A DNA stretch of 61,242 nucleotides from Streptacidiphilus neutrinimicus (GTDB lineage Bacteria; Actinomycetota; Actinomycetes; Streptomycetales; Streptomycetaceae), in contig NZ_BBPO01000011.1 in NCBI RefSeq assembly GCF_000787815.1, positions 49,050 through 110,291 of the forward strand. Reading direction: 5' to 3'. The number at the start of each line of letters is the position of its first letter. Position 1 is the first letter of the stretch. This document shows, piece by piece, positions 1-61,242 of this stretch. The notes beneath the pieces were generated by a model, which saw nothing but the letters and a program-made list of their open reading frames with translations, was not told the DNA's origin and ran no database searches. A program made the position numbers and the translations under genes.

Positions 1-46
1 GGCGGGTCCGTATCCTCCAGGCCGTACGGCCGGAGCCGGACCCGCC
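1..46. terminator. Long inverted repeat, probable terminator of an upstream gene
   Basis: GGCGGGTCCG (1-10) pairs perfectly with CGGACCCGCC (37-46). The loop contains a nested palindrome GGCCGTACGGCC (20-31). It has no T-run, as is usual for actinobacterial terminators. It probably ends a gene lying to the left of the window. Confidence 0.5.
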
Positions 47-70
47 TGCGGCTGGACAGTCGCGGGCTTA

Positions 71-195
71 CGGCGGACGGACGAGGATCGGCTGCGGGCG
101 CGGCCTTCGGTCTGTCCTCCGTCGGTGCGTGCGATGGGCGTGCGGCTGACTTCACCGCTCCGACAAGGCGCGCCAGGCGGGCCTGATCCCGGCAG
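71..195. repeat. Diverged copy of the Rv1733c-like gene's 5' region (copy A)
   Basis: About 125 bp closely resemble 43522-43646, which spans the first codons and leader of the Rv1733c-like gene. Long identical stretches occur at a constant offset of 43451. At the position of that gene's ATG (43558, minus strand) this copy reads AAG, so it cannot start the same protein. No coding continuation is visible. The rest of 1-502 holds no convincing gene. Confidence 0.7.
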
Positions 196-451
196 GCACA
201 GGCACTGCCTTCAATCGGCCGGAGGTCGTTCCCTCCTCGCCGCCCGGCTTTGCTCCGACCGGCGCACCGCTTGCCGAGGGCCGCACATACCGCTGAACAG
301 AGCCACGACATCGGCATCGACGCTGTCGTGGCCCCGTTGTCGCGGAGGCGGTGGTCATACGATCGAGGGAAGCCCACGAGTGGCACACAGAACCCCGCAC
401 TCTCGGCACATAAGCTCGTCCTCGCTTTCCCACAGCCAGCCTTCACTGCCG

Positions 452-465
452 AGGCCGAACGGCCG
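452..465. promoter_or_regulatory. OsdR/DosR-like box (AGGCCGAACGGCCG)
   Basis: This palindrome matches 10 of 12 fixed positions of the recurring GGGCCG-NN-CGGCCC box. Its centre is about 45 bp before the start of the 62-residue gene that opens the cytochrome b operon. Being closer to the start than the other boxes, it is a weaker case. Confidence 0.45.
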
Positions 466-502
466 CAGGCAGCCGTTCCGGCTCAGCAGGAGGAGGTGAA
501 GG

Positions 503-691
503 ATGATCAATCAGCTCTGGGGCGCGGTGTTCGACCTCGTGGGTGACGGCGGATTCCACGCCGCCACATTCAGTTGGTTCACCCTCAAGGTCGGCAATCT
601 CGTCGAGATGATCCTGGTGGTGCTGATCTTCGTCGCGGGGATGTTCGTCAAGCTGCCCGGCGGAAAGACCGAACCGTCGGAGGACGCATGA
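503..691 (+). CDS. Small single-pass membrane protein, first gene of the cytochrome b module
   Basis: This 62-residue protein has one clear hydrophobic segment (about residues 31-50, rich in V, L, I and F) followed by a short charged tail. A strong ribosome binding site (AGGAGG) lies just before the ATG. Its stop overlaps the start of the cytochrome b gene (ATGA), so the two are translationally coupled. I do not recognise a family. Position and size suggest a small structural or assembly subunit of the membrane complex encoded by the next two genes; that is inference. Confidence 0.7.
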   Translation: MINQLWGAVFDLVGDGGFHAATFSWFTLKVGNLVEMILVVLIFVAGMFVKLPGGKTEPSEDA

Positions 692-1407
692 GTATTCCGC
701 CGCCGAGCCCGGGCCGGGATCCGGTCACCGCCACCACAGGCACCGAGCCGTTCTCGTGGGTGCGGCCCAGCCCGTGGCTGCGGGGCTACCTGGTGCGCAA
801 TTTCCCGCTACGGAAACTGCTTCCCGACCGGGAGCCGGCCTACGTCTCCTCGGTGCTGTACACCATGGGCGTGCTGACCCTGGCGGCGCTCATCGTCACC
901 ATTCTCAGCGGCACGGTCATCGCGCTCGGCGGTGTGTCGTTCTGGCACACGAACACCTTCGGCGCGTTCATGAACAGCATTCACTTCTGGGGCGTGCAGG
1001 CCATGTTCCTGTTCATGGCCGTCCACTTCATCACGACCTTCTTCACCATGAGCTGGCGCGGCGGACGCGGGTGGACGTGGATCACCGGTGTCCTCGCGTT
1101 CATCGTCAGCATTCTGACGGCGTTCACCGGCTTCCTGATGATGACGAACTGGGACAGCCAGTGGATCGGCCAGCAGGCCAAGGACGCGTTCAACGCGATC
1201 GGCATCGGCGCCGTCTGGAACGTCATGAACGCGGGCCAGCAGTTCACCTTGCATGTGGTCGTCACCGTCGCGGTGCTGCTGTTCATCGTCTCCGCCCACA
1301 TCGGTCTCATCCGGCGCCGGGGCGTGGCGCCGCCGCCCGGCGCGGAGGCGCTGGAGGTCCCGGATGCGCCGGCCCAGCCCTCGGTCTCCGCGTCGAACCG
1401 GGGGTGA
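688..1407 (+). CDS. b6-type cytochrome b, N-terminal (four-helix) domain protein
   Basis: This 239-residue integral membrane protein resembles the N-terminal four-helix part of cytochrome b/b6, which holds two haems b and moves electrons across the membrane. Two helix pairs show histidine ligands: H-x13-H in the segment IHFWGVQAMFLFMAVH and H-x14-H in FTLHVVVTVAVLLFIVSAH. The 14-then-15 spacing is that of cytochrome b6 rather than mitochondrial cytochrome b. The quinol-oxidising C-terminal domain, a Rieske protein and any CxxCH cytochrome c are all missing nearby. The ATG start overlaps the previous stop; the next gene begins 10 nt downstream. The electron donor and acceptor are unknown. Confidence 0.85.
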   Translation: MSIPPPSPGRDPVTATTGTEPFSWVRPSPWLRGYLVRNFPLRKLLPDREPAYVSSVLYTMGVLTLAALIVTILSGTVIALGGVSFWHTNTFGAFMNSIHFWGVQAMFLFMAVHFITTFFTMSWRGGRGWTWITGVLAFIVSILTAFTGFLMMTNWDSQWIGQQAKDAFNAIGIGAVWNVMNAGQQFTLHVVVTVAVLLFIVSAHIGLIRRRGVAPPPGAEALEVPDAPAQPSVSASNRG

Positions 1408-1416
1408 GGAGGGGAA

Positions 1417-2559
1417 ATGGCAACGCCAACCCATGAGCCGACCAAGGCGCGCGCCAAGCGCCACCCGGTGGCCACCTGGCAAGGCCCCGAACGACGCTTC
1501 GACCTCATCACCGAGGGAACCGTCGCGGTCGCGGCGGTGGCCCTGCTGTGCATCCTCGCCGCCAGCCTGTGGGGGTCCCCCGACGGCGGGCTCACCTACC
1601 CGGGCGCACCCGCCTCCCCGCCGGGGCAGGCGTTCAGCGCCCGGTACTGGGACACGAACGACCCTTCCGACCTGGCCCAGACCGCCGTCCAGGAACTGCT
1701 CGGCGGGAGCAAGACAGCCGGTTACGGCCCCCCGTTCAACACCACCTCCGGGGCATCGCAGGAGTTCATCGGGATCCACCCCGCGGACATCGCGAAATCG
1801 ATCTTCGGCCTCACCCTCCCGATCAACACCGCCGACGACTTCGTCCTGGCCCCGGTCTCCCGACTCGTCGCACCCTTCGACTCCGCCGTCGCGCTGGCGG
1901 TCCGTCAGTACAAGCAAGCCGGCGGCGACCTGTCCCCCGGCGCATCGGCCGACCAGCTCGCCTCGGCCCGGCAGGCGACCTGGCTGAACAACTACGCCAA
2001 GGCGCTCGGGGCGTCGGGGGCGAGGTTCACCCCCATCACGGCCACGGTGCCGCCGGGCGACTACGGGCCCGTCCCGGTGATCATCCAGGCGGAACAGCGC
2101 ATCGCCTCCAACGGGAGCCTCGACGGGTACTTCCAGGGCAGCGATCAGCAGCTGACCACCGACACCACCATGGGGACCATGTTCTTCGGGGACGGCACTC
2201 TCTGGGGCACCGTCGCGACGGCGCAGGGCGTCGCCGGCGACCAGTGGGGCGTCATGAACGAACTGTGGGACTACCCGGGCCAGGTGTGGCTCTGGCTGTA
2301 TGCCGGGATGTACCAGATCCCCGCCTTGAACCCCTCCGGCAACGCCAACCTCGACCTCGACGTCGGCCTGCTCATGATCCTTTTCGGCTTCCTGCTGCCC
2401 ATGTTCGCGCCATGGATTCCGGGCGTCAACCGCATCCCCCGGTGGATCCCCCTCTACAAGATCATCTACCGCGACCACTACCGCAGCACGGGCGACAGGC
2501 GCCCGCCGGCACACGCGCCGAACAAGCCGGATGCCGAGCCGCCGAGCCATGCGACATAG
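1417..2559 (+). CDS. Membrane-anchored protein with large extracytoplasmic domain, cytochrome b partner
   Basis: This 380-residue protein has a cytoplasmic N-terminus (about 1-30), a membrane helix (about 33-53), a long polar region (about 54-310) rich in W, Y and G that should lie outside the membrane, a second helix (about 320-340) and a short basic tail. No CxxCH, Rieske or iron-sulfur motif is visible, and it is not the usual cytochrome b C-terminal domain. It is preceded by GAGGGGAA and follows the cytochrome b gene by 10 nt, so it is very likely the third subunit of the same complex. I do not recognise the family. Confidence 0.75.
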   Translation: MATPTHEPTKARAKRHPVATWQGPERRFDLITEGTVAVAAVALLCILAASLWGSPDGGLTYPGAPASPPGQAFSARYWDTNDPSDLAQTAVQELLGGSKTAGYGPPFNTTSGASQEFIGIHPADIAKSIFGLTLPINTADDFVLAPVSRLVAPFDSAVALAVRQYKQAGGDLSPGASADQLASARQATWLNNYAKALGASGARFTPITATVPPGDYGPVPVIIQAEQRIASNGSLDGYFQGSDQQLTTDTTMGTMFFGDGTLWGTVATAQGVAGDQWGVMNELWDYPGQVWLWLYAGMYQIPALNPSGNANLDLDVGLLMILFGFLLPMFAPWIPGVNRIPRWIPLYKIIYRDHYRSTGDRRPPAHAPNKPDAEPPSHAT

Positions 2560-2620
2560 TTCCGCCGTGACAAGCACCGTGGTCAGGGCGCGCGCGAGAC
2601 CCGGTTCGCGGGCGAGCGGG

Positions 2621-2863
2621 TCAGTCGGTCTCAGCCACGGTTTCGCTCCAGGCGTCCACGGTGGTCACCCCATCCTCGTAGGCGGCCAGGCAGGGCTGGC
2701 ACAGCTGCCCGGGCTCGATGCCGTCCTGAGTCATGTCGGCGATGGGGCGCATCTCTGCGATGGGCGAGAGCAGCCTGCGGCACAGGGCCGCCCCGTCGAG
2801 GTCGGGGACGACGTGCCAGCGCACAGCGGACCTGACTCCGTACTCAGCCTTCAACGCGACCAT
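2621..2863 (-). CDS. Conserved-looking hypothetical protein with CxxC motif
   Basis: About 80 residues if it starts at the ATG at 2863; the frame stays open to 2920. The sequence contains an LCRRLL helix-like segment and then QLCQPCLAAYEDG, a CxxC pair that could bind metal together with the earlier cysteine. It is soluble, with no membrane segment. It is convergent with the cytochrome module and divergent from the chloride channel gene, sharing the intergenic region that carries an OsdR-like box. Function unknown. The start is uncertain because the best GAGG lies about 13 nt upstream. Confidence 0.55.
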   Translation of the reverse strand: MVALKAEYGVRSAVRWHVVPDLDGAALCRRLLSPIAEMRPIADMTQDGIEPGQLCQPCLAAYEDGVTTVDAWSETVAETD

Positions 2864-2937
2864 GGCAGCCACCTGCCTCACAACGACCTGTGCGCCGGCT
2901 CCCTTCGACACTCCACCCACGTCAGGCTGCGGCGCGT

Positions 2938-2951
2938 GGGCTGACCGGCCC
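2938..2951. promoter_or_regulatory. OsdR/DosR-like box (GGGCTGACCGGCCC)
   Basis: Matches 11 of 12 fixed positions. It sits between divergent genes: about 117 bp before the chloride channel start and about 80 bp before the small CxxC protein start. Confidence 0.6.
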
Positions 2952-2958
2952 TTGCCTC

Positions 2959-2997
2959 GTCGCCGATCGGGCCCGACGCTCAGGCCCGGTCGGCGAC
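2959..2997. other. Imperfect 15-bp inverted repeat
   Basis: GTCGCCGATCGGGCC (2959-2973) pairs with GGCCCGGTCGGCGAC (2983-2997) with one mismatch and a 9-nt loop. It lies between two divergent starts just inside the OsdR-like box, so a structured leader or second protein site is more likely than a terminator. Confidence 0.5.
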
Positions 2998-3060
2998 GGA
3001 AGCCGGACAGTACGCCGCGCCTGGAAGGGAATCCCAGAGTGATCGGCTAGCATACGGAGG

Positions 3061-4413
3061 GTGACCGAGACAGGTGCTGGCACTGGCACCGCAGGCCCGG
3101 ATGCGGCAGCACTCCTCAGGTCCCGGAACTACGTCGCACTCCTGCTCCTGGGCGCCGTCATCGGTGTGCCCGTCGCGGCGGCGGCGTATTTCTACCTCAA
3201 GGCGGTAGGCGAGGCGCAGAAGTTCGTCTTCACGACCCTGCCCAAGGATCTCGGCTTTGCCGGCGAACCCGCTTGGTGGCCTCTGCTGCCGCTGGCATTG
3301 AGCGGCTTCGTGGTCGCCCTGAGCATCCGTCACCTACCGGGAACCTCTGGGCACAAGCCCGCTGAGGGGTTCAAGACGGGCAGCCGTGTCGAACCCGCTG
3401 ACCTCTACGGGATCCTCCTCGCCTCGCTCGCCACGCTCTGCCTCGGTGCGGTCCTCGGCCCTGAGGCGCCGTTGATCGCCCTTGGTGGCGGACTCGGCAC
3501 GCTCGCCGTACACCTACTCAAGCGCGACGCACCAGCCACGGCGACTGCGGTCATCGGTGCGGCCGGAAGCTTCGCGGCCGTCGCCACGCTTCTGGGCTCG
3601 CCCCTCACCGGAGCATTCCTGATCATGGAGGCCGCGGGCCTCAGCGGTCCGATGCTCGGCGTCATCCTGGTGCCGGGCCTGCTCGCCTCGGGAATCGGTG
3701 CGCTGATCTTCGTCGGCCTCGACAGATGGACCGGCTACGGCACCTTCAGCCTGGCGATCCCCCACATCCCCTCCTTCACCACGCCCGACGCGGCCGAGTT
3801 CCTCTGGGCCGTCGTCATCGGTCTCGTGGCGGCCTTCCTCGGCAGCGGCATCCGCCGGCTGGCCCTGCTGCTCCAGCCACGTGTCGAACGACGCATCCTC
3901 CTGCTGACACCGGCCGCCGGCCTGGCGGTGGCCGGGTGCGCCGTCGCCTTCGGCGAGGCGACCGGCCACAGCTCCTCCGAGGTCCTGTTCTCCGGCCAGA
4001 GCGCGTTGCCCGCCCTGGTGCAGAACGCCGCCGGTTGGACCGTGGGCGCACTGGTACTGGTGGTGCTGTTCAAGGGACTTGCCTACGGCATCTCGCTCAG
4101 CTGCTTCCGGGGCGGGCCGGTGTTCCCGAGCCTGTTCATCGGCGCGGCAGGCGGCATCGCCCTCTCCCACCTGCCGGGTCTTCCGATGATCGCGGGCGTC
4201 GGCATGGGGATCGGCGCCATGGCCGTGGCGATGCTGAGGCTCCCGTTGACCTCCGTGCTGCTGGCCAGTCTGCTTCTGGCGAGCGACGCACTCGCGCTCA
4301 TGCCTCTGGTCATCGTGGCGGTCGTGGTCGCCTACGTGACCGTCGCGAGGCTGGCACCGGCTGCGACGGCGCAGCCGGACGCCGACCGCACCGCAAAGCC
4401 CACGACAGCTTGA
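3061..4413 (+). CDS. ClC-type voltage-gated chloride channel / H+-Cl- exchanger
   Basis: This 450-residue polytopic membrane protein has ClC hallmarks: LGPEAPLIALGGG about residue 130 (the G(K/R)EGP-like anion site) and GGPVFPSLFIGAAGG about residue 350 (GxFxP selectivity segment). ClC proteins move chloride across the membrane, often coupled to protons. The GTG start sits directly against GGAGG, too close for a normal ribosome site. A TAGCAT hexamer at 3048-3053 would place the transcript start at or next to the GTG, so a leaderless mRNA is plausible. The upstream OsdR-like box puts it in the stress regulon. Confidence 0.9.
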   Translation: MTETGAGTGTAGPDAAALLRSRNYVALLLLGAVIGVPVAAAAYFYLKAVGEAQKFVFTTLPKDLGFAGEPAWWPLLPLALSGFVVALSIRHLPGTSGHKPAEGFKTGSRVEPADLYGILLASLATLCLGAVLGPEAPLIALGGGLGTLAVHLLKRDAPATATAVIGAAGSFAAVATLLGSPLTGAFLIMEAAGLSGPMLGVILVPGLLASGIGALIFVGLDRWTGYGTFSLAIPHIPSFTTPDAAEFLWAVVIGLVAAFLGSGIRRLALLLQPRVERRILLLTPAAGLAVAGCAVAFGEATGHSSSEVLFSGQSALPALVQNAAGWTVGALVLVVLFKGLAYGISLSCFRGGPVFPSLFIGAAGGIALSHLPGLPMIAGVGMGIGAMAVAMLRLPLTSVLLASLLLASDALALMPLVIVAVVVAYVTVARLAPAATAQPDADRTAKPTTA

Positions 4414-4846
4414 TGTGCGGTCCGCTGTCGTCGGCAGCGGACGTGGCAAGCGTTCGGTGGCTTCGAGCAGCAGGCAGCAGGGACGAACGCCGCGCCTCGG
4501 CGGCCGAGCGGCCTCGGCATGTGGGCCTGATGGCCCTGACCAGATCACGCGCGTCCTGCAAGGGTTGGTGGGAGACCTCGACCCCGAACGTGGGTACCGC
4601 TGCCGCGCGAGGGGCCCGACCGGTCGGCGATTCAGGTGATCATCGCCGGAGGACGCGCCATGCGGACGACGGAGAACCCCCCGAGCAATCCGCGAGCTGA
4701 GCACGCGGTGGACGAACCGGGGTCCATTGCCCCAAGAAAGGCCAACCCCTGGCGGGACACGCGCCGACACCATCCGGTGGAGCCCACGACCCCCACACCC
4801 AGACTGTCCACCGCGTCCGAAGAACCTTCTCCGAAGGAGGCCGACA
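4414..4846. other. 433-bp gene-free stretch with weak box-like palindromes
   Basis: No coding frame here looks real. Two palindromic elements are visible: GGGCCTGATGGCCC at 4523-4536 and CCGACCGGTCGG at 4616-4627. Both are over 200 bp before the next start and match the OsdR-like consensus less well than the others. Confidence 0.3.
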
Positions 4847-5281
4847 ATGGCCACCCATGTCAGTGAAACGCCGACGACTCGGGCTCAGACCTACCACAAG
4901 CCCTTCGCCGCCGGCTGGACTCTCTTCGCCGCCTGCCTCATGATCTTCGGCGGTGCCATGGCGATCCTCGAAGGGATCGGCGCGGTCATCAACAACACCC
5001 GCTACGTGGTCACCGGCAGCTACGTCTACAGCTTCAACGTCACCGGCTGGGGCTGGCTGCATCTGAGCCTGGGCATCCTGATCTTCCTCGCCGGCTGCGC
5101 GCTGTTCACCGGGGCTGTCTGGGCCCGGGTGGTCGGTGTCGTCGCCGCGGGCTTCGGCATGCTGGCCAACTTCCTGTGGCTGCCCTACTACCCCTTCTGG
5201 GCCATCGTCCTGATCGCCGTCAACATCTTCGTGATCTGGGCCCTGACAGCCGGCACCCACAGAGAAGCGGTGAGAGCGTAA
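4847..5281 (+). CDS. DUF7144-type four-helix membrane protein
   Basis: This 144-residue protein has four hydrophobic segments (about residues 24-45, 66-85, 90-107 and 115-135) and short loops, the layout of the DUF7144 family of actinobacterial membrane proteins (family recalled, not searched). No enzymatic motif is visible. The ATG has a strong site (GAAGGAGG) 6 nt upstream. It is monocistronic, and its stop lies in a 20-bp tandem duplication followed by a strong bidirectional terminator. Function unknown. Confidence 0.8.
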   Translation: MATHVSETPTTRAQTYHKPFAAGWTLFAACLMIFGGAMAILEGIGAVINNTRYVVTGSYVYSFNVTGWGWLHLSLGILIFLAGCALFTGAVWARVVGVVAAGFGMLANFLWLPYYPFWAIVLIAVNIFVIWALTAGTHREAVRA

Positions 5282-5302
5282 AAGAAGCGGTGAGAGCGTA
5301 AA
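5263..5302. repeat. Perfect 20-bp tandem duplication over a stop codon
   Basis: AGAAGCGGTGAGAGCGTAAA occurs twice in a row (5263-5282 and 5283-5302). The first copy contains the stop codon of the DUF7144 gene, so the protein is unchanged. It is one of several exact short tandem duplications in the window. Confidence 0.9.
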
Positions 5303-5340
5303 AGCCGCGCTGACGCGAGGCACCAGCGTGCGTCGGCTTC

Positions 5341-5388
5341 GACCCCGGCCCGGGGACCGCCACTGACTGGCGGTTCCCGGGCCGGGTC
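5341..5388. terminator. Strong bidirectional terminator hairpin
   Basis: A stem of about 21 bp (5341-5362 with 5368-5388, one bulge and one G-T type pair) with a 5-nt loop lies between the convergent DUF7144 and DUF1622 genes. It can serve both. Confidence 0.8.
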
Positions 5389-5488
5389 AGCGCGGTCATC
5401 CGTTCGGTGGCGCGCACTGTGGCCTTCCGCCTCGAGGGCTCACCCGAACGGCTCCATCGGACCGCGCCTGGCCACAACCCCTCACCGA

Positions 5489-5902
5489 TCAGGCCGAGGG
5501 CGGCTCCGGACGTGTCCCGGCACGGCGCACGGCCTGCCGGGTTGCGGTCGTGCCGCTGGTGAGAGCACGTCGCCACGGGGCGACGCCCTCGATCTCGATC
5601 TCCAGGGAGAAACTGAGGAACGTCCGGATCAGTACGATCACACCGAGCACGGCGACGTTGTCCAGGCTGGGCGCGACGGCCACCGTACGGATCAGGTCCG
5701 CCGCGACGAGGACCTCCAGGGCCAGCAGCAGGGTGCCCCCGAAGCACTCTCGCAACACCTGGTAGCCCTCACCCGCTCGCCCCGTCCGCCTCCAGGACCT
5801 CCAGGCGAGGACGACGGCAAGCACAAAGCCGAACACCAGGATCGCCGCGCCCAGGCCCTCGAAGCCCTGGGCGACGCGGTCCATCACCTGAGTGAACGAC
5901 AC
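5489..5902 (-). CDS. DUF1622 family membrane protein
   Basis: A 137-residue protein with three hydrophobic helices (near the N-terminus with GLGAAILVFGFVLAVVLAW, then GTLLLALEVLVAADLI, then VAVLGVIVLIRTFLSFSLEIEIEG), ending in a basic tail. The layout fits DUF1622, a family of uncharacterised inner membrane proteins. The GTG at 5902 is chosen because GGAGG lies 7 nt before it; an ATG at 5884 has no good site. It follows the ABC permease by about 100 bp on the same strand. Function unknown. Confidence 0.75.
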   Translation of the reverse strand: MSFTQVMDRVAQGFEGLGAAILVFGFVLAVVLAWRSWRRTGRAGEGYQVLRECFGGTLLLALEVLVAADLIRTVAVAPSLDNVAVLGVIVLIRTFLSFSLEIEIEGVAPWRRALTSGTTATRQAVRRAGTRPEPPSA

Positions 5903-6004
5903 CTCCCGCCTCCGAGCCTCGCGTCGCACAGCCTGGGCCCATCCTCACCGCCGGTCCCGCGCCCGGCGACTTCACCCGAAGAGCGCGCGGCAACGCGGTT
6001 CCGT

Positions 6005-6778
6005 TCATTCCCCGTGGAACAGCCAGAGCGCGGGGACGCCGGCGACCACCGCGTAGGCGGCCAGGGCTGCGAGGTCGGCGCCGCTCCAGCCGAAGCCGAG
6101 CCACGGGTTCTGGACGGCGGTGACGAGGTGGGCGAGAGGCAGCGCACCGCCGACATCGCGCAGGCCTGTGGGCAGCACCGCGCGCGGAGGTGCGGTACCG
6201 GAGACGAGCCACAGGCTGAAGAACAACAACAGCCCGATGCCCTGGGCCGACCGGCTGGTGCGTATCACGGTCGCGAGCAGCAGTCCGATCGCTCCGAACG
6301 CGACAGCTCCGACGAGGAGAGCGACGGCGACGCCGAGCGCGTCCTTGGGGAGCGTGGTGTGATACGCGAGCCGCGCGACGACCGCCATCACGAGCGTGCC
6401 GGCCAGGCTTGTGGCGAGCGCGAGGGTCAGCTGCCCGGCGATGAGGGCCCGGGGTGGGACCGAGGAGGCCTTGAACCGTCGCAGGATGCCGCGCTCGCGG
6501 TAGCCGGCCAGGGTGATGGGGAGGGTCATCAGCCCGATGGCGGCGACGATCACGGCCGCCGACGCCGCCGCGTAGTAGTCGGCAGGGGTGACACCGCGCC
6601 ACACGAGCAGGCCGTTCTGGATCTTGTGAGCGTCGGCCTGGTTGTTCCCGAACACCGCCGCGAGCAGCATCATCATCATGAGCGGGAAGGCGAGGACGAA
6701 GACGACCGAGAAGGGTTCACGCCGGAAGAGTCGGAACTCGGTGCGGGTCATGGCGAGGTAGCCGCTCATCGTTGTCAC
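6005..6778 (-). CDS. ABC-2 type transporter permease
   Basis: This 257-residue membrane protein has six hydrophobic segments and the ABC2_membrane look: an N-terminal RTEFRLFRREPFSVVFVLAFPLMMMM helix, a long first loop, then GYRERGILRRFKAS before the middle helices, the motif typical of drug/polyketide exporters of the DrrB type. The GTG at 6778 overlaps the stop of the ATPase gene (GTGA), so both are made as a unit. It probably forms an efflux pump; the substrate is not predictable. Confidence 0.88.
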   Translation of the reverse strand: MTTMSGYLAMTRTEFRLFRREPFSVVFVLAFPLMMMMLLAAVFGNNQADAHKIQNGLLVWRGVTPADYYAAASAAVIVAAIGLMTLPITLAGYRERGILRRFKASSVPPRALIAGQLTLALATSLAGTLVMAVVARLAYHTTLPKDALGVAVALLVGAVAFGAIGLLLATVIRTSRSAQGIGLLLFFSLWLVSGTAPPRAVLPTGLRDVGGALPLAHLVTAVQNPWLGFGWSGADLAALAAYAVVAGVPALWLFHGE

Positions 6779-7680
6779 CGCCGGATGGCTCGGCCGGTCA
6801 GAGCGAGGAACGCGTCCTCGACGGTCGGGCGGTCCACGCGCAGGTCCCGCGGGACGATCCCGTGCGCGACGAGTTCGGACGCGACCAGCGCCAGCACCGG
6901 TCCGGCTCCACGGATCTCGACCGCGTCCCGGCGCCGTGTCATGGACTCCACTTCCTCCAGCTTCTCCAGCCAGGCCAGATCCGGTTCAGCGGTGCTGAAC
7001 CGGACGACCGAGGGCAGCTCCAGCCCGTCGATCAGCCCCTGCGGGGAGTCGAGCGCGACCAGTCGCCCGCCGTCGACGACGGCGACCCGGTCACAGAGGT
7101 GTTCCGCCTCGTCCATGAAGTGCGTGACCAGGACGACCGTGGTACCGCCGTGCCGGATCTCCCGGATCAGGTCCCAGGTCTCCCGCCGCGCCTGGGGGTC
7201 GAGGCCCTGCGTCAACTCGTCGAGGAACACCAACTCGGGCGAGTTCACGAACGCGAGCGCGATGAACAACCGCTGGCGCTGACCGCCGGAGAGGGAGTCA
7301 AACGCCTTGCTGCGCTGCTCCTCCAGGTGCCAGCGCGCCAGCAGTTCGTCGCGGTCGACGGGACGACGGGCGAAGGCGGCGAACAGCTCGACGGCCTCCG
7401 CGACCCTCAAACGGCCGGGCAGGGCGGAGTCCTGCAGCTGTGAGCCGATCCGCTGCCGCAGTTGGGCGGCCTGCGTCGTCGGGTCGAGCCCCAGGACCCG
7501 GATCGTCCCGCCGTCCGGGCGGCGAAGGCCCTGAACGCATTCGACGGTGGTCGTCTTGCCGGCGCCGTTCGGACCGAGAATCCCGAAGATCTCTCCCGGT
7601 TCGACATCGAACGACACGTCGTCGACAGCCACGAGCCGACGGTAGGTCTTCCGAAGATGGTCAACCGTGATCACGCTCAT
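6775..7680 (-). CDS. ABC transporter ATP-binding protein (DrrA-like)
   Basis: A 301-residue ATPase with Walker A (GPNGAGKTTT, about residue 38), signature SLSGGQRQR (about 135), Walker B and D-loop (LVFLDELTQGLDP; the usual DEPT is DELT here) and switch histidine (VLVTHFMDEAE). The C-terminal 80 residues resemble the DrrA/exporter regulatory domain. The ATG at 7680 begins the conserved MSVITVDHLRKTY. It is the first gene of the pair and diverges from the formate dehydrogenase operon; an OsdR-like box lies 36 bp upstream, possibly controlling both directions. Confidence 0.92.
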   Translation of the reverse strand: MSVITVDHLRKTYRRLVAVDDVSFDVEPGEIFGILGPNGAGKTTTVECVQGLRRPDGGTIRVLGLDPTTQAAQLRQRIGSQLQDSALPGRLRVAEAVELFAAFARRPVDRDELLARWHLEEQRSKAFDSLSGGQRQRLFIALAFVNSPELVFLDELTQGLDPQARRETWDLIREIRHGGTTVVLVTHFMDEAEHLCDRVAVVDGGRLVALDSPQGLIDGLELPSVVRFSTAEPDLAWLEKLEEVESMTRRRDAVEIRGAGPVLALVASELVAHGIVPRDLRVDRPTVEDAFLALTGRAIRR

Positions 7681-7715
7681 ACGGTCAGACTCGACCCGCC
7701 TCCACAGCACGGCTA

Positions 7716-7729
7716 GGGCCGGTGGTCCC
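7716..7729. promoter_or_regulatory. OsdR/DosR-like box (GGGCCGGTGGTCCC)
   Basis: Matches 10 of 12 fixed positions and lies between the divergent ABC transporter (start 7680) and formate dehydrogenase (start 7937) genes. Confidence 0.45.
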
Positions 7730-7936
7730 TGGTGAAGGGGCCACCCGCCGGGACGGACGGAGCCTCACGGGCCCCTGTCGACACGGCGAGTCGCGGTGGC
7801 TCGCGCCGCGGCCGAAGGCGACGGGCTCACCTGCCTGGCTCCGTCGGCTGCGCCTCCCAGCGCGCCGTCCGGCCGCTGGCGGCCGGGCGACCAGTTTGCG
7901 GATGCGAAGCCCGGGAGGCGTTCGGAGGATGGAGGT

Positions 7937-9613
7937 ATGGGTGTGCCGCCGCGTTACGACGCTTTTCGGGCCCTCGCCCGCCGTCGCGGGCGGACCGGGC
8001 GTGAGCTGCTGGAATCCCTCGCCCGAGCTCGTTCCGCCACCGCCGACGGCCCGCAGGAATGGGCTCCCGGGGTGGCGGCCGATGCGGGCCTTCCCGCGGC
8101 GGCAGGGCTGGGGCCGGCGAGCTACTACGCCGATCTGGCCTCCCCTCATGGCCGTCGCCACGTTCGGGTGTGCACCGCCACGGCCTGCTTCGCCGCCCGG
8201 GGTGGTTGTCACGTGGACGAGGTGGAGCGCGAGCTCGGCGTGGCGGTCGACCGGGTGGCAGCCGACGGCTCGGTGTCCCTTCAGGCTGTGCGGTGCCTGG
8301 GGTACTGCTACGCGAGTCCGGCAGCACTGGACGGCGACATGCCGTGCACGGGAAGTGCCGTGGCCGCGCAGCTTGCCGGACGGGAGTCCAGGCGTGACCC
8401 GCCGATCCCGGTCTCCGACGCCACGGGTGACCCCGTCCTGCTCGCAGGGATCACGAGGGGTGGGACGGGGTGGCAGGCATGGCCGCGCGTGGTCGCCGAC
8501 ATGACCCCGGACGCATTTCAGGCGCAGGTGGCGGTCTCCGGGTTGCGCGGGCGCGGGGGCGCCGGGTTTCCGGTGGCGGCGAAGTGGTCGGCGGCGGGAC
8601 GTCGCCGCGGCACGGTGGTCGTCGCCAACGGCGACGAGGGCGATCCGGGATCCTTCGCCGACCGCCTGCTGATGGAGCGGGATCCCGACCGGGTCCTGGA
8701 GGGGCTCGCGCTGGCCTGCTTCGCGTGCGGGGCTGATGAGGGCCTGGTGCTGGTGCGTTCGGAGTACCCGAGGGCGCTGGAGCGGATGCGCGAGGCGGTG
8801 GCGCGCGCTTACGCGGAGGGGCATCTGGGGGAGGCTGTGCACGGCGGTCCCGTCGGCCTCGACGTGCGGGTCGTCGCGGGCGCGGGCTCGTACGTCGCCG
8901 GAGAGGAGACCGCCCTGATCGCCGGTCTCGAAGGCGGCCGGGGCTGCGCCAGGGCGCGCCCTCCCTTCCCGACCGATCACGGCCTGTGGCAGGCGCCGAC
9001 GGTGGTCAACAATGTGGAGACGCTGGCGGCCCTTCCGTGGATCGCGTTGCACGGCGGCGCCGCGTACGCCCGCCGTGGGGTCCCCGAGCAGTCCGGTACC
9101 AAGCTGGTGAGCCTGTCCGAGCGCTTCGCCCGTCCGGGTGTGTACGAGGTGGAGTTCGGGGTGCCACTGCGCTGGGTCGTCACCGAGCTGGGCGGCGGCT
9201 TGCGCGAGGGCTCCGCGCTGGCCGTTCTCCAGGTCGGCGGCCCGCTCGGCGGCTTCCTCGCGCCCGATGCTCTGGACGTGCCGTTGACCGACGACGGGTT
9301 GGCGGAGCACGGGGCCGCGCTCGGCCATGCCGGTCTGGTGGCCCTGGACGAGCGGCTGGAGCCTTCGGAGGTGCTGCGGCACGTGTGGCAGTTCGCCGAG
9401 GCCGAGAGCTGCGGGGCCTGCTCCCCGTGCCGGATCGGCTCCCGGCGCGGGCTCGCCCTGGTGTCCGCCGGGGACACTCCGGACGCGCAGTACAGCCGCC
9501 TGCTGGACCTGATGGCCGAGACCAGCCTGTGCGCCTTCGGACGCCGGGTACCGGCCTCGGTACGCAGCCTCGCCCGCGCCTACGGCAACCGCCTCGCGGG
9601 GTGGGACCGATGA
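7937..9613 (+). CDS. Formate dehydrogenase NuoE-NuoF-like NAD/FMN subunit
   Basis: This 558-residue subunit fuses a NuoE-like thioredoxin-fold 2Fe-2S domain (CTATAC at about 80 and RCLGYC at about 120) to a NuoF-like flavin domain: NADH/FMN motifs GRGGAGFPVAAKW and NGDEGDPG, GAGSYVAGEETAL, and a C-terminal 4Fe-4S site ESCGACSPCRIGSR with a later cysteine. In NAD-dependent formate dehydrogenases this part passes electrons from the catalytic subunit to NAD. The ATG at 7937 is chosen because GGAGGT directly precedes it; the frame extends further upstream without support. Its stop overlaps the next start (ATGA). Confidence 0.9.
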   Translation: MGVPPRYDAFRALARRRGRTGRELLESLARARSATADGPQEWAPGVAADAGLPAAAGLGPASYYADLASPHGRRHVRVCTATACFAARGGCHVDEVERELGVAVDRVAADGSVSLQAVRCLGYCYASPAALDGDMPCTGSAVAAQLAGRESRRDPPIPVSDATGDPVLLAGITRGGTGWQAWPRVVADMTPDAFQAQVAVSGLRGRGGAGFPVAAKWSAAGRRRGTVVVANGDEGDPGSFADRLLMERDPDRVLEGLALACFACGADEGLVLVRSEYPRALERMREAVARAYAEGHLGEAVHGGPVGLDVRVVAGAGSYVAGEETALIAGLEGGRGCARARPPFPTDHGLWQAPTVVNNVETLAALPWIALHGGAAYARRGVPEQSGTKLVSLSERFARPGVYEVEFGVPLRWVVTELGGGLREGSALAVLQVGGPLGGFLAPDALDVPLTDDGLAEHGAALGHAGLVALDERLEPSEVLRHVWQFAEAESCGACSPCRIGSRRGLALVSAGDTPDAQYSRLLDLMAETSLCAFGRRVPASVRSLARAYGNRLAGWDR

Positions 9614-12356
9614 CGGAGCTGCGGGTGGACGGGCAGCCTGTCGCCGTCCGTGACGACGCGACCTTGCTCGACGCGGTGCGCGCCGTGGGCGTCGACCTGC
9701 CGACGCTGTGCCACGACGACCGGCTCACTCCGGCGGGCTCCTGCCGGACCTGCCTCGTGCGCGTGAACGGCGGCGTCACCGCCGCCTGCGTGACACCTGC
9801 CACCGAGGACGACGCCGTGGAGACGGCCGACACGGAACTGCTGCGCCTGCGCCACGACGCCGTGGAACTGATCGCCTCGGCGCTGCCGCAGCGCGCCCTG
9901 GACGGCGTCGAAAGCGAACTGTCCTCGCTGTGCGCACGGTTGGACATCCCACCGGCGACCGCGCAAGGAGCCTCCGAACGCGGCCGCGACGACTCCCACC
10001 CCTACGTCCACCTCGACCGCGACCTGTGCATCGCCTGCGGGCGCTGCGTGCGGATGTGCGCCGAGGTACAGGGGGCCTTCGCGCTCACCCTGGTGGGCCG
10101 GGGTGCGGACACGGTGGTCGCTCCCGGTACCGGGGGCCGCTGGGTCGACTCCGACTGCGTCGGCTGTGGCGGTTGCGTGGACACCTGCCCCACCGGGGCG
10201 CTCTCCCAGCCCGGGCTGGCCCCTGGCGCCGCCGCGCACCGCTCGGCCGTCCGGCGTTCCGCCGATGTCACCCGCACCACGTGCGGATACTGCGGCGTGG
10301 GCTGCTCACTGGAGGTCGTCACCCGGGACGGCGAGGTCACCGCCGTGCTGCCGGACCGCGACGGCCCGGTGAACCGCGGTCACGCCTGCGTGAAGGGCAG
10401 GTTCGCGCACGGCTTCGTGCACTCCCCCACCGCGGTCACGCCTGCGTGAAGGGCAGGTTCGCGCACGGCTTCGTGCACTCCCCCGAGCGCCTCACCCAGC
10501 CCATGGTGCGGCGCGAGGGCCGCCTGGAGCCCGCCACCTGGGACGAGGCGCTCGACCGCATCGCCGGCGGCCTGCACGCCGCCGTCGCCGCGGGCGGCCC
10601 CGACGCGGTCGCCGCGATCTCCTCCGCGCGTGCCACCAACGAGGAGAACTACCTGCTCCAGAAGTTCCTGCGCACCGTCATCGGCACCAACAACATCGAC
10701 AACTGTTCCCGGCTGTGCCACTCCCCCTCCGCGGCCGGACTGACCGCCTCCTTCGGCCTGGCGGGGGGCACGGACTCCTTCGACGACATCGAGCACGCCG
10801 ACTGCCTGCTCGTCGTCGGGGCCAACCCCGTCGAGGCCCACCCTGTGGTCGGCGCACGCCTCCTCGAAGTCGCCCTGCGCGGTGCCGCGTTGATCGTCGC
10901 CGATCCGCGCGCAGTGGGGCTCGCCCGCCACGCCGACGTGCACCTGCGGCTCAGGCCCGGCAGCAACGTGGCCCTGTGCCACGGCATCGCCCACGTGCTG
11001 CTGGCCGAGCGGCTGGCCGACGAGGACTTCCTGCGCGGTCGGGCCACCGGAATGGACGAACTCACCACGCTGCTGGCCGAGTACCCACCCGAGCGCGCCG
11101 CCGCGCTGACCGGAGTACCCGCCGACGACATCGTCACGGCCGCGAGGCTGTTCGGCCGCGCCCGGCGGCCCGGCATCCTGTACGGCCTGGGCGTCACCGA
11201 GCACCTCCACGGCACGGACGGGGTGCGCGCGCTCGCCAACCTGGCGATCCTGCGCGGCGCCGTGGGCACCGACCGCGGCTGCGGCGTCATCCCGCTGCGC
11301 GGGCAGAACAATGTCCAGGGCGCCTCCGACATGGGCGCGCTCCCCGACGCGCTGCCCGGCTACGGGAAGGTCGCCGACCCGGCGGCGCGCGCCCGCGCCC
11401 TCGAGGTGTGGGGCGCCCCCGTCCCGGCACGGCCCGGGCTGCGGATCCCGGAGATGTTCGCGGCCGCGCGAGGCGGCGAGCTGCGGGCGCTGTGGATCGT
11501 CGGGGAGGACGTGTGCGCCACCGACCCGGACACGACGCGCGTAGCCGAGGCCCTGGACGCCTGTCCCCTGGTGATCTGTCAGGAACTGTTCCTCACCTCG
11601 ACCGCACGCCACGCCGACATCGTCTTGCCCGCGGCCTCCTGGCTCGAGAAGGACGGCAGCTTCGTCAACTTCGACCGCCGCTTCCAACGCGTCCGCCCGG
11701 CCCTGGAACCGCCCGGGGAGGCCCGCAGCGACTTCGACATCGTGACCGCCGTCGCCGCCGCCTACGGCGCCGACCTGCGCTGCCCGACGCCCGCCGCCGC
11801 CCTCGCGGAGTGCGCCGCGCTCGCCCCCCACTTCGCCGGCCTCTCCCACGAACGGCTCGACCGGGAAGGAGCCGTCCCCTGGCCCTGTCCGGCCCCCGAC
11901 CGCCCCGGCGAGGCCAAGCTCCATGCCGACCGCTTCGCCACACCCGACGGACTCGCCCACCTGGCCGCCGTCCCCTACCTGCCACCGGGAGAGGAGCCGG
12001 ATGAGCGCTATCCGCTGATCCTCGTCACCGGACGCCGCCTGGTGCACTACAACTCCGGCAGCATGACCCGGCGCACCGACAACCTCCTGCTCGCGCCGCA
12101 GGACCCCCTCGACGTCCACCCCGACGACGCCGCCCGGCACGGCCTGCGCGACGGCGTCCCGGTGACCGTCACCAGCCGCCACGGACACGCATCGCTGACC
12201 ACCCACGTCACCACCGAAGTGGCCCCCGGACAGCTCTTCTGCGACTTCCACTTCCCCGACGACCAGGTGAACAGCGTGACCTCCGCCCATGCCGACGTGA
12301 CCACCTCCTGTCCGGAGTACAAGGTCACCGCGGTACGCCTGCACGGCCCGAGGTGA
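9610..12356 (+). pseudogene. Formate dehydrogenase catalytic subunit, frameshifted by a 56-bp duplication
   Basis: The gene reads in one frame from 9610 to a stop at 10449, then continues in another frame to 12356. Removing one copy of the duplication at 10373-10484 restores an 896-residue protein. Order: NuoG-like 2Fe-2S domain, two 4Fe-4S clusters (CIACGRCVRMC, CVGCGGCVDTC), the molybdopterin-domain 4Fe-4S motif CGYCGVGC about residue 225, the active-site segment NCSRLCHSPS with cysteine in place of selenocysteine, and a C-terminal MoCo dinucleotide-binding domain (VTGRRLVHYNSGSMTRR). Formate oxidation to CO2 is the family function. As written, only the iron-sulfur part is made. Confidence 0.9.
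10373..10484. repeat. Perfect 56-bp tandem duplication inside the formate dehydrogenase gene
   Basis: Copies 10373-10428 and 10429-10484 are identical, starting ACCGCGGTCACGCCTGCGTG. Because 56 is not a multiple of three, the frame changes after the first copy. Loss of one copy by slippage would restore the gene. Confidence 0.95.
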
Positions 12357-12399
12357 TCCAGGCGGACAGGATCGCAGCGCCACCCGGGCTCCGGCCAAT

Positions 12400-12427
12400 G
12401 GTCCGGCCAACAGTCGGCAGCCGGACC
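12400..12427. terminator. Possible terminator after formate dehydrogenase
   Basis: GGTCCGGC (12400-12407) pairs with GCCGGACC (12420-12427) across a 12-nt loop, between the convergent formate dehydrogenase and Rv2629-like genes. Confidence 0.4.
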
Positions 12428-12639
12428 ACGATCTGGGCGAGCGGCGCCGGCGTTCAACCGCCGCCGTCGTGGTGACCCGCGAGCTGGCGCTCGTGCCAAG
12501 GCTCGACGATTCGCGTCTTGGCGTTGAAGGCGACCCGCGCGGCCTTACGCCGGACGCATGACGCGCCACCCAGGCTCCTGTCCGCACCGACTGGACAGGC
12601 GCGCGCGGTGCTCGGGCGTCCGGCACGCGGCCGATACGG

Positions 12640-13739
12640 TCAAGCGGCCCGATGCGGTGACCGGTCGTGCAGAAGTGCGCCGATCCCGTCCGTCAACGGG
12701 AGTTCTCCTCGTGGCATGGCGACGAGTTCGCCGCCCTCGCCGACCAGGGCCCGGAGTACGGCGGCGTCGGCGGGCGCGGGCCAGCAGGCCGAGGCGTCCA
12801 GCGGTCGGAGTTCCTCTCTCGTCATGCCCACACGGCTGGTGGCGGCACCCACCCACAGCTGTTCCCGGTCCAGTTCGCTCGGGGTGTCGACGAGCAGTAC
12901 CGCGACCTCGCCCGCGCGGAGCGCCTGTGTGGTCGCGGCGAGGCCCTCCACGGCCTCCCCGTGCCGGGCGCGTTCTTCCAGGAACCGGTCCAGATGGTGA
13001 CGGTCACGGCTGCTCAGACGGCCGTCGAGCAGGTCGCCGAGTTCGGTGGCGAAGAGCAGTCGGCCGGGCTCGGCGGGCTCCGCCGCGACGTCGATGCGCA
13101 TGACGCTTTCGCGGAGCCGCGGGGGCAGCATCTCGTCAAGCACAGAGCAGGCCCAGCGGTCGCCGGACATGATGACGACCTCGCTGCCGGCGCGATCGGC
13201 CTCGACCGTCAGTTCGAGAGCCAGGGCTTGGGCTTCCTGGCGCCACTCTCCTGCGGCCGCATGTCGCAGGGCCGGCTCCGGCGGCGCGGCGCGCGCCAGC
13301 GGCCAGCGGCCGGTCTGAGTCTCGGCCACCAGCCGTGACGTGCCGTCCGGTTCGTGGATCCGCCTCACCTGGACGGCCGTGTAGGGGAGATCCGGGGCGC
13401 GCTGGAGGGCCAGCGGCATGGCGTCCGGCACGAACGTGACCTTCGCCCGATCACGTGCGGGACGTTCGGGCAGCGGCTCGGCCAGCGCCAGCCTGCCGTG
13501 CGCGGCGAACAACGCCATGCCACGGCCGGTCAGGGCCGGGTCGTCGGAGGGCATGCCGTGCCCGAGCGCTCCGAGGGTGGCGACGTCGGCACCCGCAGCC
13601 ACGAGTTCGTCGCGCAGGTGCGTCCACCCGGCTCCCCGGGCCGGACGCCCGTCACCGTCACCGTCACCGGGAGCCTCCAGGTAGACGCACGCGAAGGGCC
13701 CGGGCGGGCATAGAGCGGACGGAGGAAGGAGAGATCCAC
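12640..13739 (-). pseudogene. Rv2629-like release-factor-fold (baeRF family 2) protein, apparent 1-base frameshift
   Basis: The body reads from PGPFACVYLEA to a C-terminus ending LTDGIGALLHD, like mycobacterial Rv2629 (374 residues, DosR regulon, archaeal/eukaryotic release-factor fold). The expected N-terminus, starting DLSFLRPLYARPGP after a GTG at 13739 with GAGGAGG before it, lies in a different frame. The two frames meet in a C-run near 13695; one extra C would join them into about 366 residues. Alternatively the upstream frame to 13833 is used and the N-terminus is novel. An OsdR-like box lies about 80 bp before 13739. Confidence 0.75.
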
Positions 13740-13786
13740 GGCGCGCCTCCTCGGTGCCGACGCAGGCAGGACACCCTGATCCCACG

Positions 13787-15421
13787 CTACGCGTCGGACG
13801 CCGCGCCGGAAGGGCCGTTCGGTCCGGGCTCACTGTCCCACACGGCCTGTGCCCGCCCCTGCTCCGGCAGAGTGGCGGTACGTCTCAGCCAGTCGCGCAG
13901 CGCGGTCATGTCTGCCTCGGCACAGCGGAGCCCGATGTATCCGTCCGGTCGGACGAGGGTGAGCCCCTCGCCGGGCAGCCCTTCAAGACGGTGGACGGTG
14001 ACATGCGGCCCCAGCGGGGGCAGGACCGGGGGCGCCGCCTGCGGACGCAGCAGCATGTGGACGCCCGGCGTGGCGAGCTGGGTGTGGAGTCGGCTCACCC
14101 GGCCGAAGACAGCGACGGGAAGATCCGGGAGCCGGTCGCCCGCACGCCAGCCGGCCGGTCGGGGCGAGGCCTCGACGGACAGCGCGCTGCCGCGATAGTG
14201 CACCCGCAGCTGCGAGATGGTGCGGATCCCCTGCGCGACCAGGCGCCGCCGGTGCAGCAGCAGCGGAGCGGCGGGCGCTGCCAATGGCGCGACGGTGCCG
14301 CGCAGCCAGGAGGGCAGCGGGGCGGTGGAGGCCTCGCCCCAGAAGGCCGCGTGGGTCAGCAGCAGTCGGCCGAGGGCGACGGGGCGGCGCTCCGCGCTGT
14401 AGCTGTCGAGCAGGGGCCGCAGGCCCGCCGGCGGTGTCCCGGAGGTGGCTGCGAAGGCGAGTTTCCAGCCCAGGTTGGCCGCGTCCTGGATGCCGGCGTT
14501 CATGCCCTGGCCGGTGGCGGGTGAGTACGCGTGTGCGGCGTCTCCGGCCAGGAACAGCCGTCCGGACCGGAACATCGGAGCCAGTCGGTGCTGCAGGGGC
14601 ACCCGCTCCGACCACGCGACCTCGCCGATCGGATCGTCGAATCCGGCGTCCCGGAGGAGCCGCTCGAGTTCGGCTCGCTCCACGGGTGGGCCGGGCTGCC
14701 CGAATGCGGGGGCCGGCACGTCCGGTGCCGGTCGGGTGGCGAGCATTCGCCAGGTGGCCGACTCGCCGAGGGGGAAGAGGAACACGAGGCCCTGCCGTCC
14801 GGCCACCACATGCGTGCCGGTGGCGCGGTCGTCGTCGAACTCCAGGTCCGCCAGGACGACCTCCTCCGGGTAGGGACCGCCGCGCCAGCCGATCCCGGTG
14901 AAGGCGCGTACGGTGCTCGCGGGTCCGTCGCACCCCGCGACGAAACGGCAGCCGAGTTGTTCGAGGCCGAGTGGGGTGCGCAGTTCGGCGACGGCCCGGT
15001 CTGCGCCGTCGGTGACGCCGAGCAGCTCGGTGCCGCGCTCGATTCGGATCCCGCGTTCCTCAAGGGCCGTGCCGAACACCGCCTCGACGTCCGCCTGGCG
15101 CACCAGCGTCAGATGGGGGAAGGAGGTGTCGGGCAGGGCCAGCTCGGCGAGGCGCTCCTCGACGACGTGGTTCCCGAGGTGCAAGGCGGCGGCCGGGGCG
15201 GTGTCCGCCCGGGCGAGCAGGGCGTCGGTGACGCCGAGCGGGCGCAGCACCTCGAGGGTCCGCGCGTGCGTGATCAGCGCCCGGGAGGGGCGGAAGGCCT
15301 GCGGCCGTCGCTCGACCACCCGCACGCCGGCTCCGTGGTGGTGCGCCGACAGCGCCAGCGCGAGGCCGGTCGGCCCGGCGCCGACCACCAGCACGTCCGG
15401 CGTCCCGGTGGTGCGGCTCAC
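13787..15421 (-). CDS. FAD-dependent aromatic-type monooxygenase
   Basis: A 544-residue flavoprotein of the p-hydroxybenzoate hydroxylase fold: N-terminal FAD site DVLVVGAGPTGLALALSA, the middle DG-type region, and GRLFLAGDAAHAYSPATGQGMNAGIQDA, the second FAD motif. A thioredoxin-like C-terminal extension (about residues 400-540) is typical of PgaE/RdmE-like polyketide hydroxylases. The substrate is unknown. The GTG start overlaps the stop of the preceding gene (GTGA), so translation depends on that frameshifted gene. Its 3' end carries an OsdR-like box that belongs to the next gene. Confidence 0.88.
   Translation of the reverse strand: MSRTTGTPDVLVVGAGPTGLALALSAHHHGAGVRVVERRPQAFRPSRALITHARTLEVLRPLGVTDALLARADTAPAAALHLGNHVVEERLAELALPDTSFPHLTLVRQADVEAVFGTALEERGIRIERGTELLGVTDGADRAVAELRTPLGLEQLGCRFVAGCDGPASTVRAFTGIGWRGGPYPEEVVLADLEFDDDRATGTHVVAGRQGLVFLFPLGESATWRMLATRPAPDVPAPAFGQPGPPVERAELERLLRDAGFDDPIGEVAWSERVPLQHRLAPMFRSGRLFLAGDAAHAYSPATGQGMNAGIQDAANLGWKLAFAATSGTPPAGLRPLLDSYSAERRPVALGRLLLTHAAFWGEASTAPLPSWLRGTVAPLAAPAAPLLLHRRRLVAQGIRTISQLRVHYRGSALSVEASPRPAGWRAGDRLPDLPVAVFGRVSRLHTQLATPGVHMLLRPQAAPPVLPPLGPHVTVHRLEGLPGEGLTLVRPDGYIGLRCAEADMTALRDWLRRTATLPEQGRAQAVWDSEPGPNGPSGAASDA
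13812..13825. promoter_or_regulatory. OsdR/DosR-like box (GGGCCGTTCGGTCC)
   Basis: Matches 11 of 12 fixed positions. It lies inside the last codons of the monooxygenase gene, about 80 bp before the likely GTG start (13739) of the Rv2629-like gene. Confidence 0.5.
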
Positions 15422-16061
15422 GGCGGGCCCACGGGCAGCCACCACGCGTCCTCGCCACCGGGGCGTGTCCGGCCCCGGTGTGGGGAGCTGCGGATGAGTT
15501 CGTCCCGGTGGACTCCGGGCTGGAGGGCGTAGCGGATCGAGCCGCGCGCGCTCACCAGCGCGAGGACCCGCCACAGGCACCGCGCATAGTGCTCGGCGCG
15601 CTCCGCGCCGTCCCACTCGTAGACGCCCCGGTAGCGTCCGTGCTCGTCGGCGGCCAGCCAGAGCTTGGACCGGAATCCCGGAAAGCCGACGAACAGCGGG
15701 GTGTTGAGGATGCTCTCCCAGCGGAACAGGGTGTGGCCGCGCCCGTGGACCCCGCGGAGCCGGAAAGCGACCACGAGCGCGCACGCGTCCGCGGCCGTCT
15801 GCCGCCGAGGCGGGTCTCGCGGTACACGAGTGCGGAGGAGCCGTCGGCGAACCGTATCCGGCTGCCGATCCGTCCGTGGGTGAGCCTGACCCGTCCGCCG
15901 GTGAGCAGAGCCGCGCTCACGGCGACGCACCGCGCTACCGCGGGCCACGCTTCCGTGCGTGGCGCCGGCCGCTGGGGCGGCTTGCCGCCGTGCCGGACTT
16001 CGGATCCGCGGGACGTCCGCGTCACCCGGGTGGCGAGGTCTCGCACGTGAGCGGTTGCCAT
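15418..16061 (-). pseudogene. Hypothetical protein linked to the monooxygenase, apparent 1-base frameshift
   Basis: Two overlapping frames together make one protein of about 214 residues. The N-terminal part (from ATG 16061) ends SSALVYRETRLGG and the C-terminal part continues TAADACALVVAFRLRGVHGRG, then FVGFPGFRSKLWLA and YEWDGAERAEHYARCLWRVLALVS. The switch falls near 15808-15815 and needs one added base. I recognise the C-terminal pattern as a recurrent streptomycete protein without known function. It starts 4 nt after the SPFH gene and overlaps the monooxygenase start, so it is the middle gene of an operon. Confidence 0.65.
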
Positions 16062-16065
16062 GATG

Positions 16066-16911
16066 TCACTCCGGTTTCCCGCCGTTCACGGCCGCGATCA
16101 CCGCCGTGGCGGCCTCCGTGCGAGGTGCCGCGACCCGGTTCTCGTCGGGCGGGACTCCTGGAGCGACCTTGTCGGCCGACCGGGCCGCCGTCTCCGTCTC
16201 GACGAAGCGGCCGAGGGCCCGCACGCTTTCGAGGAACTGCGCCGGGAAGACGATGGTGGAGTTCTTCTCCGCCGCGATCTCGCCGAGGATCTGGAGGTTG
16301 CGCAGTTGCAGGGCGATCGGGTGCTCGGCGATGACGTCTGCGGCCTCCGCCAGACGCCCGGCGCTCAGCGCCTCGCCCTCGGCGGCGATGATCTTGGCGC
16401 GCTTCTCCCGCTCGGCCTCGGCCTGGCGGGCCATCGCGCGCTGCATGGTCTGCGGCAGTTCGATGTCCTTGAGCTCGACCAGCAGGACGTAGACGCCCCA
16501 CTGCTGAGTGAGCCCGTCGAGCAGCTCCTTGATCTGCTCGTTGAGGGTCTCGGTGTCGGTCAGCACCCGGTCCAGCAGCGACCGGCCCACGACGTTGCGG
16601 ACGGTCGTCTGGGCGATCTGGCCCACGGCCGTGGCCACGTCCTCGATCTCGACAATGGACTTCACCGGGTCGACCCGGCGGAAGTAGGTCACCGCGGCCA
16701 CGCCGATGGAGACATTGTCCCGGGTGATGACCTGCTGCGAAGGAATCGGCATAGTCACCGTCCGCAGCGTGACCTTGGTCATCCGGTCCGCCAGCGGGAT
16801 CATGAGCCGGATCCCGGGCTTGCGGACGTTGCGCAGCCGTCCGAAGCGGAACACGACCCCGCGTTGGTACTGCCGCACGATCGCGACTCCCAGGCTCGAC
16901 ATCACCACCAC
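16066..16911 (-). CDS. SPFH/stomatin-like (slipin) membrane-associated protein
   Basis: A 281-residue SPFH-domain protein: short hydrophobic N-terminus, then [40 protein letters not shown] and [10 protein letters not shown], followed by an Ala/Glu-rich coiled coil ([24 protein letters not shown]) and a basic-acidic tail. Stomatins oligomerise at the membrane and organise membrane domains or proteases. The N-terminal anchor is shorter than usual. The GTG at 16911 follows GAAGGGAAC. It leads the operon with the frameshifted hypothetical gene and the monooxygenase. Confidence 0.85.
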
Positions 16912-16963
16912 GTTCCCTTCATGTCCTTGTCGCCGACAGATGTTGCGTTCCTGTCGCGCCGGC

Positions 16964-17416
16964 TCACACGGCCTCGCCGAGGGGCCCTTCGTCGAGCGGC
17001 TCGTCGGTGAGCGTGCTCCAGGAGACGGGGCCGAGCAGGTCCGCGAAACGCTGGAACACGTCGAGGAACAGGTCGTCGACGGCCAGGAGCCCGACCACGC
17101 GCCCCTGGACGACGGCCGGGAGCCGTCGGCGCCCGGTGCGCCGGAAGGCGCCGTAGGCGTCGGCGAGGTCCGTGTCCGCGTCCACAGTGACGACGGGCTC
17201 GGACATGACCGTGGTCACCGGCGCCTCCAGATCCCGCCCGGGCGCGACCGCCCGCACCGTGATGTCGCGGTCCGTGACGACGCCGAGGGGCACTCCGCCG
17301 ACAGTCACCAGGACGCAACCCACGTCATGCGCGCGCATGGACTCGGCGGCCCGTCGGATCGAGTCGCCGGGGCCGACGGTGACCGCCGGTGAGTTCATCA
17401 CGTCGCGGACGAGCAT
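16964..17416 (-). CDS. CBS-pair protein
   Basis: A 150-residue protein with two CBS domains: [19 protein letters not shown] with [13 protein letters not shown], then [17 protein letters not shown] with [18 protein letters not shown]. It resembles Rv2626c (Hrp1), a DosR-regulon CBS protein of about 143 residues. CBS pairs bind adenine nucleotides and act as energy sensors. It starts 8 nt after the stop of the CBS-BON gene and is surely cotranscribed with it. Confidence 0.85.
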
Positions 17417-17423
17417 GACCGGT

Positions 17424-18098
17424 TCACCCCACTGTGTGGGTGGCGCGGAGGTCGTCCTCGACGAAGCCCAGCTGCGAATCCAGGCCGACCACGCCGTCCG
17501 TGCCGCGGCACAGACGCTCGACAACGGGCACCAGGCTGTGGCGCGGCACCCGGCCGACGAGGGTCACCACGCCGTCGACGACGTGGACCTGGACGGCGCC
17601 GGGGTCCAGCACCAGCGTCTCGCGCAGCACGTCGTACTCGATCTCCTCGCGGATGGCGCGGTCGGTTCGGACGAAGACGCGCAGCAGGTCGCGGCGGCTG
17701 ACCATGCCGATCACGTGGTCCAGGTCGTCCACCACGGGCAGCCGCTTGACGCCGTGCTGCTTCATGGCGCGGGCAGCCTCCACCACGCTCCAGCCGGAGT
17801 GCGCGGTGAACACGGGCGAGGTCATCACGTCCCTGGCGGTCGCCGCCGCCACACCGGGCTCGAACTCGGACGCGGAGCGCGGCGCCGGCCCGCGGCCCTC
17901 GGGCTCGGCCTGGGCAGCCTGCTTCCGCAGCAGGTCCGCCTCGGAGACCAGGCCGATCAGTCGTCCGGAGCCGTCGAGCACCGGCACGGCGCTGATCTCC
18001 TCTCCGGTGAGGATCTCGGCGATCTCCTTGAACGGCGTGTCCGCCTGGACGCTGGTCACTTCGCGCGTCATCAGGTCGTCGACGATGCGGTGTCTCAT
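17424..18098 (-). CDS. CBS-CBS-BON domain protein
   Basis: A 224-residue protein: CBS1 (DLMTREVTSVQADTPFKE ... LIGLVSEADLLRK), a charged linker, CBS2 (DVMTSPVFTAHSGWSV ... VIGMVSRRDLLRVF) and a C-terminal BON domain (VHVVDGVVTLVGRVPRHSLVPVVERL). No signal peptide is present, so the BON domain is cytoplasmic. The ATG at 18098 follows AAGGAAG. An OsdR-like box is centred 138 bp upstream. It is one of four proteins of the same architecture in the window, the others starting at 20182, 35785 and 40281. Confidence 0.9.
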   Translation of the reverse strand: MRHRIVDDLMTREVTSVQADTPFKEIAEILTGEEISAVPVLDGSGRLIGLVSEADLLRKQAAQAEPEGRGPAPRSASEFEPGVAAATARDVMTSPVFTAHSGWSVVEAARAMKQHGVKRLPVVDDLDHVIGMVSRRDLLRVFVRTDRAIREEIEYDVLRETLVLDPGAVQVHVVDGVVTLVGRVPRHSLVPVVERLCRGTDGVVGLDSQLGFVEDDLRATHTVG

Positions 18099-18229
18099 CT
18101 CGATCTTCCTTCCCGAACGGAAGCCTCCTGGCTCCGGGACGAGTCGCCCTCGGAACAGGAAGCTGTCACCCGATTCCAGCGTCGGCCGCGCGGCGCATGC
18201 GACGCAGCGGCCGGGCGGGCCACAGCGAT

Positions 18230-18243
18230 GGGCCGATGGTCCC
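18230..18243. promoter_or_regulatory. OsdR/DosR-like box (GGGCCGATGGTCCC)
   Basis: Matches 10 of 12 fixed positions. It lies between the divergent CBS-BON gene (start 18098) and the small plus-strand gene (start about 18329). Confidence 0.5.
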
Positions 18244-18328
18244 GCTCGACGAGCTCGCGGACCCCGGCGGGACACGGCCGGGTCATGCCTGCCCCGCGGC
18301 CCCGGTCGACGGGTCGTATGCTGCGCCC

Positions 18329-18613
18329 GTGTTGACGATGGAAGAGCTCGAGACCGCACTCCGTTCAGCCCAGGCCGCCCTGGAGGCCCATCTCCAACAG
18401 CTCGGCGCGAAGTACCACGCGCTGATCCCCGACTCACCGGAGTGGCCCGGACCGGGGCCCGACCCGGAGGCCGAGCGGGCACGAACGCGCGCGGTCTCGG
18501 ATGCGGAGCGGGCGAAGACGGCTCGGCTCCGGCTGGCCGCGATGGAGACCTCGCTGCTGCTGGCCAGGGCGCGCGTGGCGTCGCGGCTGCGCGGCGGCCA
18601 AGCCGACGGGTGA
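18329..18613 (+). CDS. Small coiled-coil hypothetical protein
   Basis: About 94 residues, Ala/Glu/Arg/Leu-rich, with two predicted helical stretches (EELETALRSAQAALEAHLQQL and AERARTRAVSDAERAKTARL) separated by a proline-rich turn. No membrane segment or known motif. The start could be GTG 18329 or ATG 18338; neither has a strong ribosome site. It diverges from the CBS-BON gene with an OsdR-like box between them. Function unknown; it could be a chance frame, but its amino-acid pattern looks coding. Confidence 0.5.
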   Translation: MLTMEELETALRSAQAALEAHLQQLGAKYHALIPDSPEWPGPGPDPEAERARTRAVSDAERAKTARLRLAAMETSLLLARARVASRLRGGQADG

Positions 18614-18641
18614 CCACTGGCAGCCCTAGGGGACGCGCGCC

Positions 18642-18929
18642 TCACTTGGCGACGTCGACAGGATTGGCCGCGGAGTCGGCGTTGCCCGCGCGCAGCAGTT
18701 GGTAGCCGAGGTCGACAAGCGCGCGGCCGGCGGCGAACTCGTCGCCGATCTCCGGAATGGGCCGGTCGACCGGGTCACGGCGCGAAGCCGAGGTGGCCTG
18801 GAGGCGGTTGTCACCGGTGTCGAGCGAGGCATGCACCCGAGTGATGTCACCTTCCTCGAAGATGTCGATCCGGACGTTCCACGTCTTGGTGTGGTAGTCG
18901 CCCGACATGGGGCGTGGTTCGGTTTTCAT
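18642..18929 (-). CDS. DUF1876 (Rv1738-like) dormancy protein
   Basis: This 95-residue protein matches DUF1876: KTWNVRIDIFEEGDITRVHASL, then DPVDRPIPEIGDEFAAGRALVDLGYQLL. The mycobacterial member Rv1738 is among the strongest DosR-induced genes and its structure recalls ribosome hibernation factors, so a role in ribosome quiescence is possible but unproven here. The ATG follows AAGGAG. It lies 70 bp downstream of a universal stress protein gene on the same strand and is probably cotranscribed with it. Confidence 0.9.
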   Translation of the reverse strand: MKTEPRPMSGDYHTKTWNVRIDIFEEGDITRVHASLDTGDNRLQATSASRRDPVDRPIPEIGDEFAAGRALVDLGYQLLRAGNADSAANPVDVAK

Positions 18930-18998
18930 GACGCGCTCCTTCGTGCTAGCCAGGCCTTCTGGTTCGGTCTCTCATGGGTTCGTCCGTCTGATCCCATG

Positions 18999-19895
18999 TC
19001 AGTCCGGGACGACGCAGACTGGGCAGGTGGCGTGGTGCAGCACCCCGAGGGCGACCGAGCCGAGCGCCAGGCCGGGATAGCCGCCGGTGCCCCGAGCGCC
19101 GACGACGACCAGCGACGCTTCGCGGGCCGCGTCCAGCAACGCGCGGACCGGGTGGTCCTGGACCACCTGGGTCTTCACCGCGACCTCCGGGAACCGCTGT
19201 CCCTCCCCCGCGAGTGCCTCGGACACCAGGAGCTCGTGGGAGACCTCGTCGGCTCGGAAGCGCCGCTGCTGCGCGGCGGCCGTGGCCGACAGGCCGCCGG
19301 GCATGGCATGCCAGGCGTGCACGGCCACGACGGAACGGCCGTGCAGGGACGCCTCCTCCATGGCGCGGCGCAGCGCAGCCTCCCCGTGCGGGGAACCGTC
19401 GACGCCGACGACCACCGGCCCCGGCGCGCTCGGTGCCCCGGTCTCCTTCGGCGCGGGGACGATCACCACCGGGCAGGCGGCCTGGCCCGCCAGAGCGGTG
19501 CCGGTCGAGCCGACCACCAGCTCACCCAGCGCCCCGGTCCCCCGCGTCGCCACGACCAGCAGGCACGCCTCGCGGGCGGCGTCCAGCAGCACTTCGATGG
19601 GTACGCCGTCGCGGACCTCGCCGCTGACGTGCACGCCCCGCTCCCCGGCGGAGGCATCGGTTACCGCACGCGACATCGCCGCACGCGCCACCTCACGCAG
19701 GTGGTCCTCGCCGAGTTCCGTCGCGGAGTCGTAGAACGGGAGCAGCGGCGGCGGGTACTCGTAGGCGTGCACGAACTCGACCGCCACCTTGCGGCGGGCC
19801 GCCTCGTCCATCGCCCAGGCCGCGGCATGCCGGCTCTCGAGGGTCCCGTCCATGCCGACCACGACGCGGCCCGAGCCACCGTCTGCGTACGCCAT
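18999..19895 (-). CDS. Tandem universal stress protein
   Basis: A 298-residue protein with two UspA domains (about 8-145 and 155-297). Both keep the ATP-binding pattern G-x2-G-x9-G(S/T): RGTGALGELVVGSTG in the first and GARGTGGYPGLALGSV in the second, each preceded by a VVVGxDGS-type strand. Such tandem proteins bind ATP or cAMP and are DosR/OsdR targets. The ATG at 19895 follows AAGGAGG. It diverges from a CBS-BON gene across a region with two OsdR-like boxes. Confidence 0.92.
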   Translation of the reverse strand: MAYADGGSGRVVVGMDGTLESRHAAAWAMDEAARRKVAVEFVHAYEYPPPLLPFYDSATELGEDHLREVARAAMSRAVTDASAGERGVHVSGEVRDGVPIEVLLDAAREACLLVVATRGTGALGELVVGSTGTALAGQAACPVVIVPAPKETGAPSAPGPVVVGVDGSPHGEAALRRAMEEASLHGRSVVAVHAWHAMPGGLSATAAAQQRRFRADEVSHELLVSEALAGEGQRFPEVAVKTQVVQDHPVRALLDAAREASLVVVGARGTGGYPGLALGSVALGVLHHATCPVCVVPD

Positions 19896-19970
19896 CACGG
19901 CCTCCTTGATCAGAGCGCCCCCGTGCTCCCGCCCTGAGTCCAGTGCGCCACGGAGGTCCAGGCTCGGGAA

Positions 19971-19984
19971 GGGCCGGACGACCC
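19971..19984. promoter_or_regulatory. OsdR/DosR-like box (GGGCCGGACGACCC)
   Basis: Matches 11 of 12 fixed positions; centred about 82 bp before the universal stress protein start at 19895. A second box lies 69 bp further upstream. Confidence 0.5.
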
Positions 19985-20039
19985 TGCGGGACTGCCGAGC
20001 GTCCCCCGTCCTCGGATGTGCCTGCCGGCCCCGCGACGG

Positions 20040-20053
20040 GGTCCGTTCGGCCC
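20040..20053. promoter_or_regulatory. OsdR/DosR-like box (GGTCCGTTCGGCCC)
   Basis: Matches 11 of 12 fixed positions; about 151 bp before the leftward universal stress protein gene and 136 bp before the rightward CBS-BON gene. Confidence 0.6.
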
Positions 20054-20083
20054 ATCACACGAAACCGGTACCGACGGACCGTG

Positions 20084-20133
20084 GAACGTGGGGCCGCAGC
20101 CCAGAACTAGAACGTGGGGCCGCAGCCCAGAAC
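20084..20133. repeat. 26-bp tandem duplication in a leader region
   Basis: GAACGTGGGGCCGCAGCCCAG plus AACTA (20084-20109) is repeated at 20110-20133, losing the last two bases. It lies between the OsdR-like box and the start of the CBS-BON gene at 20182, so it lengthens the untranslated leader. Confidence 0.9.
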
Positions 20134-20181
20134 GAACACCCGCGCACCGTCAAACGCGGTCCGCAACCTGGGAGTGACGCG

Positions 20182-20865
20182 ATGCAGCACCGCACCGTCA
20201 GCGACGTGATGACCCACGATGTCGCCAGCGTCCGCAGTGACGCCTCCTACAAGGCCGTCACGGCGCTGCTGGCCGAGCGCGACGTGAGCGCCGTACCGGT
20301 CGTCGACGACGCCCACCGGGTCATCGGCGTCGTCTCCGAGGCGGACCTGCTCCGCAAGGAGTCCGGTCAGCCCGACCCTGCGGGACACACGCCGTCGCTG
20401 TGGATGAGCCCCGGCAACCGGAAGCGGGCGCAGGCCGAGGACGCCCAGGGGCTCATGTCCCGCACCGTGTTCACCGCCCGGCCGCAGTGGTCGGTCGTGG
20501 AGGCCGCCCGCATGATGGACCGCCACCACGTCAAGCGCCTCCCGGTCGTCGACGAAACCGACCGCCTGGTCGGCATCGTCAGCCGCAGCGACCTGCTGCG
20601 CGTCTTCCTCCGCGCCGACCGGGCCATCCGCGAGGAGGTGGTCCGCGACGTGCTGCGACGCACGATGGTCATCGACCCGGCAACGCTCTGGGTCGACGTC
20701 GCGGACGGGGTGGTCACGTTGCGGGGCCAACTGGAGCGCAAGAGCATGATCCCGATCGTGGAGCGACTGTGCCGGTCCGTGGACGGCGTCGTCGCCGTCC
20801 ACGCCAGACTCACGTTCGCCTTCGACGACACCCGCACGGACGAGCCCCTGGAGTCCGCGCGGTGA
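20182..20865 (+). CDS. CBS-CBS-BON domain protein
   Basis: A 227-residue protein, a close paralogue of the one starting at 18098: CBS1 (DVMTHDVASVRSDASYKAV ... VIGVVSEADLLRKE), CBS2 (LMSRTVFTARPQWSVVEAA ... LVGIVSRSDLLRVFL) and BON (VDVADGVVTLRGQLERKSMIPIVERL). No signal peptide. The ATG at 20182 follows GGGAGTG and begins the conserved MQHRTVSDVM. It diverges from a universal stress protein gene with OsdR-like boxes between. Role inferred: adenylate-responsive regulator, target unknown. Confidence 0.9.
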   Translation: MQHRTVSDVMTHDVASVRSDASYKAVTALLAERDVSAVPVVDDAHRVIGVVSEADLLRKESGQPDPAGHTPSLWMSPGNRKRAQAEDAQGLMSRTVFTARPQWSVVEAARMMDRHHVKRLPVVDETDRLVGIVSRSDLLRVFLRADRAIREEVVRDVLRRTMVIDPATLWVDVADGVVTLRGQLERKSMIPIVERLCRSVDGVVAVHARLTFAFDDTRTDEPLESAR

Positions 20866-21150
20866 GGCAGCCGCGGCGCTTCCACGGCTCAGAGGCGAAT
20901 CGTGGGAAACCGCACTCCCACCGGGCCGCCCCCGACCGGCTGGTTCCCACCGTCCGGACCGGAACGCCCGAGAACGGCGTGGGAGGTGCGAGCGACTGAA
21001 GGCACGTCAGCCGTCCGCACGCCCCGCATCACCTGACCGGAACCCCACCCCTGGGTCCAACCCCGGCCAAGCCTGACACCGCCCCACCGTCCGCAGCCGC
21101 GACCAGGTGGGCCGCCCACAGGCCGGCCACCCGGCCCCAACGGGGTCGAT

Positions 21151-21393
21151 CTAGATCTGAGCGATCTCGCTGTCGGAGAGCCCCTTGCGTCGCAGCGCCT
21201 CCTCAAGGCGGAGCAGCCGGCTTTCCAGCCCGTGCGGCTCGATGTCGTCCTCATCGTCGACCATCCTCGGGCTGTACTGACCATGGCCGATGGCGATGCC
21301 CCAGGCTCGCCGCACGAGTTCGCGGACGTCGTCGCGGTGGATGGGATCGGGCCACTTGTCGATCTCGACCAGGAGGTCGTTCAGAGTGCTCAT
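21151..21393 (-). CDS. Small acidic hypothetical protein
   Basis: About 80 residues from ATG 21393: TLNDLLVEIDKWPDPIHRDD, a central RELVRRAWGIAIG, an acidic patch (VDDEDDIEP) and a C-terminal LRLEEALRRKGLSDSEIAQI that resembles a helical hairpin. No membrane segment. The ribosome site (GAAGG) is close to the ATG. It diverges from a universal stress protein gene, with an OsdR-like box about 100 bp upstream of its start. I do not recognise the family. The 285 bp before the preceding CBS-BON gene's stop hold nothing clear. Confidence 0.6.
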   Translation of the reverse strand: MSTLNDLLVEIDKWPDPIHRDDVRELVRRAWGIAIGHGQYSPRMVDDEDDIEPHGLESRLLRLEEALRRKGLSDSEIAQI

Positions 21394-21488
21394 GCCTTCA
21401 TGCAACGGCCCGGGCGGACGTACGGCCACCCGGGGCGTCCTCCGGAGCCAGTCCAGTCCCGTGCGCGGTGCCGACCGGGCATCTTCCG

Positions 21489-21502
21489 GGGACCAACGGC
21501 CC
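21489..21502. promoter_or_regulatory. OsdR/DosR-like box (GGGACCAACGGCCC)
   Basis: Matches 10 of 12 fixed positions. It lies between the small acidic protein gene (start 21393) and the universal stress protein gene (start 21693). Confidence 0.45.
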
Positions 21503-21692
21503 ACGCGCACCCGCTGCGGCTCGGTCAGTGTGGATACCGGACACCTTGGAGTCCGACGGAGTCAGGGCCGTCCCTGCGTGCGGTGACGGCCCGAGTGTGT
21601 CGTACGGCAAGGTCTCCTCGGACGGCAAGGCATGACGAAGCGGAACGGCGTTGGCGGGGGTCGGAGGACCACTCGGCGACAGGAGACGCCCT

Positions 21693-22574
21693 ATGTACAC
21701 GTTGCTGACCGAAACCAGGCGTCCGGGTGCCGTGCTCGTGGGCGTGGACCCGTCCGCCGGAGCGAAGGCCGCACTGGACTGGGCCGTTTGCGAAGCCCGG
21801 CTGCGCGATGCGCCCCTGCTGATCGCGCACTCCTGGAACCATCTGGACTACGAACTCCCGGAAGCCCTCACGCGGACCATCGGCGACTCGACTTTCAGAG
21901 CCGCTGCGACGTTCCTCGAGGACATCGCCGCAGGGGTGCGCGCGACGGCTCCGGGCCTGAAGATCGACACCGTCCTGCTGTCCGAGGCGCCCACGGACGG
22001 CCTCATCAGCCTGGCGGAGAACGCCGCCGTGCTGGTGGTCGGCCGGCGGGGACGGGGCGATCTCCTGGCGCCGCTGCTCGGATCCGTCAGTCACCGCCTC
22101 GTGGCCCACGCACCGGTCCCCGTGGTGGTGGTGCCGCACACCACCACAGGGACGGCCGCCCCAGCAGGCGGCACCGTGGTCGTCGGTGTCGCCCGCGAGG
22201 CACCGGCGCCGGTCGGATTCGCCTTCGCGGAGGCCGAGGCCCAGGGCGCGCCGCTGCTCGCCGTGCGCGCGTGGACGCTTCCAAGCCCCTACACCGTCGC
22301 GTCGGAGGAGGCCGCCGCGGCACTGGACGCGGACGAGAGCGCCGAGTTGGACACCCTGCTCGCCGACGCCCGCACCATGCGTCCCGCCGTGCCGGTCACC
22401 ACGCGGGTCGCCTTCGGCGCGCCGGACCAGGTGCTGCTCGAGGCGGCCGCGGACGCCACCATGATCGTCCTCGGTCGCCACCGCCTGCACCACCGCACCG
22501 GGCTCCTGCTGGGAACCGTGCCCCAGCGCGTGCTGCACCGGGCCGAGGCACCGGTCGCTGTGGTGCCGAACTGA
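21693..22574 (+). CDS. Tandem universal stress protein
   Basis: A 293-residue protein with two UspA domains. The first carries VLVGVDPSAGAKAALDWAV and the ATP-binding loop [16 protein letters not shown]. The second is degenerate (GRHRLHHRTGLLLGTV), keeping the terminal GT but losing the first glycines. The ATG at 21693 follows AGGAGA. It is convergent with the CysS-like gene 23 bp downstream. Probably a stress-induced nucleotide-binding protein. Confidence 0.9.
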   Translation: MYTLLTETRRPGAVLVGVDPSAGAKAALDWAVCEARLRDAPLLIAHSWNHLDYELPEALTRTIGDSTFRAAATFLEDIAAGVRATAPGLKIDTVLLSEAPTDGLISLAENAAVLVVGRRGRGDLLAPLLGSVSHRLVAHAPVPVVVVPHTTTGTAAPAGGTVVVGVAREAPAPVGFAFAEAEAQGAPLLAVRAWTLPSPYTVASEEAAAALDADESAELDTLLADARTMRPAVPVTTRVAFGAPDQVLLEAAADATMIVLGRHRLHHRTGLLLGTVPQRVLHRAEAPVAVVPN

Positions 22575-22597
22575 CCAGCACGCCAGCACGCCGGGCT

Positions 22598-23344
22598 TCA
22601 GGCGTTACCGACGTCGCGGCCGAGCTCGATTCCGAGCATCCGGTCCAGCCACACGAACGCCTCGAACCTGGCGCCGTCGCGCAGGCCCGGATCGTCCGCC
22701 ACCTCACCCAGCAGCCCCAGCAGGCCGGGGGTGTCCAGGTCCGCGTCGAGCAGCGCGCGGGCGCGATCCCGAACCTTGGGCGGTAGGGGCGCGGACGGGG
22801 CCCGCGACCAGTACGCCGCACAGGCGCGCCAGGCCGCCAACGCGCTCGCGGCGTCCGTCAGCATGGCCGCGCTGACGGCCAGCGGATCCCGATAGGGCGT
22901 CGCGAGCAGCGCGCACCGTCGCGCCGAGGCGTCGTGATCCGTGGGATCCGCAGGCAGTGGCGGTACCGGCCCGGCGGCGCTCGCGGGTCCGACCTGCACG
23001 ACGACGCTCGACCCGGGGGCAAGGGATCGGCCCGTCAGCACGTGGACGTCGGCGTGCGGGTCGCCGTCGGCCTCGGGCACGCGGAGGTTGTAACTGGTCA
23101 GGAGCCGGTCCAGCCGCGTCGTCTCCCCAGGCGACAGGTCCGGCTCCTCGATCGCCGTGAAGACCTGCACGCCTTCCATTTCCAGAGCGCGCAGCAGCAC
23201 GTCGGCGACGACCAGTGCCCGCACCTCGTTCCACCCCGTGCCCCGGCCGGGGCACTCCAGCCGCACGCGAAGCCGCAGCGCGCGCCGCCCCGGCGGGGGC
23301 AGTGCGACGGAATCCCCCTGACCCGTGTCGAAGACGTGCACCAC
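22598..23344 (-). CDS. Degenerate cysteinyl-tRNA synthetase-like protein
   Basis: This 248-residue protein follows the CysS/MshC layout but lacks the catalytic signatures. The stretch NEVRALVVADVLLRALEMEGV aligns with the CysS helix after HIGH, yet HIGH is replaced. The KMSKS loop and zinc ligands are absent. The later part (LLATPYRDPLAVSAAMLTDA, then ALLDADLDTPGLLGLLGE) matches the CysS helical domain (YRSPLNFS / DDDLNTPEAL). Length is about half of CysS. It starts at GTG 23344 with no strong ribosome site. It cannot be an ordinary synthetase; its function is unknown. Confidence 0.7.
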   Translation of the reverse strand: MVHVFDTGQGDSVALPPPGRRALRLRVRLECPGRGTGWNEVRALVVADVLLRALEMEGVQVFTAIEEPDLSPGETTRLDRLLTSYNLRVPEADGDPHADVHVLTGRSLAPGSSVVVQVGPASAAGPVPPLPADPTDHDASARRCALLATPYRDPLAVSAAMLTDAASALAAWRACAAYWSRAPSAPLPPKVRDRARALLDADLDTPGLLGLLGEVADDPGLRDGARFEAFVWLDRMLGIELGRDVGNA

Positions 23345-23606
23345 ACGTTGACGCTATCCCGGCTCACCCGTGCTCGCAGTGCCGCCCAGTGACTGAGGGA
23401 CACCGTCACCCCGACCCGCGGTTCGGGCCCGCACAGGGGAACCGGTGTCCGGCTCGCCGGGCACCGGTCCCGGACGCCGGCCGATCCCGACGCCCACGCA
23501 GGGCCGGGGGGAACCCTGCGCTCACGATCCTCCTCCTGGACCTCACTCGGCACTTGGGCCTGGTGGTCCTCGCCCTCTGCCGGACGGCCCACCTCGCGCT
23601 GGGACG

Positions 23607-25982
23607 TCAAGCCGTCTGCTCTTCCGCAGCTGCCACGTTCTGCTTGACGGCGACGAAGCTGTCGGGAGCGACGGAGATCGAGTCGATTCCGGCGTCGACC
23701 AGGAAGCGTGCGAACCCCGGGTCGTCGCTCGGTCGTTGTCCGCACAGCCCGACCGGCACCGAGGCGGCGTGGGCGGTGGCGATCAGCGACTCGATGCTGC
23801 GGGTCACCGCGTGATTACGCTCGTCGAACAGCTCGGCCAGCGCGCTGGAGTCGCGGTCGACACCGAGGGTGAGCTGGGTGAGGTCGTTGCTGCCGATGGA
23901 GAAGCCGTCGAAGCGCTCGGCGAACTGCTCGGCGAGGATGATGTTGGCCGGGATCTCCGCCATGACGTAGACCTTCAACCCGTTCGTGCCACGCCCCATG
24001 CCGTTGTCGGCCATCACGGCGAGCACGCGGTCCGCCTCCTCGGGAGTGCGGCAGAAGGGGATCATCATGACGACGTTGGTCAGGCCCATCTCCTCGCGCA
24101 CCTGCCGCAGGGCCTGGCACTCCAGGGCGAAGGCCTCACGGTAGCCGGAGCTGTAGTAGCGGCTGGCTCCGCGCCAGCCGATCATCGGGTTGGCCTCCTC
24201 AGGCTCGAAGGGGCGCCCGCCCAGCAGGCGTGCGTACTCGTTGGTCTTGAAGTCGCTGGCCCGCACCACGACCGGGTCCGGCCAGCGGGAGGCGGCGATG
24301 CGCGCGACGCCGTGCGCGACCCGGTCGGTGAAGTAGGCGCGGCGGTCGGCGTAGCCGTCGGTGAGTTCGTCGACGACGCGGCGGTCCTCGGGATCGAGCC
24401 GCTCGGGATGCAGCAGGGCCATGGGGTGGATCCGCACGTCGTGGGTGACCATGAACTCCATCCGGGCGAGCCCCACCCCGTCGGCCGGGAGCCGCCACCA
24501 CCGGAACGCTCCCGCAGGAGCCGCCAGGTTGAGCATCACCTTGGTGCGGGTGCGCGGGAGCACTCCGACGTCGACCTCGCTCTCCTCGAAGTCGAGTCGG
24601 CCGTCATAGACGTGGCCGGTGTCGCCCTCGGCGCAGGAGACGGTGACGTCCCGGCCTCCCACCAGCCGCGTCGTGGCGTCGCCGGTGCCGACGACGGCGG
24701 GGACGCCGAGCTCACGGCTGACAATGGCGGCGTGTGAGGTGCGTCCGCCGTGGTCGGTGACGATGGCGGCGGCCCGCTTCATGACCGGTTCCCAGTCCGG
24801 GTCGGTGATCCGGGTGACCAGCACGCCGCCCTGCGGGAACCGTTCCAGGTGCTCGGGGCTGTCCATGGGGCACACCACGCCGGCGCCGATCCCGTCTCCG
24901 ACAGCGAGGCCGTCGACGAGGGGCGCGCCACGTCCGGTGAGCCGGTAGGTGCGCAGCACGGATCCGCGCCGGCGCGACTGCACCGTCTCCGGGCGGGCTT
25001 GGACCACGAAGATCTCCCCGGTGCGGCCGTCCTTCGCCCACTCGATGTCCATGGGCACGCCGTAGTGCTTCTCGATGGCGACCGCCCACCGGGCCAGCGT
25101 CAGAACCTCGGCATCCTCCAGCACCCGGGCACGCCGTTCCTTCTCGGCGGTGTCCACGGTGCCGGTCCCCTCGTCGCCCGTGTAGACGGCCTTGCACCGC
25201 TTCGCGCCGATGCCGACGTGGATCACCGGATCCCTCCCCGCCTCCTCCAGGAGCGGCTTGAAGACCAGGTACTCGTCCGGGTCCACCTGCCCGCTGACCA
25301 CGGTCTCGCCGAGCCCCCAGGCGGCGTTGACCACCACGACGGCGGGGAAGCCGCTCTCGGTGTCGAGGGTGAACACCACCCCGGCCCCGCCGAGGTCCGA
25401 GCGGACCATGCGTTGGACCCCGATCGACAGCGCGACGGCGGACTGGTCGAACCCCATCCGCTCGCGGTAGTCGATGGCCCGGTCGGTGAAGAGCGACGCG
25501 TAGCAGCGGCGGCACGCGTCCAGCAGCGCCTGCTCGCCGCGCACGTTGAGGAATGACTCCTGCTGTCCCGCGAAGCTCGCGTCTGGCAGGTCCTCGGCCG
25601 TGGCGCTGCTGCGTACCGCGACCTGCGGGTCGGCCCGTCCGGTGCGGCGGCCGAGCTCGCGGTAGGCCGCGACCAACTCGCCGCGCAGCCCCTCCGGCAG
25701 CGGCGCGTTCAGGACGGCGGCACGGATCGCGGCGCCGACGTCCTGCAGCGCGGCTCCGGCCCGGAGGCGGTCGACCTGCTCGCCCACCACGCCCTCCAGC
25801 CCGCTCTCCTTCAGGTATGCGCGGTAGGCGGCGGCCGTGGTGGCGAAGCCCTCGGGCACGCGAACCCCGGCCGGCCCCAGATGGCGGATCAGCTCTCCGA
25901 GGGAGGAGTTCTTGCCCCCGACCACGGCCACGTCGCGACGGCCCAGCCCGTCGAACCAGATCACGCACGCGTTGTCTGTCAT
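23607..25982 (-). CDS. ppsA: Phosphoenolpyruvate synthase
   Basis: A 791-residue enzyme that makes PEP from pyruvate and ATP. Visible parts: N-terminal ATP-grasp (VVGGKNSSLGELIRHLG, VAVRSSATAEDLPDASFAGQQES), the phospho-histidine domain (TDHGGRTSHAAIVSRELGVPAVVGTG, H being the phosphorylated residue) and the C-terminal barrel (GSNDLTQLTLGVDRDS, catalytic cysteine in PVGLCGQRPSDDPGF). The ATG at 25982 follows GGGAGG. A perfect OsdR-like box lies about 103 bp upstream. In S. coelicolor a PEP synthase gene belongs to the corresponding regulon, consistent with gluconeogenic adjustment in low oxygen. Confidence 0.93.
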   Translation of the reverse strand: MTDNACVIWFDGLGRRDVAVVGGKNSSLGELIRHLGPAGVRVPEGFATTAAAYRAYLKESGLEGVVGEQVDRLRAGAALQDVGAAIRAAVLNAPLPEGLRGELVAAYRELGRRTGRADPQVAVRSSATAEDLPDASFAGQQESFLNVRGEQALLDACRRCYASLFTDRAIDYRERMGFDQSAVALSIGVQRMVRSDLGGAGVVFTLDTESGFPAVVVVNAAWGLGETVVSGQVDPDEYLVFKPLLEEAGRDPVIHVGIGAKRCKAVYTGDEGTGTVDTAEKERRARVLEDAEVLTLARWAVAIEKHYGVPMDIEWAKDGRTGEIFVVQARPETVQSRRRGSVLRTYRLTGRGAPLVDGLAVGDGIGAGVVCPMDSPEHLERFPQGGVLVTRITDPDWEPVMKRAAAIVTDHGGRTSHAAIVSRELGVPAVVGTGDATTRLVGGRDVTVSCAEGDTGHVYDGRLDFEESEVDVGVLPRTRTKVMLNLAAPAGAFRWWRLPADGVGLARMEFMVTHDVRIHPMALLHPERLDPEDRRVVDELTDGYADRRAYFTDRVAHGVARIAASRWPDPVVVRASDFKTNEYARLLGGRPFEPEEANPMIGWRGASRYYSSGYREAFALECQALRQVREEMGLTNVVMMIPFCRTPEEADRVLAVMADNGMGRGTNGLKVYVMAEIPANIILAEQFAERFDGFSIGSNDLTQLTLGVDRDSSALAELFDERNHAVTRSIESLIATAHAASVPVGLCGQRPSDDPGFARFLVDAGIDSISVAPDSFVAVKQNVAAAEEQTA

Positions 25983-26078
25983 GGCTGCCTCCCGGTCAGC
26001 GGCGCAGGGTGGGGGGTGTTCGCCTTCTGCTGATCCCCTTCCCCACCCACCGTGGGCTTCCAGGTGACCGCCGCGCAT

Positions 26079-26092
26079 GGGCCGTTCGGCCC
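26079..26092. promoter_or_regulatory. OsdR/DosR-like box, perfect (GGGCCGTTCGGCCC)
   Basis: Matches all 12 fixed positions, and the dyad extends by one base each side (TGGGCCG-TT-CGGCCCA). It is about 103 bp before the PEP synthase start. Confidence 0.7.
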
Positions 26093-26193
26093 ACGGCTCG
26101 TCCCTCGCGGGCCCGCCTTCCGACGGGTGACGCGGCGCTTCCCGGTTCAGCATGGTCTTCGGACGCCACACGGACGGACAGCTGAGGAGCCCA

Positions 26194-26652
26194 CCGCTCG
26201 TCAACAACGCCGGCCTGGGGCCCCATCCGCCGCTCGACCAGGTCGATCCCGCCGATTTCCGCGCGGTTCTGGAGCTCAACACGGTCGCTCCGCTGGTGGT
26301 CATGCAAGCCGTCCTGCCCGTCATGCGCGCCCAGCGGTCCGGTGCGATCGTCAACGTCAGCTCGGCCACTGCCCGGATGGTCCTGCCGGGAATCGGCGCC
26401 TACGCCTCCAGCAAGGCCGCAGTGGACATGCTCTCGGCCGTCGCCCGCCGCGAACTGGCCCCTGAGGGCATCACGGTCTCGACCGTCCATCCCTCCTTGA
26501 CCGCCACCGAGTTCCACCAGCACCTGCGCGCCGGACAGATCCTGCCCGCCGCGACCCGCCGCCCCGCGGACCGTGCCGACCACGTCGCCGCTGTGATCCT
26601 GGAGCTGATCCGCACGGGTGAGGCGGAGGCGACGTCCACGGCCGACGCGTGA
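26194..26652 (+). pseudogene. Short-chain dehydrogenase, N-terminally truncated
   Basis: Recognisable SDR sequence begins at LVNNAGLG and continues through IVNVSSATA and the catalytic YASSK to a normal C-terminus. The first 80-90 residues, including the NAD-binding TGxxxGxG, are missing; upstream sequence (open from 26152) is unrelated. It cannot bind cofactor and is read as a remnant. It sits between the divergent PEP synthase promoter and a convergent universal stress protein gene. Confidence 0.8.
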
Positions 26653-26698
26653 CGCTCGGGCTTGGCCGACGGGGCAGGGCAGCCGCGGCGGGGCCGGG

Positions 26699-27595
26699 TC
26701 AGCCGTGGGGGACGACCGCGACGGGCCGCAGCGCGTGGTGCAGCACCGCGTGGGCGGTGGATCCCAGACCGTCCGGCCCCGGTCCCGCGGATCCGCCGGT
26801 CAGCGAGCGGCGGCCGAGGACGAGGAGGGCCGCGTCCTGCGCCTCCTCGACCAGGAGCGCCGCCGGATGTCCCACCCTCACCAGCCTGAGAATGCCGCCC
26901 TTGTCCCCCAGGCGCGCCGACTCGAGCGCATGGAACAGGGCCTCCTCCTCCCGGTCCGCCAGCTCGATCCGCCGCTTCTCGCCGGGCCCGTGCCGGACCG
27001 GGAGCCACGCAGGCGGCCACGCGGCGACCGCGACTGCGTGCAGCGCCGCGCCGCGGTCCTCCGCGGCCCGGAGCGCGAACTCCAGCACGGCGGCCGGTTC
27101 CGGATCCCGGGTGTCGACGCCGACCACGACGGGAGGCGGCTCCTCCGGCTCGGCAGCGGCGTGCAGGTGCCCGGAGGCCAAGCCCTCCGGCCGGACCACC
27201 ACCACCGGCCGGATCGCCTCACCCGCCACCGCCCGACTGGTCGATCCGAGCATCAGGCCCCGGAAACCTCCGAGGCCCCTCGACCCCACGACCAGGAGCT
27301 CGGCGTCGTCCTGCGCGGCCAGCAGCGCCCCGACGGGCCACTCCGCAACGGTCTCGAAGCGAACCTCCACCTCCGGGAAGCGGTCGGACTCCTCCGCCGC
27401 CACCGACGCCAGCATCGCCCTTGCCCGCGCCTCGCTCTCGGCGTACTCCTCGCCGGACTCCGGCATCCGGCCCACGTGGTAACAGCCCGCCACCAACAGC
27501 AGCCCCGTGCCCCGACGCGCGGCCTCCGCCGCGCCCCAGTGCGCCGCCGCCACGCTGTGCACCGAACCGTCCACCCCGACAACCACGGCAGTCAT
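26699..27595 (-). CDS. Tandem universal stress protein
   Basis: A 298-residue protein with two UspA domains. The first has VVVGVDGSVHSVAAAHWG and the ATP loop GSRGLGGFRGLMLGST. The second loop (GRRSLTGGSAG...LGSTAHAV) is lengthened but keeps the terminal GST. The ATG at 27595 follows AAGGAG. It diverges from the M50 protease gene, with a perfect OsdR-like box between them about 156 bp upstream of this start. Confidence 0.9.
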   Translation of the reverse strand: MTAVVVGVDGSVHSVAAAHWGAAEAARRGTGLLLVAGCYHVGRMPESGEEYAESEARARAMLASVAAEESDRFPEVEVRFETVAEWPVGALLAAQDDAELLVVGSRGLGGFRGLMLGSTSRAVAGEAIRPVVVVRPEGLASGHLHAAAEPEEPPPVVVGVDTRDPEPAAVLEFALRAAEDRGAALHAVAVAAWPPAWLPVRHGPGEKRRIELADREEEALFHALESARLGDKGGILRLVRVGHPAALLVEEAQDAALLVLGRRSLTGGSAGPGPDGLGSTAHAVLHHALRPVAVVPHG

Positions 27596-27744
27596 GACGA
27601 TCAACTCCTTGAAGGACCGCCCGGGGAGACGGCGAGCAGGCCATCGGGCGCCACTTCGCCGGCTCCCCGGCGAAACCGGTCGAGTCGGCATCGGACTGTG
27701 TGAGCCCTGCTCCCATGCTGGTCGGGTGACCGCCCCGGCGGAAT

Positions 27745-27758
27745 GGGCCGACCGGCCC
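27745..27758. promoter_or_regulatory. OsdR/DosR-like box, perfect (GGGCCGACCGGCCC)
   Basis: Matches all 12 fixed positions; between the divergent universal stress protein (start 27595) and M50 protease (start 27874) genes. Confidence 0.7.
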
Positions 27759-27873
27759 CTGCCTCGCCGCCCGGAAGGGCGGCTCGGCGGGCGGGTCGGC
27801 CCTGCCGCTCGCGAGCGGCGCGGCGGAGCCTTGGACCACGTCGGTCATGGTGATCCCGAAGGACGGTGCCGCG

Positions 27874-28641
27874 ATGTCGGAGTTCAGGAGCCCGGCCCAG
27901 GGGCGGGGTGGAGAGCCCGGGCCGTTCCGCTCGGCCGTGCCCTTCGGGCGTGTCTTCGGAGTCCCCTTGCGGCTTCACTGGAGCGCGCCGCTGCTGGTCG
28001 TCCTGCTCGGGTTCAGCCTCGGTGCGGGTACGCTGCCGGCCTGGGCGCCGGGCCGTTCCCACGCCACCTACGCGCTGGCCGGCACAGCAGGAGCGTTGCT
28101 GCTGTTGGCGAGCCTGCTGCTGCACGAGGGAGCGCACGCCGTCGTCGCCCGGCGCGCCGGAGTCCAGGTGCAGGACATGACGGTCTGGGCACTGGGCGGC
28201 GCGACGCTCATGGGCCGTGCCGACCAGCCGCGCTCAGCCTTCAAGATCGCCGTCGCGGGCCCGTTGACCAGCCTGGTACTCGGCGGGCTCAGTCTGGGCG
28301 CCGCCGCGGGTCTGCTCCGCGGCGCGCACTGGACCGTACCCGGCCTCGAGGGACGCCCGACCGGTGTCGTCTCGCTGCGCCGACTGGCGCAGGTTCCGTC
28401 CGACGCCCGGCATCTCACCCGGGTCTCCCAGGTGGCGCAGCCGATCGCGCGCACGCCGGTCGCAGGCCCCGACGAGGACCTGGCGGACGTGCTGCAACGC
28501 CTGACGCCGGGCATGCCGCTGCGGATCCTGGTCATGGACGGCGGGCAGCTCGCCGGCATCGTCACCGCCCACGACGTCTCACGTCACCTCCAGCGACGCC
28601 TGGCGCTCACCCGCCCGGGGCTCGGCCCCGGTGCCTTCTGA
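27874..28641 (+). CDS. Rv2625c-like M50 protease with CBS domain, internally deleted
   Basis: A 255-residue membrane protein with three hydrophobic helices and the zinc-binding HEGAH (HExxH) about residue 88. Rv2625c, a DosR-regulon site-2-type protease, has about 393 residues, with a later LDG motif giving the third zinc ligand and two CBS domains. Here the sequence jumps from LLRGAHWTVPGLEG straight into GRPTGVVSLRRLAQVP, the end of the first CBS, then a complete second CBS (ILVMDGGQLAGIVTAHDVSR). The LDG motif is gone, so proteolysis is doubtful. The ATG at 27874 follows GAAGGACGG. Confidence 0.85.
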   Translation: MSEFRSPAQGRGGEPGPFRSAVPFGRVFGVPLRLHWSAPLLVVLLGFSLGAGTLPAWAPGRSHATYALAGTAGALLLLASLLLHEGAHAVVARRAGVQVQDMTVWALGGATLMGRADQPRSAFKIAVAGPLTSLVLGGLSLGAAAGLLRGAHWTVPGLEGRPTGVVSLRRLAQVPSDARHLTRVSQVAQPIARTPVAGPDEDLADVLQRLTPGMPLRILVMDGGQLAGIVTAHDVSRHLQRRLALTRPGLGPGAF

Positions 28642-28698
28642 CATCCGAGACTGACATCAGGGACGGAGTGCGAAAGGGGCCCTTCGGCGGGCCGCAGG

Positions 28699-28712
28699 GC
28701 CCCGAGCGGCCC
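28699..28712. promoter_or_regulatory. Weak OsdR/DosR-like box (GCCCCGAGCGGCCC)
   Basis: Matches 10 of 12 fixed positions, with the right half intact and the left half poor; about 80 bp before the nitroreductase start. Confidence 0.35.
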
Positions 28713-28786
28713 TCCGCCGGACACAGGCCACGAGGCAGGCTCGAAACAACCGGTGCCACTGCTGTGCCTTGCCAGAGGAGGTCACC

Positions 28787-29761
28787 ATGACGCCCGCGAC
28801 CCTGGACGCCACCGTCCTGGAGGAACTCGTCTCCGCCGCCGTCGCGGCTCCGTCGATGCACAACACCCAGCCGTGGCGCTTCCATCTTCGCCCGGAGACG
28901 CACACCGTCGAGATCCGCGCCGCGCTCGACCGCGCGCTCCGCGCGGAGGACCCGGACGTTCGTGGCCTGCATGTCTCCGCCGGCGCGGCCGCGTTCAATC
29001 TGCGGCTCGCCGTCACTCACCACGGCTGGGAGCCGGTGCTGCGTCTGCTGCCCGACCCACACGAACCCCAGCTCCTCGCCTCCGTCCGGCTGGCCGGGGG
29101 CCCGCACGCCAGGGCGACAACGGCCCCGGACCTGTACGACCAGATCTGGCGCCGGCACACCAGCCGCAGCCCCTTCTCCGCCAGACCGCTGCCGGGCCCG
29201 CTGTGGGCGGAGCTCGTCGACGCCGCGCGCGTCGAGGGCGCTCACCTGCACGTGCCCGACCCCGACGAGACGCGACGGCTGCTGGACCTGACCTACGAGG
29301 CCGAGACCCGCACGATCGCGGACGAGGAACGCCGCGAGGAGAGCCGAGGCTGGATCCGCTCCGAGGCGGGCACGGAGTTCGGCATCCCGCCGGAGGCGCT
29401 CGGTCCGCAGGACGCGGCCGGGCATCTCCCCATGCGGGACTTCTCCGCGCTGCACCCGCCCACCCCCCAGCCGGCCAAGCCCTTCGAACAGCACCCGCAG
29501 CTGGCCGTGCTCGCCACCGACCACGACCACCCCGCCGACTGGCTCCGCACCGGGCTCGCGCTGCAGCACGTACTGCTGCTGGCCACCCGCGACCAGGTGC
29601 AGGCGTCGCTGCTGCACCAGGCCGTCGAGTGGCCGGACCTGCGCTGGGTGCTGCGCGACCCGCGCAACGGGCCCGAGCACGTGCAGATGCTGATCCGTCT
29701 CGGCTACGGCCCCGAAGGCGCCCCGACCCCGCGCATGGTTGCGAGCGGCGCTCTCGCCTGA
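28787..29761 (+). CDS. Acg-family (Rv2032-like) nitroreductase-fold protein
   Basis: A 324-residue protein. The N-terminal VSAAVAAPSMHNTQPWRFHL is the Acg/nitroreductase FMN-site signature, and RRHTSRSPFSARPL and the C-terminal MLIRLGYGPEG also fit the family. Mycobacterial Acg (Rv2032) is strongly DosR-induced and thought to sequester FMN rather than reduce nitro compounds. The ATG at 28787 follows AGGAGG. It is the first gene of a likely operon with the GNAT/acyl-CoA synthetase, a small ORF and a flavodoxin. Confidence 0.9.
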   Translation: MTPATLDATVLEELVSAAVAAPSMHNTQPWRFHLRPETHTVEIRAALDRALRAEDPDVRGLHVSAGAAAFNLRLAVTHHGWEPVLRLLPDPHEPQLLASVRLAGGPHARATTAPDLYDQIWRRHTSRSPFSARPLPGPLWAELVDAARVEGAHLHVPDPDETRRLLDLTYEAETRTIADEERREESRGWIRSEAGTEFGIPPEALGPQDAAGHLPMRDFSALHPPTPQPAKPFEQHPQLAVLATDHDHPADWLRTGLALQHVLLLATRDQVQASLLHQAVEWPDLRWVLRDPRNGPEHVQMLIRLGYGPEGAPTPRMVASGALA

Positions 29762-29811
29762 AACCTCTCTCTTCTCCGCACGCCGGACTTCCGCTCCCGA
29801 AAGGCGACACC

Positions 29812-32562
29812 ATGGTCACCTCGCACGACCGTCCTCGCAACGCCGAAGTCCTGCTCGCCGACGGCACCGTCGTCACCATCCGCCCGCTCCGCCCGGAGGA
29901 CCACGACGCGGTCCTGGACCTGCACGCGCGCCGAATGTCGGCCGAGAACCAGCGGCTGCGGTTCTTCGGTGTCAGCCGCCGTGCGCCGGAACAGACCGCC
30001 GACCGTCTCTGCGCGCCGCCCCGCTCCGGCTTCGTCGCGCTCGGCGCGTTCGAGCCGTGCACTGGGCAGTTGGTCGGCGTCGCCGAGTACGAGGCGGAGG
30101 CCGAGACCCCGGCCCGAGCCGAGATGGCAGCCGCCGTCGCCGACGACTGGCACCACCGGGGCGTGGCCACGCTGCTGATCGAGCACCTCGTGCACGCCGC
30201 GCGGGCCGACGGCGTCCAGGCCCTGGTCGCCGACATCCTCGGCGACAACCACGCGATGCAGCGGGTCTTCTCCGACCTCGGCCTGGCCGTGAACCGCCGC
30301 TGGGCCGACGGCGAGCTCCGGATCGAGGCCGTCCTCGACGAGACCGCCACCCCGTACCTGGACGCCGTGGAGGCGCGCGGCAGTCGAGCCGACATCGCCA
30401 GCCTGCGACCGCTGCTGCGGCCCGGCTCCGTCGCCCTCGTCGGCGCCTCGCGCCGCCTCGGGACGGTGGGGCACAGCCTGCTGCTGAAGATCCGACACGG
30501 CGGCTTCACCGGCACGCTCTGGCCGGTCAACCCGCACGCCGAGCAGATCGACGGCCTGCCGTGCTTCCCCTCGGTCGACACCCTCCCGGGCGTGCCCGAC
30601 CTGGCTGTCCTGGCCGTCCCCGCGCCCCAGGTCCCCGCCGTCGCCGAGGCCTGCGGACAACGGGGCGTGCGAGCACTGGTGGTGCTCACCGCGGGCCTGA
30701 CCCGTGCTCAGTCCGCCGCGCTGCTGGACGCCTGCCGCCGCCACAGCATGCGCCTGGTCGGCCCCAACTGCCTCGGCCTGGCCGTCACCGACCCGCTCGT
30801 CAGCCTGGACGCCGAGTTCGGCCGCGCGACGCCCAAGCCCGGCGGCGCCGGCGTGGCCGTCCAGTCCGGCGGCGTGGGCATAGCGCTGCTGGAGCAGCTC
30901 GGCGCACTCGGCATCGGCGTCTCCGACTTCGTCTCCCTCGGCGACAAGTACGACGTCAGCGGCAACGACCTGCTCCAGTGGTGGGAACAGGACGACCACA
31001 CCCGCCTCGCCCTGCTGCACCTGGAGTCGTTCGGCAACCCGCGCGCCTTCTCCCGCACCGCGCGCCGGGTCGCCCGGCACATCCCGATCCTCACCGTGGA
31101 CGCAGGCCGCTCGACAGCCGGGCGTCGCGGCGCGGCCTCCCACACGGCCGCAGCGGCCACCCCGACCGTCGCCCGCCAGGCGCTGTTCACCCAGGCGGGC
31201 ATCACCGCGACCCACTCGATCGCCGAACTCATCGAGACCGCAGCGCTGTTGGACGCCCAGCCGCTGCCCGGCACCACCGGCGCCGTCGCCGTCGTCTCCA
31301 ACGCGGGCGGCATCGGCGTCCTGGCCGCCGACGCCTGCACCGACCACGGGCTCACCGTCCCCGAACTGCCCGCACCGCTCGCACTGCACTTGGCCGACCT
31401 GCTCCCGCAGGGGGCGTCCCCAGCCAATCCCGTCGATGCGACCGCCGCAGCCCCTGCCGAGACCCTGGTCGCGGCCGTCGAGGCGCTCGACGAGTCCGGC
31501 GCGGTCGACGCGGTGCTGCTCTGCCTGGCTCCCACCGCCCTCGGCCCGGCGCAGAGCTCCGAGGAGGCCTTGGCTCCGCTGCTCGCCGCTTCCGGGCGGC
31601 GCAACCGCCCCGTCGCGGCCGTGCTGCTCGACCAGCGCGAGCCGGTCCGCTACCTGCCGTGCGCCGACGGCACCCGCATCCCCGCCTACGCGGACGCCCA
31701 ATCGGCGGCCCGCGCCCTGGCGCGGGCCCTGGACCGCGCCCGCTGGCTCGCGCAGCCGGTCACCTCGGCGCCCGAGACGCCGGGCTGCCGCCCGGCGGAG
31801 GCCGCCGCCCTCGTGCAGCGCTACCTCGAACGGCACCCGGACGGCGGCTGGCTCGAACCCCCGCTCGTGGCGGAGCTGTTGGCCTGCTACGGCCTGCCAC
31901 TGGCCGATGCGCTCTGGTGCGCGGACGAGGAGGCCGTCGTCCGGGCCGCCTCCGCGCTGGCCCCCGAAGGCCACGGCGGCGAGGTGGTGCTCAAGGCCCA
32001 CTGGGCCGGCCAGGTCCACAAGAGCGACCTCGGTGCCGTGCGGATCGCGTCCGCCGCCGAGGACCAGGTCCGCGCCACCTACCGGGACTTCACCGCCCGC
32101 TTCGGCGACCGGATGGACGGCGTGCTGGTCCAAGCGCGCCAGGCGGCCGGGACGGAACTGCTCGCCGGGGTCGTCCAGGACCCGGTCTTCGGACCGCTCG
32201 TCGTCTTCGGCGCCGGCGGCACCACCGCCGACCTGCTCGACGACCGCACCGCCCGCCTCGCCCCGCTCACCGACGCGGACCTGGCCGCGATGCTCACCTC
32301 GCTGCGCACCACGCCGCTGCTGTTCGGCTACCGCGGCAGCCCACCCCTCGACCTGAACCGCATCGAGGACCTGCTCGCCCGCCTCGGCCGCATGGCCGCC
32401 GACGTCCCACAGCTGGCCGAGGCCGACCTCAACCCGCTCATCTGCGGCCCCGACGGCGTGGTCTGCGTCGACGCCCGCGTCCGGCTTGCCCCGCGACCCG
32501 TCCCCGACCCCTACCTGCGCCGCCTGCGCCGCCTCCCGGACGCCCCCGGCGAGCCGGCCTGA
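29812..32562 (+). CDS. GNAT acetyltransferase fused to NDP-forming acyl-CoA synthetase
   Basis: A 916-residue protein. Residues about 10-180 are a GNAT domain (acetyl-CoA loop near HRGVATLLIEH). The rest is an ADP-forming acyl-CoA synthetase: CoA-binding domain (VALVGASRRLGTVGHSLL), SGGVGIALLEQLGALGIGVSDFVS, the catalytic histidine in GRRGAASHTAA, and a C-terminal ATP-grasp (EVVLKAHWAGQVHKSDLGAV). The synthetase part may be a regulatory scaffold, as in Pat-type protein acetyltransferases, where it controls metabolic enzymes. It begins 50 bp after the Acg-like gene. Confidence 0.92.
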   Translation: MVTSHDRPRNAEVLLADGTVVTIRPLRPEDHDAVLDLHARRMSAENQRLRFFGVSRRAPEQTADRLCAPPRSGFVALGAFEPCTGQLVGVAEYEAEAETPARAEMAAAVADDWHHRGVATLLIEHLVHAARADGVQALVADILGDNHAMQRVFSDLGLAVNRRWADGELRIEAVLDETATPYLDAVEARGSRADIASLRPLLRPGSVALVGASRRLGTVGHSLLLKIRHGGFTGTLWPVNPHAEQIDGLPCFPSVDTLPGVPDLAVLAVPAPQVPAVAEACGQRGVRALVVLTAGLTRAQSAALLDACRRHSMRLVGPNCLGLAVTDPLVSLDAEFGRATPKPGGAGVAVQSGGVGIALLEQLGALGIGVSDFVSLGDKYDVSGNDLLQWWEQDDHTRLALLHLESFGNPRAFSRTARRVARHIPILTVDAGRSTAGRRGAASHTAAAATPTVARQALFTQAGITATHSIAELIETAALLDAQPLPGTTGAVAVVSNAGGIGVLAADACTDHGLTVPELPAPLALHLADLLPQGASPANPVDATAAAPAETLVAAVEALDESGAVDAVLLCLAPTALGPAQSSEEALAPLLAASGRRNRPVAAVLLDQREPVRYLPCADGTRIPAYADAQSAARALARALDRARWLAQPVTSAPETPGCRPAEAAALVQRYLERHPDGGWLEPPLVAELLACYGLPLADALWCADEEAVVRAASALAPEGHGGEVVLKAHWAGQVHKSDLGAVRIASAAEDQVRATYRDFTARFGDRMDGVLVQARQAAGTELLAGVVQDPVFGPLVVFGAGGTTADLLDDRTARLAPLTDADLAAMLTSLRTTPLLFGYRGSPPLDLNRIEDLLARLGRMAADVPQLAEADLNPLICGPDGVVCVDARVRLAPRPVPDPYLRRLRRLPDAPGEPA

Positions 32563-32587
32563 GCCCCCACCGGAAGGATCCGCCAAC

Positions 32588-32725
32588 ATGGCGCTCCCGC
32601 CGCGATCTTCGGCTTCGACGGCTCCGTCCGAAGCCTACGTCCAACTCCGCTCCGAGGCTGTAGACGTGCTCACCGACACCGCGTTCGACACGGCAAGTTC
32701 GACACAGCAAGGAGATGAGGCGTGA
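32588..32725 (+). CDS. Possible 45-residue leader-type small ORF
   Basis: This ORF starts at ATG 32588 with GGAAGG about 10 nt before it. Its stop overlaps the flavodoxin start (TGATG), so ribosomes finishing it could reinitiate on the flavodoxin. The product (starting MALPPRSSASTAPSEAYVQL) has no known motif. It is either a real coupled small gene or a remnant of a lost gene. Confidence 0.4.
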   Translation: MALPPRSSASTAPSEAYVQLRSEAVDVLTDTAFDTASSTQQGDEA

Positions 32726-33252
32726 TGCATGTCGCGATCGTCTACGAGAGCCTCTTCGGCAACACTCGCCAGATCGCCGAAGCGATCAGCGAGGGCATTC
32801 GCTCGTCCCACCCCGAGGCCGAGGTCGACTGCCTTGGTGTGGGCCAGGCAGCCTCCGACCGCCTTCGTACGGTCGACCTGCTCATCGTCGGCGGCCCTAC
32901 CCACATGTACGGGATGACCTGGAGCCTCTCCCGGCGGATGGGCCTGGGATCCGAACGGATGAACGCGGGCCCCGGGCACGAGCCCGATCCGGGCGCCGAA
33001 GGCCCTGGAGTCCGCACCTGGCTTCGCAACCTGCCGAAGACCGACAGGCACACGCACGCCGCAGCCTTCGACACCCGCACAACCTCCCCCACCTCCGGTG
33101 GGGCGGCACACGGCATCGCGCGCCGTCTGCGCGGCCACGGCTACGACGTGGTCGCCAAGCCGCACGGATTCTTCATCGAGGGGGCAGCCGACGGCCCGCT
33201 GCGTGCCGGTGAACTCGACCGCGCCCGAAGCTGGGCCGCCACCCTGGACTGA
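32725..33252 (+). CDS. Flavodoxin family protein
   Basis: A 175-residue protein with a classical flavodoxin start, VAIVYESLFGNTRQIAEAI (the FMN phosphate loop S/T-x-GNT), and the flavin-ring loop VGGPTHMYGM. It may carry electrons or reduce quinones. The N-terminal ATG (32725) overlaps the stop of the small ORF; GGAGATGAGG gives the ribosome site. Last gene of the operon beginning with the Acg-like nitroreductase. Confidence 0.88.
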   Translation: MHVAIVYESLFGNTRQIAEAISEGIRSSHPEAEVDCLGVGQAASDRLRTVDLLIVGGPTHMYGMTWSLSRRMGLGSERMNAGPGHEPDPGAEGPGVRTWLRNLPKTDRHTHAAAFDTRTTSPTSGGAAHGIARRLRGHGYDVVAKPHGFFIEGAADGPLRAGELDRARSWAATLD

Positions 33253-33319
33253 CCGGACCGATGCCGGCTGACCACGGCCCCGCGCCCACGGCCGCCGAAG
33301 CCGGCGCTCCGCCGGCCCG

Positions 33320-33361
33320 CCCCTGCCCCTGCCCCTGCCCCTGCCCCTGCCCCTGCCCCTG
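33320..33361. repeat. Seven perfect CCCCTG hexamers
   Basis: The hexamer CCCCTG is repeated seven times without a mismatch, just 12 bp before an OsdR-like box. It could vary in copy number by slippage. Confidence 0.95.
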
Positions 33362-33372
33362 GGGCACCGAAC

Positions 33373-33386
33373 GGGCCGACCGGCAG
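33373..33386. promoter_or_regulatory. OsdR/DosR-like box (GGGCCGACCGGCAG)
   Basis: Matches 10 of 12 fixed positions; about 100 bp before the small basic protein at 33481. A weaker similar element, GGGCCGACGGGACC, lies at 33394-33407. Confidence 0.45.
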
Positions 33387-33480
33387 CGCCCCAGGGCCGA
33401 CGGGACCTCCCCAGCGGCCCCGCCCAGAGGGCATGGTGAACGTACCGGCTGACGGACCGGCCGACGGAGGGTGGAACGCG

Positions 33481-33669
33481 ATGAATGCCAAGTACCGTCT
33501 CGCAGCCAGTCGCCGGGCCGCGCACCGCCGACGCAGACGCGACGTCGAGGGAGACCCGGACCTGCTGGCGCTGTTGCGCGCGGCAGCGGCCATCGGACGG
33601 CCGCGGCCGGAGCCGGATCCCTCAGCGCGGCGGTCTGGACCCATGGATCCGGCCCGTCGGCGGTTCTGA
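33481..33669 (+). CDS. Small arginine-rich protein
   Basis: A 62-residue very basic protein: KYRLAASRRAAHRRRRRDVEG, a short helix DPDLLALLRAAAAIG and a proline/arginine tail. GGAGGGTGG precedes the ATG at a good distance. It could bind nucleic acid, but no family is recognised. It has its own OsdR-like box upstream and converges on the universal stress protein operon. Confidence 0.55.
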   Translation: MNAKYRLAASRRAAHRRRRRDVEGDPDLLALLRAAAAIGRPRPEPDPSARRSGPMDPARRRF

Positions 33670-33750
33670 TGTCCTACCTCAGGGAGGGCATGACCGCGTC
33701 CGCCACCTTCAGCCGCCTCGGCCAGCCGTGCCGACGCGGTCATCAGGGCT

Positions 33751-34599
33751 TCACTGGTGCGGGACCACGGCGATCGGGCACGCGGCGCGCCCGACGACCA
33801 CCGGGACGACCGGTCCCAGCACGGCCGGGCGTGGACGTGCACGCCTGCGTCCGAGGACGAGCAAGGAGGCTTTATCCGTGATCGGCGGCAATTCCTGGGT
33901 GGGAACTCCGCGGATCTCCTGGCTCACGGCCTCCACATCGGAGAAGAACGCCTGGACGGCGGCGAGTTCGGTGCTGAGCACGCGATCCTTCCCCTCGAGC
34001 CGATGCGGCTCGGCGCCCACGTGGACGGCGGCGGACAGCGGCGTGGGCGGCCGCCACACGTGAACGGCCCGCAGACCGACACCGAGTCGCTTCGCCTGCT
34101 CGAACCCGTAGGTCAGGACCGGCCCCCCGTCGCCCTTCAGGTCGACACCGACGACCACCTCGCGGTCCAGTGGCGTCTCGGCCGCGCCGGGCGGGACCAG
34201 CACCACGGGACTGTCCGAGCGCGAGGCGACAGCGAGGGCCACGGAGCCGAGGACCAGCGCGGCGGGACCTGCGCCGCGCGTGCCGAGGACGAGAGTGCCG
34301 ACACGGTCGGCGGCGCGGCACAGCACGTTGGCGACCCCTCCCTCCTCGACCGCGGTGTCGACGGACAGGCCGGGGTGGGTCCGGCGCAGCTGGTCAGCGG
34401 TGCGCGCCATCTCGTTCATCGCTTGCAGTTCAATGTCCAGCTGGCGTGATCGCACCGGCCCGGGGCTCTGATCCAGCCGGGGCCGCACGTGGAGGAGGCG
34501 AACCACGTCGCCGGATGCCTCCGCCATCGCGCCGGCCCAGTGTGCGGCGGCGGCTGCGGTCTCGGATCCGTCCATGGCGACGGTCAGCGGCAGCCTCAT
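33751..34599 (-). CDS. Tandem universal stress protein
   Basis: A 282-residue protein with two UspA domains. The first keeps the ATP loop (GTRGAGPAALVLGSV); the second reads GRRRARPRPAVLGPV, where the final G(S/T) is GP and the first glycines are lost, so it probably does not bind ATP. Its ATG overlaps the stop of the single-domain USP gene (TGATG), and it is the last gene of a six-gene operon. Confidence 0.9.
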   Translation of the reverse strand: MRLPLTVAMDGSETAAAAAHWAGAMAEASGDVVRLLHVRPRLDQSPGPVRSRQLDIELQAMNEMARTADQLRRTHPGLSVDTAVEEGGVANVLCRAADRVGTLVLGTRGAGPAALVLGSVALAVASRSDSPVVLVPPGAAETPLDREVVVGVDLKGDGGPVLTYGFEQAKRLGVGLRAVHVWRPPTPLSAAVHVGAEPHRLEGKDRVLSTELAAVQAFFSDVEAVSQEIRGVPTQELPPITDKASLLVLGRRRARPRPAVLGPVVPVVVGRAACPIAVVPHQ

Positions 34600-35024
34600 C
34601 ACGCACCTCCGGTGTACTGCGGTGGCACGACGACCAGCGGGCTGTGCGTGTGGTGGACCAGCGAGCGGGTCGTCGAGTCCAGCAGGGCGTCGCGCCAGCC
34701 GCTTCGCTCATGGCTGCCGACGACCGGGCAGCGGGCACGCCGCGCTTGCTCGGCGAGCAGATGGGCGGGGTAACCGGTGAGGATCCGCAGCTCCGCCTCG
34801 ACCTGCGGGTACTTCTCCCGCCAGTCGGCCAGCGCCTCCGCCACCTCCGGCCGGGACTCTTCGTAGGCCCCGGCGCGCGCCTGGTGAGGACGCCTCACCT
34901 CGACCGCGACCAGCCGGGCACCGTTCAGCGCCGCCTCGTCGGCCGCCCACCGGACCGCCCACACCGTGGCCGGAGACCGGGACACACCGACGAGGACGGG
35001 ACCTTCTGCGGGCGGAACGTCCAT
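34599..35024 (-). CDS. Single-domain universal stress protein with altered ATP loop
   Basis: A 141-residue UspA-fold protein (PVLVGVSRSPATVWAVRWAADEA ... SPLVVVPP). The ATP-binding loop reads GSHERSGWRDALLDSTT, so the glycine before S/T is replaced by aspartate. The ATG at 35024 follows AAGGGAG; its stop overlaps the next USP start. A weak OsdR-like box lies just upstream at 35105, which could give these last two USP genes their own promoter. Confidence 0.85.
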   Translation of the reverse strand: MDVPPAEGPVLVGVSRSPATVWAVRWAADEAALNGARLVAVEVRRPHQARAGAYEESRPEVAEALADWREKYPQVEAELRILTGYPAHLLAEQARRARCPVVGSHERSGWRDALLDSTTRSLVHHTHSPLVVVPPQYTGGA

Positions 35025-35104
35025 CGTGCGCTCCCTTCGCGGGGCCTGGTCGGCCTGCTTCGAGGGTGTCCCGGGCGGCCGTGCCATCTCCAGGGCCGTT
35101 GAGC

Positions 35105-35118
35105 CGGCCGACTGGCCT
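35105..35118. promoter_or_regulatory. Weak OsdR/DosR-like box (CGGCCGACTGGCCT)
   Basis: Matches 9 of 12 fixed positions, with a GGCCGACTGGCC core; about 88 bp before the USP start at 35024 and directly after the CBS-BON stop. Confidence 0.35.
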
Positions 35119-35119
35119 T

Positions 35120-35785
35120 TCAGTGCTGGGCGAGCGTCTGACCTGTGACCTCCCACTCGACGTCGACCACGCCCTCGACGGCGCGTGCGAGCCGGGTGGC
35201 GACGGGGACGAGGGTGGGGTCGGAGAGCTGGCCGGTCAGGGTCACGACTCCGCCCGTGACGTGGACGACGACGCTCGGCGCATCCCCTCCGAAGAGATAG
35301 GCCACGACCTCCCGGCGCACCTCCTCGGCGATCTCCTCGTCCGGGCGCAGGAACACCTTCAACAGGTCGGCCCGGCTGACGATGCCCGCCAGCACGCCCC
35401 ACCGGTCCACCACCGGAAGGCGCTTGACGTGATGGCGCGCCATCTCCCGCGCCGCCTGGGCCAGGGTCGCGTCGGCGTGCACGGTCACCGCCGGCGAGGT
35501 CATCAGCTCGGCCGCGCTCACCGCGCCGGCCTTGGCCATGTCGCCGAGACGGCGCAGCTGTTCGGGTCGGCTGGGCTCGGCGTCGCGGAACTCCTCCTTG
35601 GGCAGGAGATCCGCCTCGGACACGACCCCGACCACCCGGCCCTCCCCGGCGGTCACCGGGAGGGCGCTGACCTGCCACTGGTCCATCAGCGCGACGATCT
35701 CCTTGAACAGAGCGTCCTGGCCGACCGACACGACGGTCTGGGTCATCACGTCGCTGACGATGTGCGGGCTACCGCTTCCGTACAT
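35120..35785 (-). CDS. CBS-CBS-BON domain protein
   Basis: A 221-residue protein: CBS1 (DVMTQTVVSVGQDALFKEI ... VVGVVSEADLLPKE), CBS2 (LMTSPAVTVHADATLAQAA ... LAGIVSRADLLKVFL) and BON (VHVTGGVVTLTGQLSDPTLVPVATRL). The ATG at 35785 follows GGAGG and lies inside the end of the DUF1918 gene (17-nt overlap). It belongs to the operon running from the USP at 37597 to the USP ending at 33751. Confidence 0.9.
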   Translation of the reverse strand: MYGSGSPHIVSDVMTQTVVSVGQDALFKEIVALMDQWQVSALPVTAGEGRVVGVVSEADLLPKEEFRDAEPSRPEQLRRLGDMAKAGAVSAAELMTSPAVTVHADATLAQAAREMARHHVKRLPVVDRWGVLAGIVSRADLLKVFLRPDEEIAEEVRREVVAYLFGGDAPSVVVHVTGGVVTLTGQLSDPTLVPVATRLARAVEGVVDVEWEVTGQTLAQH

Positions 35786-35999
35786 GACTGCCGCCTCCGT
35801 TCCCTTCGGGGTGGACGAAATGGACCACGTGGGCGTCCGGGCCCGGGAAGAAGAGGGTGGTCCGGCCGTTGTCCGACCAGCGGACGTCGAACGGCGGGGT
35901 GCCGTCGCCGTGATGCAGGCCGACGACCTCTCCGTCCCTGCGGACGACGCCGGGCCGGGTGCCGTCCACGACGACCTGGTCTCCGAGTGCCGCGTGCAT
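35769..35999 (-). CDS. DUF1918 domain small protein
   Basis: This 76-residue protein matches DUF1918, an SH3-like small barrel: MHAALGDQVVVDGTRPGVVRR, DGTPPFDVRWSDNGRTTLFFPGPDAHV. The function of the family is unknown. It starts 12 nt after the HTH/split-barrel gene and overlaps the CBS-BON gene by 17 nt, so all three are made together. Confidence 0.85.
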   Translation of the reverse strand: MHAALGDQVVVDGTRPGVVRRDGEVVGLHHGDGTPPFDVRWSDNGRTTLFFPGPDAHVVHFVHPEGNGGGSHVRKR

Positions 36000-36011
36000 C
36001 GGATGCTCCCC

Positions 36012-36716
36012 TCACCGCTCGTTCTCGACCGGCGGAGTCCCGATCCGGAGCTCACGTCCGGTGACTTGGCTCGGGTGGATCCGGACCAGGAGGTCGCGGT
36101 GCCCGGGCGCCCAGGGCTGCGGCTGCTCCTCTGCGGTGCGGGGGCGGTCGACGTCGCGCCCGTCCGCCTCGGCGACGCCGGACACCAGCACGCTCCAGCC
36201 GTTCGCGACGTCGTCGTCGAGACGGTCGACCTCCAGGACGACTCGTCGCCCCACCGCTCCGGACAGGGCGCCCTCGGGCTCGGTCCGGAACAGCACGACG
36301 CCGTCGACCACCCGGTAGTTGACCGGTCGGACGATCAGGGCTCCGCCCCTCTGGAAGACGACGCGGCCGACGCCGTGGCCGCCCAGCCGCGCCCAGCAAT
36401 CCCGCTCCGTCAGATCCCCCATGACGGTGCGTCGGTCGGGCTCGGGTCGGCCTGGTGCCGTGTTCTGGTCTCCGCCCAGCAGCTCCATACGGGATGTGCC
36501 CAGCGCTGCGGCGAGACGGGCGAGTTCTCCGGGGGCGACCTCGGCGGGACGCGTCTCGATCCAGTCCACGAAGCCCGGTGTCATTCCGGCGCGCTGTGCG
36601 ACCTGCGCAACGCTGAGGCCAAGCTCCCGCCGACGGCGAGTGATGCGGCGTCCCAGGTCGCCGGGGGTGGCATGTGGCGGGGTGCCCTGCGCCCCGCTGC
36701 CGCGTGTGGCGAACAT
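36012..36716 (-). CDS. HTH (XRE) - FMN-binding split barrel fusion protein
   Basis: A 234-residue protein. Residues about 15-80 are an XRE helix-turn-helix (RRRRELGLSVAQVAQRAGMTPGFVDWIE). Residues about 95-225 are a pyridoxamine 5'-phosphate oxidase-like split barrel (CWARLGGHGVGRVVF, PVNYRVVDGVVLFRTEPEG, VVLEVDRLDD). The fusion suggests a flavin- or redox-responsive DNA-binding regulator; that is inference. The ATG at 36716 follows GAGGGAG; a GTG at 36746 overlapping the previous stop is an alternative. Confidence 0.85.
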   Translation of the reverse strand: MFATRGSGAQGTPPHATPGDLGRRITRRRRELGLSVAQVAQRAGMTPGFVDWIETRPAEVAPGELARLAAALGTSRMELLGGDQNTAPGRPEPDRRTVMGDLTERDCWARLGGHGVGRVVFQRGGALIVRPVNYRVVDGVVLFRTEPEGALSGAVGRRVVLEVDRLDDDVANGWSVLVSGVAEADGRDVDRPRTAEEQPQPWAPGHRDLLVRIHPSQVTGRELRIGTPPVENER

Positions 36717-36742
36717 GATCGATTCTCCCTCTGCTTCTGCCG

Positions 36743-37597
36743 TCACCAGTGGGGGACGACGGCGACGGGACAGCTCGCGTGGTGGACAGCGGCATGGACG
36801 ACCGGTCCCAGCGCGGACACCGGGCGGTGTCTGCGTCGACCGACGACCAGCAGCGATGCCTTCTCGGCCTCCTCGACGAGAACCGCCGCAGGGTCCCCCG
36901 ACAGCTCGGCGATCGTCACCTCGACGGCGGGGAAGTGGTTGTGTGCCGACGTCACCGCCTCACGCAGGCGGTGGGCATGATGCCGCTCGACCTCGAGCCG
37001 CTCGGACTCGCCTGGCTGCTCCGGACGCGCGCCCCAGAGCGGGGGCGGCTGCCAGACGTGCACCGCCCGCAGCACGACTCCGTGTTCGTGCGCGTGGTGC
37101 AGCGCGAAGTCCAGGACTGGACGGCAGTCCCCGTCGGGATCCACGCCGGCGACGATCCGATATCCGGGTCCGGATTCGGCAGCGCGCTGGGGCACGAGGA
37201 CGACCGGCTGTTCGGCCCTCGCCGCCACCGACTGGGCGACCGAGCCAAGCAGCAACGCCTGGAAGCCGCCGTTGCCGCGGGTGCCCAGCACCAGCGTCCC
37301 GGCCTGGTCGGCGCTGCGCAGCAGCGTGAGGTCCACCGCTCCGTCGACCGTCTCGATGTCGACGCGCAGCGCGGGGTGCGCCTGGTGCAGATCCGCGGCG
37401 AGACGCGTCATCGCCTGCAGGGCAGCGCGTTCGTCTTCCCGGATCCGTTCGTCTCCGGGGCGGGCCCGGAAGCCGGTCGGCCGCACATGGATCAACCGCA
37501 CGTTGCGGCCGCTGGCGGCGGCCTCGCGCCCGGCCCAGTCGGCTGCGGTGAGGCTCGCGTCGGAGCCGTCCACGCCGACGATCAGCGGAGAGGTCAT
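36743..37597 (-). CDS. Tandem universal stress protein, first gene of a six-gene operon
   Basis: A 284-residue protein with two UspA domains. The first is canonical (LIVGVDGSDASLTAADWAG, GTRGNGGFQALLLGSV); the second ends GRRRHRPVSALGPVVHAAV, with GP instead of G(S/T). It leads the operon USP / HTH-split barrel / DUF1918 / CBS-BON / USP / USP, all closely spaced or overlapping. An OsdR-like box lies 133 bp upstream, just beyond a terminator hairpin that isolates it from the alcohol dehydrogenase gene. Confidence 0.9.
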   Translation of the reverse strand: MTSPLIVGVDGSDASLTAADWAGREAAASGRNVRLIHVRPTGFRARPGDERIREDERAALQAMTRLAADLHQAHPALRVDIETVDGAVDLTLLRSADQAGTLVLGTRGNGGFQALLLGSVAQSVAARAEQPVVLVPQRAAESGPGYRIVAGVDPDGDCRPVLDFALHHAHEHGVVLRAVHVWQPPPLWGARPEQPGESERLEVERHHAHRLREAVTSAHNHFPAVEVTIAELSGDPAAVLVEEAEKASLLVVGRRRHRPVSALGPVVHAAVHHASCPVAVVPHW

Positions 37598-37723
37598 GGC
37601 CCGGAGTCCCTTCCGTTGGGCCCGTCAGGCGGGCCCGGTTCCTCCCGTCCACGTGGACGCCCCCAGGGCGTCACCAGCGGATGGCTCACCTCCCAGCGTT
37701 CGCGCCACCCACGGTGATGGACA

Positions 37724-37737
37724 GGGCCAACCGGCCC
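37724..37737. promoter_or_regulatory. OsdR/DosR-like box (GGGCCAACCGGCCC)
   Basis: Matches 11 of 12 fixed positions; about 133 bp before the USP start at 37597. Confidence 0.6.
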
Positions 37738-37768
37738 CTACTGCGTCGCTCCCCACCCCCGTGCCACA

Positions 37769-37792
37769 GGCCCGGGTGGGGTCACCCGGGCC
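37769..37792. terminator. Terminator hairpin between alcohol dehydrogenase and the USP operon
   Basis: GGCCCGGGTG (37769-37778) pairs perfectly with CACCCGGGCC (37783-37792) over a 4-nt loop. It lies downstream of the minus-strand alcohol dehydrogenase and just upstream of the USP operon box. Confidence 0.65.
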
Positions 37793-37801
37793 CTCCCAGC
37801 G

Positions 37802-37815
37802 GGTCCGACCGGCCC
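37802..37815. promoter_or_regulatory. OsdR/DosR-like box (GGTCCGACCGGCCC)
   Basis: Matches 11 of 12 fixed positions. No intact rightward gene follows; the nearest rightward coding trace is the USP remnant at 37855. Confidence 0.5.
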
Positions 37816-37854
37816 TCCCACCACGCCCGAGCCGCGCCGCACTGGGCCGCCGGC

Positions 37855-37983
37855 GAGCCGGAGATCGAGGTCGGCGTCTGGCCCAGGCTCGCCCTGCCCG
37901 AGCGGGCCTTGCTGGACGCATCCGGTGGCGCGCGTCTGCTGGTCGGCGGGGCGCACAACGGCCCTCCGGGATTTCCCCGGGCG
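37855..37983 (+). pseudogene. Possible universal stress protein remnant
   Basis: One plus-strand frame reads EPEIEVGVWPRLALPERALLD, then ASGGARLLVGGAHNGPPGF, which resembles the end of a UspA domain (x-LLxAS-x-GAxLLVVG). No start and no proper C-terminus remain. The OsdR-like box at 37802 could be its former promoter. The rest of 37598-38019 contains no gene. Confidence 0.35.
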
Positions 37984-38019
37984 GGCCGCTCAGTGCCGGG
38001 TGTCTTCGGCCAGCCTGAT

Positions 38020-39063
38020 TCAGGTCCGGAACAGGGCGACCTTGAGCGCGCCGCTGCCCTCGGCGTCCGCGAAGACGTCGTACGCCTCCTGCATCTCGTC
38101 GAGGCCGAAGCGGTGGGTCACCAGGCCCTCGGTGTTCAGGCGTCCGGCGGCGAGCATCTCCAGCAGCATCGGGGTGGTGCGGGTGTCGACCAGGCCGGTG
38201 GTGAGGGTGACGTCACGGATCCACAGGTCCTCCAGGTGCAGTACCGCCGGGCGGCCGTGCACGCCGACGTTGGCGACGTGCCCGCCGGGGCGCACCGCCG
38301 CGGCGCACAGTTCGAAGGTCTCCGGGATACCGACCGCCTCGATGGCGACGTCGACGCCGAGGCCGTCGCGGGTGAGCTCGCGGAGGGCTTCGGGGGTCGC
38401 CTCCGCGGCGCTGAGCGCGAGGTCCGCGCCGAGGCGCTTGGCCGCGTCACGGCGGCTCGCCGCCGGGTCGACGACGACGATCCGCCCGGGGCTGTAGAGC
38501 TGCGCGGTCATGACTGCGGCGAGCCCGATCGGGCCGGCGCCCACGATGACGACCGTGTCGCCGGGCTTCACCTGCCCGTTGAGCACGCCGACCTCGAAGG
38601 AGGTCGGCAGGATGTCCGCCAGCAGCAGCGCGCTCTCGTTGGTCACCGGCTCCGGGAGCTTGTGCAGCGAGTTGTCCGCGAACGGCGTGCGCACGTACTC
38701 GGCCTGGGCGCCGTCCACCAGGTGGCCGAGGATCCAGCCGCCGCCCCCGGTGCACTGGCCGAACGCACCGGTGCGGCAGTACGCGCAGCGCCCGCACGCC
38801 GAGATGCAGGACACCAGCACGCGGTCGCCGACCGCGACGGTCCGCACGCCGTCCCCGACGGAGACGACGGTGCCGACGGCCTCGTGGCCCAGGATGCGGC
38901 CGACCTCGACCTCCGGCACGTCTCCCTTGAGGATGTGCAGGTCGGTACCGCAGATGGTGACGGCGTCGACGCGGACCACCGCGTCCTCGGGGTCGCGGAC
39001 CACGGCGTCCGGGACCTCGTCCCAGACGCGGCGGCCAGGGCCGTGGTAGGTGAGTGCCTTCAT
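38020..39063 (-). CDS. Zinc-dependent alcohol dehydrogenase
   Basis: A 347-residue medium-chain dehydrogenase: catalytic zinc cysteine in TICGTDLHILKGD, the GHEAVGTVVSVG segment, the structural zinc site CGRCAYCRTGAFGQC, and the NAD-binding VVIVGAGPIGLAAVMTAQL followed by VVDP. It oxidises alcohols or reduces aldehydes with NAD(P). A zinc ADH is also part of the S. coelicolor OsdR region. Three OsdR-like boxes lie upstream, the nearest perfect one 222 bp from the ATG. Confidence 0.92.
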   Translation of the reverse strand: MKALTYHGPGRRVWDEVPDAVVRDPEDAVVRVDAVTICGTDLHILKGDVPEVEVGRILGHEAVGTVVSVGDGVRTVAVGDRVLVSCISACGRCAYCRTGAFGQCTGGGGWILGHLVDGAQAEYVRTPFADNSLHKLPEPVTNESALLLADILPTSFEVGVLNGQVKPGDTVVIVGAGPIGLAAVMTAQLYSPGRIVVVDPAASRRDAAKRLGADLALSAAEATPEALRELTRDGLGVDVAIEAVGIPETFELCAAAVRPGGHVANVGVHGRPAVLHLEDLWIRDVTLTTGLVDTRTTPMLLEMLAAGRLNTEGLVTHRFGLDEMQEAYDVFADAEGSGALKVALFRT

Positions 39064-39278
39064 GTCCGATCACCCTCCAGTGATGGTCCGTCGAAGCCGG
39101 GACTAGCCAGGACAGGGTCGGGACAGGCGGTGCCACCGGTGAGGGCATGCAGCCACGTGCCGACGATCGTTGTGGATCGCGGCCGAGGCCGGCGTTCCCC
39201 CTGGTATCCCGGTCCCTGTGCCTCCCAGCGTTCAGCGTCACCCACCACGGGTCATGAGCCGGTACGGCCCTGCCGAGG

Positions 39279-39292
39279 GGGCCGACCGGCCC
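39279..39292. promoter_or_regulatory. OsdR/DosR-like box, perfect (GGGCCGACCGGCCC)
   Basis: Matches all 12 fixed positions; 222 bp before the alcohol dehydrogenase start, so a long leader or a more distant site is implied. Confidence 0.65.
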
Positions 39293-39351
39293 TTAAGGCA
39301 CCATCAGCGCACCAGCTCCCCCGGGCAGCGATCGCTCTCGGCCCCAGGGCC

Positions 39352-39365
39352 GGGCCGTCAGGCCC
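39352..39365. promoter_or_regulatory. OsdR/DosR-like box (GGGCCGTCAGGCCC)
   Basis: Matches 11 of 12 fixed positions; the first of a close pair with the box at 39371. It points toward a rightward USP remnant as much as toward the alcohol dehydrogenase. Confidence 0.5.
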
Positions 39366-39370
39366 GCCCT

Positions 39371-39384
39371 GGGCCGGTCAGCCC
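39371..39384. promoter_or_regulatory. OsdR/DosR-like box (GGGCCGGTCAGCCC)
   Basis: Matches 11 of 12 fixed positions and is the exact reverse complement of the box at 2938-2951. It starts 19 bp after the previous box, a spacing that would place two dimers on the same side of the helix if about 20 bp is two turns. Confidence 0.5.
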
Positions 39385-39473
39385 TCGGGTTCGACCTGAA
39401 GCAGTGCTGAGCCTGGAGGTGTTCCTTCGGCGAAGCCGCAGGGCCGCCGAGATCCCACCGCAAGCACACGCGG

Positions 39474-39566
39474 CACTTCAGCCTGCCCATCGGTCACGTA
39501 CCGCACCCTGTCCTGCACCTCGACCACGCCCCGGTCGCGGTCGTGCCCCCGGCCGACCATGCCTGA
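39474..39566 (+). pseudogene. Universal stress protein C-terminal remnant
   Basis: A plus-strand frame ends HFSLPIGHVPHPVLHLDHAP followed by VAVVPPADHA and a stop. This is the usual end of a UspA domain (VxHxxLHHAxxPVAVVP). The rest of the gene is gone, although the box pair at 39352/39371 remains about 100 bp upstream. The remainder of 39064-39657 holds only boxes and repeats. Confidence 0.6.
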
Positions 39567-39575
39567 AGCCCCGAG

Positions 39576-39644
39576 GCAGGGCCGGTGGTCGGCGGATACC
39601 GAGGAGCAGGGCCGGTGGTCGGCGGATACCGACCACCGGCCCTG
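39576..39644. terminator. Terminator hairpin with a duplicated arm
   Basis: CAGGGCCGGTGGTC (39607-39620) pairs perfectly with GACCACCGGCCCTG (39631-39644). The left arm plus loop is also present 30 bp earlier (39576-39602 equals 39606-39632), so either copy can form the stem. It ends the minus-strand CBS-BON gene that stops at 39658. Confidence 0.7.
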
Positions 39645-39657
39645 TTCGCGCGTCCGC

Positions 39658-40281
39658 TCAGGCCGCTTGCACGGTCTGGACGCGGACGTCCACGACGCCT
39701 GGCACACCCTCCAGCAGCCGGGTCAGCACCGCCGGACCGGGCTCCTCCGGGATGGGGCCGGAGAGGCGCACCACGCCCTCCGCCACGCCGATGTCGATCC
39801 CCGCCGCGGCCTGCGGGCCCATCGCGGCGAGGAGCTCGAAGCGCACGTGGCGGGCCACGTCGTCGTCGCCTCGAAGGAAGATCTTCAGGACGTCGGCGCG
39901 GCTGACGATCCCGCGCAGGTGTCCGTCGGCGTCGACCACCGGGAGGCGCTTGACCTTGCGCAGCAGCATCGCCCGTGCGGCCTCGGCCAGCGGCGCCCAG
40001 GGGTGGACGGCCACGGCCGGGGTGCTCATCAGCCCGCCGGCAGTCAGGGCGCTCCCCTCCCGAGGCGCGCTCCCGTCAGGCAGCTCCGCCGCGAGGACGT
40101 CCGACTCCGACACCACTCCGATCACCCGCCCGTCACCTGCCACGACCGGCAGTGCGCTGACGCGGCGGGTGTGCAAGATGTCCACGATCTCGTCGATCCC
40201 GGCGTCGCGGCCTACCGCTGCGACGGCGTGGGTCATCACATCGGCGACCGTGCCGCCGCTCCACACACTCTGCATGGTCAT
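39658..40281 (-). CDS. CBS-CBS-BON domain protein
   Basis: A 207-residue protein: CBS1 (DVMTHAVAAVGRDAGIDEI ... VIGVVSESDVLAAEL), CBS2 (LMSTPAVAVHPWAPLAEAA ... LRGIVSRADVLKIFL) and a shortened BON domain (IGVAEGVVRLSGPIPEEPGPA). The ATG at 40281 follows GGAGG. It diverges from the DevR/OsdR-like regulator gene, with a box between the two. Confidence 0.9.
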   Translation of the reverse strand: MTMQSVWSGGTVADVMTHAVAAVGRDAGIDEIVDILHTRRVSALPVVAGDGRVIGVVSESDVLAAELPDGSAPREGSALTAGGLMSTPAVAVHPWAPLAEAARAMLLRKVKRLPVVDADGHLRGIVSRADVLKIFLRGDDDVARHVRFELLAAMGPQAAAGIDIGVAEGVVRLSGPIPEEPGPAVLTRLLEGVPGVVDVRVQTVQAA

Positions 40282-40437
40282 GGTGGTTGCCTCCTGCGCT
40301 ATCGCTTGTGCTCGCACTCGCGACGAGGTCGCTGTGAGACCAGGGTGGCGCGGGTGGGGCTTCGGCCGCCTGAGCCGGGCGGGGCAGAGCGGCCAGACGG
40401 TCGGCCCGTGCCGAGCAGTACCGATCGCGCGATGATG

Positions 40438-40451
40438 GGACCGAACGGCCC
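40438..40451. promoter_or_regulatory. OsdR/DosR-like box (GGACCGAACGGCCC)
   Basis: Matches 11 of 12 fixed positions; 107 bp before the response regulator start and 163 bp before the divergent CBS-BON start. It suggests autoregulation. Confidence 0.6.
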
Positions 40452-40550
40452 TATCAGTGGTCCAGCCCCGGGGGCGACGATCCTTTCGACTCCCTGCACT
40501 CGTGGCAGACGGGACCCGGGCAGGGCGGATCCGAGACATGAGGTAGAGGG

Positions 40551-41270
40551 ATGACGGGCGAATTCTCCGGCGCTCCGGCTGCCGACACCATCCGGGTCTT
40601 CCTGCTGGACGACCACGAGGTGGTCCGCCGGGGCGTGCACGACTTGCTCGAAGCCGAGCCAGGCCTGGAGGTGGTCGGTGAGGCCGGGACTTGTGCGCAG
40701 GCGCTGGCCCGGGTCCCGGCGCTGCGCCCCGACGTCGCGGTCCTGGACGTGCGCCTGCCGGACGGGGACGGAATCAGTGTCTGTCGCGAACTCCGTTCCC
40801 TACTGCCCGAACTCGCCTGCCTGATGCTGACGTTGTTCGACGACGAGGACGCCCTGCTGGACGCCATCATGGCCGGGGCCTCGGGCTACGTCCTCAAACA
40901 GATCAACGGGACAGACCTGATCTCGGCGGTGCGTACCGTCGGTGCAGGCCAGTCCATGCTCGACCCGGGAGCGGCCACCCGGCTCATGGCCCGCCTGCGC
41001 GGTCAGGCCACCCAGCCGACACAACCACCGGATGCCCTGGCCGAGCTGACGGACCGCGAGCGGGACATCCTGGGCCTCATCGGCGAGGGACTGACCAACC
41101 GTGAGATCGGCCAGCGCCTCTACATGGCGGAGAAGACGGTCAAGAACCACATCTCCCGCATGCTCGCCAAGCTCGGAGTGGAGCGCCGGGTCCAGGCCGC
41201 CGTGATCGCCTCCGAGGCCGCCGCGCGCGACGCCGGCACGCACGGCTCTGCGCGGTCCGGCGGGGCCTGA
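40551..41270 (+). CDS. DevR/DosR/OsdR-like NarL-family response regulator
   Basis: A 239-residue protein. Receiver domain (about 14-130): acidic pair in [20 protein letters not shown], phospho-acceptor aspartate in [13 protein letters not shown], threonine in LMLTLF and lysine in YVLKQ. LuxR-type HTH (about 165-225): [20 protein letters not shown], then [25 protein letters not shown]. The sequence closely follows mycobacterial DevR and S. coelicolor OsdR throughout, which control hypoxia/NO dormancy regulons. No DevS/OsdK kinase is next to it or in the window. It probably binds the repeated palindrome and controls the island. Confidence 0.93.
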
Positions 41271-41305
41271 CATCCGGAAGCCGGGCACCGGCCGCCGCTC
41301 CGAGG

Positions 41306-41857
41306 TCACGCCGTAGCGGTATGCCGCATGGGGAGCACGGACAACTCATCAGCGATACGGTCGGCGAAGGCGTCGATCTGGGCGCGGTCGCGGTAGTCGC
41401 CGCCGAGCCCGCTCTGGACCATGGCGTGGCCGAGCCAGCCTCGCGCGTCAGCTGAGAGGCGGCCGCCGAAGGTGACGTGGTCGCGCGCGAGGAGCCGCCG
41501 TGAGATCCGGTCGGCGCTGTGCGTCATGGGGACCTCGCCCGTGCTCGCGGAGTCGTCCAACGGGCCGCTGCTGAACGTCCACACCCAGCGCTCGGCGAGC
41601 TCGTGGCGGTAGCGGCGGGCGAAGCGGGCCGCGGAGCGGAGCCAGCGGCCCTCGTAGAGCGCGGAGCCGAGCACCACGGCGTCGTAGCCGACGGGGTCAA
41701 GCCGGTCCGACGCCTCGGCGACGGTGACCTCGGCGCGGCCCGCCCGGGCGCGCAGTCGTTCGCCGAGCCAGGCGGCGATCTCCTCCGTCGCTCCGTTGCG
41801 GCTGGCATAGGCGACGAGGATCCGCCGCTCGGGCGCGGGGGTGTCGGCGGTCGTCAT
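41306..41857 (-). CDS. Flavodoxin-domain protein (HemG-like)
   Basis: A 183-residue protein with a flavodoxin fold start ILVAYASRNGATEEIAAWLGERL and VVLGSALYEGRW, as in protoporphyrinogen IX dehydrogenase (HemG)-type flavodoxins. Streptomycete relatives lie in stress islands, so a general redox role is likelier than haem synthesis. The ATG at 41857 follows GGAGCTG. It is the last gene of the operon Rv1733c-like / MBL remnant / CBS / this gene, and converges on the response regulator. Confidence 0.8.
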   Translation of the reverse strand: MTTADTPAPERRILVAYASRNGATEEIAAWLGERLRARAGRAEVTVAEASDRLDPVGYDAVVLGSALYEGRWLRSAARFARRYRHELAERWVWTFSSGPLDDSASTGEVPMTHSADRISRRLLARDHVTFGGRLSADARGWLGHAMVQSGLGGDYRDRAQIDAFADRIADELSVLPMRHTATA

Positions 41858-41890
41858 GGTCAGCTCCTCGGGTGCAGGGTCGTTCAAGGG

Positions 41891-42619
41891 TCAGGGGCGG
41901 TGACGCAGGTCGTCGATCTCCCAGCGCACCGTTTCGGCCAGGTCGACGACGCCCTCGACCCGGCGGACCTCGGTGAGCAGGCGTTGGGCCTGGCTGCGCA
42001 GCGAGGTCCGGGCGTCGAGCAGGACGCGTCCGCGCAGGCAGGTAACGTGCAGGGTGGCGGCCCTGACACCGCACTCCGGACGCAGAGCGACTGCGCGCAC
42101 CTCCTCGGCCAGGTCGGCGTCGGTGCGGCGCAGGGCGTCCAGGAGGTCGTTCAGCGTCACCAGGCCCACCATGCGGCGGTGTTCGTCCACCACAGGCAGT
42201 TGATGGATCCGGTGGCGCAGCGCGACCAGGGCCGCGTCGGCGGCGCTGTCCTGCGGGCTGACGGTGCGGACCGGGGTGGTCATCAGCTCGGCGACGGTGA
42301 CGGCGCCCGCTCGGCGGCGGATGTCCCTGGTGATCTGGGCCTCGAAGAACGACGAGACGTCCGGCAGGGCTGTCGCGGCGAGCTTGGCGAGCAGGTCGGC
42401 CGCGCAGACCATGCCCATGGGGCGGCCCTGCTTGTCCACCACGGGCAGGTCGTCGTGGCCCTGGGCCCGCAGCGCCGCGAGGGCCGTGGCGAAGTCGGCG
42501 TCAGGCTCGACCGCGACAACCTGGTGGGTCATCAGTTGCTCCACACGCCGACGCCCGGACAGCGGGACCCGACCGGGTCGGGCTTCGTCGCCGCGTTTCC
42601 GCCTGGCGGTCCTGGTCAT
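41891..42619 (-). CDS. CBS-pair protein with C-terminal BON-like extension
   Basis: A 242-residue protein: basic N-terminus, CBS1 (LMTHQVVAVEPDADFATAL ... MGMVCAADLLAKL), CBS2 (LMTTPVRTVSPQDSAADAA ... MVGLVTLNDLLDAL) and a C-terminal segment (ATLHVTCLRGRVLLDARTSL ... VEGVVDLAETV) with the BON pattern. The ATG at 42619 follows AAGGAGG. It is cotranscribed with the flavodoxin gene 33 bp downstream. Confidence 0.87.
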   Translation of the reverse strand: MTRTARRKRGDEARPGRVPLSGRRRVEQLMTHQVVAVEPDADFATALAALRAQGHDDLPVVDKQGRPMGMVCAADLLAKLAATALPDVSSFFEAQITRDIRRRAGAVTVAELMTTPVRTVSPQDSAADAALVALRHRIHQLPVVDEHRRMVGLVTLNDLLDALRRTDADLAEEVRAVALRPECGVRAATLHVTCLRGRVLLDARTSLRSQAQRLLTEVRRVEGVVDLAETVRWEIDDLRHRP

Positions 42620-42655
42620 GTCCTGCCGCCTCCTTCCTGTGCCGATTGGCTGGGC

Positions 42656-42859
42656 TCAGCGCACCAGGACGCGCTCGCCGGAGCGCGGCACCACGGCGTT
42701 CCAGCCGAGCTCGTGCCGGATCCGGTCGCGCAGCCGCTGCGCGCCCCCCGGCTCGCCGTGGACCAGATAGACCGTGTGCGGCGGTTCGGGCGCTCCGCGC
42801 AGCCAGGCGAGGACCTCCTGCTCACGGAGACCACCTGCTTCCCGGGCCTTGCGGGCCAC
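42656..42859 (-). pseudogene. C-terminal remnant of an MBL-fold (RNA-metabolising type) hydrolase
   Basis: About 60 residues (EVLAWLRGAPEPPHTVYLVH, then GEPGGAQRLRDRIRHELGWN) match the C-terminal RMMBL tail of beta-CASP metallo-beta-lactamases. The HxHxDH metal domain is entirely absent. Genes of this family appear in DosR-type islands, so this is probably a former member lost by deletion. Confidence 0.7.
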
Positions 42860-42955
42860 GTCAAGAACTCGTCCACCCTGCTTCGCCGGCCACCGGTCGG
42901 CTCGGCCCGGGCCGTCCCTTGCGCAGGAGCTACCGGCCCTTGGTCGGAGCGCTGC

Positions 42956-43558
42956 TCAGGGGCGGGACCAACGGGGCTCATAGACCCGCCACTCCTTTTC
43001 CCATGCCTCCTGGTCGCGGCGGTCGAGTCGGGAGCGCGCGATCGCGCCGGCGCCCAGCAGCACCGCGTCCGCTCCGACCATCACGAGCAGCGCCGACAGG
43101 GCTGCGGTGCTGACGAGGTTCGCCGTCGTGGCCGGCCCAGTGGACAGATTCCCCGCCGGGTCGAGCCAGATCCGAACGTGGCCCCCGACTCGCTCGGAGG
43201 CCGCCACTTCGACGCTGCCTTGATGCGTCGTGCCGTCCGCGGCGGTCCAACTCACCTGCGCCATGTCACCACCCACACCGGCCGGGTACGGCTGGCCGAC
43301 GACACGGGCCTGCACCGGACGCAGACCTCGCTCCACCTGCTGGGCGTGCGTGCGTCCCTGCTGAAAGAGCGACAATCCGAGCAGCGCACACAGAACCGTC
43401 ACCGCGACCAGCGCCAGCGCCTGAACCTCCAGCAGCGCTGAGCGCCACCGGTCGCTGGGCCGCCGCAGCACGCTGTGACGGCGCGCACGCGCCATGGCCA
43501 GAAGCGAACGACTCGGAGCTCCGGCGGACGGACGAGGATCGGCTGCGGGCGCGGCCAT
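42956..43558 (-). CDS. Rv1733c-like membrane protein
   Basis: A 200-residue protein with two membrane helices: about 48-68 (VQALALVAVTVLCALLGLSL) and about 145-170 (AALSALLVMVGADAVLLGAGAI), with an extracytoplasmic domain between (VERGLRPVQARVV ... VSWTAADGTTHQGSVEVAA ... VRIWLDPAGNLSTGP). This is the layout of Rv1733c, a DosR-regulon antigen of unknown function. The ATG at 43558 follows GGAGGGCAG. An OsdR-like box is 121 bp upstream. A degenerate copy of its 5' region is at 71-195. Confidence 0.87.
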   Translation of the reverse strand: MAAPAADPRPSAGAPSRSLLAMARARRHSVLRRPSDRWRSALLEVQALALVAVTVLCALLGLSLFQQGRTHAQQVERGLRPVQARVVGQPYPAGVGGDMAQVSWTAADGTTHQGSVEVAASERVGGHVRIWLDPAGNLSTGPATTANLVSTAALSALLVMVGADAVLLGAGAIARSRLDRRDQEAWEKEWRVYEPRWSRP

Positions 43559-43646
43559 CGGACTGCCCTCCTTCGGTGCCTGCGATGCCCTACGCGCGGC
43601 TGACTGCACCGCTACGACAAGGCTCGCCACGCCGACCCGATCCCGA
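43522..43646. repeat. Copy B of the Rv1733c-like 5' region repeat
   Basis: This stretch, covering the first 12 codons and most of the leader of the Rv1733c-like gene, is closely matched at 71-195. It also lies beside GGACC-AGCC-GGTCC (43649-43662), a perfect inverted repeat with DosR-like geometry. Confidence 0.7.
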
Positions 43647-43671
43647 CAGGACCAGCCGGTCCCCACCAGGT

Positions 43672-43685
43672 CCGCCGAACGGCCC
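43672..43685. promoter_or_regulatory. OsdR/DosR-like box (CCGCCGAACGGCCC)
   Basis: Matches 10 of 12 fixed positions; 121 bp before the Rv1733c-like start. It is the rightmost box I found. Confidence 0.5.
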
Positions 43686-44064
43686 TATCCCACGTCCCCG
43701 CAGCCCTCCCCTCAGACTCAAACAGCAGGGAACTGCCGAGTTCGCGCCGCAGCCGTGAGATACGCCCTCAGGGGCGGTCGCCCTGGAAGAGACGGCACGA
43801 CGGCATCGGCTGATGGCGCAGGCGTCCGGCCCTTCCACCAGGCTGCCCGACCGCCGGCTGCCCCGCCGCTCGGGGACGGCGGGACCACTCCAGGTCTCCA
43901 GTTCGCGGTCGACGTCGAGTGTCGGCAGGCAGTCCCAGCGGGGGTCGCGGCAGATCGCGTTGTGGCGGGCTCCGCTGGAGGCGGGCACGCCCGCGCGGAA
44001 CGCGCGGATGGGTGCCCTTGGCAGGGGCAGGCTGGACCGGCGGCGAGCGCCCGATACTTGCCGC
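43686..44064. other. 379-bp gene-free stretch
   Basis: No convincing reading frame. It separates the last regulon promoter from the MmyB-type regulator gene and is the right boundary of the box-containing half of the window. Confidence 0.5.
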
Positions 44065-44970
44065 ATGAACGCGATAGCGCGCGAGGGGTCGCGGCTCGGG
44101 GAGTTCCTGACGAGCCGGCGTGCCGGGCTGACGCCGGCCGACGTGGGTCTGCCCGACTACGGGGACAGGAGGCGGGTGCCCGGACTGCGTCGTGAGGAGG
44201 TGGCCCAGCTTGCCGGCGTCAGTGCGGCCTACTACGTCAGGCTGGAGCAGGGCGTCGCGCTGAACGCCTCGCCGCAGGTCCTCGACGCGCTCGCGGCGGC
44301 GCTGAAGCTCGACGAAGCCGAGAGGCGTCATCTGCACGACCTGTCCGGCAGCGCCCGGCGGAAGAAGCGCAGCCGGCTGCCCGCCGAGCAGGTCACCGCG
44401 GCGATGCGGCAGTTGACAGCCAGTTTCGGCGACGCCCCGGCCATCCTGCTCGGACGACGCTCGGACGTGCTGGCCTGGAACCGCCCAGGCCACGCCTTGT
44501 TCGCCGGGCACCTGGACCCGGACAGCCCCAACCATCCAGCGTCACGCCCCAACACCGCCCGGCTCGTCTTCCTCGATCCGCACACCCGGGAGCTCTACAC
44601 CGACTGGCCGAGGAAAGCCCGGGACGCCGTGGGCAAGCTGCGACTCGCCGTCGGGGACTATCCCGACGACCCGCAGCTCGCCTCACTGATTGGCGAACTG
44701 ACCATGCGCAGCGCCGAGTTCGCCGAGCTGTGGGCGCAGCACCGGGTGCGCGCCTGGGATCTGGCCCAGTACCGGATGCACCACCCGACCGTGGGAACCA
44801 TGGACGTGCTGCAGCAGTCGCTGGCCATGCCCGCAGCACCGGGTATCCGCCTGGTGGTGGTAACCGCCGAACCCGGATCCTCCTCACAGGCAGCGCTGCA
44901 GCTGCTCGCTGCCACAACGATCGCCCCGGCGCCCGCTTCCACCCCGGTGAGCATGCTCCGGCACCACTGA
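44065..44970 (+). CDS. XRE-family regulator with MmyB-like ligand domain
   Basis: A 301-residue protein. N-terminal HTH: LGEFLTSRRAGLTPADVGLP, VPGLRREEVAQLAGVSAAYYVRLEQG. The C-terminal MmyB-like PAS fold includes VLAWNRPGHALFAGH, RLVFLDPHTRELYTDWPRKA and RLVVVTAEPGSSSQ. These regulators are common in streptomycetes and often control a neighbouring redox gene; here the Ohr gene lies 186 bp downstream on the same strand. The ATG at 44065 has no strong ribosome site. Confidence 0.9.
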   Translation: MNAIAREGSRLGEFLTSRRAGLTPADVGLPDYGDRRRVPGLRREEVAQLAGVSAAYYVRLEQGVALNASPQVLDALAAALKLDEAERRHLHDLSGSARRKKRSRLPAEQVTAAMRQLTASFGDAPAILLGRRSDVLAWNRPGHALFAGHLDPDSPNHPASRPNTARLVFLDPHTRELYTDWPRKARDAVGKLRLAVGDYPDDPQLASLIGELTMRSAEFAELWAQHRVRAWDLAQYRMHHPTVGTMDVLQQSLAMPAAPGIRLVVVTAEPGSSSQAALQLLAATTIAPAPASTPVSMLRHH

Positions 44971-45156
44971 CCCGGGCGCTGCGCGCCCCGACAGCACCTG
45001 CCGCCGGACCTTGCAGCTGCCGCACGGCACCGCGTCGGCCATGGCTCGCTCGCCCCTGCCCTGGTCCGGCCGACACCCCCACCCTTCACCCACCAGAACC
45101 GCGCGCCCGCGCATCATCCGGCGCGTCCTGCACCGACCCCGAGGGAAGGCACAAAC

Positions 45157-45585
45157 ATGTCCACGTCCACGCTCTACACCACCGAGGCGATCTCGACCGG
45201 CGACGGCCGCAACGGCGAGGTCCGCACCGCCGACGGCGTCCTCGACGAACTCCTGGCCGTCCCGAAGGAGATGGGCGGCCCCGGCGGCGACAGGACCAAC
45301 CCCGAGCAGCTCTTCGCAGCCGGCTACGCCGCGTGCTTCCACAACGGCCTGCGGCTGGTCGCCGCCGGACAGAAGGCCCTCGTCACCGATTCCACCGTGA
45401 CCGCCGAGGTGAGCCTGCTCGCCATCGCCGACGGTCGCTTCACTCTGGCCGTCACGCTCACCGCCCACCTGCCGGGCCTCGACCAGGCCACGGCCGACCA
45501 GCTCGTCCTGGCGACCCACCAGGTGTGCCCCTACTCCAACGCCACCCGGGGCAACATCGAGGTGACCCTGAGCGCCACCGTCTGA
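45157..45585 (+). CDS. ohr: Organic hydroperoxide resistance protein (OsmC/Ohr)
   Basis: A 142-residue thiol peroxidase with both catalytic cysteines in their expected contexts: AAGYAACFHNGL (peroxidatic) and HQVCPYSNATRGN (resolving). It reduces organic hydroperoxides, usually with lipoamide as electron donor. The ATG at 45157 follows GGGAAGG. No OhrR-type MarR regulator is next to it; the MmyB-type regulator upstream may replace it. Confidence 0.93.
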   Translation: MSTSTLYTTEAISTGDGRNGEVRTADGVLDELLAVPKEMGGPGGDRTNPEQLFAAGYAACFHNGLRLVAAGQKALVTDSTVTAEVSLLAIADGRFTLAVTLTAHLPGLDQATADQLVLATHQVCPYSNATRGNIEVTLSATV

Positions 45586-46115
45586 CACGGCCCATCACCA
45601 CTCGGCCCTCGTCCCACCCCACGAGGATCGCGCACCCCACTGCTTCCGCGGTGAGTTGCGCGGTCCTCGTCGCGCACGCGGCCGCGGCCCTGGTCCTGGC
45701 CTTTCTCCGCCCACCTGGTACGCCCGTTCCGACGGGTTTCAGCTCCCCAGGGCTGCGTTGCCGAACGCCCCTGGTCGTGGCCGGCCTGCGCCGGGCCGAA
45801 GATCAATGCGAAGCGCTGGAGCAGCCTCTCGATCAGGGGGCCCGCCAGGCCGGCCAAGGTCACCGAAGCGTCAGCTGAGCCGACGACCTGCGAAGCGCGG
45901 AAGCGGCCGGGCACGGAGGCCGGCAAGCGCCGCTTCGCGGCCTCCAGTGAGCCTCGCGCCCTGAACGCGGGGGCGGGTGGCGGAACTTGACCGGTTCGGC
46001 GCCCCTCCGTTTCTGAAACGCCTCTGAGTGCGGTTCCGTCATCGGTGTTGGCATGCTGGGCCATCCTGATGCATTTCGCCGCGCGGGGGGCCTCGTACAG
46101 CCCTCCTCGGAAGAG
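45586..46115. other. 530-bp stretch without a clear gene
   Basis: Frames are open on both strands but none has a good start site or recognisable motif. A minus-strand frame (45531-46064) has a mixed composition and overlaps the ohr end, so it was not called. Confidence 0.45.
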
Positions 46116-46769
46116 ATGCTCACCGTGACTACTTCAACGGCATCGTCCGACCACAGGGTCCGCGCAGTCGCCTCCGAACGGCGTGTGGCTCGTCTTCGGT
46201 GCGCGGCCGTCGTGCGGATCGGCTTCGGTCTGGTCTGGGCGATCGACGCGTCCTTCAAATGGCTCCCTGGGTTCATCCACGGACAGACCCTCGGCGACGA
46301 ACTCGGTCAAGGCGCCGCTGTGCGGACCCCGGGGGTCCACCAGTGGATCCAGATGTGGCACATAGTCGCAACGGCAGCGCCAGGCGCCTTCGCGCTCGGT
46401 ACGGCACTGACGGAGACCTGCATCGCCGCAGGTCTGGTCTTCGGTGTCGTGAGCAACGCGGTCTTCGTCGGAAGTGCGCTCTACTCGCTCGGCATCTGGT
46501 CCTCAGCCGAAGCCTTCGGACTGCCATGGACGGCTCCAGGCATCACGGACCTGGGTCCTGCGGTGGCGTACGCCTTCGCGTCACTGGCCCTCTTCTGCGC
46601 GCAGGCCGGAGCCGCATGGAGTGTGGACGCCCGACTGCGGCCGAAGCTGGGCCGGCTGGCCTGGGTGGCCAGCCCCACCGTGGAAGAACTCCTGACCGGG
46701 TCCGACACGTCCCCCCGCCTGAGGGAACGAGCTTCTGGCGGGTGTGACGCAGGGGTCGGCCGCGGCTGA
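46116..46769 (+). CDS. DoxX-like membrane protein
   Basis: A 217-residue protein with four hydrophobic helices (VRIGFGLVWAIDASFKWLPGF; GAFALGTALTETCIAAGLVFG; AVFVGSALYSLGIWSSAEAFG; AVAYAFASLALFCAQAGAAW). The first helix, with its FGxxWxIDAxxKW pattern, fits DoxX-like proteins. DoxX proteins join respiratory or detoxifying membrane complexes. The start is the ATG at 46116; a GTG at 46125 is possible. Confidence 0.75.
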   Translation: MLTVTTSTASSDHRVRAVASERRVARLRCAAVVRIGFGLVWAIDASFKWLPGFIHGQTLGDELGQGAAVRTPGVHQWIQMWHIVATAAPGAFALGTALTETCIAAGLVFGVVSNAVFVGSALYSLGIWSSAEAFGLPWTAPGITDLGPAVAYAFASLALFCAQAGAAWSVDARLRPKLGRLAWVASPTVEELLTGSDTSPRLRERASGGCDAGVGRG

Positions 46770-47086
46770 GCTCCCATGCCTGCCCGCCCCAGGGCCGGGA
46801 TTCTGGGACAGGACGGTGTCCCAGTCGCAGGTCGACTCCAGCCAAGGACCGTTCCCTCCACGACGTGGTACACGTTGCTGCGCCCCGCTGTGCCGATGGG
46901 TGCTGCCGACAGGGGTTTGCCCGAAGACACGGGGGTAGGCGCTCATGACCCGTCCCGGCTCCACCCTGGATCCGGCCCGGGCCTGCCGATCGCCGTTTCG
47001 CGCAGCTGGGAACCGCCCGCCTGCCCGCCGCGGTGCCGCGCCCCCGCAAGACCCGGGGTGTGGCCAGCGGGGCGGAGGACCAGTCC
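46770..47086. other. 317-bp stretch without a clear gene
   Basis: No supported coding region. It may hold the promoter of the PP2C gene, but no clear -10/-35 pair could be chosen. Confidence 0.4.
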
Positions 47087-48928
47087 ATGCGCGGAATGCC
47101 CCGCAAGCGTGCCCACGTGTCCGGAACCAGGCAGCTGTACGTGCGGAGCGACAGCGGGCTCCCGGCTGAGCCCGAGGCGTGCCTCGTCGACCGGCATGCA
47201 GGCGGCGCCAGAACCCTTCTCCCGGCGCGTACGCCGGACGAGGGGAACCTCGTGGTCGGGGATCTGGGCGCCTACCTGATCGACGGCAACGGTCGGATCG
47301 TCGCCGTCAGCGAGCGTGCCCTGGCCCTGCTGCGCAGGGGCAGCGAGGAGCTGCTCGGTCAGGATCATCATGAGCTCCTGCACCGGGGGCCGGACGGCAG
47401 TGCCCTCGCGCGGGCCCAGTGCCCGGTCATGGACGCCGTCGTGTCCCGGAGCGCCAGCAGTGGTGACGGGTTGTGCTTCCTGCGCGGTGACGGGAGCTTG
47501 TTGCCGGTGCACTGGACCGCGACCCCTCACGCCGGGGACGAGGGCACGGCCGTGCTGGTGCTCTTCCATCCCGGCGAGGTCGCCGCGGAAGCAGCGACTG
47601 CTGTGACGCTGTCGGAGCTGGAACGCCTGGCCCTGCTCGCGGAGACCACCACTTCGCTGACGTCGACCTTGGACGAGGACGAGATCGTGGCCCGGCTCGC
47701 GCCGCTGGTGCTCCCGCGGCTGGCCGACTGGATGGTTGTCGACCTCACCGACGACACCGGCGACGTGTGGCGCACCCGCGTCGTCCACCACGACCACCGT
47801 GGCCTGGACCGACGCCCCGAGCTGGAGGGGCCGATGCCGGCGGTCACGCCTCAGTCGCCCAAGCCGCTGTCGCGTGCTCTTCGCGGCGGCGCTGCATCCC
47901 TGGCCGGCCCCGATGTCTACCTGGGGGAGCCGGACTCGGGCATCGCCGTGGTGCAGCGCGAACTCTTCGCTGCCACCGGCATGCACTCGGCCGCGATAGC
48001 CCCGGTGCGCGGCGCGCGAGAAATCCTCGGCGCTCTCACCCTGGGCCGCAGCGAGAACCCCGCCGCGTTCACCTCCCGCGACCTGACCCTGCTGGAGGAC
48101 ATCACCCGCCGCGCCGGCCTGGCGATCTCCAACTCCCGCCTGTACCAGCGCCAACGCCGCGTCTCGGAGACCATGCAGCGCCACCTCCTCCCCCAACTCC
48201 CCCAGCTGCCCGGAGTGCAGTTGCACGCCGCCTACCTGTCCGCGCCCGACGCGTCCCAGGTGGGAGGGGACTGGTACGACGTCTTCCCCCTCTCCGACCA
48301 CGCCACCGCCCTCGTCATCGGCGACGTCGTCGGCCACGACCTTGAGGCAGCCGCGGGCATGGCACAACTGCGCAGCATGCTCCGCGCACTGGCTTGGTCC
48401 CACCCGGGGCAGCCCAACCGGGCCGTCGAACAGCTCGACAACGCCATGACCCGCGTCACCGACCTGCCCATGGCGACCTTGATCTACGCCAGCCTGAGCC
48501 AGGACGCGGCAACCGGCGTCTGGACGCTGGCCTGGACCAACGCAGGTCACCCCCCACCACTGCTGGTCACCGGCGACGGCCGCGCCGACTACCTCCAAGC
48601 CCCCAGCACACTCCTGCTCGGCAGCGGCGTCACCGCGACCCGCAGCACCGCCCAGGCACTCCTGCCACCCGCATCCACTCTGCTGTTCTACACCGACGGC
48701 CTGATCGAGTCCCCCACCCGGGGCATCGACCCGGGCATGAGCCAACTGCGACGCCACGCCGCCGCTTTGGTCCACCACACGCTCGAAGGCTTCTGCGCCG
48801 GTCTCCTGGAACGCGTCCGCCCCCAGAACAACACCGACGACGTCGCCCTCCTCGCCCTACGCCTCCCACCGCTCGCCTCAGAACCGCAGCGTTCCTCCAT
48901 GACCTGGCCGGCAGGGGCCGCCTCGTAG
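47087..48928 (+). CDS. PAS-GAF-PP2C (SpoIIE-type) serine phosphatase
   Basis: A 613-residue protein: a PAS-like sensor (YLIDGNGRIVAVSERALALL about 60-165), a GAF domain (DEIVARLAPLVLPRLADWMV to AGLAISNSRL) and a PP2C/SpoIIE phosphatase with metal-binding GGDWYDVFPL, VIGDVVGHDLEAA and a terminal NNTDDVALLALRL. Such enzymes dephosphorylate STAS anti-anti-sigma factors; two STAS genes lie 6 kb downstream. The start at ATG 47087 follows GGAGGACC; a GTG at 47033 is possible. Confidence 0.9.
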   Translation: MRGMPRKRAHVSGTRQLYVRSDSGLPAEPEACLVDRHAGGARTLLPARTPDEGNLVVGDLGAYLIDGNGRIVAVSERALALLRRGSEELLGQDHHELLHRGPDGSALARAQCPVMDAVVSRSASSGDGLCFLRGDGSLLPVHWTATPHAGDEGTAVLVLFHPGEVAAEAATAVTLSELERLALLAETTTSLTSTLDEDEIVARLAPLVLPRLADWMVVDLTDDTGDVWRTRVVHHDHRGLDRRPELEGPMPAVTPQSPKPLSRALRGGAASLAGPDVYLGEPDSGIAVVQRELFAATGMHSAAIAPVRGAREILGALTLGRSENPAAFTSRDLTLLEDITRRAGLAISNSRLYQRQRRVSETMQRHLLPQLPQLPGVQLHAAYLSAPDASQVGGDWYDVFPLSDHATALVIGDVVGHDLEAAAGMAQLRSMLRALAWSHPGQPNRAVEQLDNAMTRVTDLPMATLIYASLSQDAATGVWTLAWTNAGHPPPLLVTGDGRADYLQAPSTLLLGSGVTATRSTAQALLPPASTLLFYTDGLIESPTRGIDPGMSQLRRHAAALVHHTLEGFCAGLLERVRPQNNTDDVALLALRLPPLASEPQRSSMTWPAGAAS

Positions 48929-49109
48929 CGAGCGCCGCCCGCTACGCGGCTTCGACGCCTCCACCGCACTGCGCGCACGGTGGATGCGGCTCGGATACGC
49001 CTTTGCCCCTTCGTTTGGTGGACGGCGCCGCCGAGTCTTCGCCTGGGTGATTGCCGTCCGACGACTGTCACGCCGACAGTGGAAGGACATGGTCGCGAGG
49101 AGGTGAGGC

Positions 49110-49523
49110 GTGCCCGCAGCGGGGATGCGCGACCGGACAAGGCCGTTGTTCCGCGTGACTGAACTGGACCTGAACCGCGGCCGATGGGTCGTCGACGCCG
49201 CCGACCGGGACGTCATCACCCGCCTGCTGCCCTCGCTGGACGCCCTGGCCCACCAGCGTGCCGACCATCCCTCCTCGGACCGCAGCCCACTGGTGCGGGA
49301 CGCCGCCGCGGATCCCACCCTGTATGCGGGCCAGGCCACTGGACGCCTGGCCTGGCTCCTGGTCGGCGTCGGCCGCGCACTCGAACCCCTCCTGTACCAC
49401 CAGCCCGTCCCCGGGGTGCCGACCGCGAGCACCCAGAAACGCCTGGCGGACGCCCAACATGTCCTGCTGCGGCTGCGCGCCCTGCTGCGCCTGGCCCGCG
49501 CTCACCAGGTGGCCCACCCATGA
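49110..49523 (+). CDS. Hypothetical protein
   Basis: A 137-residue soluble protein from a GTG start with AGGAGG before it. The sequence is helical and Leu/Ala/Arg-rich (VTELDLNRGRWVVDAADRDV, GRLAWLLVGVGRALEPLLYH, RLADAQHVLLRLRALLRLAR). No recognised motif. Coding character and ribosome site support it as a real gene. Confidence 0.65.
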   Translation: MPAAGMRDRTRPLFRVTELDLNRGRWVVDAADRDVITRLLPSLDALAHQRADHPSSDRSPLVRDAAADPTLYAGQATGRLAWLLVGVGRALEPLLYHQPVPGVPTASTQKRLADAQHVLLRLRALLRLARAHQVAHP

Positions 49524-49595
49524 CCGCGCCCGGGTCACCATCCGCATCGAGGACCTCGTCCAGGCTCAGCTCCCTGCAGGTTCCCCGGGGCGCGG

Positions 49596-50000
49596 TCAGA
49601 GGCTTCCGACGACCTTGCGGGGGGTGATGCGGACGACCACGCGCTGGGCGTCGTTGACCGAGTCCGGGTTGAACTCGCGGTACTTCTTGCCGCTGTACTT
49701 CATCGAGAGTTCGTCGATGAGTTCCTGGCCGCCCTCGGTGCTGAGCTGGGCGGTGCCGCGGATCTCGGCGTACTCGTACGGCGAGTCGAAGAGTTGGAGC
49801 AGCACCGCCACGCGCGGGTCGCGGCGAAGGTTCTTCTCCTTGCGGCGGTCCACGGTCGTCGAGATCAGCACGTCGTCGCCGTCGCGCTTCACCCATACCG
49901 GGGACACCTGCGGGCTTCCGTCGGGCTGGATGGTGGCGATGTTGACGAAGACGGGGCCGTCGAGCACTGCCTTGAGCTTGTCACTGAGCACAGCGGACAT
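49596..50000 (-). CDS. F420/FMN-binding split-barrel oxidoreductase (PPOX class)
   Basis: A 134-residue protein with the split-barrel pattern: VLDGPVFVNIATIQPDGSPQ, VSPVWVKRDGDDVLISTTVDRRKEKNLRRDPRV and a C-terminal RVVVRITPRKVVG. This is the size and pattern of PPOX-class F420-dependent oxidoreductases (Rv1155-like), using F420 in actinobacteria. The ATG at 50000 follows GGAAGGA. Last of a likely operon with the small protein and catalase genes. Confidence 0.87.
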   Translation of the reverse strand: MSAVLSDKLKAVLDGPVFVNIATIQPDGSPQVSPVWVKRDGDDVLISTTVDRRKEKNLRRDPRVAVLLQLFDSPYEYAEIRGTAQLSTEGGQELIDELSMKYSGKKYREFNPDSVNDAQRVVVRITPRKVVGSL

Positions 50001-50078
50001 GATGAGTCCTTCCAAAGGCGTTAGAACGTCCCCCCTCTGGGTCTCCCGCCGGACGCGCCGCGAGTGGCGGGCGCTCTT

Positions 50079-50243
50079 CTAGCCCTCGATGGACGGCGGC
50101 CGGCCACGCTCAGGGACCTCGGGATCCGTGTCCGCCCGGTGCCTCACGTCGCGCGGTGTCGGCGTCACGACAGCGCGCCGCTCGGCGGAGCGCTCGCGGA
50201 TCTCCTCGTCCTGGACTCGGGCGTCGTCATCGGGGACGGTCAT
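50079..50243 (-). CDS. Small highly charged protein, 54 residues
   Basis: A short gene read on the minus strand from ATG 50243 to the stop at 50079. It starts MTVPDDDARVQDEEIRERSA and ends PPSIEG, with an Asp/Glu/Arg-rich, probably disordered chain. The ribosome site is excellent (AAAGGAG, 6 nt spacing). It lies between the catalase and split-barrel genes on the same strand with 70-78 bp gaps. Function unknown. Confidence 0.65.
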   Translation of the reverse strand: MTVPDDDARVQDEEIRERSAERRAVVTPTPRDVRHRADTDPEVPERGRPPSIEG

Positions 50244-50313
50244 CGAAGACTCCTTTCGCCTTGGCTCACGTGGACGTGTGCGTCGCCCGCAGCCCGGTCA
50301 CCGGGCGCGGCGG

Positions 50314-51831
50314 TCACGCCTTGTGCTGCATGGCTGTGCGGGCCGGGTTGGCCTGCTGTTCCGCCTTGGGGTCCTTCTCCCCCGCCTTGGCGGAGACGCC
50401 CTCGCGGACCCGCCGGCCCACGTCCGGGTCGATGTTCGCCCAGTACTCGAACGCGCGGTGCAGGACGGGCTCACTGACCCCGTTCAACAGGTGCCCCACG
50501 ACGTTGTCGATCAGCCGGGCGCGGGCGTCGTCGTCCATGACCTCGCGCACCAGGGTGCCCGCCTGGCCCCAGTCGTCGTCCTCGGCGTGGTCGACGTAGG
50601 CCGCGCGGGTGATCTCCCCGCTGACCTCCCAGCTCGGCGGCGGGCCTGAGACGGCAGGATCGGCGGCCGGGCCGCCCTTGGAGTTGGGGGCGTACACGGG
50701 GTCGGCGGCCTTGCGGTACGCCATCGCCCCGTCCTTGGAGTACGAGTGCACCGGCACGGTCGGCGCGTTGACCGGCAGCTGCTGGTAGTTGGCGCCGATG
50801 CGGTAGCGGTGCGCGTCCGCGTAGGCGAACAGTCGCGCCAGGAGCATGCGGTCGGGGCTGGGGCCGATTCCGGGGACGAAGTTGTTGGGCTGGAACGCCG
50901 CCTGCTCGATCTCCGCGTGGTGGTCGGTGGGGTTGCGGTCCAGCGTGAGCCGGCCGACCTCGATCAGCGGATAGTCCCCGTGCGGCCAGACCTTGGTCAG
51001 GTCGAACGGGTTGAACCGGTAGGTCGCCGCCTCCTCGTACGGCATGACCTGGACGAACATCGTCCAGCTCGGGTACTGCCCGTCGCGGATGTGCTCGAAC
51101 AGGTCACGCGTGTGGTAGTCCGTGTCGACCGCAGCCATCTGGTCGGCCTCGTCCTGGGTGAAGCATTCAATGCCCTGGTCGGTCTTGAACTGGTACTTCA
51201 CCCAGAACCGTCGGCCCTGCTCGTTGATCCACATGTAGGTGTGCGAGCTGTAGCCGTTCATGTGCCGCCACGTGCGAGGGATCCCGCGGTCCCCCATCAG
51301 CCACGTCACCTGGTGGGCGGTCTCGGGCGAGAGGGTCCAGAAGTCCCACTGCATGTCGTGGTCCCGCAGGTTGTTGTCGGCTCGCCGCTTCTGGGAGCGG
51401 ATGAAGTGCTGGAACTTCATCGGGTCCTTCACGAAGAACACCGGGGTGTCGTTGCCGACCATGTCGTAGTTGCCCTGCGAGGTGTAGAACTTCAACGCGA
51501 ACCCGCGCGGGTCCCGCCAGGTGTCCGGGCTGCCGCGCTCCCCGGCCACGGTCGAGAACCGGGCCAGCACCTCCGTGCGGGTACCCGGCTGGAACACCGC
51601 GGCCTTGGTGTACGCGGACACGTCGCCGGTCACCTCGAAGTGCCCGAACGCGCCGCTGCCCTTGGCATGGGGCTGACGTTCCGGGACTCGCTCCCGGTTG
51701 AACTGGGCCATCTGCTCGATCAGGTACGCGTCCTGCAGCAGGATCGGGCCGCCCGGGCCTGCTGTCAGCGAGTGCTCATCGCTCTCGACGGGTGCGCCCG
51801 AATCGGTGGTCGTGGCCGGCACCTCGGTCAT
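50314..51831 (-). CDS. katA: Monofunctional haem catalase
   Basis: A 505-residue catalase that breaks down hydrogen peroxide. Catalytic histidine in [14 protein letters not shown], the asparagine in [17 protein letters not shown], and the haem-ligand tyrosine in [14 protein letters not shown] are all present, with the usual NADPH-type C-terminal region. Length matches small-subunit catalases. The ATG at 51831 (GAAGGAAGG upstream) begins [10 protein letters not shown] CatR-like regulator is not adjacent. Confidence 0.95.
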
Positions 51832-52122
51832 ACGTCCTTCCTTCCCAAGCATGCGGCGGACGGTGCCACACCGTCCGCGCGGGCCTCACGGTCCTGGGGC
51901 TCCTCCCCCCGTATCTCGATCCAAATCAAGCCGGCGGGTGGTTCCGCCGCTCGCTGAGGACTTGTCGGCCAGGGATCCCTGACGGAGACGCGCCATGCAA
52001 TGTCATGTTCCCGCCACAGCTCCCCTCTTACCCCACTGGTCGGGGTGGCACCACGATTCCGGCTGTCCCGTGTCGGCGGCAGCCGACACCCATTGGTTCC
52101 GCCTCGCATGTCAGGAGAAGAC

Positions 52123-54612
52123 ATGTCCGGACTGGCTCGAAAAGGACCGTTATCCCTCGCCGGCGTCGTGGTCGCCGCGATGGCGCTGGCCACACCCGCA
52201 CTCGCCGCCACCCCGGCGGCCTCCCACGGCCACGGCCCGACCCCGGCCACCGCCCCGGCGCTCACCCAGGTGAGCAGCGACCCCTACTCCGACGCACAGG
52301 CGCAGCACGCCACCGAGGTCGAGCCCGACACCTTCAGCTACGGCAGCACCATCGTCTCCGCCTTCCAGGTCGGCCGGGTCACCGGCGGCGGCGCGTCCAA
52401 CGTCGGCTGGGCCACCTCGACCGACAACGGGCAGACCTGGACGCACGGGTACATGCCCGCCACCACGGCCAACACCGGCGGCCCCTTCGGCCAGGTGAGC
52501 GACGCCTCGGTGGCATACGACGCCAAGAACGGCGTCTGGATGGTGTCCTGGCTGGGCATCACCTCCGGCAACGACGTGGACGTGGAGCTGAGCCGCTCCA
52601 CCGACGGCGGCCACACCTGGGGCAATCCTGTCGCGGTAGCCACGGGAGCCTCGTACGACAAGAACTGGACCGTCTGCGACGACCACTCAGCCAGCCCGTA
52701 CTACGGCCACTGCTACACCGAGTACGACGACGCGGGCGCGGGCGACATCGAGCACATGCGCACCTCGACCGACGGCGGGCAGACGTGGGGCGCTCAGCTG
52801 GGTCCCTCCGACAGCCCGAGCGGCCTCGGCGGCCAGCCGGTGGTGCAGCCGAACGGCACCGTCGTCGTGCCGTTCTCCTCGGCCAGCTCGAACGCCGAGC
52901 GCTCCTTCGTGTCGACCAACGGCGGCACCAGTTGGGGCGCCAGCGTGCAGATCGCCACCGTCTCCCACCACACGGTGGCCGGGCTGGACGACAACGCCGC
53001 CGCCTCCGACATCGCCAGGCAGGCGAGCCCGCGCGACACCCTGCGTGAGAGCCCGCTGCCGTCCGCGGAGATCGACGCCTCGGGCAAGGTCTACACGGTC
53101 TGGTCCGACTGCCGCTTCCGCAGCGGCTGCCCGAGCAACGACATCATCATGTCGACATCCACCAACGGCACCACGTGGAGCACGCCGGTGCGGGTGCCGA
53201 TCGACGCGGCCACCAGCAGCGCGGACCACTTCACGCCGGGCATCGGCGTGGACCCGAGCAGCTCGGGCGGTTCGGCGCGCATCGGCCTGACGTACTACTA
53301 CTACCCGACCGCCAACTGCACGGACACGACTTGCCAGTTGGACGCGGGCTACGTCTCCTCCACCGACGGCGGCACCACCTGGACGTCGCCCGTCCAGCTG
53401 GCCGGTCCGATGACGCTGGCCTGGCTGCCCAACACCAGCCAGGGCCGGATGTTCGGCGACTACATCTCCACCTCCGTTCTGGCGGGCGGCAACGCCGTCA
53501 CCGTCATCCCCGTCGCCCAGGCTCCCAGCGGCAGCACGTTCGACATGGCGATGTACGCCCCGACCGGCGGCCTGCCCGTCGGCACCTCCACGGGCGGCAA
53601 CACCGTCACCGTCACCAACCCCGGCAACCAGACGAGTACCGTCGGCACGGCCGCCTCGCTGCAGGTGAGCGCCACCGACTCGGGCGGCGCGGCGCTGACC
53701 TACTCGGCGACGGGCCTTCCGGCGGGCCTGAGCATCTCCTCCTCGGGCCTGATCTCCGGCACCCCGACCACGGCGGGCACGTCGAACGTCACCGTCACCG
53801 CGACCGACAGCACCGGCGCCTCCGGCTCGGCGTCGTTCACCTGGACGGTCAACGCGCAGAGCACGGAGACCGTCACGGTCGCCAACCCGGGCAACCAGAC
53901 CAGCACGGCGGGCACCGCGGTCTCGCTGCAGATCAGCGGTACCGACTCCGCGGGCAAGTCGCTGACCTACTCGGCGACCGGCCTTCCGGCGGGGCTGTCG
54001 ATCTCCTCCTCCGGTCTGGTCTCCGGCACTCCGACGGCGGCGGGCACCTCCAGCGTGACGGTCACCGCGAGTTCCGGCACGGCATCCGGGTCGGCCTCGT
54101 TCAGCTGGACCGTCAACTCCGGTGGTGGCGGCTGCACCAGCCCCGGACAGAAGCTGGGCAACCCCGGTTTCGAGTCCGGCAACACGGTGTGGACGGCCTC
54201 GTCGGGGGTCATCGGCCAGTACGGCTCGTCCGGTGAGCCCACCCACTCGGGCACCTGGGACGCCTGGCTGGACGGCTACGGCACCACCCACACCGACACC
54301 CTGTCCCAGACGGTGGCCGTCCCCGCCGGGTGCAGTGCGAGCCTCTCCTTCTGGCTGCACATCGACACCGCCGAAACCACCAAGACCACGGCCTACGACA
54401 CCCTGAAGGTCCAGGTCCTGAGCAGCAGCGGCACCGTGCTGGGCACGCTGGCGACCTACTCCAACCTCAACGCGGCCAGCGGCTACACCCAGCACTCGTT
54501 CGACCTGTCCAGCTACGCCGGGCAGACCGTCGCCCTCAAGTTCACCGGCAGCGAGGACTCAAGCCTGCAGACCAGCTTCGTCCTCGACGACACCGCACTG
54601 ACCGCCTCCTGA
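52123..54612 (+). CDS. Secreted sialidase-fold (BNR) protein with Ig-like domains
   Basis: An 829-residue secreted protein. The signal peptide ([21 protein letters not shown]) follows a basic start. Then comes a BNR/Asp-box beta-propeller (repeated STDGGx[46 protein letters not shown]), two Ig-like putative domains ([20 protein letters not shown] and [20 protein letters not shown]) and a C-terminal carbohydrate-binding-like domain. Catalytic sialidase residues are not evident, so it may only bind sugar or protein. The ATG at 52123 is chosen for AGGAGAAGAC. Confidence 0.88.
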
Positions 54613-54843
54613 CCAACACCCCACCACGCTCGCCCGAGGGTGGGGGCTCCCGAGCGCCGCGACGGCCAGAGGACCCCCGCCCTCGTGGCTCCACTGCAGT
54701 GCGCGCAGTGCTTCGAATCGTGAAGCCCGGCTTCAGCGAGAGGGGCATGCCAGGCGCACCGCATGGGAAGCGCCTGGAGCTGTTCCGCGTCGCCGGCGGA
54801 TGTCCCGGTCGCGGCCGCGACGCTTGATTGCGCGAAGTCCGAG

Positions 54844-54951
54844 CAGCTTGTCACCTTGAAGGAGTTCGACTTCGCCGCCTCCCCGAGGCTGCCCGCCGCC
54901 CAGATCCGCGACCTTGCAGCCCTGCGCCGGCTGCACGCCGGCGAGTCGGTG
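54844..54951 (+). pseudogene. IS21-type IstB remnant
   Basis: About 36 residues (QLVTLKEFDFAASPRLPAAQ, then IRDLAALRRLHAGESV) match the segment of IstB helper ATPases just before the Walker A motif (K-TLEEFDF ... IRELA). The expected GPPGVGKTH does not follow. It shows that an IS21 element once inserted here; no terminal repeats remain. Confidence 0.55.
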
Positions 54952-54978
54952 AGGGGGCGGTGCGCGGCGGGACTACCG

Positions 54979-55395
54979 CTATGCGGCGCTGTCCGCCGCG
55001 ACCAGGTCCCTGGCCGGCACGGGCGCCGCCTCGTGCGGGCGGCGCAGACGGTGCAGCGAGCGGGGGGTGAGCGCCGGTGCGGGTTCGCGGGGGAAGGTCT
55101 CGGCGAGTCCGGAGGCCTTGAGGTTCTTGGCGAGTAGAGGGCGTACGCCGCGCAGGACGATGGGGGGCCGGCCGAGCGCGGCCGCTTCGCGCTGGGCGGC
55201 GGTCAGCGCGTGCAGTCCGGCGGAGTCGATCAGCACGGCCGAGGTGACGTCGAGGACGAGGGCGTGGTGGGAGAGTTCGGCCATGATGGCGCTGCGCAGG
55301 AACGGGGCGGAGGCAGCGTCGACTTCGCCGCGTACGGCGCGGACAGTGCGGCCGTCGGCGTCCCGATGCCGGGTGATCTGCACAGTGGTGTCCAC
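54979..55395 (-). CDS. STAS anti-sigma factor antagonist
   Basis: A 138-residue protein with a STAS domain (about 10-100): VRAVRGEVDAASAPFLRSAI, LVLDVTSAVLIDSAGLHALT. The serine in DSAGL is the position phosphorylated by anti-sigma kinases. A proline/arginine tail follows. The GTG at 55395 follows AGGAGG. It pairs with the next STAS gene 20 bp upstream and may be a substrate of the PP2C phosphatase at 47087. Confidence 0.87.
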   Translation of the reverse strand: MDTTVQITRHRDADGRTVRAVRGEVDAASAPFLRSAIMAELSHHALVLDVTSAVLIDSAGLHALTAAQREAAALGRPPIVLRGVRPLLAKNLKASGLAETFPREPAPALTPRSLHRLRRPHEAAPVPARDLVAADSAA

Positions 55396-55415
55396 GAAAT
55401 TCCTCCTGTCTGCTG

Positions 55416-55721
55416 TTAGGCGGCGGCGCGGAGGCCGGCTCGGGCGGGCGCCTTGACCAAGGTGATACGGCGGCCTGCCAGCACGGCGCGTTCCTGGGCG
55501 TTCGTCAGGGCGTCGATGGCGGCCTGGTCGTAGAAGGTGGCGCCGGTCAGGTCGACAGTGACGTGTCGGTGGGCGGCCAGGTGCTGGTCGAGGTCGCGGC
55601 ACAACTGGTCGACGGTGCAGTAGTCGAGTTCGCCGCGCACCGTGAGCCGGCAGCCTGAGGCGGACGGGCAACGACGAAGGGCGCGCCGTGCGACGGCGCG
55701 CAGCGCGGGAGACAGCGGCAT
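55416..55721 (-). CDS. STAS-domain protein with altered phosphorylation site
   Basis: A 101-residue STAS protein (CRLTVRGELDYCTVDQLCRD, VTVDLTGATFYDQAAIDALT). The usual D-S-S/A-G site is DQAAI here, so the phosphorylated serine is missing and it may be constitutively active or structural. The ATG at 55721 follows AGGAGG. It is upstream of, and cotranscribed with, the other STAS gene. Confidence 0.85.
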   Translation of the reverse strand: MPLSPALRAVARRALRRCPSASGCRLTVRGELDYCTVDQLCRDLDQHLAAHRHVTVDLTGATFYDQAAIDALTNAQERAVLAGRRITLVKAPARAGLRAAA

Positions 55722-55863
55722 GAAGACCTCCTGCACGAGTGGGCGGAAGCTGCTGACGGGGCGTGAGCCGGCGAGTCGGGGTCCGCCGGTCGTGGCGTGG
55801 ATCAGTGGGTCGTTCGCGACCCTGCGGGGCAGAGCGATGTCCGGGCGTAGGCGACTGCTCGGT

Positions 55864-56508
55864 TCAGCTGGCCGTGGCCCACTGGACGGGACGCGTGCGG
55901 AGCTTGGAGGCGATAGCTGCGTAGCAGCCTCCGGGCAGGTCCGTGACCCAGTCGAACGCGTCGAGGTTGACGCCGTGCTGGGCGGCGGCCTGCAGCATGT
56001 CGGCGAGCAGAGCGGTCGCGGCCGCCTTCTCCTCCTCGGTGCCGCGAGTGCTGCGGTGCTCGTCGACGGCGTTGATGCGTTCGGCCAGGTCGCGGCACCT
56101 GGCCACGGCGCGGTAGCAGGTGCCGGGTAGGTCGGTGACCCAGTCGAAGGTGTCCAAGGTGATGCCGTGCTTGGCGGCGGCCTGCAGCATGTCCGCGAGC
56201 AAAGCGGTCGCGGCCGCCTTGTCCTGCTCGGTGCGCGCCTGGGCGGGGCGACGTGTGGCAGCGGTGTCGACGCGTTGGGTCAGGTCACTGTTCTTCGACA
56301 CGGCCAGGTAGCAGCCCGCGGGCAGGTCGGTGACCATGTCGAGGGCGTCCAGGTCGATGCCGTGGTGGGCGGCGGCCTGCAGCATGTCGGCCAGGAGCGC
56401 GGCCGCGGCGGCCTTGTCCTGCTCGGTGCCGCGGCCGGGGCGGCGCGCCGCGGCGTCGTCGATGCGGTCGGCCAGGGTGCGGTTCTTGCGGTCGGTGTAC
56501 TGGTACAC
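55864..56508 (-). CDS. Protein of three tandem 64-residue repeats, unrecognised family
   Basis: A 214-residue protein made almost wholly of three copies of one module: about 10-73, 74-138 and 139-203. Each reads (L-x2-R-I/V-D) ... EQDKAAATALLADMLQAAAx, then HGI-x-LD-x-F/L-D-x-VTDLP-x2-CY-x-AV. The CY cysteine is conserved in all three. The repeats are also very similar in DNA, so they arose by recent duplication. The GTG at 56508 follows GGAGACC. No signal peptide; function unknown. Confidence 0.75.
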   Translation of the reverse strand: MYQYTDRKNRTLADRIDDAAARRPGRGTEQDKAAAAALLADMLQAAAHHGIDLDALDMVTDLPAGCYLAVSKNSDLTQRVDTAATRRPAQARTEQDKAAATALLADMLQAAAKHGITLDTFDWVTDLPGTCYRAVARCRDLAERINAVDEHRSTRGTEEEKAAATALLADMLQAAAQHGVNLDAFDWVTDLPGGCYAAIASKLRTRPVQWATAS

Positions 56509-56585
56509 GCGTCGGTCTCCGGTGTCGGGCGGGTGGGCCGCGCGGGCGTCTGGAGGTCCGGCTCTCGCCATGGCTCGGAACTCGT

Positions 56586-56649
56586 GGGCGCGCTTCGGAG
56601 CGTTCCTGCCCTCCGTTGGGCGCGCTCCGGAGCGTTCCTGCCCTCCGTG
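56586..56649. repeat. 32-bp tandem repeat
   Basis: GGGCGCGCTTCGGAGCGTTC plus CTGCCCTCCGTT (56586-56617) is repeated with one or two changes at 56618-56649. It lies in the region between the three-repeat protein and the htpG terminator. Confidence 0.85.
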
Positions 56650-56673
56650 CGCGTGCGTCCCGCGCTGCTGGTG

Positions 56674-56718
56674 CGGGGGTGCGGGCGGCGCCAGCCGATA
56701 TGCCGGTCCGCACCCCCG
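56674..56718 (-). terminator. htpG terminator
   Basis: CGGGGGTGCGG (56674-56684) pairs with CCGCACCCCCG (56708-56718), directly downstream of the htpG stop. Confidence 0.7.
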
Positions 56719-56724
56719 CGGCGG

Positions 56725-58671
56725 CTAGAGAGTCTTGGTGAGGCGCTCGGTGAGGAGTCGGGTGAAGCGCGCGGGGTCGGGCAGGTCCCCGCCTTCGGCG
56801 AGCAACGCGCTGCCGTGGACGAGTTCGGCGATCTCCGCGAGCGCGGGATCGTCTGCGTTTGCCTGGTGGGCCTGGCGCAGAGCGGTGACCAGGGGGTGGG
56901 TGGGGTTGAGTTCGAGGATCCGCTTCACCGCGGGGAGGTCCTGGCCCATGGCCCGGTACATCTTCTCCAGAGTGGGGGTCAGGTCGTGGGCATCGCCGAC
57001 CAGGCAGGCGGCGGAGGTGGTGAGGCGGGTGGACAGGCGGACCTGCTTGACGTGCTCGGCCAGGGCCGTCTGCAGCCACGCCGTGAGAGGCGCGTAGTCC
57101 TGCTCCTGCTGGGCCTTGGCGGCCTTAGCCTCCTCACTCTCGTCGGCGGTGTCGTCGTCGAGGTCGACCTGGCCCTTGGCGACGGACTGGAACCGGTGGC
57201 CGTCGAAGGCCGGGATCTGGTCGGTCCACACCTCGTCGATCGGATCGGTGAGGATGAGGACCTCGTAGCCCTTGGCGGTGAAGGCCTCCATGTGCGGGGA
57301 GTTCTCCACCGCCGCGCGGGTCTCGCCGGTCAGGAAGTAGATGGTGTTCTGGCCCTCCTTCATCCGCGCGACGTACTCGCGCAGCGTGGTCGTCTTCTCC
57401 GGATCGTTGGTCGAGGCTGCGGAGAGCAGCTCCAGGAGCGCGTCGGTGTTGTCGCGGTCCTCGATCAGGCCTTCCTTGACCACCCGGCCGAACTGCTCCC
57501 AGAACTTCGTGTAGTCCTCGGTCCGGGTGGCCTGCATGTCCCTGATCGCGCCCAGCACCTTCTTGACGAGGCGTCGGCGCACCGCGGTGATCTGGCGGTC
57601 GTGCTGGAGGATCTCCCGGGAGACGTTCAAGGAGAGGTCGTGGGCGTCGACGACGCCCTTGACGAAGCGCAGGTAGTTCGGCATCAGCGCGTCGCAGTCG
57701 TCCATGATGAACACGCGCTTGACGTACAGCTGGACCCCGCGCTTGGTGTCGCGGGAGAACAGGTCGAACGGGGCCTGGGAGGGAAGGAACAGCAGCGCCT
57801 CGTACTCGAAGGTGCCCTCGGCGCGCATGTGGATGGTCTCGGCCGGGGCCTGCCAGTCGTGGCTGATCTGCTGGTAGAACTCGCTGTACTCGGCCTCGGT
57901 GACCTCGCTGCGCGGGCGGGCCCACAGCGCCTTCATCGAGTTCAGCGTCTCCAGCTCATCCTTGGAGTCCTCGGCACCGGACTCGCCGTCGGTGTCGGCC
58001 TTGGCCTCGGCGGGCTCGGTGGCCATGCGGATGGGCCAGCGGATGAAGTCGGAGTACTGCTTGACGATCTGACGGATCTTCCAACGGGCCAGGTAGTCGC
58101 CGAGGCCGTCCTCGCTGTCCTCGGCCTTCAGGTGCAAGGTGACGGAGGTGCCGACCGGGAGGCCGTCGGCAGCGGCGATGGTGTAGGTGCCCTCGCCGTC
58201 GGACTCCCACACGGTGCCCTGCTCGGTGCCGGCGCGGCGCGTGTGGAGGGTGACCTTGTCGGCGACCATGAACGCGGAGTAGAAGCCGACGCCGAACTGC
58301 CCGATCAGGTGCTGCGCCGCCTCCGCGTCCTTCGCCTCCTTGATCTTCGCGAGCAGGCTCGCGGTGCCGGACTTGGCGATGGTGCCGATCAGGTCGACGA
58401 CGTCGTCGCGAGTCATGCCGACGCCGTTGTCCCGGACCGTCAGGGTGCGGGCGTCCCTGTCGACCTCCAAGGTGATGTGCAGGTCGGAGGTGTCGACGCC
58501 GAGGGCGGTGTCGGTGAGGGATTCCAGGCGGAGTTTGTCGAGGGCGTCGGAGGCGTTGGAGATCAGCTCGCGCAGGAAGATGTCCTTGTTCGAGTAGATC
58601 GAGTGGATCACCAGCTGCAGCAGCTGGCGGGTCTCCGCCTGGAATTCCAGCGTCTCGGTCGGGCTGGCCAC
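56725..58671 (-). CDS. htpG: Hsp90-family chaperone HtpG
   Basis: A 648-residue ATP-dependent chaperone. GHKL ATPase motifs are present: IFLRELISNASDALDKLR, VRDNGVGMTRDDVVDLIGTIAKSGT and GQFGVGFYSAFMVADKV, then the middle domain (LFLPSQAPFDLF, YVKRVFIMDDCD, LSLNVSREILQHDRQI) and C-terminal dimer domain. Length is typical for bacterial HtpG. The GTG at 58671 follows AAGGAG. Monocistronic with its own terminator; no heat-shock operator was identified. Confidence 0.96.
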   Translation of the reverse strand: MASPTETLEFQAETRQLLQLVIHSIYSNKDIFLRELISNASDALDKLRLESLTDTALGVDTSDLHITLEVDRDARTLTVRDNGVGMTRDDVVDLIGTIAKSGTASLLAKIKEAKDAEAAQHLIGQFGVGFYSAFMVADKVTLHTRRAGTEQGTVWESDGEGTYTIAAADGLPVGTSVTLHLKAEDSEDGLGDYLARWKIRQIVKQYSDFIRWPIRMATEPAEAKADTDGESGAEDSKDELETLNSMKALWARPRSEVTEAEYSEFYQQISHDWQAPAETIHMRAEGTFEYEALLFLPSQAPFDLFSRDTKRGVQLYVKRVFIMDDCDALMPNYLRFVKGVVDAHDLSLNVSREILQHDRQITAVRRRLVKKVLGAIRDMQATRTEDYTKFWEQFGRVVKEGLIEDRDNTDALLELLSAASTNDPEKTTTLREYVARMKEGQNTIYFLTGETRAAVENSPHMEAFTAKGYEVLILTDPIDEVWTDQIPAFDGHRFQSVAKGQVDLDDDTADESEEAKAAKAQQEQDYAPLTAWLQTALAEHVKQVRLSTRLTTSAACLVGDAHDLTPTLEKMYRAMGQDLPAVKRILELNPTHPLVTALRQAHQANADDPALAEIAELVHGSALLAEGGDLPDPARFTRLLTERLTKTL

Positions 58672-58784
58672 GGGAGGGTCTCCTTCAGGTGGTGGAAAGG
58701 GTTGCGGGTCGGGTCGAGCAGCGTGATTCGGGCGGCGTTTCCCGGCCCTGGGGCGCTGAGCTCGTCGGCCCTGATTCGGGGCGT

Positions 58785-59255
58785 TCAGACGTGGCTTTGG
58801 GGTTGGAAGGGCTGCTCGGGCCGACTCTGGCCGGGGCGCGCGGTGCCGTAGCAGGACAGGAACAGCTTCCAGCCGTCGCGGCACTCCAGCGTGGCGCCGT
58901 AGCGGACCGCGGGCGGGTTCGGACGCGTGCTGTACCGGTCGACACGGAACACACCCGCAGACGGATCGTCCGCGCCGGCGGCGGTGGCCGTGGCGACCAG
59001 GGCCAGCTCGACCGACGCCACCGGAACCGGCGAGCCCGTCAGGTCCGGTACCTCCGCAGTCTCCGGGCCGTCGTCGGCGACGACGGTGGGGGCAGGCCCG
59101 GAGGCGCCGGTGATGGTCCACCACACCGTCCCGCCCCCTGCGAAGGTGACTGTCAGTCCGTAAGGGCTGTCGTCCTCGCGTTTGGCGGCGTCGGTGACGC
59201 CGGGGACCGAGGGGGCGCGTTCGATGAGCAGTTGCTGCAGGTCGGCTGGAGTCAT
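58785..59255 (-). CDS. Hypothetical protein
   Basis: A 156-residue soluble protein from ATG 59255: a helical TPADLQQLLIERAPSVPGVT, a beta-rich YGLTVTFAGGGTVWWTITGA, and RYGATLECRDGWKLFLSCYG near the end. No recognised domain; the start has a weak ribosome site. It lies between the rheA operon and htpG. Confidence 0.6.
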   Translation of the reverse strand: MTPADLQQLLIERAPSVPGVTDAAKREDDSPYGLTVTFAGGGTVWWTITGASGPAPTVVADDGPETAEVPDLTGSPVPVASVELALVATATAAGADDPSAGVFRVDRYSTRPNPPAVRYGATLECRDGWKLFLSCYGTARPGQSRPEQPFQPQSHV

Positions 59256-59465
59256 GGGCGTCGGTACGGGTCGGGGCCGGGCTCGGCCGTCACGGGTCGG
59301 CGGAGTTGTCTTGAGGCTGAGGCCGGTGCTTCGGTCCGGGTGCGGCCGGCCAGGTGCTTGATCCAGGTGATGCGGCCGCCGGCGCGGCATCCCCGCCCGG
59401 CGCGGCTGGTGGGCGCCTGGCCGCGGCGCGGTGGGCGGCACGGATTCCTCCAGCGTCGTCAGGTG

Positions 59466-59822
59466 TCAGTAGGCGGTGGTGTAGCGGGCGGGGTCGACGG
59501 CGGTGCTCGGGTCGTCTGTGTTGTCGTCCCAGAACGCAGCCGCCGCCTGAAGCGCGTTCCACAGGGCGTGGGCGCGGACCCGGGCGGGCGCGAGCGCGTG
59601 AGGGTCGGCGGTGTGGGCGGCCTGGTCGACGTAGTCGAGGATGCCGCGTACGGCGTCCTCGACGCTGTCCTGCAGCTGCTGCGCGTGGGGATGGCCTTTG
59701 GCGTGGGCGTCGCGGATGCGCATCCGCAGGAACCAGGTGAGCTTGGCCAGACTCCCAGCTGTGAACGGGTCTTCGGCCCGCAACCGATCCGCGGGCAGGC
59801 TGTGCAGAACCGAGGTGCTCAT
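59466..59822 (-). CDS. Hypothetical protein downstream of the RheA-like repressor
   Basis: A 118-residue mostly helical soluble protein (FTAGSLAKLTWFLRMRIRDA, VEDAVRGILDYVDQAAHTAD, HALWNALQAAAAFWDD). Its ATG overlaps the stop of the rheA-like gene (ATGA), so the two are coupled. Function unknown. Confidence 0.75.
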   Translation of the reverse strand: MSTSVLHSLPADRLRAEDPFTAGSLAKLTWFLRMRIRDAHAKGHPHAQQLQDSVEDAVRGILDYVDQAAHTADPHALAPARVRAHALWNALQAAAAFWDDNTDDPSTAVDPARYTTAY

Positions 59823-60496
59823 GCGTCGGGTGTGCGGCGCTGCCGGTCGCTGTCGGCGCGCAGCTGTTCGGTGCGGGCGGTGAGCGCGTCGAGGCGGTCG
59901 GCGATCTTGGGGTGGTCCGTCCCCAGGAGCGGTCTGGTTTCCGCGAGGGGGGCGAGAAGACGGGCGGGGTCGTTGTCGCCGAGCGCGTCCAGGAGGCGCT
60001 CTATGGCGGGGGCGGCCGAGGTGGTGAGGTCGTCCAGGGCGCCGATCTGTCCGGCGAGCCGGCGCAGGTCGGCGGCGTTGTCGCGCGCCCAGGTGGTCAC
60101 CGCGCGGTCGGCCGCGCGAGCGTCGCGGGCGGCTTGGACGCGCTGTTCACCGGTGCTGCCCGAGGCGGTGCCGGCCGTGGCGTTCGGGCGCAGGCGCAGG
60201 TAGCGGCGCTCGGCGGCCTGGCGGCTCTGCACTCCCAGGGGTTCGGCCAGGTCGGCCCAGGTTGCACCGGCGGCGCGGGCGGTCTCGATCAGACCGCTCT
60301 CCCAGCCGGCGATCTCCTCGCGCACCTGGCGCAGCAGCATCAGGGCTGCGAGGGCCTGGCGCGGGTCGCTCTGGCCGGCGGCGTCCGGGGGTGCGTGGCG
60401 GGCGGTGCGGGCCGCAGCGTCCATCATCCCCAGCGCCGCGGCGGCGGCCAGGAACGACGCCGGCCCGGCCTTCGCGCGGCGGTCCTGCACATCCAT
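59819..60496 (-). CDS. rheA: RheA-like repressor of hsp18
   Basis: A 225-residue protein with an HTH (GATWADLAEPLGVQSRQAAE then RRYLRLRP, about 78-107) and long helical flanks. Divergent from the Hsp20 gene and with a RheA-type operator between, it fits RheA, the thermosensing repressor of Streptomyces albus hsp18, which loses DNA binding when heated. The ATG at 60496 follows GAAAGAG. Autoregulation is plausible from the shared operator. Confidence 0.8.
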   Translation of the reverse strand: MDVQDRRAKAGPASFLAAAAALGMMDAAARTARHAPPDAAGQSDPRQALAALMLLRQVREEIAGWESGLIETARAAGATWADLAEPLGVQSRQAAERRYLRLRPNATAGTASGSTGEQRVQAARDARAADRAVTTWARDNAADLRRLAGQIGALDDLTTSAAPAIERLLDALGDNDPARLLAPLAETRPLLGTDHPKIADRLDALTARTEQLRADSDRQRRTPDA

Positions 60497-60523
60497 GTCG
60501 TCACTCTTTCGCTGACTGAGCGT

Positions 60524-60552
60524 TTGTCATCGACTCGACGACATGCTACAAC
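60524..60552 (+). promoter_or_regulatory. hsp18 promoter with RheA-type operator
   Basis: TTGTCA (60524-60529), a 17-bp spacer and TACAAC (60547-60552) form a housekeeping-type promoter. Overlapping it, TGTCATC-GACTC-GACGACA (60525-60543) matches the RheA inverted repeat TGTCATC-N5-GATGACA, as I recall it, with one mismatch. Confidence 0.8.
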
Positions 60553-60613
60553 AGTTTCCGCCCGCACCGCACCGGTGCGACTCGAGAAAACCGTGGACCG
60601 GAGGTGTCCGACG

Positions 60614-61066
60614 ATGTTCCTGCGCACTGCGGTGGCCCACCAGGCATCCCCCGGGTCTGGCTCGCGACCCGCGCCGATCCCGATGGACGCCTGGCGCGAG
60701 ACCGACCGACTGGTGATCGCACTCGACCTGCCCGGCGTCGCGGCCGAGGCCGTCGAGATCGAGGCCCACGGCCGAATGATCACGATCAGGGCCGAGCGCC
60801 GTCCCGCACCGCGCGGCCAGAGCGCGCGCACCCGGCGCGCCGAGCGCACCCACGGGCTGTTCGAACGCCGCATCCAGCTCGCGGACGGCCTCGACGCCGC
60901 CCGCCTCCAGGCCCATCTGGGCGACGGCGTCCTCACCCTGACCGTCCCCGTCGCCCAGGCCGCACGCCGCCGCAAGATCGCTGTCCACGGCGCCGACCAG
61001 CGGCAGACCGAGCGCCAGCGGCAGACCGAGCCAAGCCAGGACGCCGCGACTCCTGTGGCGGCGTGA
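60614..61066 (+). CDS. hsp18: Small heat-shock protein Hsp20/Hsp18
   Basis: A 150-residue alpha-crystallin protein: PIPMDAWRETDRLVIALDLP, VEIEAHGRMITIRAERR and the terminal DGVLTLTVPVAQAARRRKIAV. It holds unfolded proteins soluble after heat or stress. The ATG at 60614 follows GGAGGTG. An 18-bp tandem repeat (60998-61032) duplicates part of the C-terminal tail (RQTE-QRQTE). Divergent from the RheA-like repressor. The DosR regulon also contains an Hsp20 (HspX), but here no OsdR-like box is present. Confidence 0.92.
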   Translation: MFLRTAVAHQASPGSGSRPAPIPMDAWRETDRLVIALDLPGVAAEAVEIEAHGRMITIRAERRPAPRGQSARTRRAERTHGLFERRIQLADGLDAARLQAHLGDGVLTLTVPVAQAARRRKIAVHGADQRQTERQRQTEPSQDAATPVAA

Positions 61067-61208
61067 GCCGGGCAGGGACCACGGCGCGCCCACGGCCCGT
61101 CCACCGGGCCCGGTACGGCGCGGCTGCTCAAGACCACCGGTACCCACGCCCTGTTCCCCAGTACGCCTGACCATCCGACGTTGTCGTCCATCGAGCGACA
61201 CGAAGAAC

Positions 61209-61237
61209 TTGTCACTCAGTAGACGACGTGCTATCAC
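61209..61237 (+). promoter_or_regulatory. Second RheA-like promoter-operator at the window edge
   Basis: TTGTCA (61209-61214), a 17-bp spacer and TATCAC (61232-61237) repeat the hsp18 promoter layout. TGTCACT-CAGTA-GACGACG (61210-61228) is a weaker version of the same operator. It should drive a gene to the right, outside the window. Confidence 0.55.
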
Positions 61238-61242
61238 GGATA

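Follow-up and report, generated by a model that had tools for sequence, protein, structure and literature searches.

The window, by which we mean the whole 61,242-bp stretch that was analysed, contains the gene of a DevR-type response regulator and, around it, copies of a palindrome next to genes for universal stress proteins (USP), CBS-domain proteins and other functions. Judged by its sequence, the palindrome is the already published OsdR box AGGGCCGATCGGCCCT of Streptomyces coelicolor, reported together with an EMSA of S. coelicolor OsdR in the available part of PMC5069765. OsdR is a relative, in Streptomyces, of the regulator of dormancy in tuberculosis and, by the same matching, its boxes run through an island of stress genes. 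We scored boxes in bits with a 16-bp matrix of published S. coelicolor sites. It uses the 25 different sequences given in Table 1 of PMC5069765, most of them predicted in that paper, and none was discarded on score. Gene models and starts come from an ad hoc caller, and Pfam searches covered 45 of the window's 63 gene models; in the window, Rfam at gathering scores found nothing and ARAGORN no tRNA. In the list of features, boxes carry no strand, and the number given with the −10-like element A-N3-T is the position of its A in bases after the box.

451..466: weaker box, 10.9 bits, preceding genes at 503-2559 (+) (small ORF, cytochrome-b-like, unknown); without A-N3-T
2937..2952: OsdR box, 13.2, between a small protein gene (2621-2863, −) and a ClC channel gene (3061-4413, +; start at 3166 in a later gene model); A-N3-T on both sides
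7715..7730: OsdR box, 15.7; A-N3-T at 24 towards an ABC transporter (6775-7680, −; 6005-6769, −)
18229..18244: OsdR box, 10.7, for a CBS-BON gene (17424-18098, −); A-N3-T at 47
19970..19985: OsdR box, 14.0, 82 bp upstream of a USP gene (18999-19895, −); no A-N3-T at the expected offsets
20039..20054: OsdR box, 12.6, for a CBS-BON gene (20182-20865, +); A-N3-T at 24
21488..21503: OsdR box, 11.6, for a USP gene (21693-22574, +); A-N3-T at 24
26078..26093: OsdR box, 14.8, exact palindrome, at a PEP synthase/PPDK-like gene (23607-25982, −); A-N3-T at 25
27744..27759: OsdR box, 15.2, for a USP gene (26699-27595, −); A-N3-T at 25
27788..27803: OsdR box, 13.2, overlooked earlier, at an M50-peptidase/CBS gene (27847-28641, +); A-N3-T at 24
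33372..33408: paired boxes, 21 bp apart (7.4 and 13.1), upstream of the small ORF at 33481
33481..33669, + strand: small ORF of 62 aa, overlooked by the gene caller, with homologues in loci L002/L144 and L139
37723..37738: OsdR box, 14.9, for a USP gene (36743-37597, −); A-N3-T (AACGCTGG) at 24
37801..37816: second OsdR box, 14.9, 78 bp above box 37723; without A-N3-T
39256..39293: paired boxes, 22 bp apart (8.6 and 18.7), at an alcohol dehydrogenase gene (38020-39063, −)
39351..39385: further boxes of 9.6 and 13.2 bits, 19 bp from each other, with A-N3-T at 47 in the direction of the alcohol dehydrogenase
40437..40452: OsdR box, 16.1, between a CBS gene (39658-40281, −) and osdR; A-N3-T at 25 towards osdR
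40551..41270, + strand: OsdR/DevR-type response regulator (REC and LuxR-type HTH), 239 aa; Pfam Response_reg and GerE
43671..43686: box, 9.4, upstream of a gene for an unknown protein (42956-43495, −); A-N3-T at 47

Six genes of the window encode a Usp domain (PF00582), which makes this a USP-rich regulon near osdR. The regulator at 40551, which we compared with DevR and named Streptomyces homologues, has DevR as its best PDB match (3c3w, E 9.4e-80) and falls in the Streptacidiphilus OsdR clade of a tree of 51 of 108 rows; against the MadR response regulators (NCBIfam NF047785) it scores 193.6 bits, below the required 300. A previous sequence-only reading of this DNA had placed a DevR/OsdR-like regulator here, and the Pfam domains, the best PDB match, the clade and the gene's own box bear it out. 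Box 40437, with its A-N3-T at 25 towards osdR, suggests autoregulation. The protein is thereby a candidate regulator of the boxes, but the genome has two near-identical OsdR copies, and the kinase gene lies near the other one.

The second OsdR, on contig C181, is 87% identical to the 40551 copy, and their recognition-helix segments (20 residues) are identical. It lies 1.3 kb from the divergent gene of the best OsdK homologue (C181:37431-39176; domains GAF-GAF-HisKA_3-HATPase), and both sit in a box-rich island of their own (10 intergenic matches of at least 10 bits in L093). The window itself contains no OsdK homologue, so that no kinase stands beside the 40551 osdR and no adjacent osdR-osdK pair occurs there; the next OsdK-like gene is a 44% one on contig C168. 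Because this adjacency is absent here and varies among the named loci, we filed the system by box and regulator. The arrangement makes it possible, rather than probable, that the C181 OsdR mainly serves the boxes, with the 40551 copy acting as an orphan modulator or competitor: the close identity, the shared helix segment, the nearby kinase and the separate island all fit this, as does the phosphorylation in vitro of an orphan regulator, SCO3818, by S. coelicolor OsdK (excerpt of PMC9739842). Against it, the 40551 copy retains its receiver and HTH domains and its own box, with no sign of inactivity.

A third paralogue, on contig C113, is 66% identical, and its helix also contains EKTVKN. We take such paralogues to be of the SCO3818 type, a label based on the gene neighbourhood of SCO3818; the SCO3818-type orphan response regulators are likewise DevR-like and orphan, but they are only 62-67% identical to OsdR, fall outside its clade (5 tree rows), and 12 of 12 of their genes lack a box. 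With 82 related stretches listed in the genome, this paralogue or another NarL-family regulator might be the real binder, which we consider very improbable because the box is missing before 12 of the 13 lower-identity paralogues, C113 included, and present before osdR-type genes.

The association of box and osdR was followed in 108 loci around osdR homologues, a set that includes repeated DNA such as L001-L003. Boxes of at least 12 bits occur there at 1.09 per intergenic kb versus 0.024 per coding kb. Such a box precedes 66 of the 80 named osdR genes (three of these loci, L001-L003, duplicate DNA contained in G008, G002 and G004, which makes the named and same-genus groups partly overlap) and 14 of 15 osdR-type genes of this genome and genus; it stands before one of 13 paralogues of lower identity (62-69%), and the exception, L124, has a kinase neighbour. 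The remaining 14 named genes have no box of at least 12 bits within about 450 bp (in L049 only 41 positions were scannable), and three of 14 same-genus genomes have no osdR-type gene at E <= 1e-70. Other Streptacidiphilus genomes have boxes at orthologous promoters too; at several homologous promoters of other islands, the scanned stretch contains none of at least 9 bits.

At 12 bits or more, the matrix finds 13 intergenic matches in 8,574 positions of the first 43.7 kb of the window, none in 3,881 positions of 43.7-61.2 kb, and three in 31 control stretches (98,006 positions). With 300 column-permuted palindromic matrices the mean is 0.25 and the maximum 4. The control stretches, part of the roughly one-tenth of the genome that was covered, were set at round coordinates when the exact sites had been located but no matrix score had yet been computed; L090, L093, L094, L151 and L154-L179, the 26 loci taken because of an exact site, were left out, and the flanking L089, L091 and L092 were retained. 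The plain palindrome shows no enrichment: with up to three mismatches it has 326 matches in the window against 333 expected (63 of 100 shuffles reach 326), and genome-wide there are 33 exact copies against 46 for the pattern read backwards. We replaced plain-pattern statistics by the matrix because they are without power at such a GC content (72%), which also applies, taken alone, to the rule of one to three mismatches used in the sequence-only reading. That the boxes are chance palindromes of a GC-rich genome, as these counts and the coding location of 15 of the 26 exact copies outside the two islands might suggest, may be true of most isolated exact matches elsewhere but is hardly credible for the island boxes, given their intergenic clustering, the permuted matrices, the phased A-N3-T and the fact that orthologous promoters have boxes as well.

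The 20 palindromes listed in the sequence-only reading are all present at the coordinates given there. As a single class of box, 17 of them hold, scoring at least 9 bits (12 at 12 or more; five between 9 and 12, namely 452, 18230, 21489, 39352 and 43672, in its numbering), and three resemble background (33373 at 7.4, 35105 at 6.4 and 28699 below 6 bits). It overlooked two strong intergenic sites, 27789 (13.2) and 33394 (13.1), and one in coding DNA, 15363 (12.4); the listed site 13812 lies inside a predicted coding 3' end. We rejected boxes 13811 and 15362, which lie in predicted coding DNA, and lack A-N3-T; the G008 relatives of the genes in question have no box of at least 9 bits. The proposed regulon is supported as that of OsdR, with about 14 promoters instead of 20. 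The last 17.5 kb, offered as a negative control, indeed lack comparable sites, with zero intergenic matches even at 8 bits; their base composition is similar rather than equal (GC in 2-kb bins of 69-72% beyond 44 kb, against 68-71% in 0-8 kb and 70-76% in 8-44 kb). A distance of 80-150 bp to the start, asserted for most sites, applies to 7 of the 13 strong intergenic boxes, the other six lying at 42-80 or 211-315 bp from right-direction start codons of our own gene models; over some 90 loci the median is 102 bp (quartiles 86-132), in a set confined to 30-250 bp by construction. The reading made no mention that box and regulon were already published.

Across Streptomycetaceae, a −10-like A-N3-T recurs with its A at base 24 or 25, or at base 46 or 47, after the box. 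Offsets 24 and 25 are each occupied in 90 of the 472 flanks (base rate 2.1%, z ~26), a count that doubles any box between divergent genes. The peaks at 24/25 are seen in the same-genus islands and in the named loci taken apart, and smaller ones occur on the opposite strand at identical offsets (z 11-14), as expected of shared boxes. In the genome's own islands, 17 of 36 intergenic boxes of at least 9 bits have the element versus 0 of 10 coding boxes. It is weak, GC-rich and often followed by GG. Strong boxes without it at the expected offsets are 19970, 37801 and 11333 in L093 (20.5 bits, the highest of all). Box partners at 12-60 bp fall at 21-23 bp in 73 of 209 counts, with additional minor peaks at 14 and 32 bp; a pair in which both boxes are strong enters this count twice. 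Two other motifs were discarded: a TANNNT −10 at fixed distance (none at the cut-off in one scan, 4 of 30 at offset 23 in another; the wider ANNNT form emerged after box masking) and GTGGGTG, seen by eye, which is weak and unphased (17 of 390 versus 36 of 1,558 sequences).

The spacing and the pairing suggest class II activation and assign a direction to boxes. We think it reasonably likely that Streptomycetaceae share a strict OsdR promoter grammar, consisting of the box, 23 or 24 bases, a GC-rich ANNNT (often then GG) and an optional second box 21-23 bp up, and that two near-identical OsdR copies in Streptacidiphilus share their boxes, one copy being an orphan that depends on a distant OsdK. 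If true, this grammar would indicate the activated member of a divergent gene pair and would reveal unannotated small genes. The box and regulon being known, the fixed spacing and the second regulator copy are what is new here.

Box 7715 illustrates the first use. It lies 66 bp before a long ORF of the formate dehydrogenase genes at 7796 (+), and only its opposite side has the A-N3-T; we therefore do not claim formate dehydrogenase as a target, and the geometry suggests the ABC transporter instead. Literature searches returned, by title, only plant work for OsdR with formate dehydrogenase, one broad review for OsdR and transcription start sites in Streptomyces, and, in the library searched, nothing treating both Streptacidiphilus and OsdR. 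The second use is suggested by box 33393 (13.1 bits), whose A-N3-T at 25 points to the overlooked ORF at 33481. This ORF, which has no Pfam match, is 92% identical over 50 aa in L002/L144 (one organism, S. anmyonensis) and 75% over 52 in L139, and S. anmyonensis has a weaker pair of boxes (7.4 and 8.9, 22 bp apart) with CATGGTGA, as at 33372..33408. At the pair 39256..39293, AACGCTGG is present and A-N3-T occurs at 25/47 towards the alcohol dehydrogenase; boxes 39351..39385 have one at 25 towards the plus strand too, where no gene was found.

All five listed promoters homologous to that of USP 36743-37597 have boxes (one is the genome's own C181 copy), four of the five as a pair 77-78 bp apart. 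The box recurs at one of three promoters homologous (51-53%) to that of USP 21693-22574, orthologues of USP 18999-19895 have weaker ones (9.4-11.4 bits), and the G008 orthologue of CBS-BON 17424-18098 has a 13.6-bit box 96 bp upstream. Homologues of 42956-43495 in eight islands have boxes 150-340 bp upstream, in six of the eight at 183-185 bp.

Taken with the regulator's homology, the boxes very probably are bound by a kinase-phosphorylated OsdR/DevR-type regulator that controls a DosR-like hypoxia and dormancy stress regulon through class II activation. The GAF-GAF sensor kinase OsdK would phosphorylate OsdR; this is probably the C181 kinase, although C168 also carries an OsdK-like gene. Phosphorylated OsdR would bind the boxes and activate the USP, CBS, PEP synthase and alcohol dehydrogenase genes and osdR. 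With an assumed 17-bp spacer, a −35 hexamer would lie directly against the box or share one base with it, consistent with class II activation, and a second box one step of 21-23 bp upstream would allow cooperative binding. The natural duplication of the regulator offers a setting to study cross-talk between a kinase and two regulators.

The OsdKR regulon of S. coelicolor (SCO0203/SCO0204), in the available part of PMC5069765, has the same 16-bp box, also before osdR, and the same gene classes around osdR: USP, PPDK/PEP synthase, nitroreductase, zinc alcohol dehydrogenase and pyridoxamine oxidase-like. It differs in that the osdR of the window is not beside osdK, that a second osdR has its own island, that the scanned gene models (45 of the window's 63) include no nitrate reductase, and that the promoter spacing is newly described here. 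An unaided reading of raw sequence recovered a known dormancy regulon, now extended to Streptacidiphilus. DosR/DevR of Mycobacterium tuberculosis includes the closest solved relative of the 40551 regulator, DevR, and shares USP and Rv3131-type (Acg) nitroreductase genes. The DosR box is GGGAC..GTCCC, whereas here we find GGGCCG..CGGCCC, a GC-rich −10-like element and no linked sensor kinase. The grammar is testable in these soil relatives of the tuberculosis dormancy system. In M. tuberculosis, the proximal DevR site overlaps the −35 and sites are closely packed (excerpt of PMC3029386); as far as sequence geometry goes, the same layout is found here, with a proximal box at the predicted −35 and a second box closely packed.

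The sequence-only reading had listed 20 palindromic sites in this stretch, and all 20 sequences are found where it placed them. As a measure of enrichment, its rule of at most three mismatches fails (326 matches versus 333 expected), and exact palindromes are not commoner genome-wide than the reversed pattern (33 versus 46). Because neither count shows an excess, we used a 16-bp matrix built solely from the 25 distinct S. coelicolor sites of Table 1 of PMC5069765, most of which are predicted sites. The window, C174:49050-110291, lies in a genome of 8.42 Mb and 184 contigs. At a cut-off of 12 bits, its intergenic DNA yields 13 matches between 1 and 43,700 (8,574 positions) and none in the remainder (3,881 positions), and 31 further stretches of that genome yield 3 among 98,006 intergenic positions (Fisher odds ratio of about 50, p of about 3e-12 for the intergenic contrast). 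Coding matches number 2 in 35,126 positions versus 6 in 505,285, and 300 column-permuted palindromic matrices gave a mean of 0.25 intergenic island matches (maximum 4). The contrast between window regions drawn earlier is correct and strong by both the matrix scan and the permuted-matrix control. The site list itself holds in part: 28699, 33373, and 35105 score below 9 bits and 13812 lies within a predicted coding end, and two strong intergenic boxes, at 27789 and 33394, had been overlooked.

Judged by its sequence, the window palindrome is the published OsdR box. For the S. coelicolor box, PMC5069765 describes its derivation by MEME from 12 species, gel shifts, and a drop in binding when bases were changed. 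The proposed DevR/OsdR-like regulator is the following ORF:

40551-41270 (+): OsdR/DevR-type regulator, with receiver and LuxR-type HTH domains

Its best PDB match is M. tuberculosis DevR (3c3w, E 9.4e-80), and in the tree it belongs to a 14-row Streptacidiphilus clade with support of 100/98. Domains, PDB match, and clade, in comparison with DevR and named homologues, support its predicted identity.

The OsdR box system is real, conserved, and regulatory, and was published previously; its Streptacidiphilus member is new, and the newer points are the promoter spacing rule and the duplicated regulator. The literature search returned no paper joining Streptacidiphilus and OsdR, and covered the spacing rule elsewhere in print to a limited extent only. 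Conservation was analysed across 108 osdR-homologue loci, of which 80 are named (three of these repeat same-genus DNA) and 28 are own or same-genus. Boxes of at least 12 bits number 318 in 291,012 intergenic bases versus 33 in 1,360,815 coding bases. A box precedes 66 of the 80 named osdR genes. Of 15 osdR-type genes from this genome or the genus, 14 have one; at E <= 1e-70, an osdR-type gene is seen in 11 of 14 same-genus genomes. Among 13 lower-identity paralogues, only L124 (69%), which neighbours a kinase gene, has a box upstream; the remaining 12 (62-67%), classed here as putative SCO3818-type genes by the neighbourhood of SCO3818, have none. In other Streptacidiphilus islands the boxes of homologous promoters are often in the same place: the pair before one USP gene, 77-78 bp apart, recurs at 4 of 5 places, and for the unknown gene 42956-43495, 6 of 8 homologues have a box 183-185 bp upstream. 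Counter-examples are box 21488, which recurs at 1 of 3 homologous promoters, and box 19970, which has weaker counterparts only; several homologues have no box in the scanned stretch.

After masking of the boxes, the motif ACGCTGG is enriched near them (28/390 box-bearing upstream sequences versus 31/1,558 box-free ones), and 28 of its 29 occurrences have a box of at least 4 bits ending 23-25 or 44-47 bases upstream. In an unbiased count over the offsets, A-N3-T peaks with its A at base 24 and at base 25 after the box (90 flanks out of 472 at each of the two, against a base rate of 2.1%; z of about 26), with further peaks at 46 and 47 (z of about 10). The peaks appear in same-genus islands and in named loci, each analysed separately. 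Partners of strong boxes most commonly lie 21-23 bp from them (73/209 counts). Of the 36 intergenic boxes of at least 9 bits in the genome's own islands, 17 show A-N3-T at 24/25 and 25 show it at any of the four offsets; the mean for other pairs of adjacent offsets is 2.5 boxes (maximum 6), and none of the 10 coding boxes has the element. In 9 of 18 listed cases the T is followed by GG. The element is missing at some strong boxes, including the strongest of the C181 island (L093). A-N3-T would be the -10 element of an OsdR-activated promoter, with the -35 position at the proximal box edge and a 17-bp spacer, a layout that matches the one given for DevR in PMC3029386.

This grammar gives direction at most boxes between divergent genes, and fits both sides at 2937. 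Box 7715 is predicted to point to the ABC transporter and away from the formate dehydrogenase genes. Three further features are relevant to targets:

33372/33393: box pair between two convergent genes, pointing to ORF 33481-33669
L169:2500-2515: strong non-island box upstream of a phosphoketolase gene, with A-N3-T at 25; candidate target
L178:2500-2515: strong non-island box upstream of a ferric-reductase-like gene, lacking A-N3-T; candidate target

ORF 33481-33669 (+) encodes 62 aa and was overlooked by the gene caller; it has relatives in L002/L144 (S. anmyonensis) and L139. The S. anmyonensis counterpart is 92% identical over 50 aa; the octamer CATGGTGA is present there too, as is a pair of weaker boxes (7.4 and 8.9 bits). 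With boxes of at least 9 bits and A-N3-T combined, the window is predicted to hold about 14 OsdR promoters; the single regulon proposed earlier is retained, but not its number of about 20 promoters. A family of small proteins without annotated function (63-80 aa, LKAEYE..WHVVP) is encoded at window 2621-2863 (-) and in L160, L156, L141, and L172; OsdR boxes lie near its gene in the window, L160, and L156.

A second OsdR, on contig C181, is 87% identical to the 40551 copy, with an identical recognition-helix segment, and has its own box-rich island. A 583-aa GAF-GAF-HisKA_3-HATPase kinase is encoded 1.3 kb from it, divergently. A third paralogue, on C113, is 66% identical, and 3 of the 14 same-genus genomes (G002, G008, and G000, which is the genome studied here) have at least two osdR-type copies. 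No kinase of this OsdK-like architecture was found in the window; C168 carries an OsdK-like gene (44% identical). According to a review (PMC9739842), the orphan SCO3818 is an in vitro phosphorylation target of S. coelicolor OsdK, a precedent for an orphan regulator fed from afar. Just upstream of the window, L090:17741-18994 (-) encodes a 417-aa GAF-GAF protein that resembles the OsdK sensor half without kinase domains, behind a pyridoxamine-oxidase-like gene bearing its own OsdR box. The second island (L093:9507-19958) contains osdR, the OsdK-like kinase, USP genes, and a nitroreductase 85% identical to that of the window. It also has a 116-aa ORF resembling a remnant of a 916-aa acetyltransferase/CoA-ligase gene (residues 808-915 match at 60%, and the start is alike by eye).

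The window island encodes USP, CBS-BON, PEP synthase, an Acg/Rv3131-type nitroreductase, alcohol dehydrogenase, and flavodoxin-like and Rv2632c-like proteins, as would be expected for a DosR-like region. In the window, boxes do not accompany every island gene: near the nitroreductase gene at 28787 there is only a 6.7-bit one, while the C181 relative of this gene has two strong boxes. The short-chain dehydrogenase gene 26152-26652 (+), whose Pfam domain is matched only from position 81 of 195, is probably a remnant. The 67-aa piece at 42656-42859 (-) comprises only the C-terminal RMMBL domain of a metallo-hydrolase and has matches in three related islands. The formate dehydrogenase alpha domains are divided over two ORFs (9610-10449 and 10446-12356), and the gene contains a perfect 56-bp tandem duplication (10373-10484), which is either a mutation or an assembly error.
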